From contig JAOEIQ010000005.1 in the NCBI GenBank assembly GCA_026162565.1, forward strand, positions 258,624-297,133: a stretch of 38,510 bases of DNA. Direction: 5' to 3'. Of this stretch, positions 1 through 38,510 are shown piece after piece. This DNA is from Flavobacteriaceae bacterium NBU2973. GTDB lineage: Bacteria; Bacteroidota; Bacteroidia; Flavobacteriales; Flavobacteriaceae. Within the stretch, counting starts at the first letter, position 1. Each line of letters begins with the position of its first letter. Both the position numbers and the translations under genes were made by a program. The notes under the pieces are model-generated. The model was not told the origin of the DNA. It searched no databases and saw only the letters and a program-made list of their open reading frames with translations.

Positions 1-181
1 TGTAGTTTTGTTTTCATAACGTAGTTTGCAATAATTTTGAAATGTTATTTTAGAGTTCTTAAAAGTAAGGTTTTTTGTACTAAAATGTAAATAATTTGTT
101 AAATACTTATTCCTCAGTCAGAATCTTTAACATATTCATAAATAAATCAATGATGACAGTGGTTTAAGCTCCTTTTAAAAC

Positions 182-210
182 AAAAAAGTCAAGACTAAAT
201 CTTGACTTTT
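182..210. terminator. Stem-loop terminator after glyS
   Basis: An 11-bp perfect stem (AAAAGTCAAGA / TCTTGACTTTT) with a 5-nt loop lies 26 bp past the glyS stop codon. The A and T runs at both edges give a U-tract whichever strand is read, so it could act bidirectionally. Upstream bases 1-181 hold no ORF or motif that I recognise. Confidence 0.75.
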
Positions 211-235
211 ATTATGCTTGAATACTAAATACGTT

Positions 236-1777
236 TCAAATAGTACTTAACCAAGATTTAAACGACACTTCTGCATCAATAATATTTTTCAATTCTGCAA
301 TTTTTACACGTTTTTGTTCCATTGTATCTCTATGCCGTATTGTAACAGTATTATCGTTAAGAGTATCATGATCTACTGTAATACAAAATGGCGTTCCTAC
401 AGCATCTTGACGTCTATAACGCTTACCAACAGCATCTTTTTCATCATAAAACACATTAAAACTCCATTTTAAATCGTCTACAATTTGTTTAGCAACTTCT
501 GGTAATCCATCTTTTTTTACTAAAGGAAAAACAGCAGCTTTTGTTGGTGCTAAAACAGCTGGTAGTTTTAAAACTGTTCTTGTTGTATTATTTTCTAACT
601 CTTCTTCAACTAAAGAATTTGAAAAAACCGCTAAAAACATGCGGTCTAAACCAATAGAGGTTTCTAAAACATATGGCGTATAACTTGCATTATCTTCATG
701 ATCAAAATATTGCAGTTTTTTTCCCGAATAGTCTTCGTGTTGTTTTAAATCGAAATCTGTACGAGAATGTATCCCTTCCAACTCTTTAAATCCAAAAGGA
801 AATTTAAACTCAATATCAGTAGCTGCATCTGCATAGTGCGCTAACTTTTCATGATCATGAAAACGATAATTATCATCTCCCATTCCAAGAGATTTATGCC
901 ATTTAAGTCTCGTTTCTTTCCAGTAATCAAACCATTCTTTTTGTGTTCCAGGTTTAATAAAGAACTGCATTTCCATCTGTTCAAACTCACGCATTCTAAA
1001 TATAAATTGTCTGGCAACAATTTCGTTTCTAAAGGCTTTACCTGTTTGAGCGATTCCAAACGGAATTTTCATCCGTCCAGTTTTCTGAACATTTAAAAAA
1101 TTTACAAAAATTCCTTGTGCAGTTTCGGGACGCAGATATAAATCCATAGCACTTTCAGCTGAAGCTCCTAGCTTGGTATCAAACATTAAATTAAATTGTT
1201 TAACATCTGTCCAATTTTTACTACCACTTAAAGGATCAGCAATTTCCAACTCTTCGATTAAGGCTTTAACATCTGCCAAATCTTCATTTTCCAGAGATTT
1301 ACCAAGACGTTTTAAAATAGTATCTATTTTTTCTTGATATGCTAAAACCCTACCATTTGTTGATAAAAATTCTTCTTTATTGAAAGCTTCTCCAAAACGT
1401 TTTTCTGCTTTAATTACTTCTTTATCTATCTTATTTTCAATTTTAGCACAATAGTCTTCTATTAAAACATCGGCACGATAGCGTTTTTTTGAGTCTTTAT
1501 TATCTATTAATGGGTCGCTAAAAGCATCTACATGACCCGAAGCTTTCCAGGTAGTTGGATGCATAAAAATCGCAGCATCAATACCAACAATATTATCATG
1601 CATTTGTACCATGGCTTTCCACCAATAGTCACGAATATTCTTTTTTAGTTCTACTCCATTTTGAGCATAATCATATACTGCGCTTAATCCATCATAAATC
1701 TCACTACTCTGGAATACGTAACCATACTCTTTAGCATGAGAGATTACCTTTTTAAATTGATCGTCTTGTTTTATCAT
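236..1777 (-). CDS. glyS: Glycyl-tRNA synthetase, class II single-chain type
   Basis: Charges tRNA-Gly with glycine in the cytoplasm. The 513-residue protein is of the homodimeric (alpha2, eukaryote/archaeon-like) type rather than the alpha2beta2 type. Class II signatures are visible: RPETAQGIF near residues 216-224, motif 2 with FRNE near 249-252, and motif 3 GLDRMFLAVF near the end of the catalytic domain, followed by a C-terminal anticodon-binding domain starting around KLPAVLAPTKAAVFPL. I chose the ATG at 1777 because the upstream in-frame GTG at 1798 would add an unconserved MVFYFCS leader and would lie in the terminator of the upstream gene. Both the length and the start MIKQDDQFKK fit flavobacterial homologues. 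Identity is certain; only the exact start is open. Confidence 0.96.
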   Translation of the reverse strand: MIKQDDQFKKVISHAKEYGYVFQSSEIYDGLSAVYDYAQNGVELKKNIRDYWWKAMVQMHDNIVGIDAAIFMHPTTWKASGHVDAFSDPLIDNKDSKKRYRADVLIEDYCAKIENKIDKEVIKAEKRFGEAFNKEEFLSTNGRVLAYQEKIDTILKRLGKSLENEDLADVKALIEELEIADPLSGSKNWTDVKQFNLMFDTKLGASAESAMDLYLRPETAQGIFVNFLNVQKTGRMKIPFGIAQTGKAFRNEIVARQFIFRMREFEQMEMQFFIKPGTQKEWFDYWKETRLKWHKSLGMGDDNYRFHDHEKLAHYADAATDIEFKFPFGFKELEGIHSRTDFDLKQHEDYSGKKLQYFDHEDNASYTPYVLETSIGLDRMFLAVFSNSLVEEELENNTTRTVLKLPAVLAPTKAAVFPLVKKDGLPEVAKQIVDDLKWSFNVFYDEKDAVGKRYRRQDAVGTPFCITVDHDTLNDNTVTIRHRDTMEQKRVKIAELKNIIDAEVSFKSWLSTI

Positions 1778-1782
1778 GCTGC

Positions 1783-1818
1783 AAAAATAAAAAACCACTC
1801 CAAACTAATGGAATGGTT
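1783..1818 (-). terminator. Terminator of the coiled-coil membrane protein gene
   Basis: Read on the minus strand, AACCATTCCA pairs with TGGAGTGGTT (10 bp with one G-U, 6-nt loop) and is followed directly by a run of Ts. It lies 27 bp past the stop of the gene ending at 1845 and directly in front of glyS, so it separates the two transcripts. The T-run also forms a TATTTTTG sequence five bases before the glyS ATG. Confidence 0.75.
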
Positions 1819-1844
1819 TCTCAATAATTATTAGTTAGTTATAA

Positions 1845-2723
1845 TTATTTAAGTAAAATTTTAGTACCACCTACTTTTATTCCTTCATGGAATACATTAA
1901 TATAGTACAGCCCTTTTTTAAAGGCCGATTTATTTTTTATTAAACTTGTTACATCTAAAGCTTGATGTTTGTAATTAATAACCTTTTTAAAACTATAGAT
2001 TAGAGACATATTACCAAAATTAACAGCTCCTTTATCTGCTACTATATTGGCATCAGGACCGATAACTTGAATATAAAATAATTGTTTTCCAGAATCTATA
2101 TTTAGATTTTTATCTAGTGAAAAATTAACTTCTATTATTTTAGCTTTAGAGGCTTTTTTGGTAATCGATTTTTTTCCTAAAAAAGAAGCAGTCATAGCAT
2201 TTGCTTTAAGAGAATTGGTTTTAACAATCTCTTTCTTATTCAGAGTTCTTTTAAGCTTTGAGGTTTCATCTAATAATTTTTTATTTTCAACCTTCTGATT
2301 AACTAACTCTTCATTAACTTTAGATTTTTCTTCAAGTAAGTCATTGTTAATTTTTTCGAGTGAATCGTTTTCAGTTACTAAAGTTTCATTTATACTAGAA
2401 ATAACATCTGCTTTTTTCTTATACTTTGGAATAGATGCTAATTCAGATTTTAGATTATTAACTATTGAAACGGTTTCTTCTATACTATCCTTAACTTCAA
2501 GATATTCGGTGGTTAGATTTTCATTGGTAGATTTTACCTCATCAAACTTGTTTATCATAACCGATAATTCATTTTCAAGCACTTGATTTTCTTTCTCTAA
2601 CAGAGATTGGTGAGATTGAAGTTTATTAATACTAACAAAACCATAAACTGCTAAAGATAAAGCAGTAACGATTATTGCGCTATTAATTAACCTATTCCAT
2701 AGAGGTTTAGGGTTAACTATCAT
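1845..2723 (-). CDS. Membrane-anchored coiled-coil protein, unknown function
   Basis: A 292-residue protein with one N-terminal membrane segment (about residues 14-31). A long Glu/Lys/Asn-rich heptad-like coiled coil runs to roughly residue 165, a basic linker (KKSITKKASKAK) follows, and the protein ends in a compact beta-rich C-terminal domain of about 100 residues (IIEVNFSLDKNLNI... to the end). The topology suggests a short cytoplasmic N-terminus and a periplasmic coiled coil carrying a folded head. Such proteins are common and unnamed in Flavobacteriia, sometimes auto-labelled as chromosome partitioning proteins because of the coiled coil; nothing here supports that label. It stands alone, divergent from the ComF gene and insulated from glyS by a terminator. 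Confidence 0.85.
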   Translation of the reverse strand: MIVNPKPLWNRLINSAIIVTALSLAVYGFVSINKLQSHQSLLEKENQVLENELSVMINKFDEVKSTNENLTTEYLEVKDSIEETVSIVNNLKSELASIPKYKKKADVISSINETLVTENDSLEKINNDLLEEKSKVNEELVNQKVENKKLLDETSKLKRTLNKKEIVKTNSLKANAMTASFLGKKSITKKASKAKIIEVNFSLDKNLNIDSGKQLFYIQVIGPDANIVADKGAVNFGNMSLIYSFKKVINYKHQALDVTSLIKNKSAFKKGLYYINVFHEGIKVGGTKILLK

Positions 2724-2808
2724 CTTAATTGAGGGAATTAAGTATTATTTATTAATTTTAAAACGAAGCTATTGATTATCTTAACGTTAATTAATTTTTA
2801 TCGACCAA

Positions 2809-3486
2809 ATGATAAAAAACTTGTTAAACTTATTGTTCCCTAAAGTATGTAATGCTTGTTCAAATATCTTGCTAGATAATGAATTTCATATTTGTACTAC
2901 GTGTAGACATAATTTACCTGTAACTGATTTTCATTTTAATAATCCTGAATTTGTTAAAAAGTTATTTTATGGAAATCTTAAATTAGAAAATGCAACAGCT
3001 CTATTAAGATTTCAGAAAAAAGGGATTACACAACACTTAATGCATAATTTAAAATATAGAGGACAAGAACATATTGGTTCGGTTTTAGGAAAATGGCTTG
3101 GAAATGAATTGAATACTATTGAATCCTACAAAGACATTGATGTCGTCGTTCCAGTACCACTTCATAAATCAAAATTAAGAAAACGAGGGTACAACCAAGT
3201 AACAAAATTTGGTCAAGAAATTGCTTTTGCTTTTAAAGTTGATTATAATGATACGACTCTTATAAAAACACGTTCGCTAAAAACACAAGTATTTAAAAAA
3301 CGATTAGCAAGATGGTCTGCAATTGACGCAGTATTTGACATATCAGATAGTCAATCACTACAAAACAAACACATATTATTGGTAGACGATATTATTACAA
3401 CTGGAGCTACAATAGAGGCTTGTGCAAACCAGCTTAATAAAATTCCTAATATAAAGTTAAGTATAGCTGCAATGGCAATTGCATAA
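2809..3486 (+). CDS. ComF-family phosphoribosyltransferase-like protein
   Basis: A 225-residue protein with the two ComF hallmarks. An N-terminal four-cysteine zinc site (C14-x2-C17 ... C29-x2-C32) is followed by a type I phosphoribosyltransferase fold carrying the PRPP loop ILLVDDIITTGAT near residues 189-201 and the upstream segment VVPVPLHKSKLRKRGYNQ. In competent bacteria ComF helps bring single-stranded DNA into the cytoplasm with the ComFA/PriA machinery; in other bacteria the role (GntX-like) is unclear. The length is typical. It is a single gene, with no competence genes next to it in this window. The family call is secure, but a competence role is inference only. Confidence 0.93.
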   Translation: MIKNLLNLLFPKVCNACSNILLDNEFHICTTCRHNLPVTDFHFNNPEFVKKLFYGNLKLENATALLRFQKKGITQHLMHNLKYRGQEHIGSVLGKWLGNELNTIESYKDIDVVVPVPLHKSKLRKRGYNQVTKFGQEIAFAFKVDYNDTTLIKTRSLKTQVFKKRLARWSAIDAVFDISDSQSLQNKHILLVDDIITTGATIEACANQLNKIPNIKLSIAAMAIA

Positions 3487-3544
3487 TTACATTTGTATTA
3501 GTTATTAAATTAGTTGTTACTTTGTGTAAAATTTTGAGTCTTTA

Positions 3545-5149
3545 ATGAGAAAACTACTCCTAAACTTTTTATTGTTTTTATCTATTAGTACATTGCTTGT
3601 AAATTGTGCTAATAGAGGAAGACCTTCTGGAGGAGATAAAGATATTACTCCACCAGAAATTACTAAATCTGAACCTGAAAACTTTTCATTAAATTTCAAA
3701 GAAAAAGAAATTAAAATACGGTTTAATGAGTATATCAAAATTAAAAATTTACAAAAGCAACTCATTATTTCTCCTCCAATGGATCCTGAACCTTTTATTA
3801 GTCCTCAAGGATCTGCAAGCAAAGACATTACTATAAAAATATACGACACCCTTCTGCCAAATACTACTTATGCTTTTAATTTTGGTGAAAGTATTGTAGA
3901 TAATAATGAAGAAAACCCTTATCCTTTTTATAAATATGTTTTTTCAACAGGAAATTATATTGACTCTTTAAGTTTAAAAGGAAGAGTTGTTGATGCAACT
4001 AACAGAAAAGCAGACGAGTTTATTTCTGTAATGCTGTATGAGATTGATTCTACTTTTACAGATTCTATTATTTATAAAAAACGACCAAAATACATTACTA
4101 ATACATTAGATAGTACAACTAACTTTCAACTTGATAATTTAAAAGCCGGAAAGTATTTATTGATTGCTTTAAAAGATAAAAACAGTAACTACACCTTTCA
4201 ACAAAAAGAAGATAAAATTGGGTTCTTAAAGAGTTATGTATCTATTCCAAACGATACTATTTATGAGTTAAAATTATTTAATGAAGATATTGACTTTAGG
4301 GCTACTAGACCTAGACAAATATCTGGGCAGAAAATAGCTTTTGGTTATGAAGGCGATAACAAAGAGATGGTAATTAATTTAATTTCTGATGTACCTTCAA
4401 ACTTTACAAATAGAATTACTAAAGAAAAAGATAAGGACTCCCTTAACTATTGGTTTAAACCAAAATTAGAAGTTGACTCACTGTTATTTTTAGTAGGTAG
4501 AAATAAGGAATTAGATACAGTTACTGTGCGAATAAGAGATATGGAAAAAGATAGTTTAGTAATTACTTCTGAACCTAGAGGTAGCATTAACTTTAATCAA
4601 GATTTTTCTGTTCAGGGGTCGATTCCGTTTACTTCAATATCCAAAGAAAAAATCACGATTCTTGATAAAGACTCCACACAAGTAGCATTCACAACAAAGT
4701 TAGATTCATTGAATAACCGTTATAATTTTCAGTTTGAGAAAAGCGAAAGTAATTCCTATAAAATACAAATGCTTCCAGAAGCCTTTACGGACTTTTTTGG
4801 TAATAAAAACGATACTTTAAATTTTAATATTCGTACTAAAGCAAAACTAGATTATGGGAATGTTAGAGTGTCTCTAAAAAATGTTACCTATCCAGCAATT
4901 GTTCAATTGACAGATGATAAAGGAAATGTAAAAGTAGAGTTATATGCTAAAGACCCTAAACCTATAGACTTTTTTGATGTGGATCCAGGACAATACTTTT
5001 TAAGGGTTGTAATAGATAGTAATGAAAATGGACAATACGATACAGGAAATTATTTACTAAAAATTCAACCTGAACGCGTGAGTCATTTTCCTAAAACTTT
5101 AGATGTAAGATCTGGTTTTGATGAAATAATAGAGTTTATATTAGAGTAA
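3545..5149 (+). CDS. Ig-like domain lipoprotein (Big_5/SbsA-like)
   Basis: A 534-residue envelope protein. The lipobox LLVNC puts the lipidated cysteine at residue 21, followed by a Gly/Pro-rich tether (ANRGRPSGGDKDITPP). The segment after it (ITKSEPENFSLNFKEKEIKIRFNEYI) is the characteristic opening of bacterial Ig-like domains of the SbsA/Big_5 type. Further beta-sandwich repeats follow, among them a carboxypeptidase-regulatory-like stretch (LKGRVVDATNRKADEF...) around residues 140-240. It is probably an outer-membrane lipoprotein with a structural role; such proteins are widespread in Flavobacteriia and have no assigned function. Its stop codon overlaps the end of the convergent nitrilase gene by 14 bp. 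Confidence 0.88.
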   Translation: MRKLLLNFLLFLSISTLLVNCANRGRPSGGDKDITPPEITKSEPENFSLNFKEKEIKIRFNEYIKIKNLQKQLIISPPMDPEPFISPQGSASKDITIKIYDTLLPNTTYAFNFGESIVDNNEENPYPFYKYVFSTGNYIDSLSLKGRVVDATNRKADEFISVMLYEIDSTFTDSIIYKKRPKYITNTLDSTTNFQLDNLKAGKYLLIALKDKNSNYTFQQKEDKIGFLKSYVSIPNDTIYELKLFNEDIDFRATRPRQISGQKIAFGYEGDNKEMVINLISDVPSNFTNRITKEKDKDSLNYWFKPKLEVDSLLFLVGRNKELDTVTVRIRDMEKDSLVITSEPRGSINFNQDFSVQGSIPFTSISKEKITILDKDSTQVAFTTKLDSLNNRYNFQFEKSESNSYKIQMLPEAFTDFFGNKNDTLNFNIRTKAKLDYGNVRVSLKNVTYPAIVQLTDDKGNVKVELYAKDPKPIDFFDVDPGQYFLRVVIDSNENGQYDTGNYLLKIQPERVSHFPKTLDVRSGFDEIIEFILE

Positions 5150-5915
5150 ACCGATCTCTATCATTTAAAAACTGAAGCTTTTCTCTGTATTTATTTTGAT
5201 GTTTTTTAGAAAGTGTTACTGTAGATATACCTTCTTTAAAAGATTTTAAGTCTGTGAGTGGATTTCCTAAACAATCATACACTACCGAATGCCCAGGATA
5301 TTCATAATTATTAGCATCAAATCCAACACGATTCACACCAATTGTATAACTCATATTTTCTATTGCACGAGCTTTTAATAAAGCATCCCAAGCAGAGATT
5401 CTTGGTTTTGGCCAATTGGCTACATAAAACAATAAGTCATAATCTTCTACATTACGAGCAAAAACAGGAAAGCGTAAGTCGTAACAGATTTGCGGACATA
5501 TTTTCCATCCTTTGTAGAAAAAAATAACTTTCTCACTTCCTGCCTTATATACTTTATCTTCACCTGCTAAAGTGAAAGTATGACGTTTATTATAATACAC
5601 AACATCTCCATTAGGCTCAACAAAACATAAGCGATTCAAGTAACTTCCATCTTCTTTTATAATCAGACTTCCAGTAATAGCTGCATTAGTGTCTTTGGCT
5701 AGCGCTTTCATCCACTTTACACTTTCACCATTCATAGGTTCTGATAAACTTTCTGGATTCATAGTAAAACCAGTAGTAAACATTTCTGGTAAAAGAATAA
5801 TGTCTGTTGGTGTTTTTATGGTCTTAATCTTTTTTTCAAAATTTAATCTGTTTTGAACTGGGTTTTCCCAAGACAAATTTGACTGAATCAGAGTTACTGT
5901 TAGTTCGTTTTGCAT
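5136..5915 (-). CDS. Nitrilase-superfamily amidase, omega-amidase-like (YafV/Nit2 type)
   Basis: A 259-residue carbon-nitrogen hydrolase with the complete catalytic triad: E44 in LLPEMFTTGF, K110 in YYNKRH and the nucleophile C144 in ICPQICYDLRFP. The motif spacing and HTFTLAGE match the omega-amidase (alpha-ketoglutaramate amidase) subgroup. The expected reaction is hydrolysis of 2-oxoglutaramate or 2-oxosuccinamate to the oxo-acid and ammonia. The start is the ATG at 5915; the longer frame to 5948 adds only MAVPKSLYFYS, with no family similarity. The next minus-strand enzyme (6648-7790) is a glutamine/methionine-type aminotransferase that would produce its substrate, which supports the assignment. 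The substrate is inferred from family and context. Confidence 0.9.
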   Translation of the reverse strand: MQNELTVTLIQSNLSWENPVQNRLNFEKKIKTIKTPTDIILLPEMFTTGFTMNPESLSEPMNGESVKWMKALAKDTNAAITGSLIIKEDGSYLNRLCFVEPNGDVVYYNKRHTFTLAGEDKVYKAGSEKVIFFYKGWKICPQICYDLRFPVFARNVEDYDLLFYVANWPKPRISAWDALLKARAIENMSYTIGVNRVGFDANNYEYPGHSVVYDCLGNPLTDLKSFKEGISTVTLSKKHQNKYREKLQFLNDRDRFTLI

Positions 5916-6035
5916 ACTATAAAAATACAAACTTTTTGGCACAGCCAAAGTGTAAAATAAGCCAAGATTTGTTACTAATTTAAAAAGCCGTTTTTAATAG
6001 ATGCTTTTTTGATTAACGTGAAAGAATACAATTAA

Positions 6036-6072
6036 AAAATCCAGATTTCTATATTAGAAAGTCTGGATTTTA
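6036..6072 (-). terminator. Hairpin terminator after the Lys-rich secreted protein gene
   Basis: On the minus strand, AAATCCAGACTTTCT pairs with AGAAATCTGGATTT (14 bp with one bulged base) and is followed by TTTTTTAAT. It lies 27 bp after the stop codon at 6099. Confidence 0.8.
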
Positions 6073-6098
6073 CAGTAAGTGTCAAATCTAAAAAATGT

Positions 6099-6596
6099 TT
6101 ACGCACGCTTCATTTGCTTTTCTGCTTTAGAAACTTTAGCATTTAATTTTTCTATTTTTTCTAGCCATTTGTTCTCATCTTGAGGAGATAGTTTACCTTT
6201 CTTTTTTAATCTATCGTACTTTTTTTGAGAGTTCTCCAGTTTAGCACTTAACTTATTATAGTTTTTTTGTGCCTTTTGCTTCTTTTTTAAAGCTTTTTCA
6301 GCTCTTTTTTGAGCTTTTTCTGCCTTTTTATGCTTCTTTTCTAACTTTTTTTGAGCTTTTTCCGTTTTTCTTTCTTCCTTTTCTTTCTTCTCTTTCAGGT
6401 CTACTGCTTCTGCATTGGCTTTTAATTTAGAAAGTAATGCTTTACGCTCCTCTACAGTAAAGGTTTCTGTTACGTCTTTATCTTCTAGAAATATTTTTCC
6501 TTTTTTTATCTCGTAAGTCTTACCATCTTTTATGATTTCTTGAGCATGAATAGATAGACTGAATAAAAGGACAAGTGTTGTTATAAAAAATCTCAT
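6099..6596 (-). CDS. Secreted Lys/Glu-rich coiled-coil protein
   Basis: A 165-residue protein with a clear signal peptide (MRFFITTLVLLFSLSIHAQ, cleavage near residue 19). A short globular segment of about 30 residues (EIIKDGKTYEIKKGKIFLEDKDVTE) follows, then an extremely basic, charged helix rich in KKxEKAxK repeats (about residues 65-160). It is exported to the periplasm or beyond. No enzyme motif is present. The low-complexity helix could bind anionic polymers, but that is a guess. It is monocistronic, with its own terminator. Confidence 0.85.
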   Translation of the reverse strand: MRFFITTLVLLFSLSIHAQEIIKDGKTYEIKKGKIFLEDKDVTETFTVEERKALLSKLKANAEAVDLKEKKEKEERKTEKAQKKLEKKHKKAEKAQKRAEKALKKKQKAQKNYNKLSAKLENSQKKYDRLKKKGKLSPQDENKWLEKIEKLNAKVSKAEKQMKRA

Positions 6597-6647
6597 TATA
6601 GTAATTTATAGTTATACTAATGAGACTCCAAAATAACAAAAAAGTCA

Positions 6648-7790
6648 CTATACCTTGTTTAAAATTTCAGCAGCTTGTTTTAAGGTGTCATCAGTTTTAG
6701 CAAAACAAAAACGAAGAACTTTATAATCCTGATTATTATCATTAAAAACTGACATAGGAATTGAAGCAATTTTATTTTCAACAGTTAATCGCTCGGCAAA
6801 CTTTAGATCATTCTCTGTAGTAATATCTTCATAATTTAAAACCTGAAAATAGGTGCCTTGAGATGGTTTAAAGTTAAAGCGTGAATCTTTTATAAGATTT
6901 AAAAACAAATCGCGTTTCTGTTGAAAAAAATCTGGCAAAGAATTGTAGTGCTCTTCTTCATTTAAATAATCCGCTAGTGCAATCTGTGCTGGATGGTTTA
7001 CAGAAAACACATTAAACTGGTGTACTTTTCTAAACTCTTCCATTAACACTTTAGGCGCACAACAATAGCCCAATTTCCATCCTGTATTATGAAATGTTTT
7101 ACCAAATGAAGCTGTTATAAAACTTCGTGATTTTAAGCCATGAAATAAGCAAACACTTTGATGCTTTTCTCCATCAAAAACAATATGCTCATACACCTCA
7201 TCACTTAACACAATAATATCTGTTCCTTCTGTTATTTTCTGAAGCTCTAACATATCTGCCTCAGAGAAAATAGTCCCTGAAGGGTTTTGAGGTGAATTGA
7301 TTATAATCATCTTGGTTTTAGAAGTAATTTTCTGTTTTACCGCTTCCCAATCCACATTATAATTTGGTGCTTTTAATTGTATAGAAATGGTTTTTCCTCC
7401 ATTAATTTCAATTGCTGGTTCATAACAATCGTAAGCTGGTCTAAAAATAATGACCTCATCATCTTGCCTAATTAAAGCAGATATAATAGTATATATTGCT
7501 TGGGTTGCTCCGGCGGTAACAGTGATTTCAGATTCTGGATGATAACTTGAATTATATAAATTCTCAAATTTTTTAGAAATAGCATTTCGTAACACTAAAC
7601 TTCCTGGCATTGGAGCATATTGATTGTAGCCAGAATTCATAGCCTTACTCACTAAATCAATTAGCTTCTGATCGCTCTTAAAATTCGGAAACCCTTGCGA
7701 TAAATTAATTGCTTGATGCTTATTTGCCAAAGCACTCATTACTGAAAAAATGGTTGTGCCAATATTTGGTAATTTCGATTGATGTTGCAT
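6648..7790 (-). CDS. PLP-dependent aminotransferase, methionine/glutamine-phenylpyruvate type
   Basis: A 380-residue fold-type I, class I/II aminotransferase. Visible landmarks are the N-terminal LSQGFPNF motif, the cofactor-contacting NSPQNPSGT (165-173), SDEVYEH (196-202), the Schiff-base lysine K231 in SFGKTFHNTGWKLGY and the substrate-carboxylate arginine in VLRFCFAK near residue 365. The LSQGFPNF and YNQYAPMPG signatures place it with YbdL/kynurenine aminotransferase/glutamine transaminase K-like enzymes, which transaminate methionine, its 2-oxo acid and aromatic acids, often with glutamine as donor. The nearby omega-amidase gene (5136-5915, same strand) would remove the 2-oxoglutaramate product. 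The exact amino acid preference cannot be read from the sequence. Confidence 0.93.
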   Translation of the reverse strand: MQHQSKLPNIGTTIFSVMSALANKHQAINLSQGFPNFKSDQKLIDLVSKAMNSGYNQYAPMPGSLVLRNAISKKFENLYNSSYHPESEITVTAGATQAIYTIISALIRQDDEVIIFRPAYDCYEPAIEINGGKTISIQLKAPNYNVDWEAVKQKITSKTKMIIINSPQNPSGTIFSEADMLELQKITEGTDIIVLSDEVYEHIVFDGEKHQSVCLFHGLKSRSFITASFGKTFHNTGWKLGYCCAPKVLMEEFRKVHQFNVFSVNHPAQIALADYLNEEEHYNSLPDFFQQKRDLFLNLIKDSRFNFKPSQGTYFQVLNYEDITTENDLKFAERLTVENKIASIPMSVFNDNNQDYKVLRFCFAKTDDTLKQAAEILNKV

Positions 7791-7847
7791 GCTATAAATA
7801 TAGTTAGTTAGACTGATATTATTAACAAATAAGTCTTCAGAACTTAT

Positions 7848-7855
7848 TATATTTG
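7848..7855 (+). promoter_or_regulatory. Bacteroidota -7 promoter element for the S46 peptidase gene
   Basis: TATATTTG matches the Bacteroidota -7 consensus TAnnTTTG exactly and lies 22 bp before the ATG. No clear TTG is seen at the -33 spacing, so the call rests on one box. Confidence 0.45.
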
Positions 7856-7877
7856 AATCTATTCAAAACACATTATA

Positions 7878-9965
7878 ATGAAACTCTTAAAATTCCTCTT
7901 CCTTTTTATAACGATTCAAATATCTGCTCAACAAGGTGGCATGTGGATTCCTTCACTTTTAGAAGGTATGAACGAAAACGAAATGACTGCTCTTGGTAGT
8001 AAACTTACTGCAAAAGATATTTACGATGTAAACAACTCAAGTTTAAAAGATGCTATTGGTCATTTTAATGGAGGGTGTACTAGTGAGGTTATTTCTCCTA
8101 AAGGATTATTATTAACCAATCATCATTGTGGTTTTAGTCAGATACAATCGCATTCCTCTCTAGAAAACGATTATCTAAAAGATGGATTTTGGGCTATGAA
8201 TATGGAAGACGAGTTACCAAATAATGGTCTATTTGTGGAGTTTATAGTGAGCATTCATGATGTAACACAAGAAGTTTTAGCTGTTGTAAATGATGATTTA
8301 ACTGAAAAAGAAAAGCAATCTGTTATTGACAAAAATAGCAATGGTATTATGAAAAATTGGTCAAGAGAGGCTTGGCAAGATGTAAAAGTTAAGTCCTTTT
8401 TTAATGGCAATCAATACTTCTTATTTGTCACAGAACGTTATGAAGATATCAGACTAGTAGGAGCACCACCTTCAAGCATTGGTAAGTTTGGAAGTGATAC
8501 AGACAATTGGGTTTTTCCGAGACATACAGGAGATTTTTCGTTGTTTAGAATTTATGCTGATGCTAATAATCGTCCAGCAAAATATAGCAAGGACAATAAG
8601 CCTTACACGCCAAAACACTATTTACCTGTATCGTTAGATGGTGTTGAAGAAGGGGATTTCACTATGGTTTTTGGATTTCCAGGTCGTACAAACGAGTACT
8701 TACCAGCAGTTGCTATAGAGCATATTACTAAAGAGTTTAACCCAACTAATATTGCGATTCGTGAAGCAGCATTAAAAGTCATTGATGCCAAAATGAAAAC
8801 CGACGATACTGTTCGAATTAAGTATGCTTCTAAACAAGCTCGAATTGCCAATGCCTGGAAAAAATGGATTGGTGAAAATTTAGGAATCGATAAAAGTAAT
8901 GCCGTAGAAAAGCGTCGCGAATTTGAAGCGACTTTTACTAAAGCTTTAAAAGAAAAAGGGCTAGACAATGCCTATGGAAATATCCTTCCTGAATTTGATA
9001 AGTTATATAAAGATTTTGCGGATATAAACATCAAGCGCAGAAATTTCATTGAAGTATTTTTAGTAACCAATGAGCTCATGAATATGACGTTTAGAGCATA
9101 CCAAATGGCGCAAACAGTTAAAAATAATCCCGAGGCTTTTGAATCAGCTAAAGCTGATTTAGAAAGCACACTTAAAGGCATTCATAAAAATTATGATGTT
9201 GAAGTTGACAAAGGTGTATTTGAAGCTGTGATGCCATTTTACAATAAAAATGTGGACTCTTCTATTTACAATACAACTGCTTTTACCAATTTAGATAGTG
9301 CTTTAAAATTATTAGAAGGCGATGCAAACCAAGTTTTAGCAAACCTTGAAAATGATCCTGCTTACGCTTATGCAAAGCCTATGATTGATGAATTTTACAC
9401 AACAATAAACGCCGAGTTTCAAGAAAAGAATGAACCAATCACTGCTTTACAAACGCAATACATGACAGCCTTAATGAAAGCCTTACCTGAAGAACGTTAC
9501 TTCCCTGATGCTAATAGTACTTTACGTGTAACCTATGGTCAAGTTCGTGGTTACTCACCTAAAGATGCCGTGTATTATAATCCTGTGAGTTATTTAGATG
9601 GTGTGGTTGAAAAATATGTGCCTGGTGATTACGAATTTGATGTGCCACAAAAATTATTGGACTTACATAAAAGTAAAGACTATGGAGATTATGCCGATAA
9701 AAATGGTAAAGTGCCTGTTTGCTTTTTAGGAACCAACCATACAACTGGAGGAAACTCTGGAAGTCCAGCAATTGATGCTCATGGTAATTTAATTGGTTTA
9801 AATTTTGATCGCGTTTGGGAAGGCACTATGAGTGATATGAACTACGATCCAGAAATTTGCAGAAACATCATGGTAGATGCACGTTATATTTTATTCATCA
9901 TTGATAAGTACGCAGGAGCAAAACATTTAATTGATGAAATGACGTTGGTTCATCCAAAGAGATAG
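7878..9965 (+). CDS. S46-family dipeptidyl-peptidase (DPP7/DPP11-like)
   Basis: A 695-residue secreted serine peptidase that removes dipeptides from the N-termini of peptides in the periplasm. The signal peptide is MKLLKFLFLFITIQISAQ. The chymotrypsin-like double barrel carries H83 (TNHHCGFSQIQSH), an aspartate near 219 (PRHTGDFSLFR) and the nucleophile S627 (TGGNSGSP), with the helical insertion characteristic of S46 between about residues 280 and 530. The length fits the family (about 700-720). DPP11 (Asp/Glu-specific) and DPP7 (hydrophobic) differ at one S1-pocket residue close to VDARYILFIIDK; I cannot align it reliably by eye, so specificity is left open. It serves peptide feeding, as in other proteolytic Bacteroidota. 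Confidence 0.95.
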   Translation: MKLLKFLFLFITIQISAQQGGMWIPSLLEGMNENEMTALGSKLTAKDIYDVNNSSLKDAIGHFNGGCTSEVISPKGLLLTNHHCGFSQIQSHSSLENDYLKDGFWAMNMEDELPNNGLFVEFIVSIHDVTQEVLAVVNDDLTEKEKQSVIDKNSNGIMKNWSREAWQDVKVKSFFNGNQYFLFVTERYEDIRLVGAPPSSIGKFGSDTDNWVFPRHTGDFSLFRIYADANNRPAKYSKDNKPYTPKHYLPVSLDGVEEGDFTMVFGFPGRTNEYLPAVAIEHITKEFNPTNIAIREAALKVIDAKMKTDDTVRIKYASKQARIANAWKKWIGENLGIDKSNAVEKRREFEATFTKALKEKGLDNAYGNILPEFDKLYKDFADINIKRRNFIEVFLVTNELMNMTFRAYQMAQTVKNNPEAFESAKADLESTLKGIHKNYDVEVDKGVFEAVMPFYNKNVDSSIYNTTAFTNLDSALKLLEGDANQVLANLENDPAYAYAKPMIDEFYTTINAEFQEKNEPITALQTQYMTALMKALPEERYFPDANSTLRVTYGQVRGYSPKDAVYYNPVSYLDGVVEKYVPGDYEFDVPQKLLDLHKSKDYGDYADKNGKVPVCFLGTNHTTGGNSGSPAIDAHGNLIGLNFDRVWEGTMSDMNYDPEICRNIMVDARYILFIIDKYAGAKHLIDEMTLVHPKR

Positions 9966-10008
9966 ACAATTTTTTGTTTGAATTTAGTTATAGATAAAAA
10001 ATAAATTT

Positions 10009-10713
10009 TTGAGAGCTCTAACTATAATTTTATTTAGTCTTGTTTTGAATTTAGGAAACGCTCAAGTTGATTTTATTCAAAATCGATTCAAATCCTGTAA
10101 AGAAGCAGAAAAAAAAGCTATCGAACAAAGTGAAGAAGACATATTATTCTATACAATTAATGAATATCCTGATTCTAATCAAGAATACAATTTCTTTATA
10201 AATTTATTATTATACTCTAATTACAATATTCAAATTAAATTAGGCGGCTGCTTTGATAATTTGATTGACTCTTGTTACTCTAATAAAATGAATGAAATTA
10301 TTGAAACTAAATATGGAGGGAATATTTTAGAACAATTAAGGAATAAATATGAAGAAGAATATTATAATTTCTCTAACGAGAAAAAATATTCTATGATTGA
10401 TTCTGACAAATTTTATCCACAGCACTATTTAGCTATGGAGAGTTTAACAAAATTTATAGGAAATGACAAAGAATTTCATAAGTTAATTGTGTCTAATTTA
10501 GATTTCAAAAAAACTAATGACGATTATCAGTTTGTTGACTTTTATATAAACAAGCAAGGAGAGGTTATAAATTTCGAAACAAATTTAAACTATAAATCGC
10601 AGAAGAATCTGCTTCTTGAAAAGTTCAATAGTATTGGTAAATGGGTTTCAGGATATTTATTCAATAATAAAGTAAATTCAATTGTTACTATTAATAGTTA
10701 TAATTATAATTAA
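10009..10713 (+). CDS. Secreted protein of unknown function, weakly TonB-C-like tail
   Basis: A 234-residue protein starting at a TTG codon. No ATG exists between the upstream in-frame stop and the hydrophobic leader (RALTIILFSLVLNLGNAQ), which looks like a complete signal peptide, so TTG is the best start. The mature part has three cysteines and a charged central region. Its last 70 residues (QFVDFYINKQGEVINFETN... then KFNSIGKWVSG) resemble the pattern of the TonB C-terminal domain found in many small flavobacterial exported proteins. It has no TM or proline-rich region, so it is not an energy transducer. The following small gene starts 10 bp later, so the two probably form an operon. Confidence 0.7.
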   Translation: MRALTIILFSLVLNLGNAQVDFIQNRFKSCKEAEKKAIEQSEEDILFYTINEYPDSNQEYNFFINLLLYSNYNIQIKLGGCFDNLIDSCYSNKMNEIIETKYGGNILEQLRNKYEEEYYNFSNEKKYSMIDSDKFYPQHYLAMESLTKFIGNDKEFHKLIVSNLDFKKTNDDYQFVDFYINKQGEVINFETNLNYKSQKNLLLEKFNSIGKWVSGYLFNNKVNSIVTINSYNYN

Positions 10714-10723
10714 TTTATTAAGA

Positions 10724-11107
10724 ATGAAATTAATTTCTTTTGTTTTGATATTAGTATTCAACTTAAGCTTATCTGCTCAAACCTATAATAAGAAGGATGT
10801 TTATATAGCAACAGATGCTTGTAAAATTAGTATGAGTAAAGAAGAAGTTACAAGTGACAAACTTATTCTAAACTGTGATAATTTTTTAAATGGCGAGGAC
10901 TTTGAAATTGAAAGCTTTAAACTTAAGCTACCAAATCATGCTACTTTAGTTATTGAAGGTTCTTCATTAAATGAAAAAGCTAAACGAATTATTAAAAAAG
11001 AAAAAGGAAGTTTAAACGCTGTTATATTTGACATTAAAAGGACTACCTCAAACTCTAAAGTTGTAGAAAATAACTTGAGAGGAATAGCTATAACTATTGA
11101 GGATTAA
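10724..11107 (+). CDS. Small secreted protein, unknown function
   Basis: A 127-residue protein with signal peptide MKLISFVLILVFNLSLSAQ and two cysteines (TDACKI, LNCDNF) that could form a disulfide in the periplasm. The ATG at 10724 is preferred over an upstream ATG at 10682, which would put an Ile/Leu-rich stretch in front of a good signal peptide and overlap the preceding gene. The mature region looks all-beta (EIESFKLKLPNHATLVIEG...). I do not recognise the family. It is probably cotranscribed with the gene 10 bp upstream. Confidence 0.75.
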   Translation: MKLISFVLILVFNLSLSAQTYNKKDVYIATDACKISMSKEEVTSDKLILNCDNFLNGEDFEIESFKLKLPNHATLVIEGSSLNEKAKRIIKKEKGSLNAVIFDIKRTTSNSKVVENNLRGIAITIED

Positions 11108-11122
11108 CAACTATTGAACAAT

Positions 11123-11150
11123 CTTGTCATTCCTGCGAAGGCAGGAATCC
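11123..11150 (+). repeat. Left copy of 28-bp inverted repeat flanking the GIY-YIG gene
   Basis: It starts with CTTGTCATTCCTGCGAAG and is the perfect reverse complement of 11478-11505. Each copy is itself a hairpin (ATTCCTGC-gaag-GCAGGAAT). This copy ends one base before the stop codon of the GIY-YIG gene. Confidence 0.9.
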
Positions 11151-11151
11151 A

Positions 11152-11466
11152 TTAATCTATGCTATACGTATTCCAATCTTTAGACAAATCCATCCAATCT
11201 GGATTTTCTTTTTCAATTAAACTTATCTTCCACTGACGCTTCCATTTTTTCATATTCTTTTCCCGTTTTATAGCATCATTAATATATTGAAAGGTTTCAA
11301 AATACAGTAATTTATCTAGTTCATATGTTTTTGTAAAACCATCTACTAATTTGTGTTTATGTTCGAACATTCGTCTCTCTAAATTATAAGTAATTCCAGT
11401 ATATAACGTGCCATTTCTCTTGTTGGTAAGAATATATAAATAGTATTGATGTATTGTTTTAAACAT
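11152..11466 (-). CDS. GIY-YIG nuclease-domain protein (UPF0213-like)
   Basis: A 104-residue single-domain GIY-YIG protein. The motif spans YYLYILTNKRNGTLYTGIT (residues 8-26), with the catalytic arginine in NLERRMFEHK and a downstream glutamate (YFETF). It lacks the extra domains of UvrC or homing endonucleases. The gene fills the space between two perfect 28-bp inverted repeats almost exactly: the ATG is 11 bp inside the right repeat and the stop 1 bp inside the left one. Its own DNA recognition or cutting activity is not demonstrated. Such small GIY-YIG genes are frequent and multi-copy in Flavobacteriaceae. Confidence 0.92.
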   Translation of the reverse strand: MFKTIHQYYLYILTNKRNGTLYTGITYNLERRMFEHKHKLVDGFTKTYELDKLLYFETFQYINDAIKREKNMKKWKRQWKISLIEKENPDWMDLSKDWNTYSID

Positions 11467-11477
11467 GCTCTAATAGT

Positions 11478-11505
11478 GGATTCCTGCCTTCGCAGGAATG
11501 ACAAG
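11478..11505 (-). repeat. Right copy of 28-bp inverted repeat flanking the GIY-YIG gene
   Basis: Perfect reverse complement of 11123-11150. A third, partial copy in the same orientation (CCTTCGCAGGAATGACA, 11534-11550) follows 28 bp later, which suggests repeated insertion or duplication at this spot. Confidence 0.9.
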
Positions 11506-11619
11506 TTAATGGAATATGTTTTCTTAAATTCTACCTTCGCAGGAATGACACTTAAAAGGTAATCAATTACAAAACTTTATTAGTATTAATCTCTAAATTA
11601 TTTAATACCAAAAAAGAGA

Positions 11620-12315
11620 TTATGTTATCTTTAATAGCCTTAACAAGTCTTGCTTATAAGTTCTACCAACAGGAAGGCGTTGACCCGAAATATAGACTTC
11701 GTTTCCAGAAATTTTATCAACTTGTTTCGAATTTATAATGTAAGACTTATGTATTTGTATAAATTCTGGTTGTAGTAATTTTTCATTCCAGTTTTTAAGC
11801 GAGTCTATGTATGATAACTTTTTATTTTTAGTGACAACTGTTATATAATTGCGGTCAGATTCTATATATAAAATATCATTCACCACAATTTTATGAAGTG
11901 TTTTATCGACGTTTAAAAACAGCGTTTCGCTTTTAGTCTCTTGGTTATAATCTATTCGCTCAATTCGACTTCGGGCTTTATTTACAGCTTTTAAAAACCG
12001 ATCAAACGAAAAAGGCTTAACCAAATAATCTACAATTGTATCTAACTCAAAACTATCTGCTGCGTAATCTGGATAGGCTGTTGTCATAATTACAGCTGGA
12101 GGATTTTTAACCGTTTTTATAAAATCTAATCCAGACATATCTGGTAAATTAATGTCTAGAAATACGATATCTACTTCCTGTTTATTTAAAAAGGTATTTG
12201 CTTCAATTGCTGCATTAAAAGTAGCCACTAATTCTACATTAGGAAGTTTGCTCAAAAAATTGGTTATAATTTTTTGTGCTGGTATTTCATCTTCAATAAT
12301 GACACAAGTTATCAT
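11620..12315 (-). CDS. LytTR-family response regulator
   Basis: A 231-residue transcription factor. The receiver domain (about 1-120) has the acidic pocket E8-D9, the phospho-acceptor D54 (VFLDINLPDMSG), the switch region MTTAYPDYA and a lysine in YLVKPFS. The LytTR DNA-binding domain (about 135-231) shows LYIESDRNYITVVT, the IQIHKSYIINSKQV stretch and the final LPVGRTYK typical of this domain. It is regulated by the kinase encoded directly upstream, with the two genes overlapping by 4 bp (ATGA), so they are co-translated. Target genes are unknown; autoregulation is common in the family. Confidence 0.95.
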   Translation of the reverse strand: MITCVIIEDEIPAQKIITNFLSKLPNVELVATFNAAIEANTFLNKQEVDIVFLDINLPDMSGLDFIKTVKNPPAVIMTTAYPDYAADSFELDTIVDYLVKPFSFDRFLKAVNKARSRIERIDYNQETKSETLFLNVDKTLHKIVVNDILYIESDRNYITVVTKNKKLSYIDSLKNWNEKLLQPEFIQIHKSYIINSKQVDKISGNEVYISGQRLPVGRTYKQDLLRLLKIT

Positions 12316-13280
12316 AGACTCAACTTTAAGTGTACTGAAAACACATCACGCTTTGAGATTGACATGTCATAGTTATCTGCATATATTAAATCTAAACGTT
12401 TTTGTAGGTTTTTTAAACCTAATTTAAACGCATCGGAACTCACTTCTGCTTCATTAAAATCATTTGTAGATACCAAATCCAAAACACCATTTTCAACTTT
12501 TATAGATACTGAAATGTCACTATTTAAGGTGCTATGTTTAAAGGCATTTTCAATAATGGTAATTAATAATAAGGGTGCAATTTTATGTTGATACGAGTCT
12601 ATTTCTGTGGTATAAAAAACCTGCTTTACACCTTCTGTTCGTATGCGTTGAAATTTCATGTAGTTATCTAAAAACTGAATTTCTTTTTCTAGAGAAATTG
12701 TTTCAGAATTACTTTCATACAACACGTGTTTTAAGTTATCAGACAACATTAAAATTAGCTCTGGAGTGGCTTCTGGTTTTTCAATTGAATACGAATAAAT
12801 AGTATTTAAATTATTAAATAACACGTGCGGATTTATCTGTGATTTTAAAAACTTAAGCTCCATTTCTGTATGTTGCTTTTTTATGTTTTCTACTTCGGCT
12901 TGTTCATCTAAAAAACGATAGAGCATCCATACAAACGAAAAGAAAATGAGTGGTACTAGTGTTTGCCACAAGTAATCACTTAAGCATTTCATAATCGTAC
13001 AACCACAACGTGTAAACACATTACAATATAATTGTGTTGCTAAAAAAGAAATTAAAGCAAAAACAAAAATATAGGAAGCATACCATTTCTTTTTTATGAA
13101 AAAAGGCAGTAGTAATTTATTATTGGCATACACAATAATAATTAGAATAGATAAGTATTGAAGAAACGGATTCTCTTTCCAGTAATAATCTGAAAACACA
13201 AAAAGAGATACAAATATAAATAGCATCCAAAACAGGATGTGAACTAATATTTGCGAACTGTGTTTTTTTATGAATTCCAT
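12312..13280 (-). CDS. LytS/YehU-type sensor histidine kinase
   Basis: A 322-residue membrane kinase. Four hydrophobic segments (about 12-30, 40-57, 68-88 and 103-121) form a small sensor module with almost no periplasmic domain. A short coiled linker, the His_kinase domain with phospho-accepting H152 in SQINPHVLFNNLNTIYS, and an HATPase region with N245 in LLITIIENAFKHS and GLGLKN-like GLKNLQKRL follow. It pairs with the LytTR regulator through a 4-bp overlap. An unusual cysteine group (C86, C92, C94, C99) sits beside the third and fourth TM segments and might bind a metal or sense redox state; this is inference. Confidence 0.93.
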   Translation of the reverse strand: MEFIKKHSSQILVHILFWMLFIFVSLFVFSDYYWKENPFLQYLSILIIIVYANNKLLLPFFIKKKWYASYIFVFALISFLATQLYCNVFTRCGCTIMKCLSDYLWQTLVPLIFFSFVWMLYRFLDEQAEVENIKKQHTEMELKFLKSQINPHVLFNNLNTIYSYSIEKPEATPELILMLSDNLKHVLYESNSETISLEKEIQFLDNYMKFQRIRTEGVKQVFYTTEIDSYQHKIAPLLLITIIENAFKHSTLNSDISVSIKVENGVLDLVSTNDFNEAEVSSDAFKLGLKNLQKRLDLIYADNYDMSISKRDVFSVHLKLSL

Positions 13281-13324
13281 TTTTATCTTTCTGTCATTTT
13301 TGGTTATTTTCTATAGAAAATAGC

Positions 13325-13386
13325 ATCGAGAAGAAATTAGTTCTCGATACTTCCAAACATGCTGTTTGCACACTCGAACTGACAAT
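13325..13386. repeat. Palindromic intergenic repeat (TCGAGAA type)
   Basis: ATCGAGAA and TTCTCGAT form an 8-bp stem with an 8-nt loop, followed by CACTCGAACTGACA. This vocabulary (TTCTCGATAC, CTCGAACTGACA) recurs in flavobacterial intergenic repeats. The 355-bp gap 13281-13635 contains nothing else that I can identify beyond the probable leader of the next gene. Confidence 0.55.
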
Positions 13387-13635
13387 AATTCTGGAAAAGT
13401 AACAAGAATATTGATAGCTTTCAAATTAGAAGTATCAATTACCATAATACATTAACCAACTGCAGTTTGTATTACCAAATTATACATTGATACTAGTAAT
13501 AATTACATGTATACAAATAATTATAAAACGACAGTCAATGATTCTATTTTTGGATTATTAATCAACAATAACATCATCATGAAACGAGCTTTATCTAATT
13601 TGAAATTTAAAAATATATTATTAATAGCGAGTTCT

Positions 13636-14562
13636 ATGCGTCATTTAAAAATAAATAAAAGCTATCGCGTAAAACGAGCAGTTATTTTATTATTTAGCCT
13701 TTTTACAGGCATAACTTGGTCTCAAAACATTAATCAAGTTTCTAAAGATCGAAAAGGAAATCCTATGCTTTTAGGGCAAACTACCAAAGTTGGTTTACAA
13801 CAAGAACCTTTTAATAACTGGTTCAATAAAAATTTTGATGAGTATCAAGAGAATGATAAAATCATAAAATCGATTAAAAAGGATTTAAACGATTATTCTA
13901 TTAAAGTGTTTTACGGCACTTGGTGTGGCGATAGTAAAAAAGAACTGCCTCGTTTTTATAAACTAATGGAGGCTTTAGACTTTCCAGAAAAACAACTTGA
14001 GGTTTTTGCATTGAGTAATGTTAAGGGTTCTCATAAACAAGGACCTAATGGTGAAGAAAAAGGCTATAATATTCATCGTGTTCCAACTTTTATTTTTTAT
14101 AAAGATGGACAAGAAGTAAATAGAATTGTAGAACATCCTAAAGAAACATTGGAACGCGATATACAGACTATAATTACAGGAAAACGTTATACTCCAAATT
14201 ATGGTGTTGTGAACTATCTGGATAAATTAATGAAAGAGCAGTCTCTAGATAGCCTTCAAATTATGAAAAAGGATTTGATACCCTACTTATCAAATTACAC
14301 AAAGGGAAGTGGCGAGTTAAACACCTATGGTTATGCTTTAATTCGCTCTGAAGAGCTTGATAAAGCACTGTATGTATTTGATTTAAACTCTAAAATTTAT
14401 CCTTATATGCCAAGAGTTTACGATAGCTTGGGTGAAGCCTATTTTGAAACTAAAAATTATACTGAAGCTTTAAAAAATTATTATAAAGTGTTAAGTTTAA
14501 AACCTAGTGATGAAAATGCCAAAGAGATGATTTCTAAAATAGAATCCAAACTAAAAACTTAA
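13636..14562 (+). CDS. Exported thioredoxin-fold protein with C-terminal TPR
   Basis: A 308-residue protein from the ATG at 13636, chosen because MRHLKINKSYRVKRAVILLFSLF...WSQ forms a credible signal peptide. ATGs at 13579 and, further out, 13507 would extend the N-terminus with no clear benefit. The central domain (about residues 65-175) is thioredoxin-like, with VFYGTWCGDSKKELPRF at the active site and a cis-proline segment HRVPTFIFYKDGQEV. Only one active-site cysteine is present (WCGDS instead of WCxxC). A TPR pair follows (AYFETKNYTEALKNYYKVLSLKP). It is probably a periplasmic protein with thiol chemistry limited to mixed disulfides, or a folding/structural role. Confidence 0.82.
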   Translation: MRHLKINKSYRVKRAVILLFSLFTGITWSQNINQVSKDRKGNPMLLGQTTKVGLQQEPFNNWFNKNFDEYQENDKIIKSIKKDLNDYSIKVFYGTWCGDSKKELPRFYKLMEALDFPEKQLEVFALSNVKGSHKQGPNGEEKGYNIHRVPTFIFYKDGQEVNRIVEHPKETLERDIQTIITGKRYTPNYGVVNYLDKLMKEQSLDSLQIMKKDLIPYLSNYTKGSGELNTYGYALIRSEELDKALYVFDLNSKIYPYMPRVYDSLGEAYFETKNYTEALKNYYKVLSLKPSDENAKEMISKIESKLKT

Positions 14563-14564
14563 AC

Positions 14565-14592
14565 GTTCAATATTTTGAACATTATTTTTTAA
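14565..14592 (+). terminator. Probable terminator after the thioredoxin/TPR gene
   Basis: GTTCAA and TTGAAC form a short 6-bp stem with a 4-nt loop, followed by ATTATTTTTTAA, starting 3 bp after the stop codon. The stem is AT-rich and weak. Confidence 0.45.
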
Positions 14593-14630
14593 CTAAAGGA
14601 AATTTAAATTGTTGCAAACAAGAACAAAAA

Positions 14631-15530
14631 CTATAAACCAGAATTATCAATGGATTTAAAAATGGATAGAATTATTTGTACCGAATTTATATAAAACTCT
14701 GGAGTGATATCCTTGAAATCATCCTCTGGTTTATGATAGGCTGCATGATCTTCATTACCAAAATACAGAAACGGAATTCCTGCATTATGAAATGGTCCAT
14801 GATCAGAGGCCATTGTCCAATCGTCCTTTCCGTCTGTTCCATCGTGACCTTCTAATAATTTTGAAGCTGTAGGATTTTTAAAAGATTTAATAATAGCTTT
14901 CAATCTGTTATTATAACGTGTTCCAACAACGTATAATTCATTTTTTGAGCTTCTACTAATCATATCCATATTTAGATTAGCTACTATTTTACTGTTGTCA
15001 AATGTTTCAACAAAATGTTTAGCGCCACGTAAGCCTATCTCCTCTGCATCAAAAGCAGCTAAAATAACAGAATGTTTGGGTGGATTTTTAGATAGGTATT
15101 CTGCAAAACTTAATAATGCAGCAATACCTGATGCGTCATCGTCTGCTCCATTATATATTTTACCATCTCTAATTCCTAGATGGTCGTGATGCGCACTTAT
15201 TACTATATATGTATCTGGAAATTCTGTTCCTTTTATCTCTACGACAATATTTTTTGCTTCAATAGACTTACCGTTTCTTTCAAAAGAAAATGGATGCTCA
15301 TATTTACTATTTAATCCAATGACATTAATGCTTTTAAATTCATCAATTATAAAAGCTCTTGCTAAATCATTCCCTTTTTTGCCTGTCTCTCTGCCTTCAA
15401 ATTTATCTGAACTTAATATTTCTAGGCGTCTTAATAATTTAGAGGAATCAAAATCTACGACAGTATCTTGAGCGCAACTAGAAGTTAACAATACCAGAAA
15501 AACACCTAATGAAACTATATTCCTTATCAT
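14631..15530 (-). CDS. M28-family zinc metallopeptidase, lipoprotein
   Basis: A 299-residue aminopeptidase-like enzyme anchored by a lipobox (LLTSSC, C19). The two-zinc site of family M28 is complete: H114/D116 in SAHHDHLG, bridging D131 in NGADDDASG, catalytic E163 and zinc ligand E164 in AAFDAEEIGLRG, D189 in NLNMDM, and the last histidine in AAYHKPEDDF. It is expected to remove N-terminal residues from peptides in the periplasm or at the surface. There is no PA or PDZ insertion, so it is a minimal M28 enzyme. It is separated from sdhB by a terminator and reads in the same direction. Confidence 0.93.
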   Translation of the reverse strand: MIRNIVSLGVFLVLLTSSCAQDTVVDFDSSKLLRRLEILSSDKFEGRETGKKGNDLARAFIIDEFKSINVIGLNSKYEHPFSFERNGKSIEAKNIVVEIKGTEFPDTYIVISAHHDHLGIRDGKIYNGADDDASGIAALLSFAEYLSKNPPKHSVILAAFDAEEIGLRGAKHFVETFDNSKIVANLNMDMISRSSKNELYVVGTRYNNRLKAIIKSFKNPTASKLLEGHDGTDGKDDWTMASDHGPFHNAGIPFLYFGNEDHAAYHKPEDDFKDITPEFYINSVQIILSIFKSIDNSGL

Positions 15531-15547
15531 GATTTTTAATTAAAATG

Positions 15548-15577
15548 AAAATCCCAAGTTTTTTAGGCTTGGGGTTT
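15548..15577 (-). terminator. Terminator of the sdhCAB operon
   Basis: On the minus strand, AAACCCCAAG pairs with CTTGGGATTT around a 9-nt loop and is followed by TTC and AT-rich sequence. It sits between the sdhB stop (15627) and the M28 peptidase start. Confidence 0.75.
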
Positions 15578-15580
15578 TAA

Positions 15581-15606
15581 GACCTCTCGACTCCGCTCGA
15601 GGTGAC
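15581..15606. repeat. Palindromic intergenic repeat (CTCGACTCCGCTCGAG type)
   Basis: GACCTCTCGACTCCGCTCGA plus GGTGACA. The part CCTCtCGA...TCGaGG is a near-palindrome and GTGACA is the usual outer end of such flavobacterial repeats. Its GC content is clearly above the surrounding sequence. Confidence 0.5.
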
Positions 15607-15626
15607 ATTTTATAGCACAAAAAATA

Positions 15627-16373
15627 CTATCCTTTTAAACTCGCTTTTAAATACTCCGAATTCATTCTAGCGATATTTTCTAACGAAATACCTTTTGGAC
15701 ATTCTACTTCACAAGCTCCAGTATTGGTACAGTTACCAAACCCTTCTTCATCCATTTGTTTCACCATATTTAACACACGATCCGTAGCTTCTACTTGCCC
15801 TTGAGGTAATAAAGCATATTGTGATACTTTGGCACCAACAAACAGCATAGCACTTGAGTTTTTACAGGTTGCCACACAAGCTCCACAACCAATACATGTT
15901 GCAGCATCCATGGCTGTATCTGCAGCTTCTTTGGCAATTGGTATCGCATTTGCATCTTGCGTATTTCCTGACGTATTAACAGATATAAATCCACCAGCAT
16001 GTTGAATACGATCAAAAGCTGAACGATCAACTACTAAATCTTTTATAACAGGAAAGGCTTTAGCTCTAAACGGTTCGATATAGATAGTATCTCCATCTTT
16101 AAACTTTCGCATGTGTAATTGACAGGTTGTTACACCTCTATCTGGTCCATGTGCTTCTCCATTAATATATAAAGAGCACATCCCACAAATTCCTTCACGA
16201 CAATCATGATCAAAAGCTACAGGCTCTTCACCTTTGGTAATTATTTGATCATTAAGAACGTCTAACATTTCCAGAAAAGACATATCTGGAGACACATCAC
16301 TAATTTGATAGTCTACCATCTTTCCTTTGTCACTTGCGTTCTTCTGACGCCAAATTTTTAAAGTTAAATTCAT
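15627..16373 (-). CDS. sdhB: Succinate dehydrogenase/fumarate reductase iron-sulfur subunit
   Basis: A 248-residue subunit that carries electrons from the FAD of SdhA to the quinone site in the membrane. The N-terminal ferredoxin domain has the [2Fe-2S] cysteines C58, C63, C66 and C84 ([13 protein letters not shown] ... TTCQLH). The C-terminal domain has [13 protein letters not shown] and [15 protein letters not shown] for the [4Fe-4S] and [3Fe-4S] clusters. It is the last gene of sdhCAB, 7 bp after sdhA, and a terminator follows. Length and cluster motifs are standard for the Bacteroidota diheme (B. subtilis-like) complex II. Confidence 0.97.
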
Positions 16374-16380
16374 AGCTTTT

Positions 16381-18378
16381 TTATTTATAACTTCTTTCTT
16401 TTACTTCTATATTCTCGTACTTTAAATCTTCCTTATGAAGCACTGCATCTTTAGGTTCTCCTTTGTATTCCCAAGCTGAAACAAACTGAAACTCTTTTCG
16501 ACGTTTTGCTTCTCCTTCTTCTGTTTGGTGTTCTTCTCTAAAGTGTCCACCTGCAGATTCTTCTCTTTCTAAAGCATCCTTTGCAAATAACTCTCCTAAT
16601 TCAAGAAAATCTGCAACACGACCAGCTTTTGCAAGCTCCTCGTTAAATTCGTTTGCAGTTCCAGGAACTCTAACATCCTTCCAAAATTCTGCTCGTAATT
16701 CTGCTATTTCCTTTATGGCTTCTTTTAGTCCTTTTTCATTACGAGCCATTCCACACTTATTCCACATAATCTTTCCTAATCGTCTATGGAAATAATCAAC
16801 TGGTTTTGTTCCCTTGTTATTGATAAGGTGTTCTAATTCTGATTTTACTTTATTTTCAGCTTCCTCAAATTCTTTTGTATCTGTAGAAATCGGCCCTGTA
16901 CGAATATCATTCGATAAGTAATCGCCAATTGTATAAGGTAAAACAAAATATCCATCAGCTAATCCTTGCATTAAAGCAGATGCTCCAAGTCTATTAGCTC
17001 CATGATCAGAAAAGTTAGCCTCACCAATAGCATATAATCCAGGAACGGTTGTTTGTAAATTATAATCTACCCAAATACCTCCCATTGTATAGTGAACCGC
17101 AGGATAAATCATCATAGGCGTTTCGTATGGATTTTCATCTACGATTTTTTCGTACATCTGGAAGAGGTTCCCATATTTAGCTTTAACTACTTCCTTACCT
17201 AGATTTTTAACTACAGAGTCATCATTCTCATTTAATCCTTTAATGTGCGCTTGTTCTTTTCCGTAACGCATAATTGCAGCAGCAAAATCTAAATAAACTG
17301 CTTCACCAGTAGCATTAACACCATAACCAGCATCACAGCGTTCTTTTGCAGCACGAGATGCTACATCACGAGGTACTAAATTACCGAAAGCAGGATAACG
17401 ACGCTCTAAATAGTAGTCGCGATCTTCTTCAGCTATTTGCGTTGGTTTTAATGTTTTATTTCTAATTGCTTCAACATCTTTTATGTGCTTTGGCACCCAA
17501 ATCCTTCCATCATTACGAAGAGATTCAGACATCAACGTTAATTTAGACTGATGATCTCCAGATACAGGAATACAGGTTGGATGTATTTGCGTGTAACAAG
17601 GATTTGCGAAGTAGGCTCCACGTTTATGCGCTTTCCAAGCAGCAGTTACATTAGACCCCATAGCATTAGTAGATAAAAAGAATACATTTCCATATCCACC
17701 AGTTCCTAGAACTACTGCATGAGCAGAATGACGCTCGATCTCTCCTGTTACCAAGTTTCTTGCAATAATACCTCTCGCCTTGCCGTCTACAACAACCACA
17801 TCTAACATTTCATGACGATTGTACATTTTTATTTTTCCGCGACCTATCTGACGATTCATTGCCGAATAAGCACCTAATAACAATTGCTGACCTGTTTGTC
17901 CTTTTGCATAAAAAGTTCTAGATACTAACACACCACCAAACGAACGGTTATCGAGTAATCCTCCATAATCACGTGCGAAAGGAACTCCTTGCGCAACACA
18001 TTGGTCAATAATATTTGCAGAAACCTCTGCTAATCTATACACATTTGCTTCACGCGAACGGTAATCTCCTCCCTTAACAGTATCGTAAAATAAACGGTAG
18101 GTAGAATCTCCATCACCTTGATAGTTTTTGGCAGCATTGATTCCGCCTTGCGCAGCAATAGAATGTGCACGTCTCGGAGAATCTTGAAAACAAAATGCTT
18201 TTACATTGTATCCTAGTTCTGCTAGAGTTGCTGCAGCAGAACCTCCAGCTAATCCAGTACCAACTACAATAATATCTATAAGACGTTTATTTGCTGGATT
18301 TACAAGATTTATCTCGTTTTTATGTTTTGTCCACTTATCTGCTAGTGGTCCTTGAGGTATTTTTGAGTCTAAAGCCAT
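16381..18378 (-). CDS. sdhA: Succinate dehydrogenase/fumarate reductase flavoprotein subunit
   Basis: A 665-residue catalytic subunit that oxidises succinate to fumarate in the TCA cycle. The dinucleotide-binding [17 protein letters not shown] lies near the N-terminus. [15 protein letters not shown] contains the histidine (SIAAQGG block) to which FAD is covalently attached. Substrate-site segments include HPTCIP and SESLRNDGR, and the FAD-contacting [25 protein letters not shown] follows. It is longer than proteobacterial SdhA, as is usual for the Bacteroidota/Bacillus-type enzyme. It sits between sdhC (13 bp upstream) and sdhB. Confidence 0.97.
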
Positions 18379-18391
18379 CTCTGATAAGTTA

Positions 18392-19066
18392 TTAGTGTCC
18401 TGTTAAATGATGATATAAAGCGATAAATATAAATCCTAGAGGAATACCTATGGCATATATTTTTGCAAAACCTTGAAGTGATTTTGTGTACTTATTATTC
18501 GCACCTATGGATTGAAATGCCGAACTAAAACCATGTAATAAGTGTAGTGCAAGGAATACAAAAGCAATAACATAAGCTCCTACGCGAATAGGACTATGAA
18601 ATTTTTCTACTAATTCGTGAAAATATCTAAACTCGCCATTGTGCATTCCCGACATATCACCAAGAACATATTTGGTATTCATCTCTGGAATCCAAAAATC
18701 TATAAAATGTAAAACCATAAATGCCAAAATTGCTAATCCAGACCAAATCATGTTTCTGCTCATCCATGATGAATTAGCAGAGCCATTATTTTTAGCATAC
18801 GATATCTGTCTTGCTTTGTTATTTTTTAGTTCTAGAATGAAGCCCATTACAAAGTGAAAAATCACGCCAAAAATTAAGATTGGTTGCAGGATATATTGCA
18901 CAGCCCAAAAAGTCCCCATAAAGTGTGATGCCTCATTAAAAGCATCTGGACTGAATACTGATAAAATATTTATTGCGAAATGTTGTAATAGAAAGAACAT
19001 AAGGAAGAGTGCTGACAATGCCATTGCAAACTTTCTTCCGATTGAAGAATTAAAAATTCCACTCAT
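18392..19066 (-). CDS. sdhC: Succinate dehydrogenase cytochrome b subunit (five-helix, diheme type)
   Basis: A 224-residue membrane anchor of complex II with about five hydrophobic helices (roughly 12-35, 53-75, 100-125, 155-180 and 198-220). The histidines are suited to two b hemes and quinone reduction: H29 in LLQHFAIN, H66 in VIFHFVMG, one in MVLHFIDFW, one in LALHLLHGF and the last pair in [10 protein letters not shown] single fused subunit replaces SdhC plus SdhD, as in other Bacteroidota. It is the first gene of the operon, with a consensus promoter 25 bp upstream. Confidence 0.95.
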
Positions 19067-19090
19067 TGTTTTGAAGTTAGTTTTATATTA

Positions 19091-19121
19091 CAAAAATACG
19101 CCTCAAAAGCTTTTTTAACAA
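19091..19121 (-). promoter_or_regulatory. Promoter of sdhCAB
   Basis: On the minus strand, TTG (19119-19121) is followed after 20 bp by TATTTTTG (19091-19098). This matches the Bacteroidota sigma-ABfr consensus TTG-N19-21-TAnnTTTG, and the -7 box ends 24 bp before the sdhC ATG. Confidence 0.75.
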
Positions 19122-19172
19122 CTTGAAGCGTATGTAATTTATTATTTAGAATCGTTTTAAATGAACTATTTC

Positions 19173-22016
19173 TTATTTCACTTCAAAACTAGTTTTCTCA
19201 CTACCAATTTTTATAGTATACTTACCTTTTGGTAAATAATACTTTCCGTTTTTAGCTTCACTGATATTGAGTTTAGTATCCTCTTTCATTAAGGCATCTT
19301 TACCAGATTCTGTAATTGTTAAATCGTAATCGGAGAAATTGAATCCTTTGTTGGTCTCAACAGAAACGGTATTTAAAACACTTCCGTTTTCTGATAGAAC
19401 TTGAAGCTCTTGCTGTCCAGAATTAGCAGCATAAAACCCAATAGATTTTGTTGGCTCATACACATCCATCCATTTACTCCAAGAATTTCCCCATTGTCTT
19501 GATGCTCGCACAGATTCTAAATCAAAAAGAGTAATTGCTTTGGTTTTCATGGAAGCATTCATTTTTTGTATAGCAGAAATATCAGCTTTGTAGATACTTC
19601 TTCCATGAGTTCCTAACAACAAATGTTTGGCTTCTGGTTGCACAACAATATCATGAAAAGCAACATTAGGCAATCCATTAGAAAACGCTTCCCAATTTGT
19701 TCCGTTATCAAACGATACATAGGCTCCATTGTCTGTTCCTAAATACAGTATATTTTCGTTTTCAGGATCTTCTTTAATAACATTTACTGGAGACATTGGT
19801 ATATTAGAACTTATATTCTTCCATGTTTGTCCATAATTATCACTCATGTAGACATAGGCTTTAAAATCATCCCAACGATACCCATTTAAGGTAACATAAA
19901 CTCGTTCTTTTTTATGCTGTGACGCAATTACACGGCTTACCCACAGATCTTTTGGTAATCCTGAAGACACATTTGTCCAACTCCCTCCAGCATTTTTTGT
20001 TACTTGTACCAATCCATCATCACTTCCTGAATAAATTAAACCAAACTGAAAAGGACTCTCGGAAATTGAGGCTAAAGTACCATAAGCTACATTTCCTTTT
20101 TTGCCTCCATTGGTTAAATCATCACTTATAGCTTCCCAATCGTTACCTTGATTCATAGAACGCATTAGTTTATTACCTCCTAAATACAAAATATCTTGAT
20201 TGTGAGGTGATAATAAAATTGGTGTTTGCCAATTAAAACGATACGGATTTTCACCTAATTCATGTTTGATATCAAAACGCTTAAAATCGTTAGTTTCGCG
20301 ATTTATTCTAAAATAATTTCCAAATTGATATCCTGTATATACAATATTCGCATCTCGAGAATCAATCTGAACTTGCATGCCATCTCCTCCCATTATGCTT
20401 TCCCAAGGATATTGCCCACTTTGATGCCAACCTTTATCTTCTTGAGCGTTATGAGCACCAACCCAAACACCATTATCTTGTAAGCCTCCATATACATTAT
20501 ACGGTTTTTCATTATCTACATTTATAGCATAAAACTGACCTACAGAAGGCGAATTGTTTTTAATCCAGTTTTCACCATCGTCATAGGTAATATTAACGCC
20601 ACCATCATTACCATTAATTAGGTGATTTGGGTTTTTTGGATTAATCCATAAAGCATGATGATCTGCATGCACATTTTCTGCACTAATAGAGGTAAATGTT
20701 TTTCCTCCATCTTTAGATTTTAAAATAGGCACACCATAAATGTAGATGTTATCTTTATTATTTGGTGCTACGTATATATGCCCAAAATAATAACCATAGC
20801 TGTAGTATAAATCGTCTAAATACTCGTCATGCGTTTTTGCCCAAGTAACTCCACCATCTGTACTCTTGTAGACTTCTGCTCCAACAACTGGCGTGTCGAA
20901 TAACATAGAATTAGCATCTTCAAGATATTTCGCTAAATCAATGGGTTTAACAGTGCCTCCTCTAACCATTTGTTTAACATTAGCTGCGCGATATTTTTCT
21001 TGAAAGCCATTTTGTTTTAAAAATGAATTTAGTTTCTCATCTTCTAACTTTAAAAAGGCGTCAACAGACATACTTTTAAAATCCTCTTTGCTTAAACCTT
21101 CCCCTTTTTCTTTTTTATCTTTTGATGGTCTTCTAAACTGACTATCATGAATAGCATACACTGTATTATCATCGAAAACAGCAACTCCAATTCTACCAGT
21201 TCCCTGTCCTGTTGGAAAACCACTTGCTGTTGTTGATACTTTAGTCCAAGTGTTTCCGGCATCTGTACTTTTATAAATAGCTGAATTGTTTCCGCTACCA
21301 TCAAAATTCCATGCTTTTCGGTCTTTTGTCCATGAGGAAGCAAATAGGACGTTAAAATTATTTGGAGCGTGATTCATATCTATAATACCGCTCATGTTAT
21401 CAATAAACAAGGTTTGTTTCCAAGTTTTTCCCCCATCTGTAGTTTTATAAACACCTCTTTCGTTATTTGGCGAATATAAATGACCAGTAACTCCAACAAC
21501 AACCTCATCAGGGTTATTCGGATTTAATAGAATTCGACCAATATGATGCGAATCTTTTAAACCAACATTTTGCCAGGTTTTACCATTATCGTTAGATTTT
21601 AAAATACCTATTCCTGCATACGATGATCTAGACGAATTATTCTCTCCTGTACCAACCCAAATGGTTCTGTTGTTCCAGTCTACAGCAATATCTCCAACAT
21701 TTTGCGTATTAGATGTGTCTAGAATTGGAGAAAAGGTAGTGCCATTATTAGTTGTATGCCAAACACCTCCCGAAGCATAGCCAACATAAAATTCTGATGG
21801 ATTATCTGGATTGACGGCTAAATCTACTACGCGACCACTCATAACTGTTGGACCAATATTTGTGAATGGTACATTTTTTACAATGGAATTGTCTACCATT
21901 TGCATTTTTAGCTTCAATGCCGTTTCAACTTGTTGTGCAGATGTAGCTGGTTGTTGCGCTTGAATAAAAAATGATGAGAATAGGGCAATTAAAAAAAGAG
22001 TTTTGAATACTTTCAT
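19173..22016 (-). CDS. Large exported Asp-box beta-propeller protein (VPS10/sortilin-like, glycosyl-hydrolase-labelled)
   Basis: A 947-residue protein with signal peptide MKVFKTLFLIALFSSFFIQAQ. At least seven Asp-box/BNR turns (S/T-x-D-x-G-x-T-W/F) are visible: SNDNGKTW, TTDGGKTW, STDAGNTW, STDGGVTW, SKDGGKTF, SMNQGNDW and SDNYGQTW. They indicate a seven- or double ten-bladed beta-propeller like the VPS10 domain. Bacteroidota homologues are annotated as glycosyl hydrolase or sortilin-like, but no catalytic residues are evident. The last 100 residues form a beta-rich tail (KYYLPKGKYTIKIGSEKTSFEVK) that is not a clear T9SS sorting domain. It is probably located in the periplasm or at the cell surface. 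Confidence 0.88.
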   Translation of the reverse strand: MKVFKTLFLIALFSSFFIQAQQPATSAQQVETALKLKMQMVDNSIVKNVPFTNIGPTVMSGRVVDLAVNPDNPSEFYVGYASGGVWHTTNNGTTFSPILDTSNTQNVGDIAVDWNNRTIWVGTGENNSSRSSYAGIGILKSNDNGKTWQNVGLKDSHHIGRILLNPNNPDEVVVGVTGHLYSPNNERGVYKTTDGGKTWKQTLFIDNMSGIIDMNHAPNNFNVLFASSWTKDRKAWNFDGSGNNSAIYKSTDAGNTWTKVSTTASGFPTGQGTGRIGVAVFDDNTVYAIHDSQFRRPSKDKKEKGEGLSKEDFKSMSVDAFLKLEDEKLNSFLKQNGFQEKYRAANVKQMVRGGTVKPIDLAKYLEDANSMLFDTPVVGAEVYKSTDGGVTWAKTHDEYLDDLYYSYGYYFGHIYVAPNNKDNIYIYGVPILKSKDGGKTFTSISAENVHADHHALWINPKNPNHLINGNDGGVNITYDDGENWIKNNSPSVGQFYAINVDNEKPYNVYGGLQDNGVWVGAHNAQEDKGWHQSGQYPWESIMGGDGMQVQIDSRDANIVYTGYQFGNYFRINRETNDFKRFDIKHELGENPYRFNWQTPILLSPHNQDILYLGGNKLMRSMNQGNDWEAISDDLTNGGKKGNVAYGTLASISESPFQFGLIYSGSDDGLVQVTKNAGGSWTNVSSGLPKDLWVSRVIASQHKKERVYVTLNGYRWDDFKAYVYMSDNYGQTWKNISSNIPMSPVNVIKEDPENENILYLGTDNGAYVSFDNGTNWEAFSNGLPNVAFHDIVVQPEAKHLLLGTHGRSIYKADISAIQKMNASMKTKAITLFDLESVRASRQWGNSWSKWMDVYEPTKSIGFYAANSGQQELQVLSENGSVLNTVSVETNKGFNFSDYDLTITESGKDALMKEDTKLNISEAKNGKYYLPKGKYTIKIGSEKTSFEVK

Positions 22017-22233
22017 TTTGGTTTATTGTTTAAAGTTTTGAAATTACTCAAAGTTTAAAACCTGTCAAAATCTTTACTTATAGTTTAACATTTTATCATT
22101 ACTCAAAAATTATTATTTATTTAAAAATAAATTTATTTTAATATTGAAATCGCAATATATTTGCTAATTTTTATCAATAAGTCAATAATATTTTGTTAAT
22201 TTAAATCATATTAACTAAAATATTAACAATATT

Positions 22234-22536
22234 ATGGAAGAGTATTTACCTTTAATTATTCAGCTTATAAGTGGTGCAGTTGGTGGAAACGTCGCTGGTT
22301 CACTTATGAAAAATTCTTCTCTTGGAACTCTCTGGAACTCTGTTGCAGGAATTTTAGGAGGTGGATTAGGAGGAACCGTTATGGGAATGTTAGGCTTAAG
22401 TGGTGCTGAAGCTGCAGCAGCTTCATCAAGCATGGACTTAAGTAGTATTCTTGGCAGCGTTGCTGGTGGCGGCGTTGGTGGCGGAATCGTTATGGCTGTA
22501 ATTGGCTTTATTAAAAAAGCCATGAACAAAGGATAA
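22234..22536 (+). CDS. Small glycine-rich membrane protein
   Basis: A 100-residue protein in which almost every segment is hydrophobic and glycine-zipper-like (GAVGGNVAGS, GILGGGLGGTVMG, GSVAGGGVGGGIVMAVIGF), ending in a short basic tail (KKAMNKG). It is likely an integral membrane protein with two or three tightly packed helices. Similar short proteins with an Ala/Ser-rich middle occur across Flavobacteriaceae without a known role. A strong terminator follows, so the gene is its own transcription unit. Confidence 0.82.
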   Translation: MEEYLPLIIQLISGAVGGNVAGSLMKNSSLGTLWNSVAGILGGGLGGTVMGMLGLSGAEAAAASSSMDLSSILGSVAGGGVGGGIVMAVIGFIKKAMNKG

Positions 22537-22560
22537 CTAACTTATTTCTATCAATCTAAA

Positions 22561-22592
22561 AAAGGAGCTTACATATTTAAGCTCCTTTTTTT
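22561..22592 (+). terminator. Rho-independent terminator
   Basis: AAAGGAGCTTA pairs perfectly with TAAGCTCCTTT (11 bp, 6-nt loop), followed by a run of Ts, 24 bp after the stop of the glycine-rich protein gene. Confidence 0.9.
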
Positions 22593-22614
22593 ATTACGAG
22601 ATTATTAAAGTTCT

Positions 22615-22622
22615 TATTTTTG
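22615..22622 (+). promoter_or_regulatory. Probable -7 element of the aminopeptidase P gene
   Basis: TATTTTTG matches TAnnTTTG and lies 25 bp before the ATG at 22648, after the preceding terminator. No convincing TTG is found at -33. Confidence 0.45.
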
Positions 22623-22647
22623 ATTCCTATACTATAAAACATTTACT

Positions 22648-23940
22648 ATGAAATACCACGCAATAGACAATAGTCTTTTTATAAAAAATCGTAAAAACTT
22701 TATGGCACAAATGAAGCCTAGCAGTCTCGCTGTTTTTAATAGTAACGACATCTATCCTATTAGCGCAGATAGCACGATGCCTTTTGAGCAACATCGCGAT
22801 ATTTTTTATTTGAGTGGTGTCGATCAAGAAGAAAGCATTTTAGTATTGTTTCCAGGTTGCCCTAAAGAGAAACATCGTGAGATTTTATTTTTAAAAGAGA
22901 CTAATGAGCATATTGCCGTTTGGGAAGGCGAGAAACTTACTAAAGCAGCTGCACTAAAAACTAGTGGTATTAAAACCGTGTATTGGCTTCAAGATATGGA
23001 AAAGGTTCTATTTGAGCTTATGACGCAATGTGATACAGTTTATATAAATACTAACGAGCATTATCGTGCTAATGTAGAAACTGAAACACGCGAAGATCGT
23101 TTTACAAAATGGTTGAAAAATAAATATCCAGCCCATTCTGTTGCTAAAAGCAATCCTATATTACAACGTTTACGTTCTGTGAAAGATGCTATTGAACTCG
23201 ATCTTATGCAACAAGCTTGTGATATTACCGAAAAAGGCTTTAGACGATTATTAGGTTTTGTAAAGCCAGGTGTTTGGGAATATGAAATAGAAGCAGAATT
23301 GATGCACGAATTTTTAAGAAATCGATCAAAAAAGTTTGCTTACACACCAATTGTGGCCTCTGGTAATAATGCCAATGTATTACATTATATAGAGAACAAC
23401 CAACAATGCAAAGCTGGTGATTTATTATTACTGGATGTTGGTGCAGAATACGCTAATTATAGTAGTGACATGACGCGAACAATTCCTGTGTCTGGGAAAT
23501 TTACAGATAGACAAAAAGCTGTTTATAATGCTGTAAATCGTGTAAAAAACGAGGCTACAAAACTGCTAGTACCAGGAACCGATTGGATAGAATACCATGT
23601 AGAAGTAGGAAAACTTATGACCTCCGAACTTTTAAGTTTAGGCTTAATTGATAAAGCAGATGTACAAAACGAAAATCCAGATTGGCCAGCTTATAAAAAG
23701 TATTTTATGCATGGCACGAGCCATCATATTGGATTAGACACCCATGATTATGGATTATTGCATGAACCTATGCAAGCCAATATGGTATTTACAGTAGAAC
23801 CAGGAATTTATATTCCAGATGAAGGATTTGGTATACGTTTAGAAGATGATGTGGTTATACAAGAATCTGGGGAGCCATTTAACCTTATGCGCAATATACC
23901 TATTGAAGTAGAGGAAATTGAAGATTTAATGAATAGCTAA
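22648..23940 (+). CDS. pepP: Xaa-Pro aminopeptidase (aminopeptidase P, M24B)
   Basis: A 430-residue enzyme that cleaves the N-terminal residue from peptides with proline in second position. The N-terminal creatinase-like domain covers about residues 1-170. The pita-bread catalytic domain has the five dinuclear-metal ligands D263 (LLLDVGAEYANY), D274 (SSDMTRT), H359 (HGTSHHIGLD), E384 (TVEPGIYI) and E399 (IRLEDDVVI). The length matches bacterial PepP. It is cytosolic, with no signal peptide. It is the last ordinary chromosomal gene before the recombinase, with which it is convergent with only 17 bp between stop codons. Confidence 0.96.
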   Translation: MKYHAIDNSLFIKNRKNFMAQMKPSSLAVFNSNDIYPISADSTMPFEQHRDIFYLSGVDQEESILVLFPGCPKEKHREILFLKETNEHIAVWEGEKLTKAAALKTSGIKTVYWLQDMEKVLFELMTQCDTVYINTNEHYRANVETETREDRFTKWLKNKYPAHSVAKSNPILQRLRSVKDAIELDLMQQACDITEKGFRRLLGFVKPGVWEYEIEAELMHEFLRNRSKKFAYTPIVASGNNANVLHYIENNQQCKAGDLLLLDVGAEYANYSSDMTRTIPVSGKFTDRQKAVYNAVNRVKNEATKLLVPGTDWIEYHVEVGKLMTSELLSLGLIDKADVQNENPDWPAYKKYFMHGTSHHIGLDTHDYGLLHEPMQANMVFTVEPGIYIPDEGFGIRLEDDVVIQESGEPFNLMRNIPIEVEEIEDLMNS

Positions 23941-23957
23941 TTTTGGGCTATTTTACT

Positions 23958-25025
23958 TTATAAGTTATCTAACGGGCTTTTAATTTTTGACATACTTCTA
24001 GGTGTTACTTTGGTATAAACTTGAGTGGTTTTAATAGAGTTATGCCCAAGCAACTCTTGAATAAAACGCATATCAGCTCCAGACTCTAAAAGATGTGTTG
24101 CATAACTATGACGCAAGCCATGAATACCTATTTGCTTTTTAATTCCAGCTTTACCCATAGCCTTTTTAAATACCTGCTGTAAACTAGATTTCGCATAAGC
24201 ACCTCCATATTGTCCTTCTAATAAAAATACTTTGGGTTTGTAGATAATATAATACTCTCTTAACAGTGGTAAAATACTATTAGGTAATGGCACGTATCTA
24301 TCTTTTTTTCCTTTTGCCCCTTGAATATGTACTACCATACGCTTACTATCTATATCCCTAATTTTTAGAGCAACCACTTCAGATACTCTTAATCCCATTC
24401 CGTAGGATAATTTGAGTGCCAGTTCATGCTTTTTATTATCAGTTACTCTAAACAATTTTTTTACTTCGGTTTTGCTCAACATCTTGGGTAAGGTCAATGG
24501 CTTTTTAGGTCTAGGAATATCAAAAAACATTTTAGGTCTATGTAAAACCTGCTCAAAGAAAAACTTGATAGCATTTATCTTACCATTCATTTTACGTTCA
24601 CCCATTTTTTCTTCTTTAATACAATACAAAAAATAATCTTTAAGACGTTTGGGTGTTAAATCGCCTACATAAAAATCATCTAGCAAATTAAGTAAGTGTT
24701 TAAACTCTGCAAGATAAATACGTTTGGTGCTATCGCTATATTTTTTAAGTTCTAGTTGCTTATCTAAATCTAAATAGGCTTTTTGATTTGTTGGGTGAAT
24801 GGTTAGTAGTTTTTCTGCAACAGTATTTTTGGTATTGAGATTTAGTTCTCTTCTAATTACTGGTAAATCTGGTAAGTACCACGCTTTTTTTGTAGCACTC
24901 CATTTGGCAGAGGGAAAGCGTTTACGTAAATCGTTTATTAAATTTGTATTGTACGGAAATTTAATTACTATTACATTTTTTTTATTATGTACAGCACTTT
25001 GATAGGTATATTTTTTAAAATCCAT
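23958..25025 (-). CDS. Tyrosine recombinase of the cassette array
   Basis: A 355-residue DNA strand-exchange enzyme. Residues 1-65 form an extra N-terminal domain (FPSAKWSATKKAWYLP is its most distinctive part). Residues 85-165 are the SAM-like core-binding domain and 180-345 the catalytic domain, with R213 (GMGLRVSEV), a lysine in QGAKGKKDR (about 238), H302 and R305 (GIHGLRHSYATHLL), H328 (LLGHNSIKTTQ) and nucleophile Y337 (VYTKV). The end, KIKSPLDNL, resembles the SPLD ending seen in IntI and many Bacteroidota integrases. Only about 50 residues separate the K patch from GLRH, so the IntI-specific insertion is absent. The start is the ATG at 25025; the frame extends to 25088, but that extension runs into the inverted repeat. 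It is divergent from the first cassette, as intI is. Confidence 0.93.
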   Translation of the reverse strand: MDFKKYTYQSAVHNKKNVIVIKFPYNTNLINDLRKRFPSAKWSATKKAWYLPDLPVIRRELNLNTKNTVAEKLLTIHPTNQKAYLDLDKQLELKKYSDSTKRIYLAEFKHLLNLLDDFYVGDLTPKRLKDYFLYCIKEEKMGERKMNGKINAIKFFFEQVLHRPKMFFDIPRPKKPLTLPKMLSKTEVKKLFRVTDNKKHELALKLSYGMGLRVSEVVALKIRDIDSKRMVVHIQGAKGKKDRYVPLPNSILPLLREYYIIYKPKVFLLEGQYGGAYAKSSLQQVFKKAMGKAGIKKQIGIHGLRHSYATHLLESGADMRFIQELLGHNSIKTTQVYTKVTPRSMSKIKSPLDNL

Positions 25026-25031
25026 ACAGAC

Positions 25032-25079
25032 ATTTTGTATAACATTCGAGTAAAAATAATAAAAAATGTTATACAAAAT
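25032..25079. promoter_or_regulatory. 15-bp perfect inverted repeat in front of the recombinase gene (possible integrase/operator site)
   Basis: ATTTTGTATAACATT (25032-25046) and AATGTTATACAAAAT (25065-25079) are perfect complements with an 18-nt AT-rich spacer, starting 7 bp upstream of the recombinase ATG. The internal GTATAAC/GTTATAC is the same pair that forms the inner arms of four cassette sites (30116, 30908, 31729, 37568). It could be a recombinase-binding site, an autoregulatory operator, or both. Confidence 0.6.
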
Positions 25080-25135
25080 ACATGACATAAAACTATCTTT
25101 AAAAGCTTATGAATAAAAGGTGACCAAATAATTAG

Positions 25136-25185
25136 TATATTTATAAAAAATACGTAAAACACAGACATATATAAGTGTTGTGCTT
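25136..25185 (+). other. attI-like insertion site and leader of the first cassette
   Basis: The first crossover core, GTTGTGCTT (25177-25185), is not preceded by an attC-like site but by about 90 bp of AT-rich sequence reaching the recombinase leader, which is where attI lies in integrons. TATATTTA (25136-25143) is one base from a -7 promoter box and could drive the array. The crossover core is well supported by pairing with 25927-25935; the promoter is a weak guess. Confidence 0.5.
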
Positions 25186-25191
25186 CATTAA

Positions 25192-25923
25192 ATGAAAATG
25201 GAAACTATCATTGAAAAATATAATAATCTTCAAAAGGAAATTTTGAGTGATTTCTCATTAAAATGGGACGGAGAAAATTGCGAAACAACTTTCAGAAATG
25301 ATGTTAAAGATTTTTATGGATTTGAAAAAAAGTTTGGATGGAATATTTTATTAAATGCGTTCTATGTAATTGACGACACCGAACTTGCTAAAAAGTCTTT
25401 TAAAGAATTTGATTTACAAGGACCTTCAAGGCACAGAGATGTTGGAGAAAGATACTTAAGATTATATGGACTTTTAAATGCAACTTATCAGCAAAAATTA
25501 GCTGTAGAAAACTTACTAGAAATACATAAAGTAGAAAAAAAGAAAGAGTTTAAAAAAAAGTTAATTGAATCTGAACTAATCATTATCCGAAATAAAATTG
25601 GAGCTCATTCAGCAAACTTTTTATCAACTAGAGACGATTCTGAACACAAATTTGACGTTTATGAAATTTCAAGACCTGAATTAGAACGTGGAAAAATACG
25701 ACTCTTAAGAAATCAGAACGATTTTGAAAATTATGACCTTGAAAAAGCAATAAAAGAATTTAACGAATTAGTTGAAGAAATTTTATCAATTGTAATCGGA
25801 AAAGTAATTAAGAAAATATTTAAAAATCAAGGAAAGCATTTTAAGGAATATCAAACGATAAATGAAATCAGAAATGGAGCGATACTTGTGAATGGAAATC
25901 TGATTAATTTTATAACTAAATAA
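25192..25923 (+). CDS. Cassette 1: helical protein with HEPN-like RNKIGAH motif
   Basis: A 243-residue, mostly alpha-helical cytoplasmic protein that I cannot place in a named family. The segment LIIIRNKIGAHSANF (about residues 130-144) has R-N-x4-H, the R-polar-x(4-6)-H motif of HEPN ribonucleases, which often act in defence and toxin systems. A Glu/Lys-rich helix before it and a further helical half after it (EKAIKEFNELVEEILSIVI) fit a HEPN four-helix layout. It fills cassette 1: the ATG is 15 nt after the GTTG core and the stop 3 nt before the right arm. The next ATG (25198) is also possible. The HEPN call is motif-based only. Confidence 0.75.
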   Translation: MKMETIIEKYNNLQKEILSDFSLKWDGENCETTFRNDVKDFYGFEKKFGWNILLNAFYVIDDTELAKKSFKEFDLQGPSRHRDVGERYLRLYGLLNATYQQKLAVENLLEIHKVEKKKEFKKKLIESELIIIRNKIGAHSANFLSTRDDSEHKFDVYEISRPELERGKIRLLRNQNDFENYDLEKAIKEFNELVEEILSIVIGKVIKKIFKNQGKHFKEYQTINEIRNGAILVNGNLINFITK

Positions 25924-25926
25924 CGA

Positions 25927-26056
25927 AAGCACAACAATGGCTATAAGTAATTGCTTATTCTCGCCTACTTCTGAAAATCCTCGCGGATTTTCAGTTTGGT
26001 GTGTGCTTGCAAAGTTAAGTGCTAAACCACGCAACTACTCATAGCCGAGACCGTTG
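25927..26056 (+). repeat. attC-like site 1 (GGCTATA family)
   Basis: Order: R'' arm AAGCACAAC (complement of GTTGTGCTT at 25177), spacer aat, L'' GGCTATAAGTAATTGC, an internal hairpin GAAAATCC-tcgc-GGATTTTC, L' GCAACTACTCATAGCC, spacer gagac, core CCGTTG. The L arms differ only where a top-strand A faces C (T-G on the bottom strand). It is nearly identical to the site at 33985-34115. Confidence 0.85.
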
Positions 26057-26086
26057 TAAGTAATGCGGAAATCGTGCTGAAATTGA

Positions 26087-26190
26087 ACATTTGAACTAAA
26101 AAAGCCAACGCTCAAACAGCACATTTATTTTTTTGCCGACACGAAAGCCAACGCTAAAAAAAATAAAAGAGCTGTTTCTTGCCAACGCTC
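26087..26190 (+). repeat. GCCAACGCT stem-loop repeat block, left of the RM gene
   Basis: Begins with ACATTTGAACTAAA, then three GCCAACGCT copies (26104, 26147, 26181) around a hairpin with arms AAACAGC / GCTGTTT and a T-run / A-run inner stem. The same design occurs after the RM gene at 29236-29322. This fills the otherwise gene-less stretch between attC-like site 1 and 26229. Confidence 0.75.
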
Positions 26191-26228
26191 GGAATAATAT
26201 TAAATTTGAGAAAAAAGATTAAAATTTT

Positions 26229-29200
26229 ATGAGCTTATTTCAGAACTCTGTTCTAAACAAATATTTAAAAGGATTAGAGTCCGAAAAAGTTACTCAAGCA
26301 TACGAGCGATTTACAAGTCATTTCCACAATCCAACCATTCAAGAAAATATACGAAACTCGAAAGAGGAACAATATCAAGGCGAATTTCTGATTGACCTTT
26401 TTGTGAATGTTTTAGGCTACACGAAAAATCCAACACCTGAATTTAATCTCACAACGGAATTAAAAAATATAAAAGGCTCTAAAAAGACAGATGGTGCAAT
26501 TCTAAAAGGCGAAAAAGCACTTGCAGTAATTGAGCTAAAAGGAACAAACACAACCGATTTAAGCAAAGTAGAAACGCAAGCATTTGGATATAAAAACAAC
26601 CAACCAGGTTGTAATTATGTCATTACTTCCAACTTTGAAAAGTTGCGTTTTTACATTGACAACGCAGTTGACTTTGAGGAATTTAATTTATTTCAACTTT
26701 CAAAAGAACGTTTCGACATTCTTTGGCTTTGTTTGTCATCAGAATATCTTTTAAAAGATATTCCGAAAAAGATAAAAGACGAATCTTTAACGCAAGAGGA
26801 AAACGTCACCAAAAAATTATACAAAGATTACGCTTCGTTTAGGAACGAAATTTTTGATGCAATTCAAAAAGAAAACCCTGAATACGACAAATTAACGTTA
26901 TTCAAGAAAACACAGAAATTACTCGACCGTTTTCTATTTATCTTTTTTGCAGAAGATAGATTATTATTGCCACCAAACTCAATTCGTTCCATCGTTAACC
27001 AATGGACTGATTTACGAGATAAATATGACGAGTATTTTCCTTTGTACGACCGATTTAAAAAATATTTCGGTTATATGAACACAGGACACAAAGGACAACA
27101 ACACGATATTTTTGCCTATAATGGTGGACTTTTTGCACCAGATGAAATTTTGGACAATATCAAAATCAATGACGATTTACTGCATAAACACACGATAAAT
27201 TTAAGTAACTACGATTTCGAGAGTGAAGTAAGCGTAAACATTCTTGGACACATTTTTGAACATTCGTTAAACGACATTGACGAAATCCAAGCAGAAATAC
27301 AAGGAGTTGCGTCCGAACAAAGCAAAACCAAGCGTAAAAAAGACGGTGTTTTTTACACGCCAAAATATATTACCAAATACATTGTAGATAATACAGTTGG
27401 CAAACTTTGCGAGGAAAAGAAAACCGAACTCGATATACAAGAATCCGAATACGAAAAAGAACGTAAAGGAAGACAGAAAGCAACCTTAAAAAAGCTAACT
27501 CAAAAATTAGAGGATTACAGAAAATGGTTATTGCAAATTACCATTTGCGACCCAGCTTGTGGAAGTGGTGCTTTTTTAAACCAAGCGTTAGAATTTCTTA
27601 TTGCAGAACATCAATACATTGACGAGTTGCAAGCTAAATTGTTTGGAGATGCAATGGTATTGAGCGAAGTTGAAAACGCCATTTTAGAAAACAATATTTA
27701 CGGAGTTGATATCAATGAAGAAAGTGTTGAAATTGCTAAACTTTCACTTTGGTTAAGAACTGCACAAAAAGGCAGAAAGCTAACCTCGTTAAACAACAAT
27801 ATAAAATGTGGTAACAGTTTAATTGACGAGACAACTGTTGCAGGAGATAAAGCCTTTAATTGGCAAAACGAATTTCCAGAAGTTTTTGCAAAAGGTGGTT
27901 TTGATGTAATTATTGGAAATCCACCTTATGTTTTCACTAGAGGTAATGAACATTTTCAAAACTTTAATGATTATATATGGACAAATTACAATCATAATAG
28001 CGGAAAAATTAATCTATATAGTGTCTTTTTAGAACTTTCCACAGACAAACTTTTAAAGGCCAACGGCTTTCTAGGTTTTATTACACCAGAAACATTTATT
28101 AGAACCAGTACTTATGGAGAAATCAGGAGATACCTTATAAACCAATTACTTATTCAAAGTATCAGTATATACGGAATTGGTGTATTTGATAATGTTACAG
28201 CAGAAACAATAACATTAATCGTAAGAAAAAGTTTTGATGCGCAAAACATTGTAAATTTCTACAAGCATCAAAGCATTCAAATTTTTGAAAAATATTCAGA
28301 AAATCAAGATGGTTTTAACGAAACACCTGAAAATAGATTTCTCTATGGAAGCTCAAATTTAGATAGGAACATATTTAAGAAAATGCGTAAAAACAATCCG
28401 CTTTTAGGAAGTTTTATAGACGTTAGAAATGGTATTGCAACAAAATCAGGTAAAAATAATTACATCTCTAATCAGAAATTAACAGAGAAATACAAAAAAT
28501 TACTAGAAGCACCTGACTTATTCAGATATGGATTTATTTGGCCAAATGCTTATATCAATTATGACAAAGAAGTATTACATCGTCCAAGAAAAGAAGAAAC
28601 GTTTCTTTCTGATAAAATATTGATACAGAGAGTTTCTTCTAGGTTAATTTGTTCATTTGATGATGAGAAATATTATACGTTTAATTCAGTAAACAATCTT
28701 GTACTTAAGGAAGATAACTACAATTTAAAATTTTTGTTAGGCATTCTTAATTCAAGACTAATTGACCATTTTTATAGAAGAAATTATTCACTTGATGCTA
28801 GTTATACAATTACTGTAACAAAAACGAATCTTGACTCTATTCCTGTTCCAAAATGGAAAAACTCTGATGTTCAGCAGAAAATTATTTCAAATGTTGATTT
28901 CATTATCAAAGAAAACAAGAATATAGTTCAACGTAGTTTGTCTTTCCAAAAGCTTCTTAAAAATAAATATTCACTTGAAAAGCTTTCGAAAAAAGTACAA
29001 AGTTGGTATCAATATGACTTTGGAACGCTTTTGAAAGAACTTAAAAAATATAAAATTCAGTTAAGCCTAAAGGAAGAAGCTGAATGGATGGAATATTTCA
29101 CTAATGAACAAGCAGAAATTAAAGCATTAATAAGTGAAATTGAAAATAGAGACAATGAAATTGACAAAATCGTTTATGAATTATACGGATTGACAGAAGA

Positions 29201-29234
29201 AGAAATAAACATTGTGGAAGAAGCCACTGCATAA
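26229..29234 (+). CDS. Cassette 2: fused restriction-modification enzyme (type IIG / Eco57I-like)
   Basis: A 1001-residue single-chain enzyme. The N-terminal nuclease domain has a PD-(D/E)xK-like signature, with D88 in KKTDGAIL and E102-x-K104 in AVIELKG. A helical connector precedes the N6-adenine methyltransferase domain, with SAM motif I DPACGSGAFL (441-450), GVDINEESVEIAKLSLWL and catalytic NPPY (564-567). The C-terminal half (about 620-960) resembles TaqI/Eco57I-type target recognition (LLGILNSRLIDHFYRR, IPVPKW). One protein would therefore both methylate and cut DNA, protecting the host while restricting incoming phage. No partner R or S gene is present. The gene is much larger than a usual integron cassette and is bracketed inside the cassette by GCCAACGCT repeat blocks. 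Confidence 0.93.
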   Translation: MSLFQNSVLNKYLKGLESEKVTQAYERFTSHFHNPTIQENIRNSKEEQYQGEFLIDLFVNVLGYTKNPTPEFNLTTELKNIKGSKKTDGAILKGEKALAVIELKGTNTTDLSKVETQAFGYKNNQPGCNYVITSNFEKLRFYIDNAVDFEEFNLFQLSKERFDILWLCLSSEYLLKDIPKKIKDESLTQEENVTKKLYKDYASFRNEIFDAIQKENPEYDKLTLFKKTQKLLDRFLFIFFAEDRLLLPPNSIRSIVNQWTDLRDKYDEYFPLYDRFKKYFGYMNTGHKGQQHDIFAYNGGLFAPDEILDNIKINDDLLHKHTINLSNYDFESEVSVNILGHIFEHSLNDIDEIQAEIQGVASEQSKTKRKKDGVFYTPKYITKYIVDNTVGKLCEEKKTELDIQESEYEKERKGRQKATLKKLTQKLEDYRKWLLQITICDPACGSGAFLNQALEFLIAEHQYIDELQAKLFGDAMVLSEVENAILENNIYGVDINEESVEIAKLSLWLRTAQKGRKLTSLNNNIKCGNSLIDETTVAGDKAFNWQNEFPEVFAKGGFDVIIGNPPYVFTRGNEHFQNFNDYIWTNYNHNSGKINLYSVFLELSTDKLLKANGFLGFITPETFIRTSTYGEIRRYLINQLLIQSISIYGIGVFDNVTAETITLIVRKSFDAQNIVNFYKHQSIQIFEKYSENQDGFNETPENRFLYGSSNLDRNIFKKMRKNNPLLGSFIDVRNGIATKSGKNNYISNQKLTEKYKKLLEAPDLFRYGFIWPNAYINYDKEVLHRPRKEETFLSDKILIQRVSSRLICSFDDEKYYTFNSVNNLVLKEDNYNLKFLLGILNSRLIDHFYRRNYSLDASYTITVTKTNLDSIPVPKWKNSDVQQKIISNVDFIIKENKNIVQRSLSFQKLLKNKYSLEKLSKKVQSWYQYDFGTLLKELKKYKIQLSLKEEAEWMEYFTNEQAEIKALISEIENRDNEIDKIVYELYGLTEEEINIVEEATA

Positions 29235-29235
29235 G

Positions 29236-29322
29236 CCATACACATTTGCAATTCGCTAAAGCCAACGCTACGCCAAAAATTGCAAAAGAGTATGTCTTGC
29301 CAACGCTCACATTTGAACTAAA
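29236..29322 (+). repeat. GCCAACGCT stem-loop repeat block, right of the RM gene
   Basis: CATAC / GTATG and TTTGCAATT / AATTGCAAA form a hairpin whose loop contains AAAGCCAACGCT (29258-29269); TCTTGCCAACGCTC follows and then ACATTTGAACTAAA (29309-29322), the same 14 bp that begins the left block at 26087. The arms differ in sequence from the left block but pair in the same way. Confidence 0.75.
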
Positions 29323-29361
29323 TAACAAACATCGGAAAACCAAGCAGAACGTGAAAAGCAC

Positions 29362-29557
29362 TACTTACAACAACGTGTATAAAACATAGCTATTATAGCC
29401 TTTACGAGAGGTTTTTGTATATTTACAAAGTACGCCAAATTTTTTATTTGGTTATATTTATAAAGAAATTTAAACATAAAAATAAAAAATTCGGCTCGTG
29501 TTAAATCCGAAAAATTAGCGACTATTTATACGCTACGTTTCATACACAAGACCGTTG
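29362..29557 (+). repeat. attC-like site 2 (GTGTATA variant, 196 bp)
   Basis: R'' arm TACTTACAAC (complement of GTTGTAAGTA at 26053), spacer aac, L'' GTGTATAAAACATAGC, a long AT-rich middle, L' GCTACGTTTCATACAC, spacer aagac, core CGTTG. Both stem mismatches are top-strand A facing C. It is longer and less repeated in this window than the other sites. Confidence 0.75.
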
Positions 29558-29570
29558 CCATTAATACGAA

Positions 29571-30107
29571 ATGACTATAAACTATCAACTTACAAATTCG
29601 GATTTTTTAGAATATCAGCTATATACTTCTTCAAAATCTGAATTACATAAAAAGAGACGATTTCGCTCTCGAATAATAATTCCGATAATCTACTTGATAC
29701 TCGGACTATTCTTCTCAAACCAAAGCGGAAAATTCGGAATTGGAATTGCATTCGTAGTATTTGGAATTTTATGGTTTATATTCTATCCATTGTATTCTAA
29801 ATGGAGATACAAAAACCATTTTAAAAAACACGTTGAGGAAAACTATAAAAATCGGATTAACAAACCTGTGGAAATTGACTTTGACGAAAATTCTGTGAAT
29901 GCCAAAGATTTTACGTCTGAAAGTAGAATAAATGGAACTGAACTCAAGGAACTGATAGAAACTAAAGACCATTTCTTTATAAAACTAACAACTGACTTAT
30001 CCCTGATTGTACCAAAACACTCAATTGAAAATCAATCGGAATTTAAAATGCGAGTGACTGAATTAGGAGCGGAATATGTTGATGAACTGAATTGGAAATG
30101 GAAATAA
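29571..30107 (+). CDS. Cassette 3: YcxB-like membrane protein
   Basis: A 178-residue protein with two adjacent membrane helices (about residues 34-50 and 54-74), a basic loop (RYKNHFKKHVEENYKNR) and a C-terminal soluble domain with the YcxB-like pattern: VEIDFDENSVNAKDFTSESRINGTELKELIETKDHFFIKL, then LIVPKHSIENQSE. The family's role is unknown, and members are frequent in mobile and accessory DNA. The ATG is 17 nt after the GTTG core and the stop 8 nt before the right arm, so cassette 3 has no room for a promoter of its own. Confidence 0.8.
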   Translation: MTINYQLTNSDFLEYQLYTSSKSELHKKRRFRSRIIIPIIYLILGLFFSNQSGKFGIGIAFVVFGILWFIFYPLYSKWRYKNHFKKHVEENYKNRINKPVEIDFDENSVNAKDFTSESRINGTELKELIETKDHFFIKLTTDLSLIVPKHSIENQSEFKMRVTELGAEYVDELNWKWK

Positions 30108-30115
30108 AAAGTACT

Positions 30116-30247
30116 AATGGCAACAATGTATAACCGCAATTACGGCGGATTCGACTACGTCCGAATCCACTCGGAATTGCTAAAGTCTGTGCCAAACTGA
30201 AAATTAACGCATATTAACCCGTAACTGACGGTTATACTAGAACGTTA
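30116..30247 (+). repeat. attC-like site 3 (GTATAACCG family)
   Basis: R'' TAATGGCAAC (complement of GTTGCCATTA at 29554), spacer aat, L'' GTATAACCGCAATTAC, internal hairpin GGATTCG / CGAATCC, L' GTAACTGACGGTTATAC, core GTTA (start of cassette 4). The L' arm has one extra unpaired base after CCG and one top-strand A-C mismatch. Confidence 0.85.
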
Positions 30248-30268
30248 CCCAACATTTGACCAAAAAAC

Positions 30269-30898
30269 GTGAAAAAGAAAAATTGGATTTTATTATTCGT
30301 GCTAAACTTAATAGTTCTTCTTCTCGGAATTTTGCCTTTTCTTCCAGGACCAAAATTTCTTGAATTTGCAAACTCAATTTATTCTTTGCTACAAATCGGA
30401 GCTATATTCGGACTGATTTTAATCCCATTAGCAGTTATTTCAATAGGAATCGGAATTTTTAAGAAAAGCTTTAATAATTCAACCAAATACTACGCATTAC
30501 TCTGCTTGACTTTACCATTAACTTTGTTAACTTCAGTTTATTGGATTTCCAATCACGCTCGTGATTTTAGCAGGAATTATGCAATTGAACAATCCGAAAA
30601 TTTAATTTCAGCAATCGAAAACTATAAAATGGAAAATCAAAACTATCCTGACTCGATTGAACAACTTACACCTCGATACATAAAAAAGATTCCAAGCGAC
30701 AGAATAATCGGAATAAGTGGTTTTCATTACTCTAAAGATTCGACCGAATATAAAATTGAGTTTTCACAAAACGTGATTTTAGGATTTAACTTCGAGATAG
30801 TCCAATACTCGCCGAATGGAAAGCACAAATCCGAGGGTGAATTGACAAAACTTTATGATACTAAACATCCGAAATGGAAATATTATATCTACGATTGA
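30269..30898 (+). CDS. Cassette 4: membrane protein with pilin-like (GspG-type) tail
   Basis: A 209-residue protein from a GTG start (no ATG is available in frame). It has three hydrophobic segments (about residues 6-25, 38-63 and 76-94), then a soluble tail. In the tail, AIEQSENLISAIENYKMENQNYPDSIEQLTPRYIKKIP follows the pattern of type II secretion pseudopilin heads (AIExYxxxxgxYPxxxxxLxPxYlxxxP), here attached to a multi-pass membrane domain. Function is unknown. The cassette core is GTTACCCAAC and its right arm GTTGGGTAAC, the GTTA variant. Confidence 0.72.
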   Translation: MKKKNWILLFVLNLIVLLLGILPFLPGPKFLEFANSIYSLLQIGAIFGLILIPLAVISIGIGIFKKSFNNSTKYYALLCLTLPLTLLTSVYWISNHARDFSRNYAIEQSENLISAIENYKMENQNYPDSIEQLTPRYIKKIPSDRIIGISGFHYSKDSTEYKIEFSQNVILGFNFEIVQYSPNGKHKSEGELTKLYDTKHPKWKYYIYD

Positions 30899-30907
30899 TT
30901 AAAAAAC

Positions 30908-31040
30908 GTTGGGTAACAATGTATAACCGCAATTACGGCGGATTCGACTACGTCCGAATCCACGCGGAATTGCTAAAATCAGTACTTAACCGAAAATCAT
31001 TAACTTTAATCCCGTAACTGACGGTTATACTAAACCGTTG
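30908..31040 (+). repeat. attC-like site 4 (GTATAACCG family)
   Basis: R'' GTTGGGTAAC (complement of GTTACCCAAC at 30244), spacer aat, L'' GTATAACCGCAATTAC, the same internal GGATTCG hairpin, L' GTAACTGACGGTTATAC, spacer taaac, core CGTTG. Confidence 0.85.
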
Positions 31041-31048
31041 CCAACAAT

Positions 31049-31723
31049 ATGAGAATACGAACAAGCTTCATAATATTTATTTCAACTTTACTTTTATTAA
31101 GCTGTGGAAAGTCGGCTGAAGAACTACTACTGGAAGCTGAAAAATATGACGAAATTGGACAGTATGAAAAAGGAATAGAACTTCTGAATCAAGCGATTGA
31201 AAAAGACCCGGAATATCTTGGAGCATATATTAATCGTGGAGGTTACAAATCAAGTTTAAAAAATTACGAAAGTGCAATTTCTGATTATCAGAAAGTATTA
31301 GAATTAGACTCTAAAAATACTTTAGCAACTTATAATATTGGAAATAGTTACCGACAATCAGGAAATCTAAAAAAAGCTAAAGAATTTTATGATTTAGCTT
31401 TTCAGACCAAAGGAGGAGAATTAATAACAATCGATTACGAACCGAATAGTTTTATCGAGAAAAGCCTTTACGATGTTCCAAGTGCGGAAATTTATTATAA
31501 TCGTGGATTAGTTCATTACGACCTGCTTAATTATGAAAAAGCTTATGCTGATTTTAATAATAGCCTGAAAAATGATTCTGAACCTGCCGACAATTACTAT
31601 ATGATTGGTTCTTGTTTACTAATGACTGGAAATACTGAATTAGCTTGTGAACAGTATAAAAAGGCAATGGAATTAGGAGATGAAATGGCAAAGTCGGAAT
31701 TTGAAAAACATTGCGGGAAATAA
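31049..31723 (+). CDS. Cassette 5: TPR-repeat lipoprotein
   Basis: A 224-residue lipoprotein with the lipidated cysteine at residue 19 (LLLLSC) and tetratricopeptide repeats across the rest. Clear units are EKYDEIGQYEKGIELLNQAIEKDP, the next two up to LELDSKNTLATYNIGNSYRQSG, and C-terminal copies with YYNRGLVHYDLLNYEKAYADF and YYMIGSCLLMTGNTELACEQYKKAMELGD. It probably acts as a protein-interaction scaffold in the periplasm. The ATG is only 8 nt after the GTTG core, leaving no ribosome-binding site inside the cassette, so any leader comes from the previous cassette's site. Confidence 0.85.
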   Translation: MRIRTSFIIFISTLLLLSCGKSAEELLLEAEKYDEIGQYEKGIELLNQAIEKDPEYLGAYINRGGYKSSLKNYESAISDYQKVLELDSKNTLATYNIGNSYRQSGNLKKAKEFYDLAFQTKGGELITIDYEPNSFIEKSLYDVPSAEIYYNRGLVHYDLLNYEKAYADFNNSLKNDSEPADNYYMIGSCLLMTGNTELACEQYKKAMELGDEMAKSEFEKHCGK

Positions 31724-31728
31724 AATAC

Positions 31729-31861
31729 TGTTGGCAACAATGTATAACCGCAATTACGGCGGATTCGACTACGTCCGAATCCACTCGGAATTGCTAAAGT
31801 CTGTGCTAAACCGAAAATTAACGCATATTAACCCGTAACTGACGGTTATACGAGACCGTTG
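31729..31861 (+). repeat. attC-like site 5 (GTATAACCG family)
   Basis: R'' TGTTGGCAAC (complement of GTTGCCAACA at 31037), spacer aat, L'' GTATAACCGCAATTAC, GGATTCG hairpin, L' GTAACTGACGGTTATAC, spacer gagac, core CGTTG. Confidence 0.85.
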
Positions 31862-31890
31862 TGGTTAATGTCCATAAACCGAGAAAGTGA

Positions 31891-32685
31891 ATGAATAAAA
31901 CGATATTTGAGATTACCAAAATGGATTGTCCTTCCGAGGAAAATCTAATCCGAATGAAATTGGACGGAATCTCAAGTATAGCGAATTTGGACTTTGACAT
32001 TCCCAACCGAAAACTGACTGTTTTTCACAGCGGACAAATCGACCAAATTGAAAAGTCAGTTCTAGAACTGAATTTAGGCGGAAAGAAAATCTCGACCGAA
32101 CAAACCGACCAAACTGAATTTAAAGAAAACGCAAACCAGAAAAAACTACTCTGGACTGTACTCGGAATAAATTTCGCATTTTTCCTAATTGAAATGACAA
32201 CTGGAATAATCTCAAAATCAATGGGATTGGTTGCTGATAGTTTGGATATGCTTGCCGACAGTTTCGTTTACGGAATTAGCTTGTTTGCGGTTGGAGGAAC
32301 TCTAACAAGAAAAAAACGGATTGCAAAACTTGCTGGTTATTTTCAAATAACACTTGCGATTATTGGATTTGTGGAAGTATTGAGAAGATTTTTCGGAGCC
32401 GAGAAACTTCCCGATTTCTTAACAATGATTATCGTTTCCATTTTTGCACTTATTGCAAACGGAATTTGTCTTTATATTTTGCAAAAGTCAAAGAGCAAAG
32501 AAGAAGCTCATATGAAAGCGAGTATGATTTTCACCTCGAACGATGTGATTATCAATTTGGGAGTGATTGTTGCAGGAGTTTTAGTAAATTGGTTGAGTTC
32601 AAGCAAACCTGATTTGATTATTGGAACAATCGTTTTCGTTTTGGTAATTCAAGGAGCATTTAGAATATTAAAATTGAGTAAATAA
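31891..32685 (+). CDS. Cassette 6: cation-diffusion-facilitator-like transporter with HMA-like N-terminus
   Basis: A 264-residue inner-membrane protein. Residues 1-65 have the beta-alpha-beta outline of a heavy-metal-associated domain (FEITKMDCPSEENLIRMKLDGI), but with one cysteine where CxxC is usual. From about residue 88 five or six helices follow the CDF pattern: the first helix pair ends in GLVADSLDMLADSFVYG, where CDF metal sites are built from D/H-x3-D, and a later helix has TSNDVIINLGVIVAG (D-x3 site). It probably exports a divalent metal using the proton gradient; the metal is unknown. There is no C-terminal cytoplasmic CDF domain. Single gene of cassette 6. Confidence 0.85.
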   Translation: MNKTIFEITKMDCPSEENLIRMKLDGISSIANLDFDIPNRKLTVFHSGQIDQIEKSVLELNLGGKKISTEQTDQTEFKENANQKKLLWTVLGINFAFFLIEMTTGIISKSMGLVADSLDMLADSFVYGISLFAVGGTLTRKKRIAKLAGYFQITLAIIGFVEVLRRFFGAEKLPDFLTMIIVSIFALIANGICLYILQKSKSKEEAHMKASMIFTSNDVIINLGVIVAGVLVNWLSSSKPDLIIGTIVFVLVIQGAFRILKLSK

Positions 32686-32697
32686 ATAAAAAAACAC

Positions 32698-32859
32698 TAA
32701 CCACAACATCGGCTATAGTTCATTACGGCTGAAATTCCTACTCGGAATTTCAAGCCTTTTTGCTAAATTTATGGTTTGCTACCGCCAGTTCGCTACGCTC
32801 GTGTCGGCGGAATGATACTTGTGTACCATTCCGTAACGAAACCATAGCCAAAACCGATG
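32698..32859 (+). repeat. attC-like site 6 (GGCTATA family), ends in a GATG core
   Basis: R'' TAACCACAAC (complement of GTTGTGGTTA at 31858), spacer atc, L'' GGCTATAGTTCATTACG, a middle hairpin GAAATTCC / GGAATTTC and a GC-richer stretch (CGCCAGTTCGCTACGCTCGT), L' CGTAACGAAACCATAGCC, spacer aaaac, core CGATG instead of CGTTG. Confidence 0.8.
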
Positions 32860-32943
32860 ATGTACAATTCACCTAAAGGTGAACTCAAATTGCTACATCT
32901 CGCTATCGCTCGATTCCCGCCCTTTGAGAAATGTACATCATCG
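32855..32943 (+). other. Cassette 7: apparent gene-less mini-cassette
   Basis: A 12-bp perfect pair CGATGATGTACA (32855-32866) and TGTACATCATCG (32932-32943) frames only 65 bp, which holds the hairpin TTCACCT-aa-AGGTGAA (32868-32883) and no credible ORF. The gene-less stretch 32686-33158 consists of site 6, this mini-cassette and site 7. It may encode a structured RNA or be a decayed cassette. Confidence 0.6.
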
Positions 32944-33138
32944 CTGGGCTATGCCAGTTTGCATATGCAGTAGGCATTTGGTACACTGCTATAAATCACC
33001 TTTAGGCGCCATCGAGGAAAACGGTACATATCAACGGCTATATGCAACCTGTCCACGTTTAATATGTATTTTTAAAGTTAATGCAATAAATTGCTTAACT
33101 TTAAAATCCATAACGTGGCTTCACATAGCCCAGCGTTG
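32932..33138 (+). repeat. attC-like site 7 (GGGCTATG variant, 207 bp, extra palindromes)
   Basis: R'' TGTACATCATC, spacer, L'' GCTGGGCTATG (32943-32953) pairing perfectly with L' CATAGCCCAGC (33124-33134), core GTTG at 33135. The middle holds a long interrupted palindrome at 33053-33118 (CCACGTT ... AACGTGG outer, TTTAAAGTTAA / TTAACTTTAAA inner) and a segment CACCTTTAGGCG complementary to the hairpin of mini-cassette 7 except for one base. Confidence 0.7.
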
Positions 33139-33158
33139 TGGTGCATTAAATAAAACTT

Positions 33159-33983
33159 ATGAAAACAATTAGAATATTTTCAATTTTGATTATAATCATC
33201 TTCCTGATATCTTGTCAAGATTCTAAAAAAGAGGAAAAAAATGTGAGTGGCACGGTTGAAGACATATATGTTGAGAAAGACACATTAGGCGGAATATGGA
33301 ATCTACATAAAGTAAATGACACGCTCTTTGACATAACTAAAATGTACGGATTTGACGCAGATAATCCAACCTTGAAAATTGAAGTTTTCAAAAATCACAT
33401 TTCTGGATTTTCAGGGTGCAACGGTTATGAAGCAAATGTTAAAATTGACTCGACCAAAATCACATTGACAGATGGAATTTTAGCCACAGAAATTGGATGT
33501 GGTGGTAATATTTGGGAAAATGATTATTTCTCAAGATTGGGCGATATTAATTCATATAAAATAACAAAAGATACACTGAAATTAGAAAATTCTAATAATA
33601 AGTCAATGACTTTTTTAAGACGTCATTTGCACAAACTTGAACTTAACAGTTGGGAACTGACTAAAGTAAATGATACATTTTTTGATATTAAGAAAGAATA
33701 TGGCAATGAGAATGAGCCACAACCTATCATAACGTTCAATTTCGAGAAAAACACTATTGGTGGTTGGAATGGTTGCAATAGCTTTGGTATGGAAATAGAA
33801 TTTAAAGGAGATTATTACAACAGTGGAGCTTACAATTCAGATGCAAGAGGTTGTTATAAGGGTTGGTTAGAAAAATTCAACGGAATATTAGCTGACAATA
33901 AAAGCTATCGAATTGATAATGGAATTTTAACATTAACAAATTCATCTGGTAAAACATTATCCTTTAAAAAATTGAAAGAATAA
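33159..33983 (+). CDS. Cassette 8: lipoprotein with two META/HslJ-like domains
   Basis: A 274-residue lipoprotein (lipobox LISC, C19). It contains two copies of the META fold seen in HslJ: GGIWNLHKVNDTLFDITKMYG... with ISGFSGCNGYEA and ATEIGCGG, then NSWELTKVNDTFFDIKKEYG... with IGGWNGCNSFG and DARGCYKGW. Each copy keeps the characteristic W-x-L opening, the GCN turn and a later cysteine, so each may hold a disulfide. Such proteins sit in the envelope and are linked to heat-shock or antibiotic tolerance in other bacteria; the role here is unknown. The stop codon abuts the right arm of the cassette. Confidence 0.88.
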   Translation: MKTIRIFSILIIIIFLISCQDSKKEEKNVSGTVEDIYVEKDTLGGIWNLHKVNDTLFDITKMYGFDADNPTLKIEVFKNHISGFSGCNGYEANVKIDSTKITLTDGILATEIGCGGNIWENDYFSRLGDINSYKITKDTLKLENSNNKSMTFLRRHLHKLELNSWELTKVNDTFFDIKKEYGNENEPQPIITFNFEKNTIGGWNGCNSFGMEIEFKGDYYNSGAYNSDARGCYKGWLEKFNGILADNKSYRIDNGILTLTNSSGKTLSFKKLKE

Positions 33984-33984
33984 C

Positions 33985-34115
33985 GCACCACAACAATGGC
34001 TATAAGTAATTGCTTGTTCTCGCCTACTTCTGAAAATCCTCGCGGATTTTCAGCTTGGTGTGTACTTGCAAAGTTAAGTGCTAAACCACACAACTACTCA
34101 TAGCCGAGACCGTTG
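33985..34115 (+). repeat. attC-like site 8 (GGCTATA family)
   Basis: R'' GCACCACAAC (complement of GTTGTGGTGC at 33135), spacer aat, L'' GGCTATAAGTAATTGC, GAAAATCC-tcgc-GGATTTTC hairpin, L' ACAACTACTCATAGCC, spacer gagac, core CGTTG. Only a few bases differ from site 1, although it follows a different gene 8 kb away. Confidence 0.85.
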
Positions 34116-34139
34116 TAGCACATTAGACAAACCAAACGA

Positions 34140-35117
34140 ATGACAGATGATTTCAAAGAATTTCCGAGCTATTCAGAGTGCAAAAAATTTGTAGAAAAAT
34201 TAAAAAAAGCAGAATGGCCCAAATTTGATGAGAGTGAGAACATTGATGATTATATTTCAAAAGTTCAACAGATTTTATTTCAGGACTTTGAAATTTTACC
34301 TGATATTCTAAAAAGATTTAAACCAAAAGAGTTTACTCTGCCAATATTCAGAGCTCGTGAATTAAAAGATTTCAAGAATATTAATTTATTTTCGGAACAT
34401 AGTTATCCACCAGCAAATTTTGTTGGATTTAACCGATGTAATTTTCCCAAAAGCCCAGTTTTCTATTGCTCGGATAATCCACTAACAGCATTAACTGAAG
34501 TAATTCGTAACAGCGACCATAAAGAAAGGAAATTTTGTGTCTCAAAATGGGAATTAATAGATGTGGAACAAGAATTTGTTTTTCAAACTTTCTTACATAG
34601 TGAATTAGATGACGAGAATATATTCGGTTTTTTAAAAGAAGCTGAACTGGAGCAATTAGACCAACCTTTTGAAAATAAATTAGGGGAAGATAAAAAAGCA
34701 GGACTTGCTGAATTTCTTAAATTTTTGCATAGTTCTTTTATAAAAGACAATAATTATTCTTTGTCTGCTAGTTTAGCACATCGAACATTAAATGCAAAAC
34801 ATAGTTTAGCGACTGATATTTTAATGTATCCAAGCGTTCAAACAAAATACAAAGGTGTGAATATGGCAATTCATCCAAATTTTGTTGACAATATGATGAG
34901 AGTTCAAAGGTTTTATATTGTAGAACTTGAAAACTATAATATTGATACAGGTAAATTCGATATTACGATTTCAAAATATGCGGATTTAGTAAAAAATAGA
35001 ATTTTTTGGAGAGATATTAAACCAGAAGATGAACTGTATAAAGAGTATTTAATGAAAGACTTTAAACATATAATGGAACAAGGATTTACTTGGAAGTTTA
35101 ACGAAATAAAAAAATAA
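34140..35117 (+). CDS. Cassette 9: RES-domain-like protein
   Basis: A 325-residue cytoplasmic protein. The stretch from about residue 75 to 270 has the outline of a RES domain: PIFRARELKDFKNI, YPPANFVGFNRCNFPKSPVFYCSDNPLTALTEVI (arginine, tyrosine and glutamate in the expected order) and later LMYPSVQTKYKGVNMAIHPNFVDNMM. RES proteins are usually NAD-degrading toxins of RES-Xre modules. No Xre-type antitoxin gene lies next to it, and the protein is longer than typical RES toxins because of an N-terminal helix region of about 70 residues, so it may be a RES relative with another role. Single gene of cassette 9. Confidence 0.7.
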   Translation: MTDDFKEFPSYSECKKFVEKLKKAEWPKFDESENIDDYISKVQQILFQDFEILPDILKRFKPKEFTLPIFRARELKDFKNINLFSEHSYPPANFVGFNRCNFPKSPVFYCSDNPLTALTEVIRNSDHKERKFCVSKWELIDVEQEFVFQTFLHSELDDENIFGFLKEAELEQLDQPFENKLGEDKKAGLAEFLKFLHSSFIKDNNYSLSASLAHRTLNAKHSLATDILMYPSVQTKYKGVNMAIHPNFVDNMMRVQRFYIVELENYNIDTGKFDITISKYADLVKNRIFWRDIKPEDELYKEYLMKDFKHIMEQGFTWKFNEIKK

Positions 35118-35118
35118 C

Positions 35119-35249
35119 GTGCTACAACAACGTATAAAATTAATTGCTAGTGTAAGCCTACTTACGAAAATCCTCGCGGATTTTCTATTCGGTTTGTATT
35201 TGCTAAATTAGTTGCTTAAACACGTAACTAATCTTATACAAAGCCGTTG
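35119..35249 (+). repeat. attC-like site 9 (GTATAAA variant)
   Basis: R'' GTGCTACAAC (complement of GTTGTAGCAC at 34112), spacer aac, L'' GTATAAAATTAATTGC, GAAAATCC-tcgc-GGATTTTC hairpin as in site 1, L' GTAACTAATCTTATAC, spacer aaagc, core CGTTG. Confidence 0.82.
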
Positions 35250-35278
35250 CCCACAATTAATGCCAATCAAAAACGAAT

Positions 35279-36232
35279 ATGGAAATTGAGGAATTAAGAA
35301 AACAATGTAAACGCTTTTTTTGGTGTGAATCGATTCCTGTTTGTCAAGAGTTATTGGATATTTATGCAAATTTTTTCTTTGAAGCAGTAATTCACCACAA
35401 CTATGACCAAGTAAAAACTCAAGCTGATGCCGATGCAAAAATGGTTTTTCAAATGATGATGACTAAAGTCCTTCACTTGAAAAATGTTTTGAATGGTGTT
35501 GATTTTACTTCTAAAAATGGCAAATCACTTAATAACATTATTGACCCAACAATAGTTGCTTCTTTGATACGGAACATTTATGAAACAACTGGAATGTTCA
35601 ACCTCATATATCAGGAATCAAAAACAGAGGAGGAAAAACAAATTAAATATTTGCTTTGGGTACACGCTGGACTTTCCTATCGAAATAGATTTGACGGAGT
35701 AATTACACTTAAAGAGAATAAGAACAAAATGGAAAACGAGCTGAAACAAATGGAATCAATACGCTCGGAAATTGAACAAAGTTCACTCTTCAAAAGTATG
35801 GATAACAAAAATCAAGGAAAAATTAGAACAATGATTAAAAAGAAAGACTATCTAATAAAATTCAATGGGAATGAGGTAGTTTTTTTAAGCTGGAGAGAAC
35901 TTGTTCAATCAATGGACATTAAAGGAGATAAGCTGAATCAGATTTACACATATTTTTCACTTTATGCTCATCCTTCGAATGTCGCAGTTTTTCAATTTGC
36001 CAATATGTTTGGAAAAAAAGATACCGCATATAAAGATATTGTCATTTTCAACTTACAAACAGCATTTATGATGTTGAGTATTTTTATTGCAGACTACATC
36101 AAAACTTTTCCAGAGGTATTGAAAACATATGAAAAAATGGGCCTTGTGGAACAAATTGTTATCAACTTTCACAATAGAATAGCCAGAGGTGGAAATTATG
36201 ACATTAACGAATCCTGGAAAGCCACAGGATGA
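35279..36232 (+). CDS. Cassette 10: helical cytoplasmic protein, unknown (DUF5677-like)
   Basis: A 317-residue, mainly helical protein without signal peptide. Features include WRELVQSMDIKGDKLNQIYTYFSLYAHPSNVAVFQFAN (about 205-245), whose YxxxSxYAHPS pattern resembles DUF5677/HEPN-like proteins where a conserved His-Pro follows a helix. A coiled, charged segment (KMENELKQMESIRSEIEQ) lies at about 150-170, and the C-terminal helix FNLQTAFMMLSIFIADYIKTF is hydrophobic. I cannot assign a function. Single gene of cassette 10, with the ATG 30 nt after the core and the stop 8 nt before the right arm. Confidence 0.75.
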   Translation: MEIEELRKQCKRFFWCESIPVCQELLDIYANFFFEAVIHHNYDQVKTQADADAKMVFQMMMTKVLHLKNVLNGVDFTSKNGKSLNNIIDPTIVASLIRNIYETTGMFNLIYQESKTEEEKQIKYLLWVHAGLSYRNRFDGVITLKENKNKMENELKQMESIRSEIEQSSLFKSMDNKNQGKIRTMIKKKDYLIKFNGNEVVFLSWRELVQSMDIKGDKLNQIYTYFSLYAHPSNVAVFQFANMFGKKDTAYKDIVIFNLQTAFMMLSIFIADYIKTFPEVLKTYEKMGLVEQIVINFHNRIARGGNYDINESWKATG

Positions 36233-36240
36233 AAAATAAC

Positions 36241-36373
36241 TGTGGGCAACATTGGCTATAATTCATTGCGGTTGAATTCCTAATCGGAATTCAACGCAAG
36301 TTTGCTATCTTTCGGCTACGGCGGAAAGAATCCTGCGGATTTTTCCGCAACGAAATCATAGCCGAGACCGTTG
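36241..36373 (+). repeat. attC-like site 10 (GGCTATA family)
   Basis: R'' TGTGGGCAAC (complement of GTTGCCCACA at 35246), spacer att, L'' GGCTATAATTCATTGCGG, internal hairpins (GTTGAATTCC / GGAATTCAAC and others), L' CCGCAACGAAATCATAGCC, spacer gagac, core CGTTG. One extra base lies in the L' arm. Confidence 0.85.
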
Positions 36374-36386
36374 GCACCAATGCGAA

Positions 36387-36908
36387 ATGACAGACGCAAC
36401 TGAAACATATTTTGAAATAAAAGATGGAACAGATTTCATTCGAATTGAAGTTCTGAAACAAAATTTTCCTGAAGGAGATTTTGACTGGGATCGAAATTCA
36501 TTGAATTGCGATGTCTCGGTTAAGTGCGGAGCATTTTCAGGAGAATTTAATGCGGATTTAATGTCTTGGGATTTCGATATTTTCAAAACGGAACTGGAAT
36601 ATCTCTACGAAAACCTTAATCGAAGAGCAATTTTTGAGGGAATTGAAAGTCAGGTTACAATTCTTGTCCAAGGAGACGGAATTGGACACTTAAATACAAC
36701 ATGCCGAATAATGGATTATGCAGGAACTGGAAATGAATTGAATTGTGAACTTGACTTTGACCAAACACAATTGCCTGAAATCATCGGACAATTGGAAAAA
36801 ATAATGTCGGAATACAAAGTTTACGGAAGAATAAATGAAAAAAGCACAGGTGCCAACAATGGCTATAATTCATTGTGGCAGAGAGTTAAATCAAAGTTTA
36901 ATTTATAA
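36387..36908 (+). CDS. Cassette 11: WapI-immunity-like protein, reads into its attC-like site
   Basis: A 173-residue soluble protein. The pattern FEIKDGTDFIRIEVLKQNFPEG, GAFSGEFNADLMSWDFDIFKTELEYLYENL and VTILVQGDGIGHLNTTCRIMD... resembles the WapI-family immunity/DUF group, small proteins that neutralise contact-dependent toxins or are found as orphans in accessory DNA. The last 20 or so codons (STGANNGYNSLWQRVKSKFNL) lie within the attC-like site: the right cassette arm GGTGCCAAC is translated as Gly-Ala-Asn. The native stop has been lost or never existed, and the site supplies a short basic tail. The ATG is 17 nt after the core. Confidence 0.8.
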   Translation: MTDATETYFEIKDGTDFIRIEVLKQNFPEGDFDWDRNSLNCDVSVKCGAFSGEFNADLMSWDFDIFKTELEYLYENLNRRAIFEGIESQVTILVQGDGIGHLNTTCRIMDYAGTGNELNCELDFDQTQLPEIIGQLEKIMSEYKVYGRINEKSTGANNGYNSLWQRVKSKFNL

Positions 36909-36979
36909 AACACGGCTGATTTCTACAGCGGAATAATCCTGCGGATGATTCCACAACGAAATCATAGCCGAGACCGTTG
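36849..36979 (+). repeat. attC-like site 11 (GGCTATA family), overlapping a coding region
   Basis: R'' GGTGCCAAC (complement of GTTGGCACC at 36370), spacer aat, L'' GGCTATAATTCATTGTGG, L' CCACAACGAAATCATAGCC, spacer gagac, core CGTTG. The first 60 bases are in frame with the cassette 11 gene, whose TAA is at 36906. Confidence 0.82.
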
Positions 36980-36994
36980 TGCACAAGCTGAAAA

Positions 36995-37561
36995 ATGAGA
37001 AATCCATTAAAAATATTGCTTCTGATTTTAACTTTAGTTTCTTGTAAAAACCAAACAGAAACGAAATCTGAATTGAAAAACGAGACGGCTGAATTACTTG
37101 AAGAAATTCCTCAAATGGAATTACAACAAACCGACTCAATAGCGGAACAGTGGAATTTTATGGTTTTTGAAAAAGGAGGTTGTTTAGGAGGAACACAATA
37201 TGTCACAGAAAAAAAGAGAGAAATTCCTACTATGGTTTTTAGCGAAACGGAATGGAAAAAATTTGCGAAAAATGATAAAACGGAGTTGACTGAATTTCTT
37301 ATCTCTAAACTTTCTGACACAACGAAAACGAAAGTCCATACTTGCCCATTTTTTGGAGCAACTAATGGAGAAATGGCTGTTTATTCGCTTCAGCATATTC
37401 ATAATATAAATTGGCTTGAATTTTCGGAATTTAAAGAATATAAAGACCGAGAATACGGAAATGCGACTGACCAACCTCAAATGTGGTTACAGAATATTTT
37501 AAAAAATCAAACTAAACGTAAAACGTTAGCGGAGTTATATCGGAACGAACTAAAAAAATAA
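36995..37561 (+). CDS. Cassette 12: lipoprotein of unknown function
   Basis: A 188-residue lipoprotein: MRNPLKILLLILTLVSC gives a lipobox with C17, followed by an acidic linker (ETKSELKNETAELLEEIP). A folded domain with two or three cysteines (KGGCLGGTQYVTEKK, KVHTCPFFGATNGEM) and a central segment SETEWKKFAKNDKTELTEFLISKL follows. It is envelope-located, and the fold is not recognised by eye. The ATG is 16 nt after the GTTG core at 36976, and the stop precedes the right arm GTGCACAAC by 6 nt. Confidence 0.78.
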   Translation: MRNPLKILLLILTLVSCKNQTETKSELKNETAELLEEIPQMELQQTDSIAEQWNFMVFEKGGCLGGTQYVTEKKREIPTMVFSETEWKKFAKNDKTELTEFLISKLSDTTKTKVHTCPFFGATNGEMAVYSLQHIHNINWLEFSEFKEYKDREYGNATDQPQMWLQNILKNQTKRKTLAELYRNELKK

Positions 37562-37567
37562 AAGCCA

Positions 37568-37700
37568 GTGCACAACAATGTATAACCGCAATTACGGCGG
37601 ATTCGACTACGTCCGAATCCACTCGGAATTGCTAACGCTAGTGAATAAAAGAAAATAATAACTAATTTAACCCGCAACTGACGGTTATACGAAACCGTTG
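37568..37700 (+). repeat. attC-like site 12 (GTATAACCG family)
   Basis: R'' GTGCACAAC (complement of GTTGTGCAC at 36976), spacer aat, L'' GTATAACCGCAATTACGG, GGATTCG / CGAATCC hairpin, L' CCCGCAACTGACGGTTATAC with one extra base, spacer gaaac, core CGTTG. Confidence 0.85.
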
Positions 37701-37715
37701 TAGCAAATACCCAAA

Positions 37716-38285
37716 ATGAACAGAATACATTTAAAAATTATAGTTTTTGGACTCTTACTTTTGACTTTTACGAATTGTAAAGCACAAACGGACGAAAAAG
37801 CAAATCCGAAAATTAATTCGGAAAATTATTATGAATATTATCAATCTGGCGGAACTAAACCGACAACGACTAATTGGTTGAGAAGACACGAAGCAGTCCC
37901 AATCATTATTGACGAATTGGAAAAACTCGGATTTGAAACAAAACAATATATACTTTATGAATTAGAAAACGGAGAACAGATTATTGTTGACGTTTATAAT
38001 CGTAAAAATGATTTAGGAATTGTATTCAATACTGGACATTACGTTCAAATTAAAAAAGAACAACGTGAAAATCGGACATACAAGCAAGATAAATTTAAAG
38101 TTTCTGGAAGCCTAGGAAAAAGAAAAGTTTATAATGACCTGCCAAAAAATATCATTGTTTTGCAAGAGACTTGGTATTGGTATCAATCCCAAAACAGTCC
38201 GAATGACAAACTCGTGAATAAAAAAACAGCGGAATCAATTCTGCGAGAAGATATCAGAAATAAAGTAGCGGAACTTGGGAAATAA
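37716..38285 (+). CDS. Cassette 13: lipoprotein of unknown function
   Basis: A 189-residue lipoprotein (LLTFTNC, C21), then a linker (KAQTDEKANPKINSENYYEYY) and an alpha/beta domain. TNWLRRHEAVPIIIDELEKLGFETKQYILYELENGEQIIVDVYNRKNDLGIVF is followed by a surface-like segment rich in Lys and Tyr (TYKQDKFKVSGSLGKRKVYND). It has no known family that I recognise. The ATG lies 16 nt after the core GTTGTAGCAA and the stop 6 nt before TTGCTACAAC. Confidence 0.78.
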   Translation: MNRIHLKIIVFGLLLLTFTNCKAQTDEKANPKINSENYYEYYQSGGTKPTTTNWLRRHEAVPIIIDELEKLGFETKQYILYELENGEQIIVDVYNRKNDLGIVFNTGHYVQIKKEQRENRTYKQDKFKVSGSLGKRKVYNDLPKNIIVLQETWYWYQSQNSPNDKLVNKKTAESILREDIRNKVAELGK

Positions 38286-38291
38286 AAGTAC

Positions 38292-38424
38292 TTGCTACAA
38301 CACCGGCTATAGTTCATTGCTTCTGACTTTCCTGTCGGAAAGTCCTCGCAAATTTGCTATCTTCGGTTTACGGCGGAAAATCCTCGCGGATTTTCACGCA
38401 ACGAAACCATAGCCAAACACGTTG
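38292..38424 (+). repeat. attC-like site 13 (GGCTATA family)
   Basis: R'' TTGCTACAAC (complement of GTTGTAGCAA at 37697), spacer acc, L'' GGCTATAGTTCATTGC, GAAAATCC-tcgc-GGATTTTC-type hairpin, L' GCAACGAAACCATAGCC, spacer aaacac, core GTTG at 38421. One extra base and two top-strand A-C mismatches lie in the stem. Confidence 0.85.
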
Positions 38425-38438
38425 TGGTTAATTTGAAA

Positions 38439-38510
38439 ATGAACAGTCTTTTAAAACAAATATCAGAGAAAGCAATTAAGTTAGCTGATTTTGAGTTTAC
38501 TCAAGAGCAG
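38439..38510 (+). CDS. Cassette 14: gene start, cut by the window end
   Basis: The first 24 codons (MNSLLKQISEKAIKLADFEF...) of a gene that begins 15 nt after the core GTTGTGGTTA. Position, orientation and spacing match the other cassette genes. Too little is visible to name a product; the start looks like a helical cytoplasmic protein. The core GTTGTGGTTA is identical to that of cassette 6, so its own right arm beyond the window should read TAACCACAAC. Confidence 0.65.
   Translation, partial: MNSLLKQISEKAIKLADFEFTQEQ

Follow-up and report, generated by a model that had tools for sequence, protein, structure and literature searches.

A likely integron-like cassette array beside a tyrosine recombinase related to integron integrases in a flavobacterium

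Integrons are among the main known gene-capture devices, and surveys of them are tied to the integrase IntI and to canonical attC sites. Classical attC sites carry R boxes of the form RYYYAAC/GTTRRRY and an unpaired central spacer, and extrahelical bases on the R''-L'' arm mark the strand that can be used. The available part of Smyshlyaev 2021 (PMC8138268) calls the IntI insertion essential for integron function and, for insertion-less members of its 'integron-like' tyrosine recombinase subgroup, mentions no cassette arrays. For Bacteroidetes itself, the case given in the available part of the IntegronFinder 2.0 paper (PMC9024848) is a complete integron in Salinibacter. The array described here combines an integron layout with a recombinase of another type; no description of such a system was found in open-licence papers, a body of literature that lies apart from preprints and most subscription papers.

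The array and its recombinase

The window (i.e., the whole stretch of 38,510 nucleotides that was analysed) contains a recombinase gene, a leader that diverges from it, and a row of cassettes in one orientation. The first-pass annotation had claimed this layout with at least 14 same-orientation cassettes; the open reading frames, together with 13 complete cassettes, each closed by a hairpin site, and the start of a 14th that is broken off by the window end (the end of contig C24), confirm it.

23958..25025, minus strand, tyrosine recombinase gene (355 aa; R213, K238, H302, R305, H328 and Y337 kept)
25032..25079, 15-nt inverted repeat just upstream of the recombinase start (arms 25032-25046 and 25065-25079)
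25153..25179, plus strand, attI-like junction at the conserved leader end; cassettes join between G25177 and T25178
25178..26053, plus strand, cassette 1, 243-aa protein of no family
26054..29554, plus strand, cassette 2, type IIG restriction-modification protein (1001 aa)
29555..30244, plus strand, cassette 3, YcxB-like protein (178 aa)
30245..31037, plus strand, cassette 4, membrane-like protein (209 aa), no family above cut-off; begins GTTACCC
31038..31858, plus strand, cassette 5, TPR-repeat protein (224 aa)
31859..32856, plus strand, cassette 6, cation-efflux protein (264 aa)
32857..33135, plus strand, cassette 7, 279-nt unit with GATG core and no convincing gene
33136..34112, plus strand, cassette 8, META-domain protein (274 aa)
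34113..35246, plus strand, cassette 9, RES-domain protein (325 aa)
35247..36370, plus strand, cassette 10, DUF5677-like protein (317 aa), slightly below the Pfam cut-off
36371..36976, plus strand, cassette 11, WapI-type immunity-like protein (173 aa); the reading frame ends within hairpin site 11
36977..37697, plus strand, cassette 12, 188-aa protein of no Pfam family
37698..38421, plus strand, cassette 13, 189-aa protein, no family above cut-off
38422..38510, plus strand, cassette 14, incomplete (contig end)

One compact gene per cassette, as had been proposed, is typical, except for cassette 7. A Padloc search with ten cassette proteins gave a match for cassette 2 only.

The recombinase gene most likely starts at 25025 rather than at 25088, the start in the open reading frame list, because 355 aa is the length of most of the homologues compared. 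Its catalytic residues are invariant across 32 aligned proteins. The best NCBIfam profile is the integron integrase profile TIGR02249, whose match is split in two pieces and, at 195 bits, falls short of the 265-bit cut-off. Among solved structures, IntI 2a3v is nearest in both sequence and fold; the structure model (mean pLDDT 84, pTM 0.56) serves as support only. The IntI insertion is absent, the alignment to 2a3v jumping from 212 to 245, and motif spacing is 64 residues in 32/32 relatives vs. 106 in 27/27 IntI proteins. In a tree of 105 rows, which took in 27 of 30 IntI, 11 of 13 XerD, 10 of 12 XerC and 25 of 29 further relatives, 57 relatives formed one clade (98/85) beside a single clade of the 27 IntI proteins (100/100), with XerC and XerD in a separate clade (100/100). 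Under a stricter filter, which kept 10/30 IntI, 2/13 XerD, 7/12 XerC and 26/29 further relatives, support for the recombinase family clade was only 92/69. By these sequence comparisons the recombinase is a sister of the integron integrases without their hallmark insertion, and its earlier description as a non-IntI recombinase stands.

Junctions, cassette boundaries and hairpin sites

The leader is conserved up to the G of a GTT, with different cassettes beyond, a pattern also found at two places of this genome: the two leader copies are identical at 151/165 positions left of the G/TT junction and then at 7/10 and 20/50. At the second copy, the recombinase gene is gone except for a broken N-terminal stretch. 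Across loci, junctions for the leader comparison were chosen by motif, which inflates the conservation seen there. Of 27 orthologous leaders, 20 have a repeat where this one has its 15-nt inverted repeat, which may possibly be an operator. As a candidate cassette promoter (Pc) we looked for the promoter motif TAnnTTnG, which lies 108–110 nt from the start codon in 13/28 leaders and is absent from the leader of this window. The SOS motif given for Flavobacteriaceae in the available part of PMC8565304, GGA-N5-TCC, was not found at 24801-25300.

The first ~14 nt of each cassette match the end of that cassette in reverse complement, which is expected of a circle cut at G/TT. Over six variable bases in the 13 cassettes, starts and own ends matched at 69 of 78 positions, a score lowered by the inclusion of cassettes 4 and 7 out of register; in 200,000 permutations the average was 26.6 and the highest score 59, and chance is thus excluded as the source of the match. 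For 120 consecutive site pairs elsewhere, the match to the own end was 5.12 of the six variable bases vs. 1.99 for non-own ends. The claimed GTTG core is present at most boundaries; one boundary reads GTTA, and cassette 7 carries GATG. No canonical R box was found in the 13 cassettes of this array (0/13), as had been noted earlier; elsewhere, such boxes occur at 6/120 starts and 7/120 ends, where column make-up leads one to expect ~9%. Near the IntI genes that occur in the phylum, candidate attC sites did turn up, though almost none under a stricter filter. Standard attC and integron searches would likely miss the sites described here, a claim that is based on R-box counts only because the attC alignment for the phylum was too poor for a model.

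25932..26056, minus (folded) strand, hairpin site 1
29368..29557, minus (folded) strand, hairpin site 2, long form with weak model match
30121..30247, minus (folded) strand, hairpin site 3
30914..31040, minus (folded) strand, hairpin site 4
31735..31861, minus (folded) strand, hairpin site 5
32704..32859, minus (folded) strand, hairpin site 6
32939..33138, minus (folded) strand, hairpin site 7, in gene-less cassette 7; missed by the site model
33991..34115, minus (folded) strand, hairpin site 8
35125..35249, minus (folded) strand, hairpin site 9
36247..36373, minus (folded) strand, hairpin site 10
36854..36979, minus (folded) strand, hairpin site 11
37573..37700, minus (folded) strand, hairpin site 12
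38298..38424, minus (folded) strand, hairpin site 13

Measured from CAAC to GTT, most sites are 121–124 nt long, close to the ~130 bp first given as typical, with three at ~152, 186 and 200. A consensus hairpin of 23 pairs, built without the much longer sites 2 and 7, is common to 11 of the 13 sites, and two-sided changes occur at 12 of its pairs. The predicted fold is better for the bottom strand in 13/13 sites here and in 141/156 sites elsewhere (162 minus six dropped for length), vs. 142/300 random windows; the 15/156 sites elsewhere in which the top strand folds better count against the strand bias. Among the 120 pairs, the 100 best-matched have 104 outer-arm wobbles that are possible on the bottom strand only, 89 of them at a single position, and none that is possible on the top strand only. 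Stem pairs comprise 628 G.T vs. 32 A.C in 150 rows and 295 vs. 15 in 70 rows. Judged by eye and unscored, the predicted folds mostly have three bulged nucleotides on the R' side, opposite the R''-L'' arm. Predicted folds and base-pair statistics indicate that the sites are shaped for bottom-strand folding.

Occurrence in related genomes

A model trained on the sites of this window, which under-counts distant site types for that reason, found 162 sites at E <= 1e-3 in 39 of 59 related recombinase neighbourhoods, none of which (0/39) showed mixed site orientation; in 34 of the 39, the best first-cassette start lies 40–140 bp from the edge of the recombinase match. Of the 20 recombinases for which the stretch examined contained no site at E <= 1e-3, 15 lie within ~1.1 kb of a contig end; L099, L102, L116, L132 and L155 do not. 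Sixteen of 27 orthologous loci contain 52 site matches, all on the strand that gives a divergent array, and the remaining 11 have <1.8 kb of sequence on the array side. In many relatives, the recombinase gene points the same way as the array.

Of 99 related genomes, 62 contain one such site or more, and a dozen besides this genome contain at least 30. With the recombinase counted as present at E <= 1e-40, 49 of the 99 genomes contain both, four the recombinase only, 13 sites only and 33 neither (p = 1.5e-11, relatedness uncorrected). A profile search of 11 of the 13 sites-only genomes and of two further site-bearing genomes revealed a family member in G041, G054 and G257, in each case truncated or split, and fragments or proteins scoring like XerC/XerD in the rest; the site-bearing genomes that lack an intact family member suggest that arrays can persist without the recombinase or that another enzyme serves them. 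By these searches, such systems are common in Flavobacteriaceae and present elsewhere in the phylum.

Compared with related loci, cassettes 2 and 6 gave gene-part matches of at least 100 nt and gene-less cassette 7 also matched, while the ten other cassettes had no such match in the loci compared. Cassettes 6 and 7 recur with identical boundaries: cassette 6 turns up in other genera, and cassette 7 at 15 further positions, at some of which a contig end truncates it. Within this genome, several cassette 7 copies are 97.7–100% alike, others 85–96%. A fixed gene order with no GTT-bounded units elsewhere and no linkage of sites to the recombinase, which would speak against an integron-like array, is contradicted by these data.

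Proposed mechanism, alternatives and known systems

These comparisons support the earlier interpretation of an integron-like array with a non-IntI recombinase, and the system is likely an integron-like one, parallel to classical integrons. Very probably, the sister-of-IntI recombinase captures and releases single gene cassettes at G/TT. The enzyme acting on the sites would be the neighbouring recombinase, which would make the G/TT cut at two kinds of site: the attI-like one beside its own gene, and the hairpin predicted from the bottom strand at each cassette end. A free cassette would be a circle, and the joining of its start to its end would complete the ~14-bp outer arm; G.T wobbles on the bottom strand, which are A.C mismatches on the top strand, may mark the strand for use. 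Cassettes would be inserted mainly into attI, and a promoter in the leader would drive those near it.

An ordinary integron with diverged IntI and attC, which would only add one more member to the class already known, would account for the layout and for TIGR02249 and 2a3v being the nearest profile and structure; the sub-threshold score, the missing insertion, the separate clade and the scarcity of canonical R boxes (0/13 and 6/120) make this very unlikely. That another enzyme, such as the host XerC/XerD, moves the cassettes and the neighbouring recombinase is incidental seems about equally improbable: the 13/99 genomes with sites and no recombinase at threshold, 11 of which on re-search yielded nothing beyond broken members, fragments or scores like those of XerC/XerD, would fit it. 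What does not fit is that, in many genera, the sites are linked to the recombinase on one side only and an attI-like junction sits at an almost constant distance from its gene.

Strong folds directly behind each gene are also what RNA or terminator structures without recombination would produce; we give this reading the least credence, because the non-coding strand is the one whose fold the wobbles fit (outer arms, 104 vs. 0), each cassette start matches the end of the same cassette, units with equal edges recur in unrelated surroundings, and a search of 22500-38510 against Rfam gave nothing at E = 1 or below. A platform once active and now fossil in this genome is somewhat less improbable than these alternatives, though still unlikely: the second leader copy with its broken recombinase stretch points that way, while the open frame of the recombinase with all catalytic residues and the near-identical copies of cassette 7 argue against it.

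Taking the capture-and-release platform as the preferred reading, we consider it probable that Bacteroidota have a second, separate integron lineage, with an IntI sister family in which the IntI domain was never present or was lost, its own attI, wobble-chosen hairpin sites, two arrangements of the genes, and a pool of cassettes shared across genera and even distant recombinase subclades. If the mechanism is true, the IntI insertion would be unnecessary for cassette recombination at folded hairpins; a large pool of cassette genes, including restriction-modification and immunity-like genes, would become readable as mobile; a large gene-exchange network would lie outside integron surveys; and bacteria would have a second kind of integron by which to collect and shuffle genes.

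The system resembles classical integrons in the recombinase beside an attachment site, attI-like and close to its gene, in single-orientation cassettes that sequence comparison shows joined at one base, in predicted bottom-strand hairpin sites with a putative cut at G/TT, in the mutual complementarity of R' and R'' within one cassette, and in its many cassettes without annotated function, integrase-free arrays and gene-less cassettes. XerC/XerD and archaeal XerA share the tyrosine recombinase fold and likewise lack an IntI-type insertion; however, XerC/XerD form their own clade, and XerA was compared by profile, PDB sequence and fold only. Unlike in classical integrons, the recombinase falls outside the IntI clade and lacks its insertion, GTTRRRY/RYYYAAC is not retained, and recombinase and array are co-directional in many relatives. 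The outer arm is ~14 nt with one wobble, whereas the available part of PMC2727003 gives 9–11 nt for attC, and strand bias lies in wobble pairs, with the predicted folds, judged by eye, mostly showing a one-sided 3-nt R' bulge instead of the R''-L'' extrahelical bases.

Layout of the locus and cassette boundaries

The window forms the end of contig C24 in a genome of 3.05 Mb (29 contigs). The first-pass annotation had described a recombinase gene with an array of at least 14 units in one orientation, and this layout was recovered; from position 25178 onward, 13 cassettes were identified in full, together with the first part of a 14th, every one on the plus strand, with the recombinase gene on the minus strand:

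23958-25025, minus strand, tyrosine recombinase, start set at the second methionine

The second methionine was chosen because most listed homologues are 355 aa long. An inverted repeat at 25032-25079, beside the recombinase start, shows matched changes in its arms among relatives and is a possible operator. One plausible gene each was found in 12 of the 13 complete cassettes; no convincing gene was identified in cassette 7 (32857-33135, 279 nt), which has several copies in its own genome, some at contig ends. For Vibrio superintegrons, cassettes that lack a gene and have promoter activity are reported (PMC11014356). The ORF of cassette 11 (36387-36908), encoding a WapI-type immunity-like protein, extends about 55 nt into its own hairpin site.

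Cassettes start at G|TT (cassette 7 at G|AT), and the first approximately 14 bases of each largely match its own end read as reverse complement, position 11 being a recurrent exception. For the six variable bases, start and own end matched at 69 of 78 positions in the window cassettes (permutation mean 26.6, maximum 59) in a run in which cassettes 4 and 7 were mis-registered. In related genomes, 120 pairs of consecutive sites were compared (3 further pairs were left out for spacing); the own match averaged 5.12 of 6 bases, as compared to 1.99 for non-own ends, and was 4 or fewer in 20 pairs; position 11 of the cassette start is A in all 120 pairs, and its counterpart is G in 103. Judged from sequence, such a match would be expected of a circle opened at G|TT, and would not be expected of a gene lying between two chance repeats.

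Hairpin sites, strand and the attI-like junction

The 11 window sites aligned yield a consensus hairpin of 23 pairs, with two-sided changes at 12 of them. The bottom strand gave the better predicted fold in all 13 window sites, joined as they would be in a circle, and in 141 of 156 sites elsewhere (162 minus 6 left out for length), as compared to 142 of 300 random windows. Among the 1,100 outer-arm cells of the 100 pairs matched at 5 or more of 6 bases, 104 are bottom-strand-only wobbles (89 of these at position 11) and none is a top-strand-only wobble; in the stems, G.T versus A.C counts were 628 versus 32 and 295 versus 15 in two alignments, both fitted to the model. This wobble and fold bias speaks against messenger-RNA structure as the thing under selection, and suggests that wobble pairs may be a means of strand choice.

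For the arm of the first site, the best-matching partner is found 40-140 bp from the edge of the recombinase match in 34 of 39 neighbourhoods, and 9 or 10 of 10 bases are matched between arm and partner in 34 of the 39. Across 27 leaders (the window and 26 others; L211 was too short), the leader end is conserved and the sequence beyond differs, with the end 147-152 bp from the start codon in 22; these boundaries were chosen with a motif, which builds part of the conservation in, and some of the boundaries chosen are incorrect. Independently of motif choice, a second leader in the same genome, on contig C27 (L009:5600-6700), is identical at 151 of 165 bases up to G|TT, beyond which identity drops to 7/10 and 20/50; a different cassette follows, its start matching its own end, at the head of an array of its own. 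On the far side of this leader, where the recombinase would be expected, the match falls to 59 of 108 columns, and a broken N-terminal stretch alone was found, with no intact recombinase at the C27 locus. A clear palindrome directly precedes the attI-like GTT in co-directional loci L103, L104, L105, L112, L114, L117, and L137; the window's site differs.

Most likely, a circular cassette would offer its bottom strand as a hairpin, which the recombinase would join to the attI-like junction (G25177|T25178) at G|TT, and repeated rounds of joining would build up the array.

Sites, recombinase, and cassettes in other genomes

R1, a model built from the 11 hairpin sites, matched 41 places in the window's own genome (E <= 0.01). 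Counting this genome, 62 of 99 carried its sites, and 53 of the 99 carried the recombinase (E <= 1e-40); the two co-occur (Fisher p = 1.5e-11, a statistic that ignores kinship). The proposed linkage of such sites to this recombinase family held elsewhere; 39 of 59 recombinase neighbourhoods in other genomes contain 162 sites (E <= 1e-3), in mixed orientation in none, and for 15 of the 20 site-less neighbourhoods a contig end is no more than about 1.1 kb away. Weaker opposite-strand matches fall mostly at the same places as sites, as expected of a hairpin. Two layouts occur among relatives, divergent as in the window, or with the recombinase upstream of and co-directional with the array; locus L150 has one site on the other side of the recombinase gene. 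A scan of named genomes identified 27 orthologues (64-85% identity) in Wocania, Winogradskyella, Maribacter, Hyunsoonleella, Gaetbulibacter, and others; 16 of these loci contain 52 site hits, every one in divergent orientation, and the sequence on the array side of the remaining 11 is shorter than 1.8 kb. Genomes G059, G019, G327, and others have sites, and an intact recombinase of the window's family was not found in them. Across the phylum, sites (E <= 1e-5, strict filters) were found in 54 of 296 genomes, and the recombinase profile (E <= 1e-60) matched 113 of 296, where the lowest-scoring matches may represent XerD.

Two of the window's cassettes, 6 and 7, were also found elsewhere with the same bounds. 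DNA matches (E <= 1e-3) to cassette 6, which encodes a cation-efflux protein, occur in 67 of the 199 genomes of the family, a count that includes its own genome, and many of these matches are distant or partial. Among 11 loci from other genomes, seven have a site on both sides, three on one side, and one on neither, and the adjacent 1.1 kb of the eight loci with both sites (own included) share no match >99 nt. Genome G034 carries cassette 6 along with a recombinase of the other layout (43% identity). Cassette 7 recurs at 15 other places (own genome, Gaetbulibacter, Winogradskyella, Maribacter, and others), directly at an attI-like junction in two; the match starts within about 50 nt of the left edge in 13 of 15, where the preceding sites are themselves related, and reaches the right edge in eight, the others ending earlier or at contig ends. 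In genome G014, one cassette of 557-560 nt occurs three times in a single array (L125), at 96.8-99.8% identity.

The recombinase and comparison with known integrons

The recombinase has Pfam domains Phage_integrase and SAM_4, and its catalytic R, K, H, R, H, Y do not vary among 32 aligned proteins. Its reading as a non-IntI enzyme without the IntI insertion was upheld; the top NCBIfam model is TIGR02249, with a score under the cut-off and the match split in two, the alignment to the solved IntI 2a3v skips IntI residues 212-245, and the spacing from KG..R to HxLRH is 64 residues in 32/32 relatives versus 106 in 27/27 IntI proteins. A tree of 105 proteins places 57 relatives in a single clade (98/85), with separate clades for IntI (100/100) and for XerC/XerD (100/100); the relatives and IntI are neighbours, provided that the root lies towards Xer. 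The nearest fold to the predicted model is 2a3v; residues 1-60 of this model form a small beta-beta-alpha-beta-beta domain preceding the core-binding domain.

Integrons are already known in the phylum, with TIGR02249 above cut-off in 84 of 296 genomes; no match at E <= 1e-50 was found in the 30 same-family genomes of this sample, own included. A complete integron in Bacteroidetes itself, in Salinibacter, is named in the IntegronFinder 2.0 paper (PMC9024848), and Smyshlyaev 2021 (PMC8138268) describes a subgroup of integron-like recombinases whose insertion is incompletely conserved; PMC2727003 serves as the reference for comparing attachment-site anatomy. Among the papers listed in searches of open-licence full texts, none was recognisable as describing such arrays. 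Because four defining features (IntI insertion, a score above the TIGR02249 cut-off, place in the IntI clade, and canonical R boxes) were tested and found absent, the system falls outside the classical integron class; it is likely to work like an integron.
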